Of a stretch of DNA of 64,000 nucleotides, positions 1 through 64,000 are shown in pieces. The DNA is taken from contig OX485807.1 of the NCBI GenBank assembly GCA_950295325.1, forward strand, positions 32,580,440-32,644,439. The letters run 5' to 3'. The stretch is from Polytrichum commune. Its lineage: Eukaryota; Streptophyta; Polytrichopsida; Polytrichales; Polytrichaceae. Position numbers and translations under genes: made by a program. The number at the start of each line of letters is the position of its first letter. The stretch's first letter is position 1. The notes below the pieces were generated by a model. It saw nothing but the letters and a program-made list of their open reading frames with translations. It did not search any database and had not been told where the DNA came from.

Positions 1-640
1 GCGTTGTATTATAGAGCCTGCGCCGTCAGAGCCCACGTCTTATTCCAATCAATTTCTAATTCCGAAGCCCACGTCTTATTCCACTCAATGTCTGACATGT
101 CAAGTTGCTCATATCAAGCTGCGGGCAATTAATGCATATCGTTGTTGAGAGTTTCATATTAATGCATATCCATTTTTTAATTGCGATTCCTTACCACGTT
201 TCATAGTAATTATAATTATTTAGGCTGATGTATACCACCACATGATTAGACAAAGTTTGGTAGCCTGGATTCAGGGTATCCTGTAAGCCCAAAATGGTGC
301 CCACATGTGGTGATTAACTCTTCGAAACCAATTTTAGTTTGACTTTGATGTGTTATGATTATTCACAAAACATAAAAAGAGTGAAGTGTGGTTTAAATTT
401 AAGTTTAGGCTTTAGAATGTGTTGTGTGATTATTTCAAGGTTGAATTCAATAAGAGTATGCCTTGATATTGTGAGTAGGGGGTAAGGTGAAGCAAGGTGA
501 GCTCCGCGGGTTAAATGCCCACTTTTGGATCCACCTTGGTAGTTTAGGAAAAATGAAGCTTGGTGGAAGGGGATTAGTCCCTACTTTGAAGGTGAAGGTT
601 AAGGGATTGTGATTGGAGGTGCTAATCCTCTCACCCTATC

Positions 641-678
641 CTCACCTCTCTCTCCCTCTCTCCCTCTCTCCCTCTTTG
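641..678. repeat. CT-rich microsatellite
   Basis: A run of CTCTCTCC/CCTCT motifs, pyrimidine-only for about 35 bases. It is a simple-sequence tract and no function is assigned. Confidence 0.8.
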
Positions 679-1040
679 CTACTTAAGGTGGTTTCTCTCT
701 CATCTTCCTCTCTCTCCATCAAGCGCTCTCAAGAGAGCAAGCTCTTAAAGAGCTTGAGCCACGTGTGTGAGACATTAGTTCTTAGTGAAGTTAATTAGTT
801 AAGCTCAGACTCTCTCTCAATGCCTCCCAATTGAGGGAGCTCTTAGAGTTTAAAGTTGCAGGTGTTGATTAGTTAGTAGTTAGTGGAATTAGTGTGTTAG
901 ATTAGTTTATTATTTAGGAGCAAGGAAAAAGAAAGAAGAAGAAAAACTTAGAAAACATGTGATTAGGGAAGGAGAGAGTTTGGATTAGGGTGCAACTAGT
1001 GGTTGGGATACCCATTCGGGTATTATAACTTCATATACTG

Positions 1041-1424
1041 AAATCAGAAGGCAGCTGGGCTTGGAGGTTAGACCACCCGGGACTGGAACATAAGGCAGCT
1101 GGGCTTGGTAAGTTAGGGCACACCGCGACTGGAATCAAAGGCAGCTGGGCTTGGTAAGTTAGACCACCCGGGACTGGAACAGAAGGCAGCTGGGCTCGGT
1201 AAGTTAGGCCACACCGCGACTGTAATCAGAAGGCAGTTGGGCTTGGAGGTTAGACCACCCGGGACTGGAACAGAAGGCAGCTGGGCTCGGTAAGTTAGGC
1301 CACACCGCGACTGTAATCAGAAGGCAGCTGGGCTTGGAGGTTAGACCACCCGGGACTGGAATCAAAGGCAGCTGGGCTTGGAGGTTAGACCATACCCGGG
1401 ACTGGAATCAGAAGGCAGCTGGGT
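1041..1424. repeat. Minisatellite, about nine units of roughly 45 bp
   Basis: Units begin AGGCAGCTGGGCTTGG and continue with AGGTTAGACCACCCGGGACTGG or AAGTTAGGCCACACCGCGACTG. The two variants (CCACCCGGGACTGG versus CCACACCGCGACTG) roughly alternate in the first part, which suggests expansion as a dimer of about 90 bp. It lies in non-coding DNA. Confidence 0.85.
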
Positions 1425-2069
1425 TGCCTAGCAACAATTCATTTAGACTATCTAGGGGTTAGCAAGGCTAGCTCAAGTAGTAAGTATTAGCACATAAAAA
1501 ACTAGATCACATTAGGCCATCTTTAGTGGTAGCTAAGAAGTTATATTCATTTAGGCTAGTTGGTGCCACGTGTGGGTTTGTATGAGTGTGTTTAACCATT
1601 GAGAAAAGTGTTTTTCAACACTTGCACCTCTTGGTCAAAATAACTCACTTGCATTATTAATGGAGAATGTGGAAGATTCTTGCAATGGCAAGAAAAAGGA
1701 AGTGAAGATTAAACAAGCGAGGGGAATGTCCTTAAGGGCATGTGTGGCTAAAGCCACGGGTTGGACGCTTGAGAAAGCCAACTCTACCACAAGCCAAGAG
1801 GCTAACATTAATAAAGTACAATGAGTGGAAACAATATGTGTTCTTTTGGACATAAAAATTACTTTGCACATGGTTCAAGTTTGTAAGAGATACATGTGAC
1901 TCGCAAAGCCATCACCCGGACTAGGACGCTTAAGGGTGGTGGATTTGGCCTCACATATCCCTAAACCGGTGTTTTGGCGCTTATAAATTTCAGAACTCTC
2001 GCTTCAGATCGTCTCTTGAATTCCCTCTTTGATCCAATCTCTTCTTCTTCCTTTGTTGTTTACGGTTCA

Positions 2070-2790
2070 ATGGCCTTCATTCGTGCTGATTCGCATTCTG
2101 TGCCTGTTACGTTTCCTTTGGGTGCGAATGGTTATGCCATCGTTAGCTCAACTATGCTTAGTCTGAGGTTCCAATTTCGTGAAGATGCACTATATGTCGA
2201 GGAGGAGGTTTTTGACAATGACTCTGGAATCCTCTTGCACGCAATTGGTCAGTTACATAGTACGAACGATGCCGGTATGTTTTGGTCGCTTAAACCCGGA
2301 AAGTATCGAGCATACGGACTTCCTGATTCTGTTATGTCTGCTTCCACTAAAATACTCACTCCTCGACAGTCGTCCAATGTTAGCATTGATCCCTTCGTTC
2401 CTATACAAGTCAAAGTGGAACCTGATCATCATACCATCCATAACCTCAGTGACGATTCCGATAGTGAGGACGTCCTTGTTTCATACTCAAATTTGTTTGA
2501 GACGAGTACCCTTGTGCAGCCCTCCGCTTTAGCATTCATTCGTGCTGATGATCATCCTGTGCCAGTCACTTTTCCAGTTGGTCCTGCTGGTTATGCCACC
2601 GTCAGTGAGCGAAGTCTTGCTCTCCAATTTCTGTTCAAAAAGGAGTCTGTCCACATTGAGGAAGAAATTTTTGAATCCAAATCCCCTCAAGCTAGTCAAA
2701 GTATTGGACAACTCTCTTTCAGGAATGATGACATCTACCGAGTTACTTACTTCCAGAGAGTCGTCCATGTCATCCGTTCAGACACCATCT
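2070..2790 (+). repeat. Tandem duplication of the MULE N-terminal module
   Basis: The block around 2070-2330 (FIRADSHSVPVTF, then VEEEVFDN and IGQLHS) is repeated around 2534-2790 (FIRADDHPVPVTF, then IEEEIFES and IGQLSF). The linkers also match: KVEPDHHTIHNLSD versus KIEPGLRTIYELRD. The paralog at 15403-19024 shows only one module of this type. Confidence 0.7.
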
Positions 2791-3161
2791 CTTAGAAAAG
2801 TGAAGATTGAGCCTGGACTCCGTACTATCTATGAATTGAGAGACTCTTGCCCTCTTCCAAATGTCAATGTCAGCCACATGTTTGAGAAATATAGCACAAA
2901 ATATCTACCCAAAGACCCCGATTCACAACCTACTAGCAATTCTACTGGCAATTCTACTAGCAAGTCTACTAGTGTCAAAGATTCACTGAAACAACTTGCA
3001 TCCAGAAAAAGGTCAAAGAACGTTCTTTCCAAAATCGATTGTGATACCATTACAATAGAGAGGGTTGAGTACCTCCCGCCTACATTTGACGGAGATATCA
3101 TTTTTGAATTTCCGCCACTCGGCTGTCACGCTAGGCAGACTGTAGCGAAACAACTTCGTGG
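2070..3161 (+). pseudogene. Outer MULE transposase, N-terminal part (broken)
   Basis: This is the N-terminal part of the MULE transposase whose later parts are at 4140-4575, 14286-14950, 50977-51439 and 52418-53804. An ATG at 2070 opens the motif FIRADSHSVPVTFPLG. The same module recurs from 2534 as FIRADDHPVPVTFPVG, so the first part is a diverged tandem duplication of about 460 bp. The second module loses the segment equivalent to GMFWSLKPGKYR and shifts frame near 2720-2740. It then continues in another frame through VKIEPGLRTIYEL and EFPPLG up to the LTR insertion at 3162. The gene cannot encode a full protein. The start is uncertain, since an upstream exon ending near 1970 is also possible. 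Confidence 0.7.
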
Positions 3162-4134
3162 TGTCGCGCACCTCTCCATGAGGAGTGGCCGAAACACCAT
3201 GGGCACAAGGGGGACCCCGGAGTGACACCCGGGACTTGTGGCGCCGTTGGTGAGAGGGCCCAAGTGATCCTAGTGTGGGTGAGGGCCCCGGGCGTTGGGA
3301 ACGCCTCCCACCCACAAAGACTAGGAGGCATGAGGGTGAGGCCATGAGCTATGCGTAGCTCATGGCGTGGTGATTCTAGAATGCTCAAGATCACCTCAAT
3401 CGGAGGTGTGAGCTAGGAGTTATGGCCATTTGAGTGGGGTGCTGTCCCGGGACAGCGCCCTGGTACAGCAGTGCCTGGGAGTGATTCCCGGGACTGCCAA
3501 GGTTCAAACAGGCATAACTTCCTCAAGACTTGCCCGAATGGGGCAAGTGAGGAGTCCATCGGCATCTACGTGAAGCGTAGATGAGGATGGAGTGGTTGGT
3601 TGTTATGATCAGACATCATACAAGGAAGTTATGATGGTCTGAAGCTGCTGGGGGGGTTCTAGGCCCAGCAGCTAAGGGAAAATGTCCACTTGGCCCCAAC
3701 TCTTGGTAGAGAGACAAGAGGTTGGTTGGCGGTGGGGTAGGGGCTCCGTGTAGAGTCCTAGAGGCTTATATGGGTGAGGTGGTGTGGCCTCACCCACCCG
3801 AGGCCGAACGGCACGGCCTCCATGGGCATTGGCCCATTGTGAGGCCATAGTTGCCTAGTATGGTTCGGGTTGTTGTAGTGTTGCTCCGGCAACGCGATGA
3901 TCAATATAAGATTGGACTTCCATGGATGGAAGTCCACATTGGGGAAATGGGTTACCGATTAAGGGGTGAGTCCCGAAAGCAAAGTAGGAGGGTTGGTTCC
4001 CTCCTATGAACTATTGGTCCGGGGTAAGAGGAGCTATCCATTAGCATGGCGGAATGCGAAGGGTTAGCACTCGTAACCTTTGCTAGAAACGAAAATTGGC
4101 AAGATTATTAAGGGACCTAGCAAGGGTTGCGACA
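3162..4134 (+). mobile_element. Solo LTR, family 1, copy 1 (973 bp)
   Basis: The element starts TGTCGCGCACC and ends GTTGCGACA, giving the TG...CA ends typical of LTRs and a short TGTCGC/GCGACA inverted terminus. It is flanked by the 5-bp duplication CGTGG (3157-3161 and 4135-4139). Removing it joins two parts of the MULE reading frame at the RGMD motif, which is intact in the paralog near 18.4 kb. It holds no coding region. A near-identical copy of exactly the same length lies at 51440-52412. A TATATGGG stretch near 3768 could be a TATA box, which is inference only. Confidence 0.9.
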
Positions 4135-4139
4135 CGTGG

Positions 4140-4575
4140 TATGGACAAACGTTTCGATGGCCACGCCTGGACCCGAACTATCACGTCCAACATCTCTAAC
4201 GATTTTGGTCTCACTTTTCGAACCTCTTCTTGTTTAGGTCATTTGCGGTGCGATAATGTTGACTGTGAGTTCCTTACTCGAGTACACCGCACCACACCTA
4301 TTAATGAAACGGAGTGGGAGGGCAACTCATCTTTGCCCTTTGAGTGTGGTACCGTGCCTCCCAAGGATTCAACCATCGTCTGTTCCATTTGTAAGGTTTC
4401 GCCGAGTTGTGTTGCCTTGTGTCCGGCTAGGATTTATTATGTAGTTGGATCAGAATCTATGTCTTGGGCTTGTATTCACTTCGGAATCCATGCCCATCTG
4501 GTCAAAACTGGTGATTATCGCGACTCCATTGAGCATATTACCAGCTTCCTGAATGAACAAATTCAAAGCACTCCT
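4140..4575 (+). pseudogene. Outer MULE transposase, GCM/WRKY-like zinc-finger segment
   Basis: This continues the outer MULE after the solo LTR. The frame reads MDKRFDGHAWTRTITSNI, then a Cys/His-rich region (CLGHLRCDNVDCEFL, CSICKVSPSCVALC, HFGIHAHLV). The spacing resembles the GCM/WRKY-type DNA-binding zinc domains found at the N terminus of many plant MULE transposases; that assignment is by pattern only. The frame runs without a stop into the insertion at 4576, where the codons for STP are interrupted. Reading resumes at 14286. Confidence 0.75.
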
Positions 4576-5072
4576 GGGTAGATGCATGGTTGGGTGGCTC
4601 ACGGACGACCATGTATGAGTTAATGGATGTTCATACACCTATGAGGGATTAGTGTAATTAATTGGGGGGCTGGGCAGCCTTCAATGCCCGAGCGTGAGTT
4701 TACAGCTAGGAATGGTCTGGTTTATGGGACTACTGTAGTTCAAACCCACCTGCTACGTGGCTGCAGCCGGCGCGTTGGCGGGACCGTAGGGTTTAGGGTA
4801 TTCGGAGGAGGGTGCGACTGCATCGGGGACGTCCGTGGGCAGCAGATCTGCGGCTGAGATTGCAAAGACGAGGGTGGCGCGTGTTCCCGCGGGGTCTGGC
4901 TCAAGCTGCTGCAACCCGGTGTTTTCGTGGCTGCTTGCAACGTGACGCGGGAGCTCTGTGGAGATGCCAAGTTTAACTTAGTACTTTGACCACGTAGCAA
5001 CTCAAGTGTGCCTGCCTTCTACGGTAGTAGTTTCGGAGCTTCTACTGTAGTAAGCTTAGCTGGGTTTTTGCA
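4576..5072. other. Left terminal and leader region of the 9.7-kb element
   Basis: This is the TIR followed by about 470 bp without a recognised gene, presumably the promoter and 5' leader of the + strand gene. A near repeat TTCTACGGTAGTAG / TTCTACTGTAGTAAG lies at about 5015-5055, just before the ATG. Confidence 0.4.
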
Positions 5073-6607
5073 ATGAGTATTACGGAGGGTTTAAGCTTAG
5101 GTAGTGGTGAGATTGGTTTAGGGAAGAGGAAGAAAGTAAAGGTGGAAGGAGCTCCATCGCTTTCCTGGGTCGAACCATTGTATGCAGAACCACCCTCTCT
5201 TTGTTGGAACAGGGTAGATCCAGTTTCACGAGGAGCGTTTGAGAAGGCGTATGGTTTGAACAACCAAGGGATACCGCCAAAGCGATTGAAGTGCATTTGG
5301 AGGAAGTTTCGATTGAAAGCGCTTTGGAGTGCATTTGGAGGAAGTTGAAGTCGATGCGGTGTTTGGTCCAAGGGTGGGCACTAATGGCTACAGTTACTCA
5401 TATTCAGAGGATACGAAGTTTGTGAAGAGGGTAGAACGGCTATGGATGATCACTCATCAACGGACTCAAGTGCCGAATACCAGGTTGATTAACCTTGCAG
5501 AAGCTAAGGGTCTCGTATACGAGAACAAGAAGGGCAAGAAAGCAGTCAACTGGTGCGTCCATGCCGAGTGGACTTGCCGCGATCAACTGCGGAGGATTAA
5601 CCAGGAGAAGGACGCCACCAAAGTTGGCAAAAATGTCGTGGTGGAGGTGAGCGGCGATGAGCAAGAGGATGAGGGCGCCATTGCATGCCAACCAGGATCA
5701 AAGGCCGCAACTGTGTTTCAGACCCCACCTGCCACTGTGTTAGGGTCGCATGTAGACGTCCGACAAATGGCGATTGGGCAGTGGCAAGAGTATCTACTCA
5801 TTTTAGAACGAGAAACCCCCACATTGGAGGCGCTTGTTAGCCGCCTGTCTACAGAAAAGGATGCTGCGAGGATGGAGCTAGTGAGGGTGTCTTCGCAGGT
5901 GCAGTATGGGCAAACACTTCTCAACAATTCGTTGTTGAAGTTGGCAGCATTGCAGGAAGAACGAAAGCAGTGTGCGGGGAAATTGGCGGCACTGAAGAGT
6001 GCTGAGGCAAGGAATGAAGGTGACGTCGATGCTGCTTCGGTGGAGCTCATGGACGTCGTGAGGAAAGTGGAGGCTCAACAAGGGTTTATTGAGCAGTTCC
6101 AGGATTCGTTTGGATCAGGGAGCGTGGATGAGGAGGTGGCTGCTGTGCGTAGCAAGGACGCAAAAGCATTGTGGAGCAATGCAGTGAAGAAACTCTCCCT
6201 ATGGAAGTTGCATAGAGTTGCTCTCAGTGAGCAACTGATAACCATGAAGACCGGCTATCACCGCCCAACCCTACACCCATCCCCCCTGCCATTTTTGTAT
6301 GTATATTGTGATACTATAAATGTACCGGTTGTAGGGCTAGAAATTGCTGCTTGTCCGTTTTGCACAAGAGGATTCGAGCCTGCGTGGGACTGCAGGCTGT
6401 CGTCATGCTGCCATGCTTACCATACTTGGTGTGCATATACTCATTTTTCAAGAGAGTCAAAGTGTATGTTTGAGGGTTGCAACCTGGAGCCTCATGAAGA
6501 CTGGTGGGTTATGGCTAGGATTCCAAAGCCTCAGGGAGACAGGGTGGAGCCCCCGGTAGAATCATGGGACTTGTGCAAGTCTGCAAATGTGGGCACATCC
6601 TTCCAAG
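5073..6607 (+). CDS. Transposon-encoded accessory protein with coiled coil and RING-like zinc finger (probably frameshifted)
   Basis: An ATG at 5073 opens a 91-codon frame with a basic stretch (GKRKKVKVEG). It ends at 5348, where a second frame (from about 5329) takes over. The switch lies in a 38-bp tandem duplication (AGTGCATTTGGAGGAAGTT at 5290 and 5328), so this copy looks frameshifted. The second frame has a globular part ending in HAEWTCRDQLRRIN, then a coiled-coil-like stretch (ETPTLEALVSRLSTEKDAA and following, about 5815-6110). A Cys/His-rich finger at about 6349-6510 reads CPFC, SCCHAYHTWC and KCMFEGC, ending HEDWW. A 105-bp intron at about 6229-6333 is possible (GTGAGC...TTGTAG). 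A GTAAGA donor follows position 6607. The function is unknown; a RING-like E3 or DNA-binding role is inference. It is not the transposase. Confidence 0.55.
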
Positions 6608-7347
6608 GTAAGATTCATGCACTACAAGGACTTGTAGTGCTTCGTGTATGCTTAAGTATAGGGTTTGTGAGATTTATCGTTCCAGGTGGAGGTGTCGGAA
6701 TTGTTTGACAAGGCTTAGGGTGTGCAGTGAATGGGTTTAAAGGTTTGGGAGTAGTTTAGGGTTTAGGGAGTATTCGAGAAACTTATACTGTCCACTGATC
6801 ATATGGGTAAGAGAGGTCCATAGAGCCTACTCCATTGTCACTGTAGGCTTACAAAGATGCTTCTAAGTCAAGGTTACCTGAACAAAAGGTCATGTGTGTT
6901 GTAGTGTACTATAGAAGAGTCACTGTGCAATGGAGATGTTCAGGTTTGGTCATTATCATTCAGTATGAGGTCATACTTGTACATTGTAGTTCTACAACAC
7001 GTAGAATTCCTCACTGTAATGCATCCCAAGTTCCTTGGATTCATAGTGCATGGGTGGAGGTGCATATATGTTCATACAGTTTTGCTGGATGTCCAAACAA
7101 TGCAAGTTGGTTTGTATAGTTTTCTCTAGGAGTGGATGTTCTATAATGAGGTTTCCTCGCATTTCAGTTTGTGTTAATCCAAGTAGGATTATATTTCACC
7201 GCTTTCATCTCAGTAGTTCACAAAATGCTTACCTTATGACTCTTTTTGGTGACTGCAAATGTAGGCCGAACCTCGCGGTCATTGTCGACAAATGACAACC
7301 GTCGAACACATTCGAATGCACACAGCCCATCAGTGGGAAGCTTTCAG
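6608..7347. other. Probable introns of the + strand accessory gene
   Basis: The stretch lies between a GTAAGA donor at 6608 and an acceptor CTTTCAG ending at 7347. A short exon from 6686 (after TCGTTCCAG) reading VEVSELFDKA then a stop is possible. No other conserved coding signal is seen. Confidence 0.35.
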
Positions 7348-8073
7348 GTTTTTTCGCGGCAATTGGAATTTCCCACAGACCCGAGGCTTAAAGTGTTGAC
7401 TCAAACCTCTCAGCGAGGGCAGGTAGATGTCCAGGACGATGGCATGGACGTAGGAGGACACAACTCTCCCAAATGCAAGAAAGTCCCCCAGAAAATTGCA
7501 GATTTTGAAAACGTAGATGAGCAGGTTGTCACACCAACATCTACAGACAACCTAAAGAAAACTTATGGCAACGCCACCAATTCACCAGAGGGGCAGGGTA
7601 TGGAGGCTGTAGTTGGGAAAGCCAGCAGTCATGAGAGAGGAAGCAATCAACGTAGCAAGGGGAAGAGCGTTGACACGGGAGCTGCAAAGGGCTCTCGCTC
7701 TCCCAAGAATAGAAGAGGTGTGGTCACAGAGGTTGGGGTGGATAAGCCTTCACCAAAACGCAGGAGGGGAGTCCACAAGATAATGCCTGCGGAGGAGATA
7801 CAAGGCAATCCGAGGGAGTCCAAAAAATTGGACGAATTTGAGGATGGCAGCGATGAAGAGGGCACAGGGAGCGACAGTGGAAGGGCGGAAGGAGGTGAGG
7901 AAAGTGAGCAACACGGTGGAATGGACCCGGGCGAGGGTGAGGAGAGAAGTCCTACGGCTGCAAAAGGACCTAGAAAGAAAGGGCGACTTGGAAGGGTTGG
8001 CAAGAAGCCAATTGCAGAACGACTGAGTGTGTCAAGGGTGACAAGAGCGGCCAAGGGAGCCACACCAAAGTAG
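7348..8073 (+). CDS. Low-complexity, NLS-rich C-terminal exon of the accessory gene
   Basis: Open from an acceptor (GAAGCTTTCAG) to a TAG at 8071-8073. The product is disordered: basic clusters that look like nuclear localisation signals (SPKNRR, SPKRRR, RKKGRLGRVGKK), an acidic stretch (EFEDGSDEEGTGSDSG) and many Ser, Pro and Gly residues. It follows the RING-like frame in the same direction, so it may be the last exon of that gene or a separate small gene. Nothing in it identifies an enzyme. A nuclear location is inferred from the basic clusters. Confidence 0.45.
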   Translation, partial: VFSRQLEFPTDPRLKVLTQTSQRGQVDVQDDGMDVGGHNSPKCKKVPQKIADFENVDEQVVTPTSTDNLKKTYGNATNSPEGQGMEAVVGKASSHERGSNQRSKGKSVDTGAAKGSRSPKNRRGVVTEVGVDKPSPKRRRGVHKIMPAEEIQGNPRESKKLDEFEDGSDEEGTGSDSGRAEGGEESEQHGGMDPGEGEERSPTAAKGPRKKGRLGRVGKKPIAERLSVSRVTRAAKGATPK

Positions 8074-9870
8074 GTGTGGAGTGTACAGAAAGGTGTACTT
8101 CATTTTTGGTATTTAGTGGTTGCGCATTGTACATGAGTGGGTAGAAACTTTCTTGAACTGCTGTGGTTCCAAGATGTTTGCGGATTAGGTAACGTCTTAT
8201 GTAGTTCAATTATGAACGTTGAATTCACTGCCATGGTCATATGCTTATGACCACTTCTTTCTTAAGTATATTTTTGCGGGTACTTTTGCTGAATTCATGT
8301 AGTGAAGAAGAGTAAGATCAAGCCAAGTAAAGTCTAGCTGTTAGACTGTAAAGATTGAGAAGCTGTGTGAACCCATTAAGGGATGCCGAGATGGGGTGGA
8401 TGAGTTCATATACAGTAGGTTAGCCAGAGGTTTTTGGGTCTGTTCCCAATTCTCCATGTAGAGGTCTTGCAAACTCTTATAGGTGTTTGTTATAGATCTC
8501 AACAGTTTTGATGCTCAACAAACATTTCTTGCAGATCTTTTGCCTTGAGGGGTATATTGGGTCATTCCTGTAGTATCACAATAGGAGTGTAGTCAACAAG
8601 TCATGTGGCGAACAACTGGACATGGTAGTTGAAGTTTTTTCTGAACACTCCATCCTTGTAAAGTGCATGGTTTTCTTCATGCATGGTTGAATTGATGCAT
8701 AGTTTTCTTGATGCATGGTTTTCTTGATGTATGGTTTTCTTGGTTTCCTTGTAAAGTGCACAGACAATATGGACGTAAGATTTCACCTTGTTATGAACAT
8801 GTAATATAGAATTGAGAATATAAGTTGATGTTGACATGTCTAAATTTAGGAAACTAGTTGAAGTGGTGAATTATTAACAAGTATGACTCAAAGATTTGTG
8901 TAAATCACTCGAACTTAAGAACAGAGCCGGTCATGGAAAACAATTACCATATAGATAATCTTGCTAATCGTATATTTATTGGCACTTCCTGAGCACCTTC
9001 TTGAGCTCAAAAATAACTATTGCTACAAACACAAAGGTTTTGAACACATTTTGACTTACATGGGAAAATTTATCAAAGTGAATTCATAAACCAATAGGGT
9101 CAAGTACTGTGTCTATTTTTTGAGGAACAATTCTCCTAATTACACAATTATCATTACACTTATATTACACATATGCATACTCAACCTAATTATGTTATTT
9201 GAGTTTTCATTTCACAACATAGCAAGTATGGTACATTTCAAACTCTCATTATAAAGTTGCAAGGAGAACATAAGTTCTTTATGCATATAAGATTGGGGAT
9301 TCACTGTACAAAAATCTTATCATTCTGTTTGCAATGGGTGTCAAGTCATTTTTCTCAAGGCCTAGGGGCTTAGGATCAGTGGCAGTTATGTTGAGGGTCC
9401 ACTACAATCAGCGATTCATTTTTAGACTAACAGAAGGTCCTTTATGCTAATTCCAGAACCAAATTTTGAATTGAACGCATATAAATGACAATTGAAATGA
9501 AAAGGGTATAAGGTTACTCATGAAAAAGGACTCAAGTGCCGAATACCAGGTTGATTAACCTTTCATAGATTATAACTTTTTCATCTCAAACCCAATCCTG
9601 AAACTGTCATTGATTGGTTCTCCAGAGTTGTAACAAAGTCTGCCAATCAACAAGGCGGTCCTATACAAAAAACATGTAACTCCATAGACTAGAACACTTC
9701 TGTATTACACAAAATCTTGCAAATCTGAAAATCTGTAACTACATAGACTAGAACACACTAAGTCGCAGCTGGTGGCGAGTTATAATGAGCCCAATATTTT
9801 TGATGATGCGCATAGAGGATTTGACCCTCTAAATCGCAGCCACCCCCACGATGTGTCACCCCCTCCTCCT
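8074..9870. other. Intergenic region between convergent genes of the 9.7-kb element
   Basis: AT-rich and without a supported gene. It contains a five-unit 16-bp array at 8664-8736. It also holds two displaced exon fragments of the element's own genes: 8366-8393 is an inverted copy of 10482-10509, and 9528-9562 is a direct copy of 5462-5496. Two copies of TAACTNCATAGACTAGAACAC lie near 9678 and 9734. Confidence 0.6.
8664..8736 (+). repeat. Five 16-bp-spaced copies of the TIR core TGCATGGTT
   Basis: TGCATGGTT or one-base variants start at 8664, 8680, 8696, 8712 and 8728, exactly 16 bp apart, mostly joined by TTCTTGA. The motif is the core of the element's terminal repeats (GATGCATGGTTG), so these may be internal transposase-binding sites. 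The function is inferred. Confidence 0.75.
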
Positions 9871-11775
9871 TCAGTACTGCGCATACTCATCAATTGCCTG
9901 CTCAACTGTGAGAGGCAACTTATAAACAACATCATTCCCAGAAACACGGTGGTTACATTGAAGCATAGGGAACTTGATAGCTCTAATGTAATCAACATTG
10001 TGATGAGCCAAATGTGATTTTCTCAAGAAAATGTAGGATTGAGCCCCTAATCCATACCTTTGGTAGTACCTTCCTTGAATTACCTTGTCACCTACGTCAA
10101 ATGATTCACCCCACTTGCATTGAAATGGCTCAGTACAAGTAAACATCTTTCTAGTACATACAAGAAGATGGAACTCAACGTTTTCTTCATTATCGGCAGC
10201 AGCTGAAACAGCAAAATTGTCCCCTAACTCAAGGACGGAGGCTAAATACGTACCATTCACGCCAAACTCGTCCCAGTTGTCCCCAGCAAATTTTTCAGTG
10301 ATAACCCCTCGGACATAGCCAGGCTGATGGACAACAAGGACCTCCACTTCCCATGGCCCAGTCCAGGCCTTATTTTCACAGGCCTCCCAATTGGAGTCAA
10401 CACAAGGAGGGCAGAAGCATGCCAAACTCCTTTTTAGCAGCTTGTGCACATCCAACTTGCCCACCGACCGAATTTGATGCACATCTCGGCATCCCTTAAT
10501 GGGTTCACAATCATACTCTGTCTCTCTATCGACGTCCTCTTCAAGAACGTGCCAAAACGTTCTGTCTACAGGGGTTCTCTCACTTGAGTAGCAAGATTTA
10601 GGCCTTATACTCAACTTTTCCCTTAAAAAACGCACTACAGTCTCAGCATCTTGGAGCTTAGGCCCATGAACATCCAATTGGGCATTGTGCATGTACCGCT
10701 TAAGCACAACCCCTGCGCCATCATGGGGTCCTTTGCCATGACCAGATCCAAAGAAGGACCAAACACAAACACAGCCGTTAGTAATCTCTGGATATCGACT
10801 GACGAAGTACCAGGGAATTCTGCTTTTGAATTGCCCAGCACATCCGTCACTCCATATCCAATGATTTTTAGGAGTAAAACCTCCTTCAACTATAGAGTCC
10901 CAATGCATTTGTAGACAATGTTGCACGAAATAGCTATCATGCTTCCTATCATCGCTTATATAGAAGTGATATTGCATAATATTCCTAGTACTCTCATCTT
11001 TAGGATCAAGGTGTGCATTTCTTACCCATGAGATGTGCACAAGGATACTCACTTGATAACTGTGCCAATGCATGGACTGCACTTCATTCTGGACCTCAAA
11101 GGAATAGTTTTCTGCAAAATCTATGACAGAGACCATCGTATCTGCTGGGAAATTAGCAAGGCACATCTGAAACTGTTCATCTTCCCACTTTGCCACAAAA
11201 GAGTGACGTGAAAAAGCTTGAAGCTTTGGTTTTAGATAGCTTAGCAGCTGATCCGAGGTGGTTTCTTTATAAACCAGTTGCAATTTCTTTCTCTCTAGTC
11301 CCTTCTTAGTAGTAATAGTCTGTAGAGAGAAATGCTTCCACTTCACAAGCTTAGTAGATGGTCCTTCTTCTTCAATTGGACAGATGGGTAAAAAATCAAC
11401 ACCACAATTAACACACTCTCCAAACACACATTCCCTTGCATGCCACTGACTGTCATCCTTCTTAGGGCACAGTATGGAATCAACCATGGCTATAACCCCA
11501 GAAAAAGTACACAAACGAGCACAACACTGATTCTCACCAGTAGATTGACAGACGTCTTCACAATCACAGTCACAGGCCTTCTCAGGGTGCAAATCAGCCT
11601 TGGTTCTCATATGATTAAAACCCACCCTCAACTCTTCCATTTCGACATGATATATACAACAACAAACATTTCGTTCTTTTAGTTTCTTGACAAACCAGGG
11701 TTGGAAGGAATCAAACATGCGCTTACCTATAATTACTTTTGGATTCGCTGCTTGGAATAGTAAGTAGAACTCCAT
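9871..11775 (-). CDS. DDE-type (DUF7869-like) transposase, catalytic exon
   Basis: The frame runs from a probable splice acceptor (GCTGGCAG before 11775) to a stop at 9871, giving about 630 codons without interruption. Recognisable blocks are a Cys-rich segment (CDCDCEDVCQSTG), a first acidic block VIDFAENYSFEVQNEVQSMHWHS, the second SDGCAGQFKSR, and GSGHGKGPHDGAGVVLKRY. These resemble the RNase H-fold catalytic motifs of a broad group of DDE transposases seen in plants and animals; that is a family judgement from memory. The C-terminal part has a domain starting WTGPWEVEVLVVHQPGYVRGVI. The N-terminal part of the protein is encoded by the exon at 13190-12405. No stop or frameshift is seen in this exon, so this copy may be recent. 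Confidence 0.75.
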   Translation of the reverse strand: MEFYLLFQAANPKVIIGKRMFDSFQPWFVKKLKERNVCCCIYHVEMEELRVGFNHMRTKADLHPEKACDCDCEDVCQSTGENQCCARLCTFSGVIAMVDSILCPKKDDSQWHARECVFGECVNCGVDFLPICPIEEEGPSTKLVKWKHFSLQTITTKKGLERKKLQLVYKETTSDQLLSYLKPKLQAFSRHSFVAKWEDEQFQMCLANFPADTMVSVIDFAENYSFEVQNEVQSMHWHSYQVSILVHISWVRNAHLDPKDESTRNIMQYHFYISDDRKHDSYFVQHCLQMHWDSIVEGGFTPKNHWIWSDGCAGQFKSRIPWYFVSRYPEITNGCVCVWSFFGSGHGKGPHDGAGVVLKRYMHNAQLDVHGPKLQDAETVVRFLREKLSIRPKSCYSSERTPVDRTFWHVLEEDVDRETEYDCEPIKGCRDVHQIRSVGKLDVHKLLKRSLACFCPPCVDSNWEACENKAWTGPWEVEVLVVHQPGYVRGVITEKFAGDNWDEFGVNGTYLASVLELGDNFAVSAAADNEENVEFHLLVCTRKMFTCTEPFQCKWGESFDVGDKVIQGRYYQRYGLGAQSYIFLRKSHLAHHNVDYIRAIKFPMLQCNHRVSGNDVVYKLPLTVEQAIDEYAQY

Positions 11776-12404
11776 CTGCCAGCAAGACACCACATGTAAC
11801 TGTTGTTGAATTCTGAAACTAGAAATACTCAGGATCCGCCAATCATAGTCACTAATTCTTCATCACGTGTTCCATGGGATTCAATATGAGTCCATAGCAA
11901 GTTTGAGCAGATACCCGAATCCACTACGCTTTCACAATTCATATGTACAAGTTCAACTATTGTTCATAAAGAAAGTTGAAGACCCTGGTATACACCTGAA
12001 GTCACCATCAGTCCACCAAAATGGCATATAAGTTACCGATTGACCCCTCGAATACATGTACATGGTACCAACCTACATCAGCCTTCAACAGGATTCCATT
12101 GGACTGCCCGGAAGATCTTGTTATTCTCTATGACTTACCACAGACTCAATCACTGTCACTTCCCATATCCGAAACGGCATACAAGCTAGCAACTAAACCC
12201 TAGAAAACATACGTGGTACCAACTTACTTCAGTAATGAACACGACTCCATTGGAGTGCCCCAACGTTCTTGTTACTCTATATGACTAACCAACAATATCT
12301 GTAAACCCTAAACCCTTATACAGCCATTAGAAGTCTTCTTAATTTCAGACAAAGTTAAACACAATTGTGCACATAGGGGTTGACATGGAGTTGAAAACCC
12401 ATAC
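11776..12404 (-). other. Probable intron of the DDE transposase gene
   Basis: This lies between the two exons of the - strand transposase. It contains two similar segments, around 12055-12130 and 12210-12285 (GGTACCAAC, CAACAGGATTCCATTGGA versus GAACACGACTCCATTGGA), so it is itself partly duplicated. No other gene is seen. Confidence 0.5.
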
Positions 12405-13190
12405 CTATGATTCAAGCAAGTACTGGCAGTGGTGTTTCTCTCTAACACCAGGGGCAATCCAATGCTTCACAACTTCTTTGCGATTTGGACTCGCCCGAGT
12501 TTCAGCAACCCACCAAGCAATCACTGCAGCCTTCACAGACTCGCTGGTGGCATCTTTCCTCATTTTTCTTACGGAGAGTGTCCACACAATTTGGTCTGTG
12601 CTCTCTATTGAACTCCGCCGTTGGATTGCCGCTCTTACGTTGCGAGGGTGAACTCCCAACAAGCGCGCCTTCTGCCTCTTGGATGTGGAAGCTCCTGAAG
12701 TTACTGTTGCCGTCAAGATCGCATGCTTCGTCACAAGATCGGCCCTGCACCTTGCATTCTTTACCTCCGACAATGACTGCACCAAACCAGCTATAATTTC
12801 CTTCTGTGCCTCAAGTTGTGCTGCAAGCTTGCGAGACTCCGGCAAAACAACGGCTGCAAGGCGATCTGACCAAACTGCATGCAAAACGGCTTCTTGGTGA
12901 TGGAAGTCTACAGACTTATTCAAAGTGGAGTAGACGACATCTATGATGGCATTTGCATCACGCCGCACATGCCTTTGATTCACTCTAGCCCCAACTCTAA
13001 TGGAGTTTTGCCTCTCCCTAATCTCTTCCTCAACAACCCGTTTTTGCAACTCAATGGCAACCCTTTTTCTATTTCTACACTCTTGTTGCCGTACTCGGCC
13101 CCTCTCTCTTTTTCTGGCATTACAAACCCTTTCTTCGGGACCAGGACGTATAATCCCACTTCTTCTATTGGCTGCTCTTGCACTCCCCAT
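12405..13190 (-). CDS. N-terminal exon of the DDE transposase
   Basis: The likely start is the ATG at 13188-13190 (MGSARAANRRSG); the frame is open upstream to 13307 but without family-like sequence. The product is very basic at first (NARKRERGRVRQQECRNRKR). It then has a putative helix-turn-helix (ARLLGVHPRNVRAAIQRR) and the segment AWWVAETRASPNRKEVVKHW, typical of the region before the catalytic domain in this group. The frame ends in a TAG at 12405 just before a GTATGG, so the true donor is either there or slightly earlier (CCTG/GTGTTA); the junction is not resolved. It joins the catalytic exon starting at or just before 11775. Confidence 0.65.
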   Translation of the reverse strand: MGSARAANRRSGIIRPGPEERVCNARKRERGRVRQQECRNRKRVAIELQKRVVEEEIRERQNSIRVGARVNQRHVRRDANAIIDVVYSTLNKSVDFHHQEAVLHAVWSDRLAAVVLPESRKLAAQLEAQKEIIAGLVQSLSEVKNARCRADLVTKHAILTATVTSGASTSKRQKARLLGVHPRNVRAAIQRRSSIESTDQIVWTLSVRKMRKDATSESVKAAVIAWWVAETRASPNRKEVVKHWIAPGVREKHHCQYLLES

Positions 13191-14281
13191 CCCTTTAGAA
13201 GAAATAGAGGACGATTTGCAGAACACCCCTATATACGTTGCCCCACAACAACCCCAAACCTGACGAAGACTACACCAAAACTCCAGAAGAGGACTTAAAA
13301 TTTGCAAAATGAAGAACTATGCAAACAAACACCTCAAACTTGTCCGACAAACCCTACATCCATACAGTCCCTCACCCCTAAGCTGCTACAAAGAATGCAG
13401 CCCATTAAACACGCTAGAATGCCGTTACCCCAAAAACCCTACAGACTTTGAAGCACACTCAAGCAATTCAACGGGAGCAATATGTAAGAAGGAACCAAAA
13501 CATGTTTGGGCGGAGTCCATGTGCACACAGGAGGAGAAGTGCCCAACAATGCTCAATCTGCCAAAGCGGCCGCACTCACAGGAGGAGCGGTGCGGAGCAC
13601 CCACACGAGCAGACCTCAATCGCCATAGCCAGAGGAGAACTGGCCAGCACAGCCGCTTCCCACCCCCCGCCCAACCAAACCCTAACCCTACGAACGGGCA
13701 TGACACGTCATCCTCCCTGCAGCTTGCCCGCAACTGCCCTGAATCCAAAGATTGTTGTAATCAATGCAATTTGGATTTCCAACATGACGCCCACCTAAAC
13801 ATTTCCTGTTCATGTGGGCTTCTCCAATTTTTTTTGAAAGAACACCTTTTTTTGACGCTTGTATGGACTTTTGAAATAAAGACTCAAATCAAACCTTTTA
13901 AAAGTCCATAACTACACTTTTACAACCGATTCTACTTAAAAGGAGATCAATTCTAGGCCTCTTAATCTGGAATACAACATGTGGTAAGTTGGTATAACAA
14001 TAATATGTTTTTTTTCTTCATAAAAAAACCTCAAACAAAATTACGCTACCTGTATGCCGAAGTCCATATTGCAACTTCAAAAGTTCATAACTTCTATAAT
14101 TTAAGATGAGATTTTAAAAAATCAAGCAAAATCTTCAACAAAATCAAGTTGAGTATGTATATAAAAAAATTTACAAGCAATGAAGTGAGTATTCTATGTC
14201 TATTTGATCTTGAAATACAAAGTACTTCCTGAAAACTGCAGTGTGACAAAAAAACTGAGCCACTCAACCATGCATTCACCC
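13191..14281. other. 5' region of the transposase gene and right terminus of the 9.7-kb element
   Basis: Presumed promoter and leader of the - strand transposase, then AT-rich subterminal DNA ending in the right TIR at about 14256-14281. Open frames here are not family-like and are left out. Confidence 0.5.
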
Positions 14282-14285
14282 TCCT

Positions 14286-14950
14286 ACAGCTACCAACTCC
14301 GCTTTAGTTTTGGAAGCTAGCAAAGACTTAGTTGGAGACATGCTCCTAGCGCCTGAGGGTTCACAACCAAAATCCCTCTCTGTAGATGACCTCCTGCCTT
14401 TGTTTGATCGTTGTAAGCACCTTACTTCGCCTAGCATCCGTAATATTGTATCGGGTTTCAAATACATCCGTAGATTTGGGGTTATGGATAGCATCACCAA
14501 ACTTCGTGGGTCAAGCAACTGACCTTATGTCCAGGAGAACAAGTTTCCAGGCCAAGGAGCGGAAACTGACAAGGTCTTTGTGTTCAAAATGTCTGAGGTA
14601 GGACCGGGTAGTGGAGTCGACCTCGTGAAACGGATGCAAGCCGGTGGAGACCTCGAAAACGCCTGGCTCATGTTTGACCATGTTAAGCGTGTGCAAAGTT
14701 GGACTACAATGGCGTGCCATGTTTATGATGCCACCTTTTGTCGAGTAATGACCATTGCCGTCTGCGACATGCAGTCCGAGGATACCGTTGCTCAAATTGT
14801 GGTTTGGAAAAACCTCAACGCTGTTATGGCTCGCCACAACGTTTCTCAACCAAACTTCAAAGGGTTTATGGTAGATAGCGCTCAAGCCAATTGGAATGCT
14901 ATCCGTATTGTCTACGGAAACGGAGATGCATCTATGCCCATGGAAAACAA
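14286..14950 (+). pseudogene. Outer MULE transposase, DDE core part 1
   Basis: This continues the outer MULE after the 9.7-kb insertion. It holds the LTSPSIRNIVSGF region, VMDSITKLRG, a stop codon at 14520-14522 where the paralog has Trp (TGG to TGA), then the conserved catalytic region: KMSEVGPGSGVDLVKRMQ, TTMACHVYDATFCRVMTIAVCD and FKGFMVDSAQANWNAIRIVYG. The Asp in HVYD and the Asp in MVDS are the likely first two catalytic acids of the MULE DDE triad. The frame is cut at 14950 in the codons for ENK by the 36-kb element and resumes at 50977. Confidence 0.85.
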
Positions 14951-15402
14951 GGGACGAAGCTATTTTGCGAGCGGTGAGCGGTAACTTCCGCGATATTTTG
15001 ATTAAAATGTTATTTTAAGGAGTAAGTTTAGGGTATATATGGACTAAATGTATTTTAAGTAATTTTTTTTTCTAAACTTAGTGAACAGTGGGACCTATGG
15101 CCGTGGACAATTAAGGGCTATGATATAGGAAAAAATGTTATTGTATCAGTGAAAAATATGGTTTAGGGGCTTAAATTGAACATTTGGAACTAATATCAGT
15201 AATAAATATGGGTTTGTCTCAAGTCAAACATGTACTGTTTCAGTACAAGGAGAATTAGTGGTACTCCAAAAAGGTCACGCAACTTTGGAAAAGAGAAATA
15301 CATGTGGTGCGTCAAATGTCTTGTAGTGGCCCTTTTAGTATCACTACATCATGATTATAAAAAATCTTGCATACATATGTTTCTTTAAAGAAACTGAAAA
15401 CT
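14951..15402. repeat. Left TIR and subterminal region of the 36-kb element
   Basis: The TIR covers 14951-14982. The following AT-rich stretch (GATTAAAATGTTATTTTAAGG, GGGACCTATGGCCGTGGACAATT at about 15088-15110) has degenerate counterparts inside the right end of the same element (ACCTATAACCGTGG, complement near 50835) and inside the right end of the outer MULE (GGACCTATGCCCATGG, complement near 54350). This ties the ends to one family. It also holds the 3' flank of the - strand transposase. Confidence 0.7.
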
Positions 15403-18400
15403 CTAAGAGTCAAGGTACTTCAGTAAACCAGCCTCCAAAACTCGCTTCACTTCGTTGAAGCTAAAACTAGCTGCATGAATGAACGTGTCTGAATCTGAGT
15501 CCAAACCACACACTACAGTAAACAAATAGTACAAATGCTTACAGTTGGCCCATTGACCATTTTTTCCAATTGCTTTAGTCGCCATCTCCTTGAAGTTAGG
15601 ACAAGTGCATGCTGGCAGCTGTGAAATCGTCAAGTAGTATTGCTGAACCTTTGGGGGCGTGCCGGAATCCAACGAGACAATGCATCCTAAGGCAGGGGCT
15701 GGAAGCATGCACAGTTTGTGCACTTTGGCTTTCAATGATAGGGCTGAGGCACAATTATTGGAGTGTTTTGTTGACGGGGCCTTTTTGTTGCGCCTAATCA
15801 ACTTCCCTGAACGGTGGGTGGGAAACTCATCCGGATATGCAGGAGTCGTGTAGCTTGCTAAGTCCAAAGGTAACGGGTGGTCCTGAAAAATTCTGGAAGG
15901 TGTCATCTCCTTCCGTTGGGGCAGTCTAAATCCTACGTTTTCTAAAGAGAGGATCTCTTTGCAGGTTAAGTTGGTCCCCAACTTAACCGGCCATACCTCC
16001 GGAACGTTCAGGACTGAGACCACCCACCTCCTTTTTGTACCCTTAACGCATCTCTCAATGTCATCATTACAGAAAAAGAAGTCTTGAGGGTCCAATCTCT
16101 TCTTCCGATAGTTATCCATGAGGCCTGAGTAGGTAGGTGCAGCGGTGCTCTTCCCGTCTTGTACAATCCGAGCGACGCATTTCTTCTTGGTGATTGCTTG
16201 TAGAGCAAAGCAAGCCTTCGCAGATGTCTTAGGCAGCCGTGCGATGTGCCACTGAAAGGGTTGCATAATGTCTCCTCAATCGCGGTGACGTGGTGCCGAT
16301 CCACCCGTTGCGGAGCGTCGTGTGTTGGAAATTGCGGTTGGTCTTCATCTGCAGTTGTGGGAGAATGTGGAGTTGTGGGAGAATCTAGAGTTGTCACAGG
16401 AGGTGGAGAATCGTTCAGTCGGGCAGATCTGGTTTGGATGCGTGGTCGGGATATACTGATCTTGTCTGGCCTGTGAGATTCACGTTCGTCACCGAAAGCA
16501 GTATCCGGTTTACGCTTCAGAGAAACAAATACCTCTTCCCCTTCGAGGTGGGGAGTCTTGGTGCACCACTCGTCAGCGCCAGGCATCTTCAAGATGGCCT
16601 CATGCAGCGGTTTCGAGATTCCTGTTTTTACGGCAGACCTCTGAGCACGCCTCAGCTTCAATTCCTCCTTCGACGGTCCAGTTTCAGGGTTCTCTCCCTT
16701 CAGGAATTGGGAATATGCTGAGCACTGCATGAAAGCACGCACGAAGTCATCGATTGTTGCCACATAAAGGTCGCTGCCCCGATCGCCAGATTGCTGCTTC
16801 CACTTGTTGTGGATAGATTCAGCAAGGTTACAGGATGGCATTTCCGCTAGTTCAGCTTCACTTAGATCCTGCAATGCCCATACAGTCCGAATTAGAATAA
16901 TGGCGGAATCAATGTAGTTGAAGCATAAAGTGGGAACTATACAGGAAATATAGGGGGAAGCATAAAGTGGGAACTATACAGGAAATATAGAGGGAAGCAT
17001 AGACTTACCAACTCCATAAATCCACCCCATTGGCGGTAACGAAAATGCCAGAAGGCCAGCCAAAGCTCTAGTCGAGGTAGACCTTGTTCAGTTGCTGCCC
17101 CGGATGACATCCACCATGCCCGAATTGCCAAATACTTTGTCTCGGCCTCTGCCATCGATTTTGCATTCTTGTATTGCTGGCATAGTATTCAATGCTGATG
17201 TTGCAGGTCTTGACGGATATCGGCCTTGGTATGTTTCTCCAAGGACTGCGTCCAATGGAAAAGACAAGTCCTCTCTCTATCCACCATCTTCTCAGACGCA
17301 TCTCCACTTCCGTATATGATTCGAACAGCATTCCAGTTGGCTTGGGCACTGTCGGCCATGAAACCTTTAAAATTGACTTTGTCCACTCCATGTTGAGCCA
17401 TGAGAGCGTTCAGGTTCTTCCATACGACTGACTGGGCTGCAACATCTTCAGACTGCATGTCGCATACTGCGATGGTCATGACACGGCAATATGTGGAATC
17501 GTACACATGGCAAGCCATTGTCGTCCACGACCTGACCCGTTTGACATGGTCAAACATTATCCAGGAGTTCTCCAAGTCACCACCGGGTTGCATTCGTTTG
17601 ACCAGGTCGACTCCGCTGCCCGGTCCAACTTCGGACATCTTGAAGACAAAGACCTTGTCCATGTCCGCTCCTTGCCCTCGAAACCTATTCTGCTGCACGA
17701 ACCTCCAATTGCTAGCACCGCGTAACTTGGTAATACTGTCCATGACTCCAAAGCGACGCATAGTCCTGAACGTGGTGACTGCGTTACGAATGTTGGGCGA
17801 GGTGAGGTGCTTACACCGATCGAAAATAACTTGCAGCTCATCCAACTCCAAGATCTTTTGTGGGTCACCTTCTTTAGCAAGGAGGAGTGGGCCCAGTACT
17901 TCCTTTGCAGTTTCAAGCACAATAGCGGAGCGAGTGGCTGATGGGGTGCGTTCGACTTGATCCCCAATCAAGGTGTTTGTCAAATCGATGAAGTCCCGAT
18001 GATCACCTGACTTGACGGGATGGTCGTGAGATCCCAAGTGCACACAAGCCCTCGTCATGTGAGGTGTCGCGGTAACATAGTAGATCTTGGCAGTGTAGAC
18101 AGCAACACAGGTGGGAGGGACGTTACATGATTTGCAAACAACGGTCGAACCAGTTGGAGGCTTGGACCCTACTTCAAACAATTTCTCAGATAATCCTTCC
18201 CACTCTGTTTCATTCACTTGGGAAGTCCTGTGGTCTCGCTGAAGATACTCACAAACAGGATTGTCGCAACGGAGGTGGCCCAAACAAGAAGATGTATGAA
18301 ACAAAAGCTTGAGATCATTCTGAATATTGGTTGTAATTGTGCGAGACCAAGCATGGCCATCGTACCTTCTATCCATTCCACGAAGCAGCTTGGCCTTTGT

Positions 18401-19024
18401 ATTCTGGTCATGGTCACCTAAAGGTGGAAATTCGAAGATAACGTCCCCATCGTAACGAGGGGGAAGGTAATCAACCTGCTGGAGTCTGATCGCATCAAAG
18501 TTAATTCGAGATAACACACGTTTGGACCGCTTACGAGCTCCAAGGCGCATCAATGAATGAATGATACTGACAACATGACTTGTCACAACATTGGCCTCAC
18601 CAGGATTACGATACGGACTAACAGGAGGAGTTTCCTTGCGAACTACTTGTGGAGAGAGCGAAGCTGGGACTTTCCTCTCTGATTTTAGGAATTCAACATC
18701 GCCGTCGGAATCATCACTCAACTCATATATTGTATTTAGACCGGGCTCAATTTTGACCCTAGCCAGCACCGGTCTCTCAATGCTAACAGTGGACGACTCC
18801 TTAGGTGTTAGAAGTTCAGTCGAACACTCTAACATAGACTATGAGACTCCATATACACGATATTTTCCAGGCTTCAGCAACCAAAACGCACCGACGTCAT
18901 TCTCTACCCTAGTTTGACGAATTGCATGTGAAACTAGACCGGTATGATCGTCAAAAATTTCTTCTTCGACAAAGATAGTGACCTCACGATACTGAAACCT
19001 CAAACTCAATGGACAACCTGTTTC
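15403..19024 (-). pseudogene. MULE transposase of the 36-kb element (paralog of the outer copy)
   Basis: The order on the - strand is: N-terminal module (LSLRFQYREV, VEEEIFDD, FWLLKPGKYRVYG), a linker with KIEPGLNTIYELSDDSD, a Cys/His zinc domain (CLGHLRCDNPVCEYLQ, CVHLGSHDHPV), the DDE core (TTMACHVYDSTYCRVMT, FKGFMADSAQANW, ERTCLFHWTQSLEKHTK), helical AIRAWWMSSGA, FWHFRYRQWGGFM, and a C-terminal SWIM finger (CTCPNFKEM then CKHLYYLF). An intron lies at 16869-17020 (GTAAGT...TGCAG). Defects are an in-frame TAG near 18840, a TGA at 17189-17191 where the other copy has Arg (CGA), and a frameshift near 16255. Translation from the ATG at 18835 would give a 548-residue product lacking the SWIM part. 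It is 452 bp from the left TIR, so it belongs to this element. Confidence 0.85.
16869..17020 (-). other. Intron of the MULE transposase
   Basis: GT-AG intron at the same place as the one in the outer copy (51254-51358). It contains a direct duplication of about 36 bp (GAAGCATAAAGTGGGAACTA and following, at 16919 and about 16956). Confidence 0.75.
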
Positions 19025-19367
19025 ATGTAGGAATAGAATGTACTACAATAGTAGTCATCCCTTTATCACCACGAATTATCTGACATGGAAGGATATGATT
19101 ATGTAGAAAAGGATTTAGCGCCGCCTTTTGTAGTGTATTAATGCAGGGTGGATTAACAAAGGATCAATTTAAGTAAGTGCAGATTAACTATCTAAATACA
19201 AGAAAATGTGAACATAACGATGGCGCATAGATGTTAATTCTGACAGACTTGAAAATGATATATAAGATCTGTTTGCTCCAGATGTTTGTTAGAGATGAAC
19301 ACTAGGTCGAGAGCAAGAGCAGAACGAGAACTAAGGAGGAATAGTGAGAAACAGAGGCGAATTGAAA
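19025..19367. promoter_or_regulatory. Remnant of the shared upstream region between the transposase and the ParB-like/methyltransferase gene
   Basis: The two genes point away from each other. Without the LTR at 19368-24634 this stretch plus 24635-24698 would form a compact bidirectional upstream region of about 400 bp. No TATA box could be assigned with confidence. An upstream exon of the transposase may also lie here, since the N-terminal module is incomplete at 19024. Confidence 0.4.
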
Positions 19368-19724
19368 TGTGGTACTTTTGGGCCACCCCCTTTCGAGGGA
19401 GCCTAAAAGTATCACACAAGCCCTTCGGTGAAGGTAGCCTGCACTTGCAGGTGCCCAAGCCGAACCCGGATGATAGGTGTATAACGTGAGTAGTTAGATT
19501 TTTAAGGGAGATTAAATATGCGTCGTAGTACCTCCGGAGGTTGGGCCTTAGTTTTTTGCTAGTAACACTATATTCGTTAAATTGAGACTTTTTGGGCATT
19601 TTGAGATAATCACATAAATAAGAACAAGGATAAATGGAACACATATTGGAGAAAGTTGTAAGATGCGAACACTTTGAAGCGGGTGTTTAGAACAAGAACC
19701 CCATTAATAACTCATAATTGGGAT

Positions 19725-19970
19725 TGTTTAGGGTGGGCAATCCAAACCTTAGGCCAAGTTGAAGGGGAAATCTTAAAACATTTATATTATCGCACAAAAA
19801 CTTGTATGAATATGGTTTAGGTAGCGCAATCCAAACCATAGATCATATTGAAGGGGAAATATGTGAACCAATATAATATAACATACAAAATATTCCAAAC
19901 TCATATTTGTGATGGTTTAGGTAGGGCAATCCAAACCTTAGACCATATTGAAGGGGAAATCATGTGACAC
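19725..19970. repeat. Subterminal repeats of the deleted element
   Basis: Three copies, about 85-100 bp apart, of a segment beginning GGGCAATCCAAACCTTAG and continuing with ATTGAAGGGGAAAT (near 19733, 19819 and 19924). They may be transposase-binding sites, which is inference. Confidence 0.65.
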
Positions 19971-20101
19971 TTATATTATTGCAAAAAAAACATACAAATT
20001 ATGGCATGTAAAATGCATAGCATGCTAACACCACACATCCATTGGATAGTGCGACCCAAAATGTTCTTGCCTATGGCTCACAACCCTACGCCTACTATGG
20101 C

Positions 20102-20826
20102 CTATCTAGCCTCGGAGACTACCTCTTTTTCTTTTGCTTCATTTTCTTTTGCTTTTTTTTCTTTTGCCTCTTTTTCTTTTGCTGCGGCTTCTTTTGCTCG
20201 CATTGCTTCAACATTCCTGAAAATCTCCGCCCCGCGACTATAGCCATTCTTGGGGTGACCGCCATCAATAACACATTTTGGATTCCGTCGGCCGCCCGAA
20301 TTATACGACGAAGAATTCGAATACGATGAAGTGGACTGTCTTGCATTTCTGGTCATGGAGTAGAAACGCTCCAACTCGACGGACGCACTAGCCCGCATAG
20401 GTCTACGGGTGGGAGCAACCTGCAACGCGTGAATGCAAGAACACACGTGTTAGTTTAGGGAGGAAGACCCAAACGTGTCACACGTTCATTTTTTAAGTGC
20501 CGGATGATTGTAATGCGCGGTTAACCATGTTTTGGGTGGGGGGGGGGGGTTCACCTTGTCACCGGGGGCGTTCCTGTCGGAGTCGGCGAGGAGGGGCAAT
20601 GCGTCCCGCAAAGGAATAGGAAGGGTGCCACTCTTCGTAGGCCGAGCGTCCATCCGCAGCCGCCGTTGAGGTGTACTACTGCCGCCGGGCCGAGACGGGG
20701 ACGTCCGGACGCATTTGCGATTTATGCCCTTGAGCGGCGACGGGGACGGAGATGGCCGGAAGATTTGCTTGGGTGGGGGGCTATCGACGACGCCGGCGTC
20801 AATAGGCTCCTTGGAGTAGTCAATGT
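20102..20826 (-). pseudogene. Second gene of the DUF7869-type element, truncated
   Basis: Two exons are likely. Exon 1 (about 20826-20546) encodes a Ser/Pro-rich stretch (YSKEPIDAGVVDSPPPKQ, SPSPSPLKGINRK) and ends at AAG/GTGAAC. Exon 2 starts after a TTGCAG acceptor at 20421 and runs to a stop at 20102 (VAPTRRPMRASASVELERFY, then a Lys/Glu/Ala tract such as KEAAAKEKEAKEKKAKE). The 5' end is lost at the internal deletion near 20830-20850. The function is unknown; the Lys/Glu tract is probably helical. The complete gene would lie beyond the right edge of the window in the related element. Confidence 0.5.
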
Positions 20827-20848
20827 ACAAGCTTCGTAGGCTAGTCTT

Positions 20849-21325
20849 TTGGGAAATGGAGAGGTTCGAGAGGAGTTTGATGTGGACGACCATTACGTGG
20901 GGCCTGCTAGTAGTCGTCCGCCACCATCTTTCCGCATTGCAGTGGATTGTCATGAAGGTTATATGCTCATTTTGCGTCCTGGAGATGAGACATATGCAAA
21001 GCCAGTGTGGGTGGCAAGAGCTTTGTCCAAACCAAATTTTGTAACTTCCAGCCCTCATTTTCGACAAATACAAGTAGAGTACTACCGACCGACAACACGG
21101 AATGAAGATGTTGTTCGGCATTATACAGGCTGGGATACAAACCCTAACTTTCGGTGGAAGGTGGATTCTGAGCATGGTCCATCTTGGGTAGATACAGATT
21201 CCATATTCATAGCATGGAAACCACGGAAAAATCATAGTGGATCAGTGTCCATCCCTCAAAAGTACATAACTTTTGCAAAAGACAACCTTGCTCGGATCGC
21301 AGAAGAAGCAACCCACGTTGAATGA
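20849..21325 (+). pseudogene. C-terminal remnant of a DUF7869-type transposase
   Basis: About 158 codons that align with the C terminus of the transposase at 58498-59394: EVREEFDVDDHYVGPA versus DVREEFAMDEHYVGPA, VDCHEGYMLILRPGDE versus VDCHEGYLVLVRAGDE, and IPQKYITFAKDNLARIA versus IPQKHIHFAKDNLARIA. The catalytic domain is absent because the sequence before 20849 is the other gene, so the deletion junction lies about there. It is not functional as a transposase. Confidence 0.8.
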
Positions 21326-24300
21326 GAAGTTGGTAGGATTGTGTTAGCATGATTATAGTGTAAACTGTAATTCGACGAATATATATTACTCATATATGTG
21401 CTCCTCAAACTTGGGGCAAAGTTTGGGTAGAACTTGCGAATGCTATATTGTTTGGGGTTGGATGAATATCCATTTACTATATTTCAATACAGTTGTGAAG
21501 TTCATTTTTTTTATTAAGTTTGGGACTAAATTTTCCATTGAAGAAAAATGCATTTATTGCATGCACTTTGTATGTTGCAATGTCTATATTTTATTGACCA
21601 TGCTAATAATAGAAATCATTTTATATGTTTCTTGGGTGAAACTAGTTTGGAGTGCTCTACCCAAAGTATTTTTGTAGATGAAGTTGGTGTTGAGTGCTCT
21701 ACCACATGTGCTTATGTCCACACATAATAGATTTGGGATATTAGAACATATAATATATTTGAGATCGTTCTCAATATAGTTTCGGAACACGGAATGTTGT
21801 TTGATCCATATATTAATTTGAGACTAGAGAAAGTCTCAATTTAACGAATATAGTGTTTAGTGTGGCTTTAAACTCCACTAACCAATTTCATATCTAGTTC
21901 TAACCTTAACCTACAATTTATTTTACGCGCAGATGCACCAGCCTTGAAATCAAGGCAATCCTAATTTGTGAATTGGAATGGTTCTGATACATCCAACCGG
22001 GTGTGACTCATACCACCCTAACTCAACGAACGGAATAACGACAATTTGATGGACCATTCAATTCTTTCCTATTTCTTTATTAGTTATATTTATTTTTCTA
22101 AGCGGGGGAACTTGGCCTAAGTCCCACCCTTCACACAAATTCCTTCTTAATTACTTAATTTTGTTTGCACGTCCTAACTCACTACATTAACATATTAGGC
22201 ATCACCCCTTACCTGGTTGGTGCACCCCTTACTTCGGAACCTTCTAAGGCCTCGTGCAGGTCCTTTGAAGGTCGAGTAACATCTCAAACCCTTCGGACAT
22301 CAATGGTTCGAAGGGTGGTATCACTCTACCGACTTAAGTTTCCGATTCGGGTCTCTTGCCAACAAGGGTTTACGATTTATTTTGTATGTTTTGATTGTTA
22401 AATGTGTTTACACTGGATAGACCACGAAATGCAACTCAATAGGACCATGGTGACGGACAACCTGTAGGTTCAACCTATTGCGCAATCTTCATAAATTGGG
22501 GCCATTACTCCTAATCTATGGGGCCAACAACATAATAGTGGATTCGCGGGTCATTAACCCCACCTTTCCACCAACAACATTCAGAGTGGTCGTGTCGGTA
22601 TTTAATCCGACTTACCACACACGGAACTTGCTAATAAATGAAGCTACTACCACAAAACATACCAAGGGCCCCGAAAACAATGGAGTTGGGTATTCCCTTG
22701 GCGGTCAAGTGGTCAAGCCACTTGACCTTACGAGATAGGTGAGTAGGTTTAGAGATGTGTACCTTAGTCGCGCTCCCTCCAACCCTAAATGAAAGGCTAG
22801 CGTTAGTAAATTTACCTCAATTCTCCTCGGTTGATTCGGGCTCGATGTAGGCCGAGCCGCTACCTCCTTCCTTGCTCCACTTTCCGAACGTCGACCTTGC
22901 CTCCTTCTTTGTAACTAGTTTGGTAGTAAGCGTACTTTAGTTAACAATTAAAATATAAAGTATTTATTTTGCACTGTAATTTAATCCTAAGCATAATATT
23001 TATACTTAGTGCACCTAATTATCTTTCCAATGATCTAAAAATCACTTTAATCGGATAAGAATTGCAAAAGTTATGAGGGTTGGAAGTGTGAGGTCGATTC
23101 AACCGACCCTTCCAACCCACCTATCTACCTTCTGACTTCAAAAATTCATAGCACATTCTTTATTACTTGGATCTAGGCTTTCCTTATACCATTGGAAAGC
23201 TATGAACAAGTTCTAACTAGGAAAATTATAACATCAGCATGCTAAGCTAATAGAAATTCAGCAGACTCCTTGTAACAAAGCAGTCAATCAAGAAGGCTTA
23301 AACTATGTATCTCGCCTTCAACAATTCATATATAATTCAAATCTTATTCAAATCAAACGTTCTATATGACCCTGGAGAGATATTAAAAAGATGAATTTGA
23401 TAAAAATATGTGATTAGAAAGGTAAGCCAAAGTGAACCCAGTAGATCCTCTGTAATGAAGCAGTCAACCAAAAGTTCTCAAACTATATGTCCCATCTTGC
23501 ACAATTCATATCTAATTCAAATCATGCTCAAATCAAATGTTCTAAGCCATTTTGGAAAGCTACACAAAAGTTCTACTTGGGAAAAATATAACTTCTTGGA
23601 ATTAAAATTCCTATTGGGCTTGCAGGTCTGATCCAGCAGCCGCTACCCACAAGACCACCCAGTTTTTTCTACTCCATCTTTGAAAATCCGTAACTAATTG
23701 TCATCTTAACCAAATCACAAATGGGAAACGGCTATGGATAGCTATAGGAAATATTTCTAAGTAAAAAATGATAAGTATCTTTTTCTAGCTTCTGAACTAA
23801 GCCTTCAAGGCATTAGCAGATGAGGTCTACAATGCCTCCACTCAAAAATCTACCATCCAACCAACCTCTACAAAAGAAAGAATCATTTTGTTGGTGTGTT
23901 AATAAACACACATTCTAACTAGGAGAGAGAGTAGAGGAGGTTCTCAAGCCTTTCTTTTAGGCCATTGAGAATGCATGCTAAAGGATTTTTTCCTAACTAC
24001 ATTGACGCAGGGCTTCGCCTAAACATTAGAGGAAGAGAGAGTCCTACAAGGTGAAAGGAGGGGTTTTTAAACCCTCTCACAAAAGGATTGGACCCCTCCT
24101 CCACCGGATCCATTTTTCAAACCCTTTCCTGAAATTTTGGCTCGGGGGTTTTCCCGGTTGAGGTTGCCACCCTCTCGCCGAGGTGGCTCCGACGGATACC
24201 TTAGAAATCTTTTTAATTTTTTCCATCGAGTTGACAAGGGGACAAGTGGGCAAGTAGCCCCCTTGTTTTTTTTTTTTTTTTGTCTTCAAAAGTCTTCAAG

Positions 24301-24698
24301 CCGATTTTGTCTTCTTACGCAAAACACCTCCAATAGTCTTGTGTGCCTCACACTAACTAATAAACTAACACTTGCTTAGCTAGCATCTACTAACATTTGC
24401 TTAATAGCTAGCATCTACTAATATTTGCTTAGCTAGTTGTTTTTACTAGCTAGCATATTTTTTTCTACTTTGCTATCTTCTAGTACTACTTAGTTTCATT
24501 TTGACCTTCTTTCTTCTAGGCTAAATGCTAAATGAACTAATTTTTCCTAAATTCCCTATCAATTCTAACTTTTAATGCTAACATTCTAACTAAAAGTGAT
24601 CCCGCGGAGTGGTGGACCACTCAAAGGGTTCACATGAGAGAAGGCAAAGGTTAGAATCAAGAGTAAGCTTAGGGACGCCGTACAATTTGTGGACAACA

Positions 24699-25108
24699 AT
24701 GGGTAGAAGAGGGGTTACTTCTTCTAAGGGTACAGGTAGAGGTTCCAAAGGGGAAAAGACGTTTGATGTTGAAGCGGTAGCTCCCATCGTTTTATTTCCA
24801 CTAACGGAGGAAGACAGCCCAGATGACAAAGTAAATAGGATTTGGATTGGGCATCTGGAACAGGGAATGACACAGACACAACTTCAACCTGGGGCAGCCT
24901 CGAGTGCCTCAACATCGGATCATAGTGAACAACAGGTTTGTGAAGATTGTTTTCAATTGGTGACTTCTATGGTTTTGGGATTAGGGTAATGTTTCTATCC
25001 AACGAAAATAGTCTATTCACTGAACAGGGACTCGGAGATTTTGATCGGGACGCAGCTGACCTTTGCGAAGGGACCATGGATAATGACGAGATGCACTTCG
25101 AGGAAGAG
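24699..25108 (+). CDS. Exons 1-2 of the ParB-like/methyltransferase gene
   Basis: Exon 1 (24699-24935, 79 codons) starts MGRRGVTSSKGTGRGSKG, a basic Gly/Ser-rich leader, and ends at CAG/GTTTGT. Exon 2 (25028-25108, 27 codons, phase 0-0) encodes GLGDFDRDAADLCEG then TMDNDEMHFEEE. Exon 2 is paralogous to the exon at 41775-41861. The ATG at 24699 was chosen because an upstream ATG at 24634 is closed by an early stop. The LTR lies 64 bp upstream, so the promoter may now be LTR-derived. Confidence 0.65.
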
Positions 25109-28100
25109 GTAGGCTCCTTGAATCTGTTTTCTGATGTAGGGTTCGAAGAGAGACATTTGGAGACCCGAGCCAGATTTATGGACACCCGAGAGAGAATTTT
25201 AGCTAGAGCGCCACTTGCCACTTGTGGCTATCGGGCCTGAAATCAGATTTCTGAAAGCCAGCATTATTCTCCAAAGTGTGTCAAATTTCCGAGATACCCT
25301 TTGCAGGGGTCTAAAGTGGGATGAATTGAGTGTGAAGTGAGTTTAGGGTACACTTTGGTAAGGTTGTGATTAGACCTGAATCTGATGTCAGTATGAATTT
25401 AGTTTAGGTTAGAAGTCAATACGTTTGTGATAAGGCCTGAATCTGATGTGAGTGTCAATTCAGTGTTGGTTTGATATTGCTTAGGTTATGAATAGGCCCG
25501 AAATGTGATGTGAGTGTGAAGTGAGGTAAGGTTAGAAGTTGACAAGGTTGTGATTAGGCTTGAATCTGAGGTGAGTGTGAATTCAGTGTTGGTTAGATGA
25601 TGCTTAGGTCCGAAATCAGATGTCAGCGTGTAGTGAGGTAAGGTTAGAAGTTGATAAGGTTGTGATTAGGCTTGAATCTGAGCGGAGTGTTACTTCAGTG
25701 TTGGTTAGATGTTGCTCAGGCCCGAAATCTGATGTGAGTGTGTAGTGAGGTAAGGTTAGAATTTGATAAGGTTGTGATTAGGCCTGAATCTGATTTAAGT
25801 GTGAACTGAGTTTGGGTTATATGTAGCTTAGGTTGTGATTAGGCCTGAAATCTAATTTATGTGTGGAGTTGGTAAGGCACATATAAGGCCTGAATTCAAT
25901 GTGACATCAATTGGGTTAGAAGTTGAAAAGGTTGTGATTAGGCCTCATTCTGATATAAGTGTGAAGTGAGTTTGGGTTATATGTAGCCTAGGTTGTGATT
26001 AGGCCTGAAATCTGATTTATGTGTGAAGTTGGTAAGGCGCATATAAGGCCTGAAATCCAATTTTTGAAAGTCACATTTGTTCAAAATACTGTGTCTCGGT
26101 CCCGAGACACCATAGACAAGGTTATTAAGTGGGCTGAATTCAATGTCACATCAATTGGGTTAGAAGTTGAAAAGGTTGTGATTAGGCCTCATTATGATAT
26201 AAGTGTGATGTGAGTTTGGGTTATATGTAGCCTAGGTTGTGATTAGGCCTGAAATCTGATTTATGTGTGAAGTTGGTAAGGCGCATATAAGGCGTGAAAT
26301 CCAATTTTTGAAAGCCACATTTGTTCAAAATAGTGTGTCTCGGTCCCGAGACACCCTAGACAAGGGTATTAAGTGGGCAAACTTCAGTGTGAAATGAATT
26401 GGGTTAGAAGTTGATAAGGTTGAGGTTAGGCCTGAATCTGATTTAAGTGTGAGATGAGTTTGGGTTCTATGTAGCCTAGGTTATCATTGGGCGTGAAATA
26501 TGATTTATGTGTGAAGTTGGTAAGGCACATATAACGCCTGAAATCCAATTTTTGAAAGCCACATTTGTTCAAAATAGTGTGGTCGGTCCCGAGACACCCT
26601 AGACAAGGGTCTGAAGTGGGCAGACTTCAGTGTGAAATGAATTGGGTTAGAAGTTGATAAGGTTGAGGTTAGGCCTGAATCTGATTTAAGTGTGCGATGA
26701 GTTTGGGTTCTATGTAGCCTAGGTTGTGATTGGGCGTGAAATATGATTTATGTGTGAAGTTGGTAAGGCTGATATAAGGCCTAAAATCCAATTTTTAAAA
26801 GCTACATTTGTTCAAAATAGTGTGTCTCGGTCCCGAGACACCCTAGACAACGTTATTATGTGGGCTGAATTGAATGTGACATCAATTGGGTTATAAGTTG
26901 AAAAGGTTGTGATTAGGCCTCATTCTGATATAAGTGTGAAGTGAGTTTGGGTTATATGTAGCCTACGTTGTGATTAGGCCTGAAATCTGATTTATGTGTG
27001 AAGTTGGTAAGGCACATATAAGGCCTGAAATCCAATTTTTGAAAGTCACATTTGTTCAAAATAATGTGTCGCGGTCCCGAGACACCCTAGACAAGGGTCT
27101 GAAGTGGGCAGACATCAGTGTGAAATGAATTGGGTTAGAAGTTGATAAGGTTGAGGTTAGGCCTGAATCTGATTTAAGTGTGGGATGAGTTTGAGTTATA
27201 TGTAGCCTAGGTTGTGATTGGGCCTGAAATCTGATTTATGTGTGAAGTTAATAAAGGTGATATAAGGCCTGAAATCAAATTGTTGAAAGCCACATTTGTT
27301 CAAAATAGTGTGTCTCGGTCCCGAGACACCCTAGACAAGGTTATTAAGTGGGCTGAATTCAATGTCACATCAATTGGGTTAGAAGTTGAAAAGGTTGTGA
27401 TTAGGCCTCATTCTGATATAAGTGTGATGTGAGTTTGGGTTATATGTAGCCTAGGTTGTGATTAGGCCTGAAATCTGATTTATGTGTGAAGTTGGTAAGG
27501 CGCATATAAGGCCTGAAATCCAATTTTTGAAAGCCACATTTGTTCAAAATAGTGTGTCTCGGTCCCGAGACACCCTAGACAAGGGTATTAAGTGGGCAGA
27601 CTTCAGTGTGAAATGAATTGGGTTAGAAGTTGATAAGGTTGAGGTTAGGCCTGAATCTGATTTAAGTGTGAGATGAGTTTGGGTTCTATGTAGCCTAGGT
27701 TATCATTGGGCGTGAAATATGATTTATGTGTGAAGTTGGTAAGGCACATATAACGCCTGAAATCCAATTTTTGAAAGCCACATTTGTTCAAAATAGTGTG
27801 GTCGGTCCCGAGACACCCTAGACAAGGGTCTGAAGTGGGCAGACTTCAGTGTGAAATGAATTGGGTTAGAAGTTGATAAGGTTGAGGTTAGGCCTGAATC
27901 TGATTTAAGTGTGCGATGAGTTTGGGTTCTATGTAGCCTAGGTTGTGATTGGGCGTGAAATATGATTTATGTGTGAAGTTGGTAAGGCTGATATAAGGCC
28001 TAAAATCCAATTTTTAAAAGCTACATTTGTTCAAAATAGTGTGTCTCGGTCCCGAGACACCCTAGACAACGTTATTATGTGGGCTGAATTGAATGTGACA

Positions 28101-31100
28101 TCAATTGGGTTATAAGTTGAAAAGGTTGTGATTAGGCCTCATTCTGATATAAGTGTGAAGTGAGTTTGGGTTATATGTAGCCTACGTTGTGATTAGGCCT
28201 GAAATCTGATTTATGTGTGAAGTTGGTAAGGCACATATAAGGCCTGAAATCCAATTTTTGAAAGTCACATTTGTTCAAAATAATGTGTCGCGGTCCCGAG
28301 ACACCCTAGACAAGGGTCTGAAGTGGGCAGACATCAGTGTGAAATGAATTGGGTTAGAAGTTGATAAGGTTGAGGTTAGGCCTGAATCTGATTTAAGTGT
28401 GGGATGAGTTTGAGTTATATGTAGCCTAGGTTGTGATTGGGCCTGAAATCTGATTTATGTGTGAAGTTAATAAAGGTGATATAAGGCCTGAAATCAAATT
28501 GTTGAAAGCCACATTTGTTCAAAATAGTGTGTCTCGGTCCCGAGACACCCTAGACAAGGTTATTAAGTGGGCTGAATTCAATGTCACATCAATTGGGTTA
28601 GAAGTTGAAAAGGTTGTGATTAGGCCTCATTATGATATAAGTGTGATGTGAGTTTGGGTTATATGTAGCCTAGGTTGTGATTAGGCCTGAAATCTGATTT
28701 ATGTGTGAAGTTGGTAAGGCGCATATAAGGCCTGAAATCCAATTTTTGAAAGCCACATTTGTTCAAAATAGTGTGTCTCGGTCCCGAGACACCCTAGACA
28801 AGGGTATTAAGTGGGCAGACTTCAGTGTGAAATGAATTGGGTTAGAAGTTGATAAGGTTGAGGTTAGGCCTGAATCTGATTTAAGTGTGAGATGAGTTTG
28901 GGTTCTATGTAGCCTAGGTTATCATTGGGCGTGAAATATGATTTATGTGTGAAGTTGGTAAGGCACATATAACGCCTGAAATCCAATTTTTGAAAGCCAC
29001 ATTTGTTCAAAATAGTGTGATCCGGTCCCGAGACACCCTTGTGAACCCTTTGAGTGGTCCACCACTCTGCGGGATCACTTTTAGTTAGAATGTTAGCATT
29101 AAAAGTTAGAATTGATAGGGAATTTAGGGAAAATTAGTTCATTTAGCATTTAGCCTAGAAGAAGGAAGGTCAAAATGAAACTAAGTAGTGCTAGAAGATA
29201 GCAAAGTAGAAAAAATATGCTAGCTAGTAAAAACAACTAGCTAAGCAAATATTAGTAGATGCTAGCTATTAAGCAAATGTTAGTAAATGCTAGCTAAGCA
29301 AGTGTTAGTTTATTAGTTAGTGTGAGGCACACAAGACTATTAGAGGTGGTTTAGGTAAGAAGATAAAATCGGCTTGAAGACTTTTGAAGACAAAAAAGAA
29401 AGAGAGCAAGGGGGCTACTTGCCCACTTGCCCCCTTGCCAACTCGATGGCGGAAAAATTAGAAAGATTTCTAAAGGTTTTTTGTCGGAGCCACCTCGGCG
29501 AGAGGGTGGCAACCTCAACCGGGAAAACCCCCGAGCCAAAATTTCGGGAAAGGGTTTAAAAAATGGATCCGGTGGAGGAGGGGTCCAACCCTTTTGTGAG
29601 AGGGTTTAAAAACCCCTCCTTCCATCTTGTAGCTCTCTCTCTTTCTCTAGTTTTTGGGCGAAGCCCTGCTTCAATGTAGTTAGGAAAAAATCCTTTAGCA
29701 TGTATTCTCAATGGTCTAGAAGAAAGACTTGAGAACCTCCTGTACTCTCTCTCTCCTAGTTAGGTTGTGTGTTTATTAACACACCAACAAAATTATTCCT
29801 TCTTTTGTAGAGGTAGGTTGGATGGTAGAGTTTGAGTAGAGGCATTATAGACCTCATCTGCCAATGCCCTGAAGGCTTAGTTCAAAAGCTAGAACAAGAT
29901 ACTTATCATTTTTCTCTTAGAGAGATTTCATATAGCTATCCATAGCCGTTTCCCATTTGTGATTTGGTTGAGATGACAACTAGTTATGGATTTTCAAAGA
30001 TGGAGTAGAAAAACTGGGTGGTCTTGTGGGTAGCGGCTGCTGGATCAGACCTGCGAGCCCAATAGGAATTTTAATTCCAAGAAATTATATTTTTCCCAAG
30101 TAGAACTTTTGTGTAGCTTTCCAAAATGGCTTAGAACATTTGATTTGAGCATGATTTGAATTAGATATGAATTGTGCAAGATGGGACATATAGTTTGAGA
30201 ACTTTTGGTTGACTGCTGCATTACAGAGGACCTGCTGGGTTCACTTCGGCTTGCCTTTCTAATCACATATTTTTATCAAATACATCTTTTTAATATCTCT
30301 CCAGGGTCATATAGAACGTTTGATTTGACTAAGATTTGAATTAGATATGAATTGTTGAAGGCGAGATACATAGTTTAAGCCTTCTTGATTGACTGCTGTG
30401 TTACAAGGAGTCCGCTGAATTTCTATTAGCTTAACCTGCTGATGTCATAATTTTTCTAGTTAGAGCTTGTTCATAGCTTTCCAATGGTATAAGGAAAGCC
30501 TAGATCCAAATAGTAAGGAATGTGCTATGAATTTGTGAAGTTAGAAGGTAGATAGGTGGGTTGGAAGGGTCGGTTGAATCGACCTCACACTTCCAACCCT
30601 CATAACTTTTGCATTTCTTATCCGATTAGAGTGATTTTTAGATCATTGGAAAGATAATTTGGTGCACTAAGTATAAATATTATGCTTAGGATTAAATTAC
30701 AGGGCAGAATAACACTTTATATTTTAATTGTTAACTAAGGTACGCTTACTACCAAACTAGTTACAAAGAAGGAGGCAAGGTCGACGCTCGGAAAGTGGAG
30801 CAAGGAAGGAGGTAGCGGCTCGGCCTACATCAAGCCCAAATCAACCGAGGAAAATTGAGGTAAATTAACTAACCTTAAGCCTTCCATTTAGGATTGGAGG
30901 GAGCACGGCTAAGGTACGCATTTCTAAACCCACTCACCTATCTCGTAAGGTCAAGTGGCTTGACCACTTGACCGCCAAGGGAGTACCCAATTCCATTGTT
31001 TTCGGGGCCCTTGGTATGTTTTGTGGTAGTAGCTTCATTTATTAGCAAGTTTCATGTGTGGTAAGTCGGATTAATTACCGACACGACCACTCTGAATGTT

Positions 31101-34100
31101 GTTGGTGGAAAGGTGGGGTTAATGACCCGCGAATCCACTATTATGTTGTTGGCCCCATAGATTAGGAGTAATGGCCCCGATTTATGAAGATTGCGCAACA
31201 TGTTGAACCTACAGGTCGTCCGTCACCATGGTCCCATTGAGTTGCATTTCGTGGTCTATCCAGTGTAAACACATTTAACAATCAAAACATACAAAATAAA
31301 TCGTAAACCCTTGTTGGCAAGAGACCCGAGGTAAGGGGTGATGCCTAATATGTTAATGTAGTAAGTTAGGACGTGCAAACAAAAGTAAGTAATTAAGAAG
31401 GAATTTGTGTGAAGGGTGGGACTTAGGCCAAGTTCCCCCGCTTAGAAAACTAAATAGAACTAAATAAAGAAATAGGAAGAATTGAATGGTCCATCAAATT
31501 GTCGTTATTCCGTTCGTTGAGTTAGGGTGGTATGAGTCACACCCGGTTGGGTGTATCAGAAGCATCCCAATTCACAAATTAGGATTGCCTTGGTTTCAAG
31601 GCTGGTGCGTCTGCGCGTAGAATAGGTTGTAGGTTAAGGTTAGAACTAGATATGAAATTGGTTAGTGGAATTTAAAGCCACACTAGTAAAAAACTAAGGC
31701 CTAACCTCCGGAGGTACTACGACGCATATTTAATCTCCCTTAAAAATCTAACTACTCACGTTATACACCTATCATCCGGGTTCGGCTTGGGCGCCTACAA
31801 ATGCAGGCCACCTTCACCGAAGGGCTTGTGTGATACTTTTAGGCTCCCTCGAAAGGGGGTGGCCCAAAAGTACCACAACCCTAGACAAGGGTATTAAGTG
31901 GGCTGAATTCAATGTGACATCAATTGGGTTATAAGTTGAAAAGGTTGTGATTAGGCCTCATTCTGATATAAATGTGAAGTGAGTTTGGGTTATATGTAGC
32001 CTAGGTTGTGATTAGGCCTGAAATCTGATTTATGTGTGAAGTTGGTAAGGCACATATAAGGCCTGAAATCCAATTTTTGAAAGTCACATTTGTTCAAAAT
32101 AATGTGTCGCGGTCCCGAGACACCCTAGACAAGGGTCTAAAGTGGGCAGACATCAGTGTGAAATGAATTGGGTTAGAAGTTGATAAGGTTGAGGTGAGGC
32201 CTGAATCTGATTTAAGTGTGGGATGAGTTTGAGTTATATGTAGCCTAGGTTGTGATTAGGCCTGAAATCTGATTTATGTGTGAAGTTACTAAAGGTGATA
32301 TAAGGCCTGAAATCAAATTGTTGAAAGCCACATTTGTTCAAAATAGTGTGTCTCGGTCCCGAGACACCCTAGACAAGGTTATTAAGTGGGTTGAATGCAA
32401 TGTGACATCAATTGGGTTATAGTTTGAAAAGGTTGTGATTAGGCCTCATTCTGATAGAAGTGTGATGTGAGTTTGGGTTATATGTAGCCTAGGTTGTGAT
32501 TAGGCCTGAAATCTGATTTATGTGTGAAGTTGATAAGGCACATATAAGGCCTGAAATCCAATTTTTGAAAGTCACATTTGTTCAAAATAATGTGTCTCGG
32601 TCCCGAGACACCCTAGACAAGGGTATTAAGTGGGCAGACTTCAGTGTGAAATGAATTGGGTTAGAAGTTGATAAGGTTGTGGTTAGGCCTGAATCTTATT
32701 TAAGTGTGAGATGAGTTTGAGTTATATGTAGCCTAGGTTGTGATTGGGCCTGAAATATGATTTAAGTGTGAAGTTGGTAAGGCTGATATAAGGCCTGAAA
32801 TCCAATTTTTGAAAGTCACATTTGTTCAAAATACTGTGTCTCGGTCCCGAGACACCCTAGACAAGGGTATTAAGTGGGCTGAATTCAATGTGACATCAAT
32901 TGGGTTATAAGTTGAAAAGGTTGTGATTAGGCCTCATTCTGATATAAGTGTGAAGTAAGTTTGGGTTATATGTAGCCTAGGTTGTGATTAGGCCTGAAAT
33001 CTGATTTATGTGTGAAGTTGGTAAGGCGCATATAAGGCCTGAAATCCAATTTTTGAAAGTCACATTTGTTCAAAATAGTGTGTCTCGGTCCCGAGACACC
33101 CTAGACAACGTTATTAAGTGGGTTGAATTCAATGTCACATCAATTGGGTTAGAAGTTGAAAAGGTTGTGATTAGGCCTCATTCTGATATAAGTGTGAAGT
33201 GAGTTTGGGTTATATGTAGCCTAGCTTGTGATTAGGCCTAAAATCTGATTTATGTGTGAAGTTGGTAAGGCACATATAAGGCCTAAAATCCAATTTTTGA
33301 AAGTCACATTTGTTCAAAATAATGTGTCTCGGTCCCGAGACACCCTAGACAAGGGTATTAAGTGGGCAGACTTCAGTGTGAAATGAATTGGGTTAGAAGT
33401 TGATAACGTTGAGGTTAGGCCTGAATCTGATTTAAGTGTGAGATGAGTTTGGGTTCTATGTAGCCTAGGTTGTGATTGGGCCTGAAATCTGATTTAAGTG
33501 TGAAGTTGGTAAGGCTGATATTAGGCCTGAAATCCAATTTTTGAAAGTCACATTTGTTCAAAATAGTGTGTCTCGGTCCCGAGACACCCTAGACAAGGGT
33601 ATTAAGTGTGCTGAATTCAATGTGACATCAATTGGGTTATAAGTTGAAAAGGTTGTGATTAGGCCTCATTCTGATATAAGTGTGAAGTAAGTTTGGGTTA
33701 TATGTAGCCTAGGTTGGGATTAGGCCTGAAATATGATTTATGTGTGAAGTTGGTAAGGCGCATATAAGGCCTGAAATCCAATTTTTGAAAGCCACATTTG
33801 TTCAAAATAATGTGTCTCGGTCCCGAGACACCCTAGACAAGGGTATTAAGTGGGCACACTTCAGTGTGAAATGAATTGGGTTAGAAGTTGAAAAGGTTGT
33901 GATTAGGCCTCATTCTGATATAAGTGTGAAGTGAGTTTGGGTTATATGTAGCCTACGTTGTGATTAGGCCTGAAATCTGATTTATGTGTGAAGTTGGTAA
34001 GGCACATATAAGGCCTAAAATCCAATTTTTGAAAGTCACATTTGTTCAAAATAATGTGTCTCGGTCCCGAGACACCCTAGACAAGGGTCTGAAGTGGGCA

Positions 34101-37100
34101 GACATCAGTGTGAAATGAATTGGGTTAGAAGTTGATAAGGTTGAGGTTAGGCCTGAATCTGATTTAAGTGTGAGATGAGTTTGAGTTATATGTAGCCTAG
34201 GTTGTGATTCGGCCTGAAATCTGATATATATGTGAAGTTAGTAAAGGTGATATAAGGCCTGAAATCAAATTGGTGAAAGCCACATTTGTTCAAAATAGTG
34301 TGTCTCGGTCCCGAGACACCCTAGACAAGGGTATGAAGTGGGCAGACTTCAGTGTGAAATGAATTGGGTTAGAAGTTGATAAGGTTGAGGTTAGGCCTGA
34401 ATCTGATTTAAGTGTGAGATGAGTTTGGGTTCTATGTAGCCTAGGTTGTGATTAGGCCTGAAATCTGATTTATGTATGAAGTTGGTAAGGCGCATATAAG
34501 ACCTGGAATCCAATTTTTGAAAGCCATATTTGTTCAAAATAATGTGTCGCGGTCCCGAGACACCCTAGACAAGGGTATTAAGTGGGCACACTTCAGTGTG
34601 AAATGAATTGGGTTAGAAGTTGAAAAGGTTGTGATTAGGCCTCATTCTGATATAAGTGTGAAGTGAGTTTGGGTTATATGTAGCCTAGGTTGTGATTAGG
34701 CCTGAAATCTGATTTATGTGTGAAGTTGGTAAGGCACATATAAGGCCTAAAATCCATTTTTTGAAAGTCACATTTGTTCAAAATAATGTGTCTCGGTCCG
34801 GAGACACACTAGACAAGGGTCTGAAGTGGGCAGACATCAGTGTGAAATGAATTGGGTTAGAAGTTGATAAGGTTGAGGTTAGGCCTGAATCTGATTTAAG
34901 TGTGGGATGAGTTTGAGTTATATGTAGCCTAGGTTGTGATTCGGCCTGAAATCTGATATATATGTGAAGTTAGTAAAGGTGATATAAGTCCTGAAATCAA
35001 ATTGTTGAAAGCCACATTTGTTCAAAATAGTGTGTCTCGGTCCCGAGACACCCTAGACAAGGGTATTAAGTGGGCAGACTTCATTGTGAAATGAATTGGG
35101 TTAGAAGTTGATAACGTTGTGGTTAGGCCTGAATCTGATTTAAGTGTGAGATGAGTTTGAGTTATATGTAGCTTAGGTTGTGATTGGGCCTGAAATATGA
35201 TTTAGGTGTGAAGTTCGTAAGGCTGATACAAGGCCTGAAATCCAATTTTTGAAAGTCACATTTGTTCAATATAGTGTGTCTCGGTCCCGAGACACCCTAG
35301 ACAAGGGTCTAAAGTGGGCAGACCTCAGTGTGGAATGAATTGGGTTAGAAGTTGATAAGGTTTAGGTTAGGCCTGAATCTGATTTAAGTGTGAGATGAGT
35401 TTGACTTATATGTAGCCTAGGTTGTGATTAGAGCTGAAATCTGATTTATGTGTGAAGTTGGTAAAGGTGATATAAGGCCTGAAATCAAATTGTTGAAAGC
35501 CACATTTGTTCAAAATAGTGTGTCTCGGTTCCGAGACACCCTAGACAATGTTATTAAGTGGGCTGAATTCAATGTCACATGAATTGGGTTATAAGTTGAA
35601 AAGGTTGTGATTAGGCCTCATTCTGATATAAGTGTGAAGTGAGTTTGGGTTATATGTAGCCTACGTTGTGATTGAGCCTGAAATCTGATTTATGTGTGAA
35701 GGTGGTAAGGCACATATAAGGCCTGAAATCCAATTTTTGAAAGTCACATTTGTTCAAAATAATGTGTCTCGGTCCCGAGACACCCTAGACAAGGGTCTGA
35801 AGTGGGCAGACATTAGTGTTAAATGAATTGGGTTAGAAGTTGTAGTAAGTTTTTGCTATGGCTCAAAACAACAAAACCCAGGGAACAAAGTCTCCAGGAA
35901 GATTGAGCTAGTGTCTATAAGGGTTATTGTCACATTGGATTAAGGATTTTAATAACATGTTAAGATCTTTTTTCCTTCATTACTTCTTAATTCCAGTTAT
36001 TTTCCCACTCTTATGGTTCTTTTGTGCTTCCTCAGTAGTGAGTGACTCCGTCCTATCAAAAGGTAATTTTCTATCATTCTATGGTTTCGACCTATGTCAG
36101 TCGTGAAGCTCAACAGCTTGGCAAGTAGTCATTGGCAATTTGTCAGGACCGAAGTCCGGGGTAATGTCTTTTAGTAACCGCATCGTCTTTGATCAATGTA
36201 AATCACAATTGCAACAATTCAACATTTTAATTTCCTTTTAATTGAACTTACAACCATCATGCCTATCTTCACATGCTCAAGTCACCACCTTAGTCTTCGA
36301 CCATCTGGTGACTCATCTCAAACAATCATCCATTTGTCAATACGGAATCAATACATCAACAGCTAGGCGATATTCTTCCTTAAGGCTTTAGTCCTCTATA
36401 GACTAATCAATCAACATACAAAGGGTAAAGTCTTACTCCAGTAAGATATTCTTTCCTTCAGGGGAAGGTACAGCTTTGACAGCCTATAGCCTGCCTCTAG
36501 CCCTTCCATATTTTCCGCTGACACTTTGCTTAGCTCTTCTCTTCTTTCCCTCTCTGACACACTAGCTAATGGCTGTGAATTTGGGGCGCTAGCCCAGGCG
36601 ATGGCCTCACTCTAGCCTCCCTGTCTTTCTCTCTTCCTAAGACTATTGCCCTTCTCGGCTGGCTACTAAGCAGCCCCTCGGGACCTCTCAGTCCTCTCTA
36701 CAGACTATGGCCATCATCTTTTCTTGACTTGGCCCATGGCCTGATCCCACTGGTCTTGGCTACTAGTCTTTAGCCAAGTCTATTGCCCTTCTTGCTTCCT
36801 ATCAAGCCTTTTCTTACTTGCCTTCTTCACAACAGGCGGTATGTATCCGTCAAACTCTCTCTGACCAGTTGCCTTGCCACTCTCTGGCCTTTTATCAGAC
36901 TATTGCCTGTCTTAGCCTTGCTCTCGGCCACTTCTTGATCTTTCAGACCATTGCCTCACCTCAGTCACACTCCATATCTCTCAACCTCTTTCCGTCTCAT
37001 CTCTGATCACTCACTCTGAACCAATCTCTACTCTTCCGAATGCAGATTTCCTCTCAGACTACTTGCCTGATTTTGTCATTACAATGCTATGTCAGACTAC

Positions 37101-40100
37101 TTGCCCAACCTTACTTCCAAATATCACTCACAACATTTCACATAACTTACTTCAACAATCCTCTTCACTCATAAGACAAACAATTTCACATAATACTTCA
37201 CTCATAATCATCTCATTAACACAAAAGAGATAAGTCCACTTCAGGGTCCAAGTTTTTCGGCCCTTTAACTTCCTAACATTGTCATTCCAAGCTTCCTGCT
37301 TGTTCAAGACTATTGCCTGGCTCAATCACTGAGCTACAGACTTCTACGCCTATTGCTAATCTGAGACTATGTAAGATCTTGCTGCTTGCAAATAGCCTGC
37401 CTTTCTTCCTGACACCCTCTTCCTAAATGCCGAGAGAGAGAAGGTCAGGTGGTTAGCCGTCATAACCACTTCTTAACGGCTATTGCCTGCTTTCATCCCT
37501 CTGGATGGCTATTGACTGCCTATAGCCAGATGAAATACGTTAGATTTCAAGAATTGCCCTTTTCAGACGGGCGATAGCCAAAAAATCAGTTCTACAGAAG
37601 TTGATAAGGTTGTGGTTAGGCCTGAATCTGATTTAAGTGTGAGATGAGTTTGAGTTATATGTAGCCTAGGTTGTGATTGGGCCTGAAATATGATTTAAGT
37701 GTGAAGTTGGTAAGGCTGATGTAAGGCCTGGAATCCAATTTTTGAAAGTCACATTTGTTCAATACAGTGTGTCTCGGTCCCGAGACACCCTAGACAAGGG
37801 TCTTAAGTGGGCAGACATCAGTGTGAAATGAATTGGGTTAGAAGTTGATAAGGTTGAGGTTAGGCCTGAATCTGATTTAAGTGTGAGATGAGTTTGACTT
37901 ATATGTAGGCTAGGTTGTGATTAGGGCTGAAATCTGATTTATGTGTAAAGTTGGTAAAGGTGATATAAGGCCTGAAATCAAATTGTTGAAAGCCACATTT
38001 GTTCAAAATAGTGTGGCTCGGTCCCGAGACACCCTAGACAATGTTATTAAGTGGGCTGAATTCAATGTCACATCAATTGTGTTATAAGTTGAAAAGGTTG
38101 TGATTAGGCCTCATTCTGATATAAGTGTGAAGTGAGTTTGGGTTATATGTAGCCTAGGTTGTGATTAGGCCTGAAATCTGATTTATGTGTGAAGTTGGTA
38201 AGGCGCATATAAGGCCTGAAATCCAATTTTTGAAAGTCACATTTGTTCAAAATAATGTGTCTCGGTCCCGAGACACCCTAGACAAGGGTCTGAAGTGGGC
38301 AGACATCAGTGTTAAATGAATTGGGTTAGAAGCTGATAAGGTTGAGGTTAGGCCTGAATCTGATTTAAGTGTGAGATGAGTTTGAATTACATGTAGCCAA
38401 GGTTGTGATTAGGCCTGAAATCTGATTTAAGTGTGAAGTTGGTAAAGGTGATATAAGGCCTGAAATGAAATTGTTGAAAGCCACATTTGTTCAAAATAGT
38501 GTGTCTCGGTCCCGAGACACCCTAGACAAGGGTATTAAGTGGGCAGACTTCAGTGTGAAATGAATTGGGTTAGAAGTTGATAACGTTGTGGTTAGGCCTG
38601 AATCTGATTTAAGTGTGATAAGAGTTTGAATTATATGTAGCCTAGGTTGTGATTGGGCCTGAAATATGATTTAAGTGTGAAGTTGGTAAGGCTAATATAA
38701 GGCCTGAAATCCAATTTTTGAAAGTCACATTTGTTCAAAATAGTGTGTCTCGGTCCCGAGACACCCTATACAAGGGTATTAAGTGGGCTGAATTCAATGT
38801 GAAATCAATTGGGTTATAAGTTGAATAGGTTGTGATTACGCCTCATTCTGATATAAGTGTGATGTGAGTTTGGGTTATATGTAGCCTAGGTTGTGATTAG
38901 GCCTGAAATCTTATTTATGTGTGAAGTTGGTAAGGCACATATAAGGCCTGAAATCCAATTTTTGAAAGCCACATTTGTTCAAAATAGTGTGTCTCGGTCC
39001 CGAGACACCCTAGACAAGGTTGTTATGTGGGCTGAATTCAATGTGAAATCAATTGGGTTATAAGTTGAATAGGTTGTGATTACGCCTCATTCTGATATAA
39101 GTGTGATGTGAGTTTGGGTTATATGTAGCCTAGGTTGTGATTAGGCCTGAAATCTTATTTATGTGTGAAGTTGGTAAGGCACATATAAGGCCTGAAATCC
39201 AATTTTTGAAAGCCGCATTTGTTCAAAATAGTGTGTCTCGGTCCCGAGACACCCTAGACAAGGTTGTTATGTGGGCTGAATTCAATGTGACATCAATTGG
39301 GTTATAAGTTGAATAGGTTGTGATTAGGCCTCATTCTGATATAAGTGTGAAGTGAGTTTGGGTTATATGTAGCCTAGGTTGTGATTAGGCCTGAAATCTG
39401 ATTTATGTGTGAAGTTGGTAAGGCGCATATAAGGCCTGAAATCCAATTTTTGAAAGCCACATTTGTTCAAAATAGTGTGTCTCGGTCTCGAGACACCCTA
39501 GACAAGGTTGTTATGTGGGCTGAATTCAATGTGACATCAATTGGGTGATAAGTTGAATAGGTTGTGATTAGGCCTCATTCTGATATAAGTGTGAAGTGAG
39601 TTTGGGTTATATGTAGCCTAGGTTGTGATTAGGCCTGAAATCTGATTTATGTGTGAAGTTGGTAAGGCGCATATAAGGCCTGAAATCCAATTTTTGAAAG
39701 CCACATTTGTTCAAAATAGTGTGTCTTGGTCCCGAGACACCCTAGACAAGGGTCTGAAGTGGGCAGACATCAGTGTTAAATGAATTGGGTTAGAAGCTGA
39801 TAAGGTTGAGGTTAGGCCTGAATCTGATTTAAGTGTGAGATGAGTTTGAATTACATGTAGCCAAGGTTGTGATTAGGCCTGAAATCTGATTTAAGTGTGA
39901 AGTTGGTAAAGGTGATATAAGGCCTGAAATGAAATTGTTGAAAGCCACATTTGTTCAAAATAGTGTGTCTCGGTCCCGAGACACCCTAGACAAGGGTATT
40001 AAGTGGGCAGACTTCAGTGTGAAATGAATTGGGTTAGAAGTTGATAACGTTGTGGTTAGGCCTGAATCTGATTTAAGTGTCATAAGAGTTTGAATTATAT

Positions 40101-43100
40101 GTAGCCTAGGTTGTGATTGGGCCTGAAATATGATTTAAGTGTGAAGTTGGTAAGGCTAATATAACGCCTGAAATCCAATTTTTGAAAGTCACATTTGTTC
40201 AAAATAGTGTGTCTCGGTCCCGAGACACCCTATACAAGGGTATTAAGTGGGCTGAATTCAATGTGAAATCAATTGGGTTATAAGTTGAATAGGTTGTGAT
40301 TACGCCTCATTCTGATATAAGTGTGATGTGAGTTTGGGTTATATGTAGCCTAGGTTGTGATTAGGCCTGAAATCTTATTTATGTGTGAAGTTGGTAAGGC
40401 ACATATAAGGCCTGAAATCCAATTTTTGAAAGTCACATTTGTTCAAAATAGTGTGTCTCGGTCCCGAGACACCCTAGACAAGGTTGTTATGTGGGCTGAA
40501 TTCAATGTGACATCAATTGGGTTATAAGTTGAATAGGTTGTGATTAGGCCTCATTCTGATATAAGTGTGAAGTGAGTTTGGGTTATATGTAGCCTAGGTT
40601 GTGATTAGGCCTGAAATCTGATTTATGTGTGAAGTTGGTAAGGCACATATAAGGCCTGAAATCCAATTTTTGAAAGTCACATTTGTTCAAAATAATGTGT
40701 CTCGGTCCTGAGACACCCTAGACAAGGGTCTGAAGTGGGCAGACATCAGTGTGAAATGAATTGGGTTAGAAGTTGATAAGGTTGAGGTTAGGCCTGAATC
40801 TGATTTAAGTGTGAGATGAGTTTGAGTTATATGTAGCCTAGGTTGTGATTGGGCCTGAAATATGATTTAAGTGTGAAGTTGGTAAGGCTTATATAAGGCC
40901 TTAAATCCAATTTTTGAAAGCCACATTTGTTCAAAATAGTGTGTCTCGGTCCCGAGACACCCTAGACAAGGGTATTAAGTGGGCTGAATTCAATGTGACA
41001 TCAATTGGGTTATAAGTTGAAAAGGTTGTGATTAGGCCTCATTCTGATATAAGTGTGAAGTGAGTTTGGGTTATATGTAGCCTAGGTTGTGATTAGGCCT
41101 GAAATTTGATTTATGTGTGAAGTTGGTAAGGCGCATATAAGGCCTGAAATCCAATTTTTGAAAGCCACATTTGTTCAAAATAATGTGTCTTGGTCCCGAG
41201 ACACCCTAGACAAGGGTCTTAAGTGGGCTGAAGTAAGTGTGAAATCAATTGGGTTAGATGTTGCTGAGGTTGTGATTAGGCTTAACTCTGATTTAAGTGT
41301 GAAGTGAGTTTGGGTTATATGTTTCTTAGGTTGGGATTAGGCCTGAAATCTGAATTGTTCAAAATAGTTTGTCTTAGTCCCGAGACACCCTAGACAAGGT
41401 CTTAACTGGGCTGAACTATGTGTGAAATGAATCTTGTTAGGATGTTGGTAAGTTTTTTGTTAGGCCTGAAATGAACCTTTATTGGGAAGTGAGTTTGAAT
41501 TGGATGTTGGTAATAATGTGATAAGGCCTGAAATCTGAAAGTCGGTTTTCTTATCACAACCTGATGTGTGTGTGATTTCAGTGTTGGTGAAATGATTCTT
41601 GGATTGTAATTAGGCCTGATATCTGATGTGAGTGTGAATTTAGTTTATGTGCCAAGATGTTGATTACGCCAAAACATATTATTTGACTTTGAATTTAGTT
41701 TGGGTTAGTTGTTGGGAAGGTTGTGATTAGGCCTGACATCAAAATTGAAAAATTAAGCATTGGATTTTCCGCAGAGGTTGGGAGCTACCGATCTTGAAAC
41801 TTACGTTTCAAATGCTATTGAAGGCTTAATGGACCATGATGAGCAGAATGTTGGGGAAGAGGTAAGTACTCACGTAGTTAAATAATGTGTGAATTAGTTG
41901 TACCTTATGCCATGCAGCTTTGTGTCTTAAATACGTACCTGTGTTTTGTAGGTAGAGTGCCCCACCCCCCAGGACTCACCGGCAGCGACTCAAGATTCAA
42001 GAGAAACTGCAATTGATCTTGACAGTTCTGATGAAGGTCAGGATGAAGATGAAGAGGGACTTGGAGATAAGGATACGTTTGACGGGGATGAAGATGAACT
42101 TAGATCCCGTCAAAAATTTAATTCCGTGGCCATGATCTCTCAATTGAGAGTCAAACCTTTCAGTTCATCAAGGTTCAATATTCCTTTATGTAGAATGCTT
42201 GCCATGCCTATGGTGAGGCCAACACTCTCAACTGATCTTGATAAATTAGAGCAGGAGTTTGTCCATGGGTATAGAGAGGGCTCCTCAGTTTTTTATGTGA
42301 CATTAACAGATGAAGAAGGCAAAACACAGGAGGTGTCTGAAGCTGATAAGGCATCCTGGGGTCCCACTTGGAATTCAAAAAATCAAGAATTTAATTCGTA
42401 TCTTCAGTCTGTTCCGGAGTTAGCCGGTTTCAAGGATTTCATGTTCTTTGTATGTGACGGTAACCATAGGCGTCAGGCTTGGTTAAATCATATTGAAAGA
42501 CTTCACAAAACAGATGAGGCCTGGCATTATATGGTGGATAGCATCCTACTTGACACAAAAGGCAAAATTGGAGTTGTTATGCAAGTGATCAGGGTTGTCT
42601 ATTGTGTCGTGACGGAGGGTAATCCCGGCATAATGTCGTGCCGTCACGACACGTATCCGTCACGACATTATGCCGGATGCTGTCTTTATCCTGACGGACT
42701 TGAATTTTACCGATTTTTTTGTGTAATTACATTAACCCAATTCAGACACGTAGGATTTACAATGTCCACGTGTGATGACATGTCAGCAAAGTAAAGGTAA
42801 AGTGGGGAAAAATTTACTAGAGCCCGTCCGCCCCCCCGTCCGCCCCTGTTCCCGACCCCGCCCGCTCCGTTCCCAACCCCGTACGCCCCGTTCCCCCCCC
42901 CCCCGTCCGCCCCTCCGTCCACTCCCCCGTCCGCCCCAGTTTTTTTTTTTTTTTTCCCTCCCCCCCCCCCCTTTCCCGTCCGCCCCATTTTTTAAAAAAA
43001 AAATTCCCCCCCCTCCGTCCGCCCCTCCGTCCGCTCCCCCGTCCGCCCCAGTTTTTTTTTTTTTTTTTTTTCCCCCCCCCCTTCCCCGTCCGCCCCGTTC

Positions 43101-46100
43101 CCCCCCGTCCGCTCCCCCGTCCGCCCCCGTTCCCCCCCCCCCCCGTCCGCTCCGTTCCCGCCCCCGTTCCCGACTCCGTCCGCTCCGTTCCCGCCCCCGT
43201 TCCCGACTCCGTCCGCTCCGTTCCCCCCCCCCCCCCCGTCCGCTCCGTTCCCGCCCCCGTTCCCGACCCCGTCCGCTCCGTTCCCCCCCCCACCCCCGTC
43301 CGCCCCACCCTCGTCCCCCGTCCGCCCCACACCCTCCTTAGTCGTTTTTTACTACTTTGATTTTAACAAAATGGTAAACAAAATGGCAAAATGATTTACC
43401 TGGCGCTAGGCATATCCACGACCACGTCGGCGTTTTCTGCCACATAGGACGCCACCTTGGCAAGAAGGTAAGTATTTTACCCACCCTAGTCCGTTCCCCC
43501 TATGTTGACCCTACGTGGACCCTATTGTGTCGTGACGGAGGGGTCCGTCACGACATGACACGACATGACGGCACGACACCGTCATGACGTCGCGATAGAC
43601 AACCCTGCAAGTGATGCATAACATCAACAAGTAAGTTTTGTTAATTAATTTTTAATTCTTTCTATGTAAAATACTTCTTGTTATACCATTAATGTCATGT
43701 GCTAATTCGCCCTTTTTGATTGATAATTTCAGGCATATTGAAGACTCTCACGTCAAGACCAACTTTGTTCACACCCTTTTTAGGATTCAAAAGTATGGTC
43801 TTATGCCAATCGAACATTATCAAGACATATTGACTCCATCGGAGTTCAAGAGGTGCAAGAGAACTCAAAATGCCAAAAAAACTTGGTACACATTGAATCT
43901 TCAAGTATTCACGAACTTCATCTTCCGGGTATGATCTCTATAATATGTACTGCATTGTTTTAATCACTAATATATTGTCATTATCTAAAATCAAATGATC
44001 ACCTAGGTTACAGTATACTTGGATGACTAACTAAGTCTACCCCTGTGCAGCATGAACTTGGACTTGCTGCAGATGAGGGTGTTCGACAACTTGTGGAGCA
44101 ATCAGATGTAGAAGTGTCCGCCGCTGAAAAAGCAACCGCTATGAAAGTTGCTACAAAGAAAAGAGCCAAGGCACTTCATAAGAAAATGTCAAAACTAGTT
44201 GCTCTGGCAAACCCGGACTTGACGGATGGATGGCTTCGAGAGGTATAAACTCTACTTTACAAGCACATTTTTCAATCTTCATGTTCTTTAATGACCCCTG
44301 AGATTCTAATAAATAGCTATATGTTTCGCAGATTGGACGTCACTATAGTCTTAACTCAATTACACCCGAGCTCAATATGGAGAAATTGCAGTTGATCGTT
44401 ACTGCAAAAGCATCGGCCGCTTCTAAGGTTAAATGGTTGGAATATTTAAACTCCTCTGCATCTACACGTGAGGCCCGCAAACTGCCCCCTAAGCCCATCA
44501 ACGAGAAGAAACTGGGTGCATTTCTAGCTAAGGCGTGTTTTTGGGCCGGAGTGAGTTAATACTTCCCAATCAATTCGTTTAATTTGTTTGTCTTGAGGCC
44601 TGAAATCTGTTTGGGTTATATGTTGCTTAGGTTGTGATTAGGCCTGAAATCAAATTTCTGACATTAAGATTTGGTCAACAAGGGTCTTAAGTGGGTTGAA
44701 TTAAATGTGAAATCAATTGGGATAGATGTTGCTATGGTTGTGATTAGGCTTGAATCTGATATAAGTGTGAACTGAGTTTGGGATATATGTTGCTTAGCTT
44801 GTGATGATGCCCGACAGCTGATTTTAGTGTCAAGTGAGTGATGGTTAGACTTTGGTAAGCTTGTGAATAGGCCTGAATCTGATGTGAGTGTGTAACCAGT
44901 TGGGTTAGATGTTGCTATGGTTGTGATTAGGCTTGAATCTGATTTAAGTGTGAAGTGAGTTTTGGTTATATGTTGCTTAGGTTGTGATTAGGCCTGAAAT
45001 CTGATTTAAGTGTGAAGTTGTTAAGGTGTTTAGTAGGCCTGATATCAAAATTCTGAGAGTAAGATTTGGTCAATAAGGGGTGTCTCGGTCCCGAGACACC
45101 CTAGACAAGGGTCTTAAGTGGGCTGAAGTAAGTGTGAAATCAATTGGGTTAGATGTTGCTATGGTTGTGATTTGGCTTGAATCTGATTTAAGTGTCAAGT
45201 GAGTTTGGGTTATATGTTGCTTAGGTTGTGATTAGGCCTGAAATCTTATTTAAGTGTGAAGTTGTTAAGGCTGCTATAAGGCCTGAAATCAAATTTCTGA
45301 AAGTCAGTTTTGTTCAAAAAAGTGTGTCTCGGTCCCGAGACACCCTAGACAAGGGTCTTAAGTGGGCAGACTTCAGTGTGAAATGAATTGGGTTAGAAGT
45401 TGATAAGGTTGAGGTTAGGCCTGAATCTGATTTAAGTTTGAGATGAGTTTGAGTTATATGTAGCCTAGGTTGTGATTGGGCCTGAAATATGATTTAAGTG
45501 TGAAGTTGGTAAGGCTTATATAAGGCCTTAAATCCAATTTTTGAAAGCCACATTTGTTCAAAATAGTGTGTCTCGGTCCCGAGACACCCTAGACAAGGGT
45601 ATTAAGTGGGCTGAATTCAATGTGACATCAATTGGGTTATAAGTTGAAAAGGTTGTGATTAGGCCTCATTCTGATATAAGTGTGAAGTGAGTTTGGGTTA
45701 TATGTAGCCTAGGTTGTGATTAGGCCTGAAATTTGATTTATGTGTGAAGTTGTTAAGGCTGCTATAAGGCCTGAAATCAAATTTCTGAAAGTCAGCTTTG
45801 TTCAAAAAAGTTTGTCTCGGTCCCGAGACACCCTAGACAAGGTTATTAAGTGGGTTGAATTCAATGTGACATCAATTGGGTTATAAGTTGAAAAGGTTGT
45901 GATTAGGCCTCATTCTGATATAAGTGTGAAGTGAGTTTGGGTTATATGTAGCCTACGTTGTGATTAGGCCTGAAATCTGATTTATGTGTGAAGTTGGTAA
46001 GGCACATATAAGGCCTGAAATCCAATTTTTGAAAGTCACATTTGTTCAAAATAATGTGTCTCGGTCCTGAGACACCCTAGACAAGGGTCTGAAGTGGGCA

Positions 46101-49100
46101 GACATCAGTGTGAAATGAATTGGGTTAGAAGTTGATAAGGTTGAGGTTAGGCCTGAATCTGATTTAAGTGTGAGATGAGTTTGAGTTATATGTAGCCTAG
46201 GTTGTGATTCGGCCTGAAATCTGATATATGTGTGAAGTTGGTAAAGGTGATATAAGGCCTGAAATCAAATTGTTGAAAGCCACATTTGTTCAAAATAGTG
46301 TGTCTCGGTCCCGAGACACCCTAGACAAGGGTCTGAAGTGAGCAGACTTCAGTGTGAAATGAATTGGGTTAGAAGTTGATAAGGTTGTGGTTAGGCCTGA
46401 ATCTGATTTAAGTGTGAGATGAGTTTGAGTTATATGTAGCCTAGGTTGTGATTGGGCCTGAAATATGATTTAAGTGTGAAGTTGTTAAGGCTGCTATAAG
46501 GCCTGAAATCAAATTTCTGAAAGTCAGTTTTGTTCAAAAAAGTGTGTCTCAGTCCCGAGACACCCTAGACAAGGGTCTTAAGTGGGCTGAATTAAGTGTG
46601 AAGTGAGTTAAGATTAGAAGTTGATAAGGTTGTGATTAGGCCTGAATGTTGCTTAAGTGTGTCTAGGTCCCGCCAAGGGTCTTAAGTGGGATGAATTGAG
46701 TGTGCAATCAATTGGGTTAGATGTTGCTATGGTTTTGATTAGGTTGAATCTGATCTAAGTGTGAAGTCAGTTGGGTTAGATGTTCCTAAACTTATGATTA
46801 TGCCCGAAATGTGATTTTAGTGTCAAGTGAGGTAAGGTTAGAAGTTGATAAGGTTGTGATTAGGGCTGAATCTGATTTAAGTGTGAATTGAGTTTGGGTT
46901 ATATGTTGCTTAGGTTGTGATTAGGCCCGGAATCAGATTTGATTTTGAATTTAGTTTAGGCTAAATGTTAGTCAGTTTGTGATTAGGCCTCAGCTGAATT
47001 GTGCATATGCGCTTATTTGAATTCGGGGAGCTTCTATTATATTTTCTTTCCACAGATATCCGACCAGGCTTCCATTATCTATGAAGAAACAGTGCGTCAA
47101 GATAGACCGGTTATCAACTTTGAAGTGCCCAGCAAGCCCTTATCCTTGGTTGCATACATCGAGGATTGTAGAATGAAGTTATGGGACAATGCATTCCCCA
47201 CCTTCTTCCGAGGGCAGAATGCTTTTAACAAAACTCACGAATTTGAGGGCTTCAAAGGAACTGACTTGATTGTGAGAAGAGTACTCTTTCGGTAAGATTT
47301 ATCCTTCTCCAACTAGAACTCTTATTGATTTGTCATATTGATTTGGTTGTTCACATGACATGTATTTTGATTGCAAGGTATATAACGATGAGGTTTTTTT
47401 TAACCCGCAGGTATTTCAAGTACGAGCTCCTTGCAAAAGGAGCAATAACAAAAGAAGATCTCCCAATATTTCTCTCTACATGGCTTGACAGGTCGAACTC
47501 AACGTGCATGTTCTCAGCAAATCAGCAGCGGACTTGGTCTACCTCGCATCTCACAGGAGGTGGATGGTACCTCGACTGTGCTCCTAGTTTCACTCCCTCC
47601 TTTGAAACTGAACTTAGGAAGTCGAGGGATGCAGTTGGAGAGTCTTGTGTTGAGATGGTTGATTTACAGGGCATTGAAGACGAGCACGAGAGGGCAAAGG
47701 CCCTCTCGCGACGTCTAGAAGAAGATAGGAAGAAAGCGCTTCAGGTGAAGGAAGCTAAGGAGAAAGCGGCCCAGAAAGAGATGGCAAAACTCCACAACTC
47801 TCTGGAGAAGACTAACAAGAGGGGGAAGAAGAAGATGAACCCCCCTCCAGAGCCAGAATGTAAGAGCCCACCTGCGCCTAGTCCTACATATGACTCTGGT
47901 TCTCATGCTCCAATTCAGTCTAGAGGAACCAAACGTGATTCCTCCTATGAGCAGTTAAGCCAAGGAATCCTTGTTTTCACATCGGTTGAGGAGAATGATG
48001 GCCAAGTTGGGGAGTGGATTCAAAACTTCTCACTAGAGCAAGTCCTTGGTGGCGACACGGGCAGCTTGAGTCCATTATATGACGAGTTAAAGAGCTTCAT
48101 TTCTAAGGTACCATACTGCTCAACAACTTTGTTTTGTTTTTCATTCAATTCTAATTCTCAAGCTGCGGAGTCCCATGAATGAGTTCTCAAGTTTCTTTCA
48201 ATCATTCATAGGTCATCATTCTCATTACAATGTCATCCAACACATTTCTTTGTTAGTTTTCATTGTATGAAAACTTCAGCACTTGCTTAAGTCGTTGACT
48301 TCTATCTGTTTTTGTATGTTATATGCGATTTCATTACATACACATCTCCTTCTCATGTATTTGATCTCGAAGTCAATTAATTGATTCACATTAATTCAAA
48401 ACGGTGTCAAGTTAGAATGTGTGCAATCTTTGATTTTCTTGTCGGAGTTTTGATAAATTTATTTTCATGCGCAGCACTCAAGTGACAAAGGCCGACGCTA
48501 CAAAGGATCTGCTGCGGAAGTACCCTGTGTGGACTTGATTCTTGCAGATCTTCCAGAGGGCCTTCCTGTTCCAGGAATTTCGAATCCACCTTCGTCTATT
48601 CCCGCCTGGAACATAGAACCTGAGGATTGGTTTCAAACAATCTTTGATTTCGCAGACCATCACCTCCAAGATGATGGGGCGATAATTTTGTTCCATCCTT
48701 TTCGAATGTCTACAAAGTCAATCATTCTTGGGTACTGTTCCACGTATGGGTTTGCTGTTTGCAAAGAGTGGTGGGGGATGAACAAGCTTCACCTGACGTC
48801 ACCAATTAATCCAGTCTTGACTGTGAGTTCATTTTATGATATGACTTATTGCTAATTTGATTGATAGCTGTATCTTATGTTATTAATCTTGTGAAACTAA
48901 TCTTCCATTTCATTTGCTGGAATGTGCTTAATGATTTTTGTCTTATTTCGTAAGTAAAGTAATTAACTATTTTTGTAATCTGCAGACCATGAGGTTTGGA
49001 ATAACTTTAGTTGTGAGGAGCATTCCGGAGGTGCGTGCTTCCAGATTTTGCTTTCAACACATCCCTGCACTAGACCGTCATGGGGTTGATGTGGCACGGG

Positions 49101-49960
49101 ATGACATTCTCCAGAACTTGGTGTCAAGGGAGGATCAGTTAATGGATGGATCCACCCCTTGGCGTGGTCCTCGCGAAAAATCCCTCGCCCTTATACAAAT
49201 GCTCATTCAGGCATCTTCTTCACCCGGGGATATTGTTCTAGACTGCTCTACAGCTACGGGTACGTTGAACATCTCTTCATGTTTAAGTAAATAACCGTTG
49301 ACCATTTAATGTTAATTAATTTTTATGTTGTTTGAGATCTGAACTTCATTGTTTTCTTATTTTGCAGGAGTTTCTATTCATGCGTGCCGCAATGTGAACC
49401 GTCACATTGCGGCACTAGAGGCTGACAAGGCAATTTTTGAAGCCTTGATCGCTCCTCTAATTCGATCTGCTTCGGCCATAGAAGTGAAATCAAGAGATGT
49501 TGTCATGTCAGAGGATCCAGATAGCGAAATCATTGTTGTTCAAAAGATCGTGAAGAAGTCAAGGTTTAGTAAGTGAGTATAGCTACTATTTCTACTACTA
49601 GTGATATATTTTCTTATTTGCTTTCATATGAGGCGGTTTTATGACCATGTTGCCATTTGCATTTGCAGAAGCGGTAATTTGAGATACCCTAGTCACCGCC
49701 CTTTTTTTTGGGACCCTAAGTTCTATCCAAGCCTTCCAAAGTCATGGCGGCTCCCTTCATACGCAAATGACGTTGCCAATGAATTAGCGGAAGGTTCATA
49801 TCGTACATTTAGACCTAAGGAGTTGATGCTAAGCGGTATAGAGTATGTTGATTTAGAAGCTGTTGAGTCTGAGGATGAAGGTTCTTCAGATGCAGATAGT
49901 ACAGATTCTAAAGTCTCTGTAGCATTATCTAATAATTGTGATTTCGATTATATGTCTTAG
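24699..49960 (+). CDS. ParB-like domain / beta-class DNA methyltransferase-like protein, 12 exons, element-borne
   Basis: Exons by GT-AG junctions: 24699-24935, 25028-25108, 41775-41861, 41952-43630 (interrupted at 42590-43607), 43733-43928, 44051-44242, 44332-44550, 47056-47291, 47411-48107, 48475-48822, 48986-49259, 49368-49572, 49669-49960. All phases agree, giving about 1,238 residues once the insertion is left out. Around residue 304 lies CDGNHRRQAW, the DGNHR-type motif of ParB/sulfiredoxin-like domains. A Lys/Glu coiled-coil-like part follows near 730-780. From about residue 885 the order ILADLPEG (motif IV position), WRGPREKSLALIQML (X) and PGDIVLDCSTATG (I) fits beta-class N4/N6 DNA methyltransferases. 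Motif IV is DLPE instead of (D/N/S)PP(Y/W) and motif I lacks the usual FxGxG, so catalysis is doubtful. Such fusions are known in phages. The acidic C terminus ends at TAG 49960. A role in transposon biology is inferred from location. Confidence 0.75.
25260..29034 (+). repeat. Intronic satellite array 1 (244-bp units, 1219-bp higher-order repeat)
   Basis: It starts as loose 60-bp-like repeats (AGGCCTGAATCTGAT, GTGTGAA) to about 25990, then becomes regular with a 244-bp period. Each unit ends in the near-palindrome GTGTCTCGGTCCCGAGACAC followed by CCTAGACAAGG. Blocks of five units repeat almost exactly every 1219 bp (for example 26019, 27238, 28457). Short open frames here are by-products of the repeat. 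Confidence 0.92.
29040..31877 (-). mobile_element. Solo LTR, family 2, copy 2 (2838 bp, inverted)
   Basis: It starts TGTGAACCCTTTGAGTGG and ends AAAAGTACCACA on the + strand, with a perfect 5-bp duplication ACCCT (29035-29039 and 31878-31882). It interrupts a satellite unit right after GAGACACCCT, and the unit continues with ACCCTAGACAAGG. It is the reverse complement of 19368-24634 without the 2.3-kb insertion, and so shows the empty site of that insertion. Confidence 0.9.
31883..35835 (+). repeat. Intronic satellite array 2
   Basis: About sixteen 244-bp units with the same near-palindrome. It continues array 1 across the LTR and is interrupted at 35840 by another LTR-like insertion. Variants of the palindrome (GTGTCGCGG, GTCCGGAGAC) occur but most copies are exact, while the rest of the unit varies more. 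Confidence 0.92.
35841..37596. mobile_element. LTR-like insertion, family 3 (1756 bp)
   Basis: It starts TGTAGTAAGTTTTTGC and ends AAATCAGTTCTACA, with TG...CA ends and a TGTAG/CTACA inverted terminus. It is flanked by the perfect 5-bp duplication GAAGT (35836-35840 and 37597-37601), which splits the satellite motif TTAGAAGTTGATAAGG. No coding region is seen. The interior is rich in CTATTGCC motifs. It is most likely a solo LTR of a third family. Confidence 0.85.
37602..41560 (+). repeat. Intronic satellite array 3
   Basis: About sixteen units of 244 bp, with a six-unit block repeated after about 1464 bp (for example GATAAGAGTTTGAATTATAT at 38618 and its near copy at about 40082). The array decays into diverged repeats between about 41350 and 41700, just before the exon at 41775. 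Confidence 0.9.
41775..42589 (+). CDS. Exon 3 and first part of exon 4 (acidic linker, ParB-like motif)
   Basis: Exon 3 (41775-41861, 29 codons) reads RLGATDLETYVSNAIEG then LMDHDEQNVGEE, a duplicate of exon 2. After a 90-bp intron (GTAAGT...TTGTAG) exon 4 begins at 41952 with a strongly acidic run (DSSDEGQDEDEEGLGDKD). The globular part follows (ISQLRVKPFSSSRFNIPLCR, EFVHGYREGSSVFYVTL) and then CDGNHRRQAWLNHIERLH. The exon is interrupted at 42590 by a hAT-type insertion and ends at 43630. Confidence 0.75.
42590..43607. mobile_element. Non-autonomous hAT-type element (1018 bp) inserted in exon 4
   Basis: The ends CAGGGTTGTCTAT / ATAGACAACCCTG match the hAT consensus, and the 8-bp duplication CAAGTGAT (42582-42589 and 43608-43615) has the hAT length. 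Without it the codons read V-M-Q-V-M-H-N-I-N-K. The ends are rich in TGTCGTGACGG and its complement. The middle (42826-43335) is an extremely C-rich tract of CCCCGTCCGC, CCGTTCCC and C or T runs. It has no transposase. It breaks the host gene unless it is spliced out. Confidence 0.92.
42826..43335 (+). repeat. C-rich polypyrimidine low-complexity tract
   Basis: Over 500 bp dominated by C runs and CCGTCCGCCC / CCGTTCCCGA repeats, with T runs of up to about 20 and one A run near 42994. Long open frames on both strands come from this composition and are not genes. Confidence 0.9.
43608..44550 (+). CDS. End of exon 4 and exons 5-7
   Basis: After the insertion, the last bases of exon 4 (HNINK, donor AA/GTAAGT at 43631) join exon 5 (43733-43928, HIEDSHVKTNFVHTLFRIQ). 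This continues the helical part expected after a ParB-like motif. Exon 6 (44051-44242) and exon 7 (44332-44550, ending CFWAG/GTGAGT) are Lys/Ala-rich and helical. All junctions keep phase. Confidence 0.75.
44560..46990 (+). repeat. Intronic satellite array 4
   Basis: A second intron of the same gene (44551-47055) is filled with the same satellite. The edges are loose 60-bp-like repeats. About seven regular units at 45079-46570 carry the near-palindrome. The array stops about 60-100 bp before the acceptor of the exon at 47056. Confidence 0.9.
47056..48107 (+). CDS. Exons 8-9: unassigned domain and Lys/Glu coiled-coil segment
   Basis: Exon 8 (47056-47291) encodes ISDQASIIYEETVRQDRP and FRGQNAFNKTHEFEGF. 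Exon 9 (47411-48107, 232 codons) encodes WLDRSNSTCMFSANQQ and HLTGGGWYLDCAPSF, then a charged stretch (RRLEEDRKKALQVKEAKEK) and a Pro/Ser-rich linker. The first part is not a family I recognise. It lies between the ParB-like and the methyltransferase-like parts. Confidence 0.75.
48475..49960 (+). CDS. Exons 10-13: methyltransferase-like domain and acidic tail
   Basis: Exon 10 (48475-48822) carries VDLILADLPEGLPVPG (motif IV position) and DDGAIILFHPFRMSTK. Exon 11 (48986-49259) has WRGPREKSLALIQML and PGDIVLDCSTATG. Exon 12 (49368-49572) has VSIHACRNVNRHIAALEADK, matching the helix and acidic strand end that bind S-adenosylmethionine in beta-class enzymes. Exon 13 (49669-49960) has RPFFWDPKFYPSLPKSWR and an acidic Ser/Asp tail. 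The key catalytic motif is degenerate. Confidence 0.75.
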
Positions 49961-50976
49961 GTAGAATTTTGTGTCTTATTGCTTGTATAATAATATATTT
50001 TTGCATTTGATTGTTAATTGTCCGTTTAGTGCGGTAATCTTCATGGTTTTCCTTAGACAGTGAATTACATTTTGTAATGCCTTCTTACACTCTTACCCTA
50101 CACCCTCCTTGCACTCTATTATTCAATAAGACATAGAGGTAAACTACCTCATTATCCACCATAGCATCATCCATGTCACAAAATTCAAAACAAAACCCAA
50201 AAAACATAAAGAAATGTAGTTGTAAAAATATAGATCAAAACATGAAACAAAGACTAAGGAAAACTAAACCGAAAAACTAAACCAAAAAATTAAAGATGAT
50301 AAGTATAGAATATCAATACGTTTTTTAGAATTACAAAAAATAAGAAGAGAGACTGGAAGAAGAATGGAAGAATAAAAAAATCAGAAGATAGAATGGAAGA
50401 AGAATGGAATAACCCAAAAAAGGCTTGTGCATAAATATGGACATCATCCTATGTTTTTGGTTCAAATCAAACATCAAACCCCAAGAAATCCGAGGCCATA
50501 TCCAAAGTGGCCACTCCCACATGAAATATGAACCACTTGGCATGCCGAGACTCAACCTGAAACCAATGATTTGATGTCAAATTTATGGAGTCAGGTTGAA
50601 TGTAGCTAAGCATGAAACCCAAACATGGCATGCCCACATTCAACTGGAAACCATAAACTTTAATTCACCCTAAACATAAAACCCCTAGGCCTTGTCCAAA
50701 GTGGCCATGCCGAGACCGAACATGAAATCTAAGCCATTGGGCATGTCGAGACCCAAATTGATACCAATGATTCGATTTCAAATTTATGGAGTCAGTATAG
50801 CAAGCAAATACAGTATAGGTTCCTCAACCACGGTTATAGGTTCTTTTTGTCAATAAATTTGTCAATAAATATTTCAAAATTTAGCTCTACACTGCGGTAA
50901 TAGGGCATGTTTCACCACACAAAATTTCAATATTCTAGAAAACTCACCGCTCACCGCTCGCAAAATAGCTTTTCCC
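49961..50976. other. 3' flank of the methyltransferase-like gene and right end of the 36-kb element
   Basis: AT-rich, no gene. There is a diverged direct repeat of about 200 bp (ACCAATGATTTGATGTCAAA near 50551 and ACCAATGATTCGATTTCAAA near 50764, each followed by TTTATGGAGTCAG). The right TIR occupies 50946-50976. Confidence 0.6.
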
Positions 50977-51439
50977 GGAAAACAAGGAGAGAACGTGCCT
51001 CTTTCACTGGACTCAGTCCCTCGAGAAGCACACAAAGGCCTACATTAGACTCGACCTTCAAGATCAGCACCGATTGCTTTGCAAGCAATACAAGAACGCC
51101 AAGACCATTTCTGAAGCTGAAATGCGCTACCTTGCCATTCGCGCGTGGTGGCTTTCGTCCGGTGCCGCATCTGAGGATGCCATATCCCGACTCGACCTTT
51201 GGCTTGCTTTTTGGCATTTCTGCTACCGCCAATGGGGTGGCTTCATGCAATTGGTAAGTTCTTCGCTCATTGAACGTGTACCCATCCATTGATAAAGCAA
51301 TCGTCAATCGTCTCCTACATGTTTCCTAATCGATTCTTTCTAAACTCTTTCTCCATAGGACTTGAACGAAGTTGAGTTGGCTGAAATGCCTTCGTGCAAT
51401 TTGGCCGAGACCGTGCACAATAAGTGGCTCCAACAATCA
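50977..51439 (+). pseudogene. Outer MULE transposase, DDE core part 2
   Basis: Resumes after the 36-kb element: ENKERTCLFHWTQSLEKHTK, YLAIRAWWLSSGA and FWHFCYRQWGGFMQL. A GT-AG intron follows at 51254-51358, then DLNEVELAEMPSCNLAETVH up to WLQQS, where the second family 1 solo LTR is inserted. There is no stop in this part. The Arg that is a stop codon in the paralog (17189) is intact here (CAC CGA TTG). Confidence 0.85.
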
Positions 51440-52412
51440 TGTCGCGCACCTCTCCATGAGGAGTGGCCGAAACACCATGGGCACAAGGGGGACCCCGGAG
51501 TGACACCCGGGACTTGTGGCGCCGTTGGTGAGAGGGCCCAAGTGATCCTAGTGTGGGTGAGGGCCCCGGGCGTTGGGAACGCCTCCCACCCACGAAGACT
51601 AGGAGGCACAAGGGGAAGGCCATGAGTTATGCGTAGCTCATGGCGTGGTGATTCTAGAAAGCTCAAGAACACCTCAATCGGAGGTGTGAGCTAGGAGTTA
51701 TGGCCATTTGAGTGGGGCGCTGTCCCGGGACAGCGCCCTGGTACAGCAGTGCCTGGGAGTGATTCCCGGGACTGCCAAGGTTCAAACAGGCATAACTTCC
51801 TCAAGACTTGCTCGAATGGAGCAAGTGAGGAGTCCATCGGCATCTACGTGAAGCGTAGATGAAGATGGAGTGGTTGGTTGTTATGATCAGACACCATACA
51901 AGGAAGTTATGATGGTCTGAAGCTGCTGGGGGGTTCTAGGCCCAGCAGCTAAAGGAAAATGTCCACTTGGCCCCAACTCTTGGTAGGGAGACAAGGTGTT
52001 GGTTGACGGTGGGGTAGGGGCCCCGCGTGAAGTCCTAGAGGCTTATATGGGTGAGGTGGTGTGGCCTCACCCACCCGAGGCCGAACGGCAAGGCCTCCAT
52101 GGGCATTGGCCCATTGTGAGGCCATAGTTGCCTAGTATGGTTCGGGTTGTTGTAGTGTTGCTCCGGCAATGCGATGATCAACATGGGATTGGACTTCCAT
52201 GGATGGAAGTCCACATCTAGGAATGGGTTACCGATTAAGGGGTGAGTCCCGAAAGCAAAGTAGGAGGGTTGGTTCCCTCCTATGAACTATAAGGTCCGGG
52301 GTAGGAGGAGCTAATCATTAGCATGGCGGAATGCGAATGGTTAGCGCTCGTAACCTTTGCTAGAATTGAAAATTGGCAAGATTGTGAAGGGGGGCTAGCA
52401 AGGGTTGTGACA
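51440..52412 (+). mobile_element. Solo LTR, family 1, copy 2 (973 bp)
   Basis: Same length and orientation as 3162-4134 and nearly identical in sequence. It starts TGTCGCGCACC and ends GGTTGTGACA, with the duplication AATCA (51435-51439 and 52413-52417). Removing it joins the MULE codons for QQSGHRG. Confidence 0.92.
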
Positions 52413-52417
52413 AATCA

Positions 52418-53804
52418 GGCCACCGTGGTAAGGATCTATACGTTGCAACAATTGATGACTACGTGCGCGCATTTATGCAATGTGTCTCGTACTACCAGTA
52501 CTTAAAAGGAGATCATGCTGGTACTGGCCCGTCCAAGGAAGAGCTGAAGTTACGTGCCGCACAACGTTCTTCGGAGATTACCGGCAACACCAAGTCCCTT
52601 CACGAAGTAATGACTAGAATGCCCGGAGCGCAAGAGTTTTGCATCCGCACGCCACACTTAGAAGGTGAAGAAGTCTTCCTATCCTTGAAACGGAAGGCTG
52701 ACCTTCCTCCAGGTTCGGAACTTGACTCTCACCGACCTGACAAGATTTCCATCTCGTCCCCGAGTGCAAACACAGTCTTCCATCAAAAACTCTCAAACGG
52801 CCTCACCAACTGTTGATTTAGAATCTCCTGAAATGTTTGCAACTCCAATTGCGCCGCAGCAATCGAACGGCAATACTCGAGTAAGTGATGTCACCCCACT
52901 TTCTCCTTTGCAGCATGTTACAGCAGTTCAAGAATCCGCTTGTGACGAAAGTAAGTGGCACATCGCACGTCTTCCTAAGACGTCTGCAAAGGCTTGCTTT
53001 GCTATACAAGCGATGACAAAGAAAAAGTGTGTGGCCCGTATTGTTCAAGACGGGAAAAGTACCGCTGCGCCAACGTACACCGGGATGATGACCAATTACC
53101 GAAAGAATAAGCAAGAACTCTTGCAATTCTTCTTTTGTAACGATGATATTGAAAGGTGTGTTAAAGGAACTCGCAGGAAGTGGGTTATATCAAGGCCTGA
53201 AGTCCCTGAGACTTGGTCTGTCAAGATGGGGACAAACCTTTCCCACAAGGAAATCCTCCAATTGGAGACTGCTGGATTTCGCCTTCCTCAACGACAAGAA
53301 ATCTCTCCAAGATGATTGTTCCAAGACAACCTCTCCCACGTGGACTTGACTTCGTATATTACTCCGGCATCTCCGGATGAGTTCCCCAAGCGCAAGTCCG
53401 GGAAGAATATCCGTCGCATGAGTAAGGCCCCTTCCACACGTCACGCCAACAACTGCGCCTCTGCTCTCACGTTAAAAGCTTGCATTCGCAACATTAGCAT
53501 GGTCCCTGCCCCAGCTCTTGGTTGTATTGTTACCTTGGATTCTGGTTCTCCTCCCAATATCCACCAGTACCACTTGACTATTTCTCAGCTTCCGGCGTGC
53601 ACTTGTCACAATTTCAAGGAAATGGCAACCAAGGCACTTGGAAAGCGCGGTCAGTGGGCCAATTGTAAGCACCTATACTATGTGTTTACGATAATTTGTG
53701 GACTTGATCCTGATTCTGATACTTTTATTCATGCTGCTAGTTTTAGCTTTAATGAGGTCAAGCAAATCCTTCAGAGTGGATTGTTGACCCAGACAACCTC
53801 TTAG
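52418..53804 (+). pseudogene. Outer MULE transposase, C-terminal part with SWIM finger
   Basis: Continues YVATIDDYVRAFMQC and GPSKEELKLRAAQRS, then a one-base frameshift near 52750 (the paralog reads ISRPRIQTQ-like sequence in one frame). The second frame runs KWHIARLPKTSAKACFA up to a TGA at 53313-53315 (Arg in the paralog). The last part, SKAPSTRHANNCASALTL onward, carries the SWIM finger CTCHNFKEM with CKHLYYVF and ends at TAG 53804. Together with the stop at 14520 and the frameshift near 2730 this copy is dead. Confidence 0.85.
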
Positions 53805-54520
53805 GCTTTGGATGAAGTACTCTTGTAATTTCATTTCAATCACATCAATGAAATTGAGGTAGTGAGACGGAAAGGGCCACTACCAAGTGCATTATTTTTA
53901 TACCGTCACTCTTTAAAAGCGCTATAGTATTGAATTTGAATGGTTTAGTTTTAATACTCATCAATTACTGTTTCCTTCATTACACAAAATCTTGTGTAAA
54001 GATGTTGAGTTCATTGTCTTCTCAGAGAAACGTATGTATGCAACCTCTGTTTTAATCATGAACTAGTGAGATTAAAAGGGCCACTTCGAGGTATTTGATG
54101 TATCAACGTTTTTGTTGACCTCGAAGCTTCATTTAATTTTCTTTCTGATAGTCTAGAAACCTTAGGTGTCTGATATCTCCACTTTTCTTGAATTCATCTT
54201 CAATCTCGCGGATCTCAAAAGATGCCAATGTAATTTAATTTTAATGCATAGAAATACTCCACAATGTTTGTCAATATTGATTTCGACTCCCTAAACCCTA
54301 AAAACATCCCAAAAACAACTTTGCAACGATCACTGTGGAGGAATTTTCCATGGGCATAGGTCCTAAATTTTACTATAATTGGAAATATATTTGCAAAACA
54401 TTGATTTTTTTAATATACCCTGCACATTAAACTATTATTTTAACTAAAAAAAGAAAAACTTATCGCTCACCGCTCACCGCTCACTGCTCACTGCTCGCAA
54501 AATAGCGTCGCTTGCCTCAC
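53805..54520. other. 3' flank and right TIR of the outer MULE
   Basis: Non-coding. The end at about 54467-54515 holds four to five copies of GCTCACCGCTCACT-type repeats and GCTCGCAAAATAGC, the same terminal core as the 36-kb element read in the opposite sense. The exact outer edge (near 54512-54520) and its duplication cannot be fixed because the left end was not found. Confidence 0.65.
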
Positions 54521-54536
54521 AGTGGGAAACCACAAA

Positions 54537-54645
54537 CCCCCGTTTCATGTTTGTGACAACGAAGTGGGATTGATGACCCACAAGGTTGTTTCATGTTTGT
54601 GACAACGAAGTGGGATTAATGACCCACAAGGTTGTTTTCTGTCGT
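54537..54645. repeat. Two-copy tandem repeat of about 54 bp
   Basis: GTTTCATGTTTGTGACAACG, then AAGTGGGATTGATGACCCAC, is repeated with one base change (GATTAATGACC). It lies just outside the outer MULE end. Confidence 0.85.
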
Positions 54646-54867
54646 TCCCATTGGTGAGGCGCGATTGCTGGTCACCGTGGGTTTGAAAGTTTAGGAGCCA
54701 ATCTTTCGGACGTCAGCTCGTGTTCTAACGTCCCGTTTTACCCGTCCAAGGCCTGTGGTATCTTATCACCCTACCCTTACCCTTGACCCATATAGAGCCG
54801 CAACAGGATAGGTCGACGGGAAAGAGTTTGAAGACTTGAAGAAACTGAAGACTAAGACTCTTGAAGA

Positions 54868-55203
54868 CTAGAAGATTCGACGGTCCGGTAAACAAATCCA
54901 GTTGCAGCCAAAAGCCCAGTGCTTTCCCAAGGCGGAACCCTCTCTACCCGACAACGCCCACTCCAATTGAAATTTTTGGGTAAGGTCATGATTTTTCCTC
55001 GGCTTCTTCTTAGGTGCTAGATTGTCAATATCCTCATCATAATCATCATCAGAGTCAGGGACACTTACCTCTTGGAGATCGTTGGTCGTCTCCGCACCCC
55101 CATCCTGTGAGGTGCTTGAAATGATAATACAGTCTGCATGCCCTTCGAAACCAGCATCGGACTCCGATGCTGGACTTCCTGCAACAGCGGCGGAGTCCCC
55201 CAC
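54868..55203 (-). CDS. Hypothetical acidic protein, weak support
   Basis: An ATG-started frame of 111 codons: Ser/Ala/Asp-rich, with VPDSDDDYDEDIDNLAPKK then a basic KKPRKNH and LTQKFQLEWALSG. The last part faintly resembles the start of some hAT-type transposases, but too little is present to say so. There is no clear splice signal or neighbour of the same kind. It may be a fragment of a decayed transposon. Confidence 0.25.
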   Translation of the reverse strand: MGDSAAVAGSPASESDAGFEGHADCIIISSTSQDGGAETTNDLQEVSVPDSDDDYDEDIDNLAPKKKPRKNHDLTQKFQLEWALSGREGSALGKHWAFGCNWICLPDRRIF

Positions 55204-55654
55204 AGGTGTTTCAACGCGAGGGTTTGCAGCAACAAGTGCCGTCTACCCAGGTGCGGAGTCGTTGCTCCCATGAGATCCGAGTGCAGAGCTCGGGAGCGGC
55301 ATGGTTGTGCCACCAGCCTCCAAGGGCCTCGCATTAGTCTGGTTGCGGGACGATGCATAATAAATCAATTTGTTCTGGCAATGCAAATTCTTCACCCTGC
55401 CTCTCTCCACTTTTGCGCTAAGCGCACTTGCACGTTGTGCTTCGGTGCACAACTTCTTTCTTGGCTATGAAGAAGCACTGGTTCCCGCGCAAGGAGTCTT
55501 TGTAGGGCCGTCCATGAGCACGCGATCAACCTCCCTCGGCTGATGCGCGAACCAGTCCAACTCCCTCGGCCAACGTGATCCACCTCCCTCGGCGAACTGG
55601 ATGCATCTCCTTCAGCCAATTGGATGCACCTCCCTCGGCAATTTGTTCACAAAC
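55204..55654. other. Intergenic, nothing recognised
   Basis: No supported gene. It includes a short run of CCTCCCTCGGC-type repeats near 55530-55640 that leads into the tandem array that follows. Confidence 0.4.
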
Positions 55655-56130
55655 CAAAACCCACAAACCCACAAGTAAACCCACCCCTAAACCCAGAAGT
55701 AAACCCAACCTGAATCAATCACCGATCGCCGAAATCACCTTGGCCAATCCTCACATCACCGATCGCCAAAACCCAAAACCCACAAACCCACAAGTAAGCC
55801 CACCCCTAAACCCACAAGTAAACCCAATGCACCAATCACCGATCGCCGAAATCACCTCGGCCAATGGACCAATCACCGATCACCGAAACTCAAAACCCAC
55901 AAACCCACAAGTAAACCCAATGCACCAATCACCGATCGCCGAAATCACCTCGGCCAATGGACCAATCACCGATCACCGAAACTCAAAACCCACAAACCCA
56001 CAAGTAAACCCACAAACCCGATCGAGGAAACTCAAAACCCAGAAGTAAGCCCGATCTATGAATCCCAAATCCACAAGTAAACCTGATTGAAGAAACCCAA
56101 AACCCACAAGTAAACCCAATAGATCCAGGC
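55655..56130. repeat. Tandem repeats with AAACCCACAAGTAAACCC and ACCGATCGCCGAAATC
   Basis: Units of about 96 bp are clearest at 55833 and 55929. Shorter degenerate units (AAACCCACAAGTAAACCCA) flank them. The AAACCC motifs recall plant telomere repeats but are interrupted and irregular. Confidence 0.8.
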
Positions 56131-58092
56131 GAACTCACAACCAGAATGTGCACCTCCCCAATTGATGGAAGTAAACCCAATTGGTCCACAGGGTGACCCT
56201 AAACCCTGAATTGATGCAAGTAAATCCACAACCACAATGCGCAAACCCACAAATGAACAAGAAACCATCTAAGCATAGAGAGCATTGGTTGTGCATCAGA
56301 GAATTCAGAGTGCACCTTATATACTGAACCTACAGAACAAGCAGCAATGTCCATTGCAGCGCAACCCAAAACACACACAATTGCAACAATTCAATTCACA
56401 AACACTGATTGTTCACGAAATTGTAGCGGGGTTTCATTATGATGTGATGTGCAAGGGGTGAGACATTGAAGCAAAGTTAAAAGTAGCCTTAGCAGTTGCA
56501 GTTGGCAACGCGCAATCAATCTATGGGAAGTAAATGGCGAGGACAGAGAGTGATGAAAGAGCAAGAAGGCAAGGAATGGAGAGCGACGGAGGGCGATGAA
56601 CGCGGAGGATGTTGGCGAGCCCTAAAGACTACAGGAACGGTAAGGGGCAAGGAAGCTGAGATAAGGGGATGGAAGGCGGCAAGAGGGAGACGTTTTCGTG
56701 GCGGGAGGCGGCGAAGAACTCCCAAATCAAATTGGATTTGGTGGGTGGCAGCTGGCTAGCATGATTGCTAGACTTGCCGATATATGGCCTAATGAGGGCT
56801 CATGATGGATGGAATTCGGCGATTTAGGCCTCATTCCCTCCCAATTATTAACACACAGGTGTCACCCAAATTTTCATTTTATCATTTTCTGGCTAAATTT
56901 CGCCTAAAAAAAAAGGGTTGCTTCGAGGATATGTCAGGGTCATAACATTTATGTTTGGAGCATAAAAGAGGACGCCAAGGAAATTCATTTCTTTCAACAA
57001 AATTCCATTGCTGCATTTCCTCTAGCTGGATTAAATCAGCCCTGATTCTGCCTGTTATTTATATTTATGTGAGGGCATTGGTGCTTGATGTTAATATATG
57101 ACTTGGTGTCATGGTTCGGGTTTGTGTCTTTGAGTGTAGGATTTTTGGGGAGGGATATGCTGAGTGTAGTAAATGAGAAGGGACCACAATTAATCATTTG
57201 GAAGATTGAAGCAGCACGGGCAAACCTGCCAGTGAAACGTGGTTACTGTGATCTTGCAATCTTGATTCAAGCAACCGAAGAGTAAGTTGGCTAATTGAGC
57301 ATCCAACAGCCATACAACACCAACAATTAATACGAAAATAAGAGAGGTCCTTCGGAAGCTTATCTCGAATGCAGAGAACAATGCTAGAGAGATGCTAGTG
57401 AGAAGAGATGCTAGTGAGAGGCGGCACGACATGACTTCATTGATGAGTTGTGTTCATGGGTCCAACATAGATTCGAGACTAAAACTTTAGATGTTGGAAT
57501 CCCACTGCTTTAGATTGAACCTAAAGTACGGGCAATTGAGTAATGTTATGGGCCGGGGATTTGTGGCCTTCAAGTATTCTCATAGCTAGAGCAATCTTCA
57601 TTTGCTTTCATCTCGTCAATGATTATGCCAATTTTATTACAAGCAACTTAAGAAATATTAAATAATAAGATACTATCGTGTCTCGTGCAAGATAATATTA
57701 GTACATGCATGTTGGAAAATTGTAAAAATAAGCTAAGTTAGCACACTAGGTTGCTGACTTTGTAATTTTGCCCACTTGCGTTCATGTGGGAACCTCCTCA
57801 TCCTTGCCCCTTCATATGCCACATAAACAACTTATAGGGTTAGGCCTTGCTTCTCTTCTTCTTTGTAATCGGCACACCCAAGCTTTGCTCTACTTCATCA
57901 TTGTTTATCCTTTCTAATGAGACCTTCATGCTCTTCTTATTTTTGAGGACCCATCATCTTTGAGATCATCTTTGAGATCTTCATCATCATCAACATTGTA
58001 TGTGTCTAGTGTCTCATTTTCTAGACCTTCATTTTTTTTTGGAGAGAATTATATTGCTTTGAGATCACAAATTTATACTATTTATCATATGT
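56131..58092. other. Intergenic, no recognised gene
   Basis: Two short frames were considered (56496-56759, Arg/Gly-rich; 57085-57285) and not accepted because they match nothing and have no other coding sign. The stretch is otherwise AT-rich, with a short repeat GAGAGATGCTAGTGAGAAGA near 57390. Confidence 0.4.
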
Positions 58093-58497
58093 AACACTAT
58101 ATTCGTTAATCGGAGACTTTTGAAAGTCTCAAAATAAAATATGCCCATAGTTTGGGATGCCAATATTGTGGGCATATGGAATGTTGGGAACATCAAGAAC
58201 ATGACAATTTAAAAATTCGCACGTAAAGAATATTCCTAATACTAAAAATAGAAAATTGCAATTATAATGAAAACGTGAACTCCATGTGGAAAATAACAAG
58301 CGAATATAAAAAACAAATGGTTTATGTCATTATAGAGTTTGGGGTGCGCATCCCATAAGTAAGGTTCTTATGGTTTTGGATGGCACATCCCAAACGTATA
58401 CCACAATGGAGTGTGACAAGTCTACTAAGTCTATTAAAAACCAAGACTACTAAGTACTAATGTTTTTTCCCGCCGTTAACTTTCACCTATGTTATGT

Positions 58498-61400
58498 TTA
58501 CCCATCTCCATCTTCCGCTTCATATCCATTCTCGGCGTCATTTTCCGCAGCTGCAATACGTGCCAAGTTGTCTTTGGCAAAATGTATATGTTTTTGGGGG
58601 ATGGTCATTGCTTCTGTGTTGGAACCTTTGCGCGGCTTCCAAGCACAAAGTATAGTATCCGTGTTTATCCAAACCGGTGTGTACGCTGAGTCCACTGTCC
58701 ACTTAAAATTCTTTTTGGTGTCCCAACCTAAATAAGTGCGGAGCACGTTGTGGTCTTTAGTGCTTGGACGACAATATTCCACCTCAATTTGACGAAAGTT
58801 GGGGCTAGTTCGAACAAAATTGGGTGAAGACAATGCTTTTACCAACCAAATTGGCTTGGGATGCTCCTCATCCCCAGCTCGTACGAGGACCAAATACCCT
58901 TCATGGCAATCAACACCTACACGAAACGACGGTGCCGGTCGATTGCGGGCAGGGCCAACGTAATGCTCGTCCATTGCGAACTCTTCACGAACGTCTCCAT
59001 TGCTGAAAAACATAGTATCGGACTCGACAACCGTCAAACGACTTTGTGGCCAAAATCCTTGTGTCAAAGTCGTACGGGTGTCGCCACCAAGTGTCATCAA
59101 GGCTGAGCGAATGCGATCCCAATACGCGATCAACGGTTCATGGGTATCTCTAACACGTCTTGTGATGTCCTCCTCGCACAACTCTTTCCAATATTCAATG
59201 AATCCGGATATGCCTTTGATGATTTCCGGCCCATTCCTCATGGGTTCGGGTTTGCAAGGCTTTGGTTCCCCATCCGGGACCAAACATTTCCCATCATTGT
59301 CTTGACGCCATACGAGTATACCATCATCCGGGCCCCAATTAGGAGATGTGCACAAAAGCTTGAATTGCATGGCCGGGAGACCATCGTCCCTCATATAAAA
59401 TCAGAATTGTTGTGCTTTGGTATGCCCCACCAAACGGTCCCCTCCCTTCAACATGTATGGCTTGATGAAGGCCTTGAAATTTGGTACTTCCTCAATCAAG
59501 TGCGGAATTACTGGCATATGGTCCAAATCCATATACGATTTCATAAGAAGAGGTATGGTTGGAAAATCTTCTTCATGCAACTTCATGCTCCACCGTCCGA
59601 ATGATGCATCAATGTCGTCGTGTGTATGTCCCACCATCAAGAAAGACACAAACACCTCCTTGAAGATTCCTTTCGCCACGAGCAATGACCAAAAACAAAA
59701 TACGTATCGACATTTGTTGTCCTTCGCACAATTATCAAGTTGAACGTGGAGAGTTGGAGGCAATGGTTTTGCACAAATGGGCTCTCCTGGTGGTTCTGGC
59801 AATGACGACATACAAACCTCCTTCCCCAAAAGCACTGCCTCATAAAGGGATGTGGTTCCACAACCATCAAAAAGTGCACGGGAAGAATGTACCGGTGGCT
59901 TCTCAAGATCGCGCAACAGTTTTGCAAATGAACCCACCGTGTGGTTAGCATCCCCAGGGTAAAAATCCAAACCATAATGGGCATACTTTACGTCCCCATG
60001 GCCGTGGGCAATCATACCTGGAAAAAACAAACGATGCGTGACCAAAATAATCAAATAACCACTAAACGGATGTATGGAGTTGGACATTTGCCAAACACAC
60101 CCAAGAAAATTGGATAGACTTTAAACACGTAGTTGTGATTTCATACAAACCTGTGACAGCTACGGGCAACTTGAAGAGACCATCCGTGGCCTTTATTTTG
60201 CGTGCATAACAAGGGCATGCGGTTTTGGCGTGGTCCATTTTATCATGGATGACTGTTAGAACCTCTGTGGGCCTCATTATGGATAGAGCACGATTCTTAT
60301 AGTAATCTTGACGGTGTGCCTCTTGATTGTTGACATGTTCAATATATTTTTTCTGGTGTCTGGAATGAGATTCAGTGCCTATGGGGTGGGCGTCTCGAAG
60401 ACCTTTGTATTTTTCACACGTCGTACATCTAGCGAACTTGTCCCCGGGTCTTTTCAGAATGTATTCCGCAAACTGCTGGTTTTTAATCACACTCAACTTG
60501 GACAAAGAAATGGGCCCACATCCCGCTATGCGACCCACTTCATTGATGTCCGTTAAGATGTTCTTCCATTTTGTGCCCGTGGGCAACACCATTTGAACAA
60601 CCTTCTCCCCTGACGACAATGTCCTCGTCTTGTGGGGCATTGCATCGGCCAATGGCACTATGATGGTGGATAGTGTCGCGGACGCTTGCAGTGTAGCCTC
60701 CCTAGGTTTCTTTGTGCCCGAGTTGCCATGAAATCGAGAGCGGCGACCCAACGATGAATATTTTCGAAACCTATAAAAGTCAGCCTTGGAGACGGCGTGG
60801 ATGGTATACCACGCTGTACAACACACATCAACATTCTCAAGTGTCACCACCTTATGCCCATGGGTATCAAGGTGCAAATTTCTGTGGACCTCGAGTTTCT
60901 TAGCCGACCTCATACGAAAATCCGCAAGCCACATCTCTTGACGCAGAGATCTAATTTTCTCCCGCGGGAAAAATTGGCAACATTTCCTCGCGCAACAATC
61001 CTTGCCGGACACTAGACGGATAGATTCGTCCCCCAAAAGCCGATCCCGTCGACGCTCCTTATCTCCGCGAGGCACACAGTTTGAATCATATCTACGGAGG
61101 CCTTTGCGAGGACGTGTTGTGGCCAACAAAGCTAATTGTGTTTGCTTATGCCGCCGCTCATGATCCCACAAACTCACTTCCTCATGTAGAACTCGACGAA
61201 GTGGCCATCGACGCAAGGAAAATCTCCATGTCATCGGGAACTCTACCGGAAGCAAAGAGTTCAAGATGCACACGCCAACATCATCGAGACCTAGGGCGTT
61301 GGCATCGACACAATCACGGGGATTGGAGTTTCTACATATACCATCTGCCACCGGGACACCAACCTCGTTGAGTAGAACGACATCAAGGCCAACCCATTGC

Positions 61401-61804
61401 TCCCTCCCGAAACCGGCACACAACGGAATGTCATCGTGGTCATCTCCGGAATGCAGAGATTGTTCGTGGACTTCCAAAGATTCATGGGAGGATGTATCCA
61501 CAAACACCCCCCTCACGTTTGGCACACCATTACTATCTGCCGACGGGGAAGACAGTTCACATTCAACATCGGATGACGATGCATACGTCGACAACTCCAA
61601 TGAACTATCACCCACATGCAACGCCATACAGCCTAGACCAACCACCAGGACATGATCAACCCAACCACCACCGCAATGCATACAAGAGAGGATAGAATAT
61701 ATGTGGAGATAAATGGCCCAAAATTGACAAACAAATTTTGGTGCACCATTGGAGAACCTCACGCACAAAGACGAACGCGCGTCCCAAAAAAACGTTTTAA
61801 GCAT
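58498..61804 (-). CDS. DUF7869-type DDE transposase (one in-frame stop)
   Basis: Exon 1 runs from the ATG at 61804 (a later ATG at 61627 is possible) to about 60161. It ends KLPVAVTG at a GTTTGT donor. Exon 2 starts at 60017 (TTTCCAG acceptor) with MIAHGHGDVKYAHYG and runs to the end at 58498. Visible blocks are CCARKCCQFFPREKIRSLR, TVIHDKMDHAKTACP, LHVQLDNCAKDNKCRYVFCF and SFLMVGHTHDDIDASFGRWS. These carry the acidic residues expected for catalysis in this family. The C terminus has DEHYVGPARNRPAPSFRVG and KDNLARIAA. A TGA near 59398, in the frame QQF-stop-FYMRDDG, splits the protein; Arg (CGA) is the likely original. Upstream is an array of palindromes. Confidence 0.8.
60018..60161 (-). other. 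Intron of the DUF7869-type transposase
   Basis: GTTTGT donor to TTTTTTCCAG acceptor. The flanking codons join as VAVTG-MIAHGHG without a frameshift. Confidence 0.7.
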
Positions 61805-61949
61805 ACGTCTAGGTTGTTCACTAATGTAAACAATACATGGACAAAGAGGAGAACACTCGTTAGTCGTCCAAGAGGGCCCTGCTGTTCGGACCAGCGCCTG
61901 TCCACATACAACCGACGACGAAATCAGAAATCCGAGAACGCCACATGCA

Positions 61950-63025
61950 TTTACGAACGCGCGTTCGTGACCTCAGTAACTTCTCCATGTACATCCGGCG
62001 GCCTTCGAGATCCCTCAAATGAGAGCACCCTGAGGAATATCGGTTTTGTAGGTCAAAGTACCATGTTGACTTAGGAACCTGCGCGATATACTATCACAAG
62101 AGAACACTTGTCCATACGCACAAAATTAGCAAATCTGCAGATGATGCATGAATCAACTCCAACAATATTTTGAACACTGAGCACCTCCATATTGTGAATT
62201 TTATTATGTTGACTTTTGCGTACCTACCCATTTACGAACGGACGTTCGTAAATGGGTGCGACCCCGTGTTCACATCCTTCACGGACGAGCGATGAGCATA
62301 TTTTTCTTGTTATTCTGTGTTCGTAAATTACTGCCATACTGATGTGCATGAATGAAGATGTGTTGCTGGATGCGTAGACAATAATGACATGTATTTACGA
62401 ACGAACGTTCGTAAATTCCCGACCATCAGGTAACAATAGATACGGGTCAAATAAGTATGTATGATCCTCGAAGGCATATTTACGAACGCACGTTCGTAAA
62501 TGACTGTCATGGATTAAGTGCATGTGACTAACCATATGAGTACCTCAATCCAGAACATGCTCTCATGTGGGATTTACGAACGCACGTTCATAAATTACCG
62601 ACCAACAGGTACCAATAGACAAGGGTCAAATATGTATGTATGAAACTCGAAGGCATATTTACGAACGCACGTTCGTAAATAAATGCCATGGATGATGTGC
62701 ATGTGACTATCCATGAGTAGCTCAATCCAAAACATGATCTCCTGTGGGATTTACGAACGCACGTTCGTAAATTACCGACCATCAGGTACCAATAGATAAG
62801 GGTCAAATATGTCTGCATGGTCCTCGAAGGCATATTTACGAACGCACGTTCGTAAATAACTGAGATGGATTACGTGCATGTGACTATCCATATGAGTAGC
62901 CCAATCCAGAACATGCTCTCATGTGGAATTTACGAACGCGCGTTCGTAAATCCTTGCCATGTCCAGGTCCGAATCGTTTGTCTAAACCTGAAGCTCTTCA
63001 TCTTTACGAACGTGCGTTCGTAAAG
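61950..63025. promoter_or_regulatory. Array of ten 24-bp palindromes upstream of the transposase
   Basis: The arms ATTTACGAACG and CGTTCGTAAAT are separated by two variable bases. Copies start at about 61950 (half-degenerate), 62230, 62393, 62478, 62572, 62657, 62749, 62833, 62928 and 63003. From 62393 the spacing alternates between about 85 and 93 bp, so the array is a dimeric repeat of about 178 bp. The flanks also repeat (CCGACCATCAGGTACCAATAGA, CATGTGACTATCCAT). These could be binding sites for the transposase or its partner protein, or a promoter. The role is inferred. Confidence 0.85.
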
Positions 63026-63414
63026 TTCCGGTATTTACGGCGGTATATGCGGTAGGTACAGCCTGTACTGTACCTGGGTGGTGTAGGGTTGGCGCACACG
63101 AAATGGCTTGAGCGCGTTCGGTGAGGTCTGTAGAGCGCACACTTGCATGTGCCGCTGAAAAGAGCTTTGTTGTGGGGGGAAGAGCTTTAAGTACTTCACC
63201 CCGCTGGTTCAAAATCCCTTGGATGCTCTTTAAAAAGCAGATTCCCGCCGCCTTCTTTGACCTAACAATCTCCCATTCCATCCATGCGGAATTATATAAA
63301 TAGCATTGTCATGTATGGAACATGCCTTGCATGCACGCCAACATATTGAAAATATATAAATCGGTTGCACACCTTAGTTGTGACCAAGGTCTCATCGAAA
63401 TATATGTATATACG

Positions 63415-63448
<34 letters not shown>

Positions 63449-63563
63449 ATGTCTAAATATGGAGATGGTTAACATTGAATATTTAATGATTTGCGACTAA
63501 GGTATGAAGTCCAAGTTAATTGACAATTGATGCCTAATAAAGTTATGAATGTCGAAGTCATAG

Positions 63564-63606
<43 letters not shown>

Positions 63607-64000
63607 CAATGAGGTCAGAGTGGCTAAGAAACATGTTGCGGACGCCCCTAAAATTATAGGTATCATATGTTTCACATCAAAAAATGACCGTAATATGGTC
63701 ACCAAGTGCATGAATACAACTAAAAAATCGGGTTAATCCATAATGGCTTGCACTAGGGTAGATTGAGGACACTATGAACTAATTATACCTAATAATATAT
63801 GTAAGTTAGGTCTTCTTTCAAATGGTATCTAGGTGTGAAAATAAGGAATTAAAATGGCATGAGTAGGAAGGATTAATCAATTTGTAATGCTGCATAGTAT
63901 GATAGCGTAATGATCATTGAGACTTGAAACCATACTAGTTACCGTAACGTTGAATCATAGTTACAATTATTATGTGTTTGACGTCCTATTGGAAATTGAA
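63026..64000. other. Non-coding end of the window inside the DNA transposon
   Basis: No supported gene. It contains (TA)n tracts at about 63414-63441 and 63564-63586, and a short (CA)n tract at about 63590-63608. Confidence 0.5.

Follow-up and report, generated by a model that had tools for sequence, protein, structure and literature searches.

A two-gene DNA transposon family of a moss with MULE-like features and a divergent gene encoding predicted ParB-like and methyltransferase-like domains

The stretch of DNA analysed here (64,000 nt, termed the window; all coordinates are positions within it) contains a segment, 14951-50976, in which a transposase gene lies opposite a second gene with ParB-like and methyltransferase-like parts (gene 2). 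The locus raises the question of whether the two genes belong to one transposon and, if so, what a gene of this kind might do there. The segment is 36,026 bp long, its ends match, and it is flanked by a perfect 9-bp target site duplication (TSD; Table 1). The 26-bp core of the terminal inverted repeats (TIRs) is identical at both ends, while the outermost 5-6 bp match only partly. Joining the flanks without the element restored an open transposase frame, and two paralogous copies of the surrounding transposase, which represent related empty sites, read straight across the insertion point, matching the joined flanks over 400/400 bp with no gap (99.0% and 97.75%). TIRs of about 31 bp and a perfect 9-bp TSD bounding 36,026 bp, as proposed in the initial annotation, are thus borne out by both the end comparison and the empty sites.

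A larger element with the same architecture, whose flanks have 11 bp in common, was found to carry the element as an insertion in its transposase gene. The gene 2 of this outer element lies to the left of the window (L018) and is arranged head-to-head with its transposase, as in the inner element. In the inner element 452 bp separate the left end from the end of the transposase C-terminal ORF, and ~1.0 kb lies between the last gene-2 ORF and the right end; the genes are divergently transcribed, so that both 3′ ends point outward, and the ORF positions confirm the outward-pointing arrangement described initially. From their order, orientation and conservation, we infer that the ParB exon and the methyltransferase exons belong to a single transcript.

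Table 1. Positions of the features of the inner and outer elements in the window.
Feature	Position	Strand	Basis or remark
Outer element, transposase pieces (2328-2468, 2734-3165, 4135-4575, 14283-14950)	2328-14950	+	Broken up by other insertions
Left 9-bp TSD, GGAAAACAA	14942-14950		Repeat comparison of flanks; related empty sites
Left TIR	14951-14982	+	Exact 26-bp core 14957-14982
Transposase, C-terminal exon/ORF	15403-16275	-	At least 136 matches listed genome-wide
Transposase, middle exon with CNLAESIHNKW	16278-16973	-	Frame differs from next ORF in this copy
Transposase, N-terminal exon	17189-18838	-	Ends in in-frame TGA 17189-17191 in this copy
Long inverted repeat, left arm, nested in gap between genes	21858-24634	+	Outlying piece 19368-19563
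61/112/244-bp tandem repeats, unit type i, gap between genes	25361-29039	+	Repeat search
Long inverted repeat, right arm	29040-31877	-	Pairs with left arm 21858-24634
244-bp tandem repeats, gap between genes	31878-35842	+	Repeat search
244-bp tandem repeats, ending ~600 bp before ParB exon	37596-41353	+	Repeat search
Gene 2, ParB-like exon	41952-42791	+	Fold region about residues 55-216 of ORF
Gene 2, exon candidate	43656-43931	+	Conserved in A16, B16, X52, AH, C3_13.6
Gene 2, two exon candidates (44027-44245, 44317-44556)	44027-44556	+	Comparison among copies
Tandem repeats of the same unit as the 244-bp arrays, within gene-2 intron	44717-46990	+	Repeat search
Gene 2, two overlapping ORFs (46987-47292, 47265-48179)	46987-48179	+	Kept across copies
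Gene 2, methyltransferase exon, motif IV ILADLPEG	48457-48852	+	Alignment of copies
Gene 2, methyltransferase exons, motif I DCSTAT-G/VSIHACRN across GT-AG intron	48935-49573	+	Profile match and alignment
Gene 2, last exon candidate	49583-49957	+	Comparison among copies
Right TIR	50946-50976	-	Exact 26-bp core 50946-50971
Right 9-bp TSD, GGAAAACAA	50977-50985		Repeat comparison of flanks; related empty sites
Outer element, remaining transposase (to 53786) and right end	50986-54513	+	Sequence comparison

The genome was searched for other copies holding both genes between the same TIRs. The 83 bp of the left end and the 197 bp of the right end were each found in at least 40 copies (the best 40 of 104 and of 118 first-look candidates, respectively, being scored), and 18 paired ends lay in the correct orientation no more than 70 kb apart. 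A transposase was present in 18/18 of these TIR-bounded copies and a gene-2 exon in 16/18, so the two-gene architecture proposed initially holds under shared ends, and copies without gene 2 are the minority among these 18. Among the ends scored, a transposase 3′ end lay within 5 kb of 35/40 left ends and a methyltransferase exon within 8 kb of 31/40 right ends, each in a single orientation throughout. Among 150 methyltransferase-exon matches listed, 75 had a divergent transposase within 60 kb, compared with 7, 6 and 6 for the remaining arrangements and a random expectation of 1.8 on average (maximum 7 in 200 draws); for the other 75, the transposase matches listed included no divergent one. 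Note that the counts of end copies and of exon and repeat matches are lower bounds (40 to 150 scored candidates per list), and that the pairing counts leave out second pieces of one transposase copy and one right end. At 5/6 hand-picked distant ParB loci an opposite-strand transposase was present upstream, and no transposase was found within 15.4 kb of the sixth; as far as these loci go, gene 2 is not mainly a stand-alone gene. One D-type methyltransferase copy was inspected as a candidate stand-alone host gene and rejected, as it is part of an element of 10.9 kb that is bounded by TIRs and has a perfect TSD, TTTGTACAC. TSDs of copies with A-type ends, where both sides could be read, were perfect in 5/8, matched at 8 of 9 bases in one and were absent in two, and in 2/2 B-type copies at least 9 bp were common to both flanks.

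The element is one copy of a two-gene DNA transposon family that is old, abundant and MULE-like in its features, and its transposase is now broken. The gene is interrupted by an in-frame TGA and, near 16.28 kb, by a change of frame; its C-terminal frame is 290 aa long, whereas in many copies this frame reaches ~500 aa or above. The MULE label itself is plausible. TIRs and TSDs of 9 (8-9) bp are expected of a MULE, and the family has TIRs and 9-bp TSDs; MuDR and other MULEs have a 9-bp TSD, as does the element here. A candidate D...D...E triad, to which the CNLAESIHNKW motif presumably contributes the third acidic catalytic residue, and a C-x-C...C-x-H pattern in the C-terminal exon, which may be SWIM-like, were read by eye. 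The Pfam MULE transposase profile PF10551 gave no match in 5 members (E limit of 10, with filters dropping most matches above 0.1), a Pfam scan of the C-terminal exon found no family, and NCBIfam lent no support to MULE membership. Comparison of the transposase by hhalign with two PF10551-positive proteins of the same genome gave a probability of 0.1%, which is a weak test because those two proteins are near-identical. An AlphaFold model of a transposase exon reached a pLDDT of 34.8. The initial statement that excision rejoins a MULE reading frame thus stands for the frame, while the MULE label was not confirmed by profile searches.

The first part of gene 2 is predicted to adopt a ParB-type fold. 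Foldseek searches with an AlphaFold model of the ParB exon (pLDDT 71.9) returned ParB, sulfiredoxin, Noc and SbnI as top matches, all of the ParB/Srx superfamily, with a best E of 0.08 and no match at E ≤0.001. Using VIA, ranks 1-12 were all ParB-family structures, including Noc, KorB and PadC, with Z of 7.5-9.1, values of 7 to 8 being common according to the program's own warning. At the sequence level, a PHROG ParB-like profile matched weakly (E 0.19), a Pfam scan gave no match, and comparison with the PDB gave chance matches only. A search for ParB relatives in viral contigs gave 35 pattern matches, none of which was confirmed. A Pfam scan of gene-2 pieces, in which the middle exons were covered only in part, showed no DUF1985/DUF287 domain.

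The second part of gene 2 carries a predicted beta-class DNA methyltransferase-like domain, as judged from a match to the PF01555 profile (6.6e-8, above the cut-off), a match to the DpnA chain (4.5e-8) and the phage DNA methylases that can be aligned to the greater part of it (~80% or more, at 23-26% identity). Active beta-class enzymes have (D/N/S)-x-P-(Y/F/W) as motif IV, and its catalytic aromatic residue is absent in 30/30 elements aligned: residue 4 is Glu in 26/30, Gln in 2/30 and Asp in 2/30, and Tyr in three phage relatives. Residue 1 is Asp in 27/30 elements, Glu in 2/30 and Tyr in 1/30. In the rows in which motif I is readable, A, S or T takes the place of its first glycine. Of the DNA-binding or DNA-modifying partner suggested in the initial annotation, a predicted ParB fold and methyltransferase domain are thus present, but the label 'DNA-modifying' is uncertain because of the altered motif IV.

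Gene 2 is under purifying selection despite the replaced catalytic aromatic residue, with dN/dS of 0.10-0.27 in most exons and 0.53-0.68 in the last exon. The ParB part, the methyltransferase part and the transposase have been reshuffled among families. The identity table and the trees show methyltransferase modules that are 90-96% alike paired with transposases that are only 42-56% alike. In AU tests, a single methyltransferase clade made up of the transposase-A rows alone was not rejected at the 0.05 level (p 0.065), which counts against this reading, and only with A2 added to the clade did p fall to 0.0009; the type-ii group put to the test on the transposase data had been defined from the identity table. 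C2_48.1 was left out of both trees, as its methyltransferase is too incomplete, and transposase rows A10 and A16 were left out of alignment A2 because of stops. At C3:36.89 Mb, a chimaera combines an A-type transposase and ends with a B-type ParB part and B-type repeats.

The initial annotation had described the element as inflated by later insertions and satellites. For the satellites, this reading was rejected, since tandem arrays lie between the two genes family-wide, and in several copies in gene-2 introns as well, and the repeat units sort with gene-2 type across the family. For three unit types, a gene-2 exon was found no more than 20 kb away from 33/35, 26/30 and 35/39 repeat clusters, against 0.5-0.9 at random; clusters were merged by hand from the matches listed, which for two of the repeat searches were not all of the matches, and because several come from one element they are not independent. 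A ParB match lay within 12 kb in 26, 21 and 28 clusters, and the unit types sorted with ParB identity classes of 87-100, 78-82 and 65-78%. Unit types i and AH nevertheless have transposases in common at 91-100% (21 and 16 clusters with a transposase). The element-specific tandem repeats therefore follow ParB type, not transposase type. The AH arrays in separate gaps have units of 257, 37, 75 and 171 bp with one motif in common, which suggests that the motif was kept or remade in several places, and 0/6 listed AH motifs occurred in coding sequence. In A16, however, the ParB part is ~89% like AH at the DNA level and the repeat unit is different, and the gap and intron arrays also differ in unit, so neither the repeat-to-ParB rule nor the same-motif rule is strict. 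In B16, arrays within one intron lie in opposite orientation. An excess of C-to-T changes at CG (2.5%) and CHG (3.8%), against 0.5% for A/T transitions, points to past cytosine methylation.

An accessory gene together with fast-evolving tandem repeats in non-coding parts of one element is characteristic of VANC-type systems and was found here. One interpretation of these data, to which we give an even chance, is that the ParB-methyltransferase partner would make this transposon a VANC-like self-recognition and anti-silencing system built of bacterial-type parts. The gene-2 protein would recognise the short-motif arrays in non-coding parts of its own element, namely the gap between the genes and the gene-2 introns, and its ParB part would let it spread or cluster there. 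In this way, copies bearing the arrays might remain accessible for transcription or transposition even though the host methylates cytosines; the methyltransferase domain would mainly read DNA, or would be an enzyme whose catalytic centre is altered. The VANC parallel drawn initially gains support because the repeats change along with gene-2 type and the transposase hardly varies, and it is still a parallel by analogy. A more specific version is offered tentatively, and we hold it somewhat doubtful as a whole: a ParB-type clamp with a methyltransferase turned DNA reader would load on intron arrays remade by the element itself, cover the element and block or reverse host cytosine methylation, with module swaps changing the arrays or copies served, as an independently evolved counterpart of VANC.

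It could be that the covariation of repeats and gene 2 is linkage only, recombination having moved a block of gene 2, its introns and the upstream array. This has a considerable chance of being right, though we lean against it: the arrays do lie within gene-2 introns and directly upstream, but the AH arrays in separate gaps have a common motif despite their differing unit lengths, and the listed AH motifs are missing from coding sequence, A16 being an exception. Gene 2 might instead encode an active N4-cytosine or N6-adenine methyltransferase that marks the transposon's own DNA and is targeted by the ParB part, as suggested for the accessory protein of Ectocarpus Sola1. The PF01555 match, the phage methylase alignment and the purifying selection on the domain fit such an enzyme, as does the same domain pair in opposite-strand arrangement in the account of PMC12477816; with Glu, Gln or Asp at motif IV residue 4 throughout, where the phages have D-L-P-Y or D-P-P-Y, and the first glycine of motif I replaced, we consider it unlikely but worth keeping in view.

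A role as transposition helper unrelated to silencing, like that of maize MuDR mudrB or of an end-binding or synapsis protein, would explain the strict pairing with a transposase under shared ends, and second genes such as mudrB and mutB are described for other MULEs in the relevant passages of PMC6446971. A dedicated partner, however, might not tolerate the pairing of closely alike methyltransferase modules with such divergent transposases, and the repeats are located away from the ends; we regard a helper role as unlikely. That gene 2 was captured once and is merely hitchhiking is very improbable. It is missing wholly or partly in A7, A10, A12, A15 and D24, as might be expected of a passenger, but the counts contradict this reading, and several deeply split families have the same gene order and orientation and low dN/dS.

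If the proposed self-recognition and anti-silencing role is correct, transposons of two distant lineages would have reached self-recognition via their own non-coding repeats using unrelated proteins, and one of the two systems would use ParB and DNA methyltransferase domains, the biochemistry of which is well understood. The ParB-methyltransferase genes of algal transposons would become a testable class, with the repeat units as predicted binding targets, and natural chimaeras such as that at C3:36.89 Mb would be ready-made controls.

Among known systems, the beta-class methylases of Brochothrix phage BtpYZU02, Cronobacter phage CR3 and Enterococcus phage BUCT824 likewise have the motif order IV...I, and their genes (239-261 aa) are about the size of the gene-2 methyltransferase alone; they keep D-L/P-P-Y and G-S-G, whereas gene 2 does not. 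MuDR (mudrA/mudrB) and other MULEs likewise have TIRs and two genes, as described in PMC6446971, but the Pfam MULE profile does not pick up the transposase of the present elements, and going by the same source's description their second gene is not known to share ParB or methyltransferase domains. Arabidopsis VANDAL21/Hiun with VANC21 is likewise a transposon with an extra gene more variable than its transposase (PMC5735166, PMC10398659). VANC has DUF1985/DUF287, and the passages of these two papers on VANC make no mention of a ParB or methyltransferase domain; VANDALs are described in PMC6446971 as non-TIR, whereas the elements here have TIRs. VANC21 is an anti-silencing protein, whereas for the present elements such a role is a proposal.

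Searches of the open-licence PMC literature brought up no report of gene 2 in MULEs and, as the one relevant paper, PMC12477816. As described there, ParB-methyltransferase genes have already been reported in algal transposons, the known proteins being those of Ectocarpus and of red and green algae, and Ectocarpus Sola1 likewise combines ParB-like and DNA methyltransferase domains in one protein, encoded on the strand opposite to the transposase of a large DNA transposon. The likeness is one of described domains and arrangement only. By comparison with that account of Sola1, the elements here have 9-bp TSDs and MULE-like features, gene 2 occurs in several families within a single genome, both the exchange of modules and the covariation with repeats have been documented, and motif IV is altered. 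Gene 2 is thus of a kind known from algal transposons, to which the moss elements add a variant.

The genome searched comprised 407.8 Mb in 64 contigs, seven of them chromosome-sized; the window occupies C5:32580440-32644439. The 36-kb element with matching inverted ends and a 9-bp target duplication, as described in the initial annotation, was recovered with an exact end core and a perfect duplication. Its excision had also been described there as rejoining a MULE reading frame, and an open transposase frame was indeed regained once the flanks of this inner element were joined. The check for empty sites yielded two paralogous uninterrupted copies, at C3:12.06 Mb (97.75%) and C3:13.62 Mb (99.0%), which aligned gap-free to the joined flanks over 400/400 bases, and the insertion is therefore real and its target site known. 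The inner copy is not intact, as its transposase is broken: an in-frame TGA is present, the last two ORFs sit in different frames, and the open frame of the last exon spans 290 aa, compared with about 500 or more in many copies.

The gene that the insertion breaks encodes the transposase of an outer element, which is of related type. The middle and methyltransferase exons of the outer ParB-like and methyltransferase gene (gene 2) were located on the opposite strand in the stretch just left of the window (L018, C5:32570440-32580439); the outer ParB exon was unread, as it falls within a run of 5,000 masked letters or past it, and C3_13.6, a copy near-identical to the outer element (96-97% over 3.2 kb), has a ParB exon. 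An 11-bp sequence flanking both outer ends, together with a related inverted repeat at them, gives the outer element a length of ~62.7 kb. With its own gene 2 and paired ends, the outer element is thus a two-gene transposon within which another sits, disrupting its transposase. Outer and inner methyltransferase exons are only 37-43% alike, and the transposase C-exons 73%. Another copy, D24, is seemingly inserted in an ORF similar by eye to the DUF7869 gene of the window (L013/L014).

Features located in and around the two nested elements
Feature	Window position	Description
Outer element	L018 + 2328-54524	Interrupted by inner element
975-bp direct repeat	3162-4134; 51440-52412	Two copies in outer element, 95%
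Inner element	14951-50976	Ends with exact 26-bp core; perfect 9-bp duplication GGAAAACAA
In-frame TGA	17189-17191	Inner transposase
ORF piece	20840-21325	Resembles DUF7869 gene (by eye); inside 36-kb element
Inverted repeat	21858-24634; 29040-31877	Arms ~2.8 kb, 95-97% alike, satellite array between; a piece of one arm separated from it by ~2.3 kb
C-rich tandem repeats	42823-43316	CCCCGTCCGCCCC; within gene 2, directly after ParB exon
Transposon-like gene	58498-60120	DUF7869 domain (PF25273, 2e-37)
Tandem repeat	62393-62951	179-bp unit with short palindromes (ATTTACGAACGCACGTTCGTAAAT)

The two-gene architecture was assessed by whether most copies under the same ends lack gene 2. Among the 18 end-to-end pairs less than 70 kb apart, a transposase was present in all 18 and a gene-2 exon in 16; the two copies without one were 6.6 kb and 56.8 kb long. 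Among the matches listed, the transposase 3' end lay within 5 kb of 35 of 40 left ends and a methyltransferase exon within 8 kb of 31 of 40 right ends, each in one orientation only. An opposite-strand transposase was found within 60 kb upstream in 75 of the 150 methyltransferase-exon matches listed, the other three arrangements accounting for 7, 6, and 6; across 200 random placements the mean was 1.8 and the highest count 7. The architecture proposed initially was therefore upheld.

Whether gene 2 exists mainly as a stand-alone gene was answered in part. The 75 unpaired methyltransferase matches are in themselves no evidence for stand-alone genes, because the transposase loci compared were those listed, at least 136 in number. 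The sole unpaired locus inspected, at C5:17.38 Mb, is a 10.9-kb element carrying 3' parts only of both genes; its two ends and perfect duplication rule out a stand-alone host gene there. At six distant ParB loci picked by hand (X52, C3_1.7, C4_43.3, C2_37.6, C3_5.2, and C7_18.6; ParB 35-45% identical to the inner copy), an upstream transposase on the other strand was present in five, and the sixth had no transposase within 15.4 kb.

No sequence profile matched the ParB exon significantly, the one PHROG ParB-like match having an E value of 0.19. An AlphaFold model based on 12 diverse copies had a mean pLDDT of 71.9. In Foldseek, ParB, sulfiredoxin, Noc, and SbnI ranked first (best E 0.08, probability 0.94), with none at E 0.001 or below; in VIA-align, rows 1-12 were all ParB-family (Z 7.5-9.1, 84-100 residues). 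The modelling showed a predicted ParB-type fold, at fold level only.

PF01555 recognised the methyltransferase exons with a score above its cut-off (6.6e-8), and the CcrM match scored far under its own (2.7e-6). DpnA chains aligned with the motif I half (4.5e-8), and phage DNA methylases covered most of the domain (77 records; 23-26% identical among the matches listed). Motif IV reads D-L-P-Y or D-P-P-Y in three aligned phage proteins. Its fourth residue in 30 elements was Glu in 26, Gln in 2, and Asp in 2, and aromatic in none. Spliced motif I (D-x-x-x-G-x-G) keeps the D and last G, the first G being A, S, or T in readable rows. Leucine at the second place of motif IV also occurs in phages, which leaves the missing aromatic residue and one lost glycine as the relevant changes. 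Gene 2 dN/dS between the inner copy and two others, A16 and AH, was 0.10-0.27 in most exons and 0.53-0.68 in the last; by this sequence measure, the methyltransferase domain is constrained despite its altered centre. An ordinary methyltransferase would explain such a conserved but altered centre less well than a DNA reader or a changed enzyme would.

The modules have been exchanged between families. Transposase C-exons 88-97% alike go with methyltransferases of four or more types, 66-76% alike, and methyltransferases 90-96% alike occur with transposases only 42-56% alike. The transposase tree united the A-type rows (support 100/99). A clade joining A with A2 was rejected for the methyltransferase tree (p-AU 0.0009) and one of A alone was not (p-AU 0.065); the transposase data rejected methyltransferase type ii as one clade (p-AU 6e-7). 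Synonymous divergence is patchy inside gene 2: for the inner copy against A16, dS was 0.07-0.18 in the transposase, 0.52-0.63 in ParB-side exons, and 0.03-0.12 on the methyltransferase side, and against AH 0.03-0.09, 0.48-0.70, and 0.59-1.45. The AH-type methyltransferase segment, to ~0.1 kb beyond the last exon, is 96% identical in the B-type elements B16 (749 bp) and C1_32.7 (491 bp), which have different ends from AH and ParB-side exons 72-81% alike to it in DNA. The ParB part and the methyltransferase part have therefore each moved on their own between families by recombination.

Tandem arrays occupy both the inter-gene gap and the gene-2 introns in the inner element, AH, B16, and A10. A16 has them in gap and intron with differing units, A15, A12, and D24 (lacking parts of gene 2) in the remaining inter-gene DNA, and X52 as one array in the gap; no comparable array was seen in C3_13.6, which is partly masked. 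In the inner element and AH, short motifs turn up repeatedly in two or three different gaps, on a single strand and hardly ever within coding sequence; one B16 intron array is reversed. Clusters of three unit types had a gene-2 exon within 20 kb in 33/35, 26/30, and 35/39 of the matches listed (expected 0.5-0.9). The initial annotation had taken satellites as inflation; recurrence across the family and clusters adjoining gene-2 exons rule out the 244-bp satellite as foreign.

ParB identity to the inner copy was 87-100% at unit i, the inner element's own (26 clusters with a ParB match within 12 kb), 78-82% at unit AH (21), and 65-78% at unit B (28). Divergent transposases were 91-100% identical at unit i (21 clusters with one), 91-95% at AH (16), and 52-53% at B in 13 of 14. 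The units sort with ParB type while the transposase is nearly constant between i and AH; it is thus gene 2 that the repeats track, and not the transposase. The remaining B cluster is a chimaera (C3:36889560-36899730, L004/L005) with A-type ends and transposase (93%), a B-type ParB exon (71%), and B repeats; its flanks show no target duplication that matches, and an origin by recombination is therefore possible. Linkage may account for part of the covariation, because arrays and gene 2 adjoin.

The MULE label is based on inverted repeats, duplications of 9 bp, and motif patterns judged by eye. The transposase was unrecognised by Pfam and gave no match to two near-identical PF10551-positive proteins of the same genome, so another or unnamed superfamily is possible. 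The ParB and methyltransferase pair is already known in a transposon (PMC12477816). Within the literature searched, a transposase and ends of another kind, the number of families in one genome, the module exchange, the altered motif IV in all aligned copies, and the repeat-ParB type link appear to be new.

Changes from the majority letter were counted in seven A-type transposase regions (two near-identical; L001-L009, L075-L076). C-to-T (or G-to-A) reached 2.5% at CG, 3.8% at CHG, the highest, and 1.3% at CHH, with A/T transitions at 0.5%, a plant-like excess such as methylation of transposons at CG and CHG would leave. In Arabidopsis VANDAL21, VANC21 recognises a nine-base motif that lies in tandem repeats, among them those in VANC21 and VANB21 introns and those upstream of VANA21, and its binding causes methylation loss; the motif evolves in step with the protein (PMC5735166; PMC10398659). 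Beside the observed layout, covariation, and selection, the arrays are proposed by this analogy as binding targets, which the ParB-methyltransferase protein would read, keeping matching copies active. The VANC parallel drawn initially thus extends to layout and co-turnover, with binding and anti-silencing as its proposed part. The moss element resembles VANDAL21 in its accessory gene and repeat layout, in repeat turnover with that gene, and in signs of host methylation, but differs in that the accessory protein domains are unrelated.
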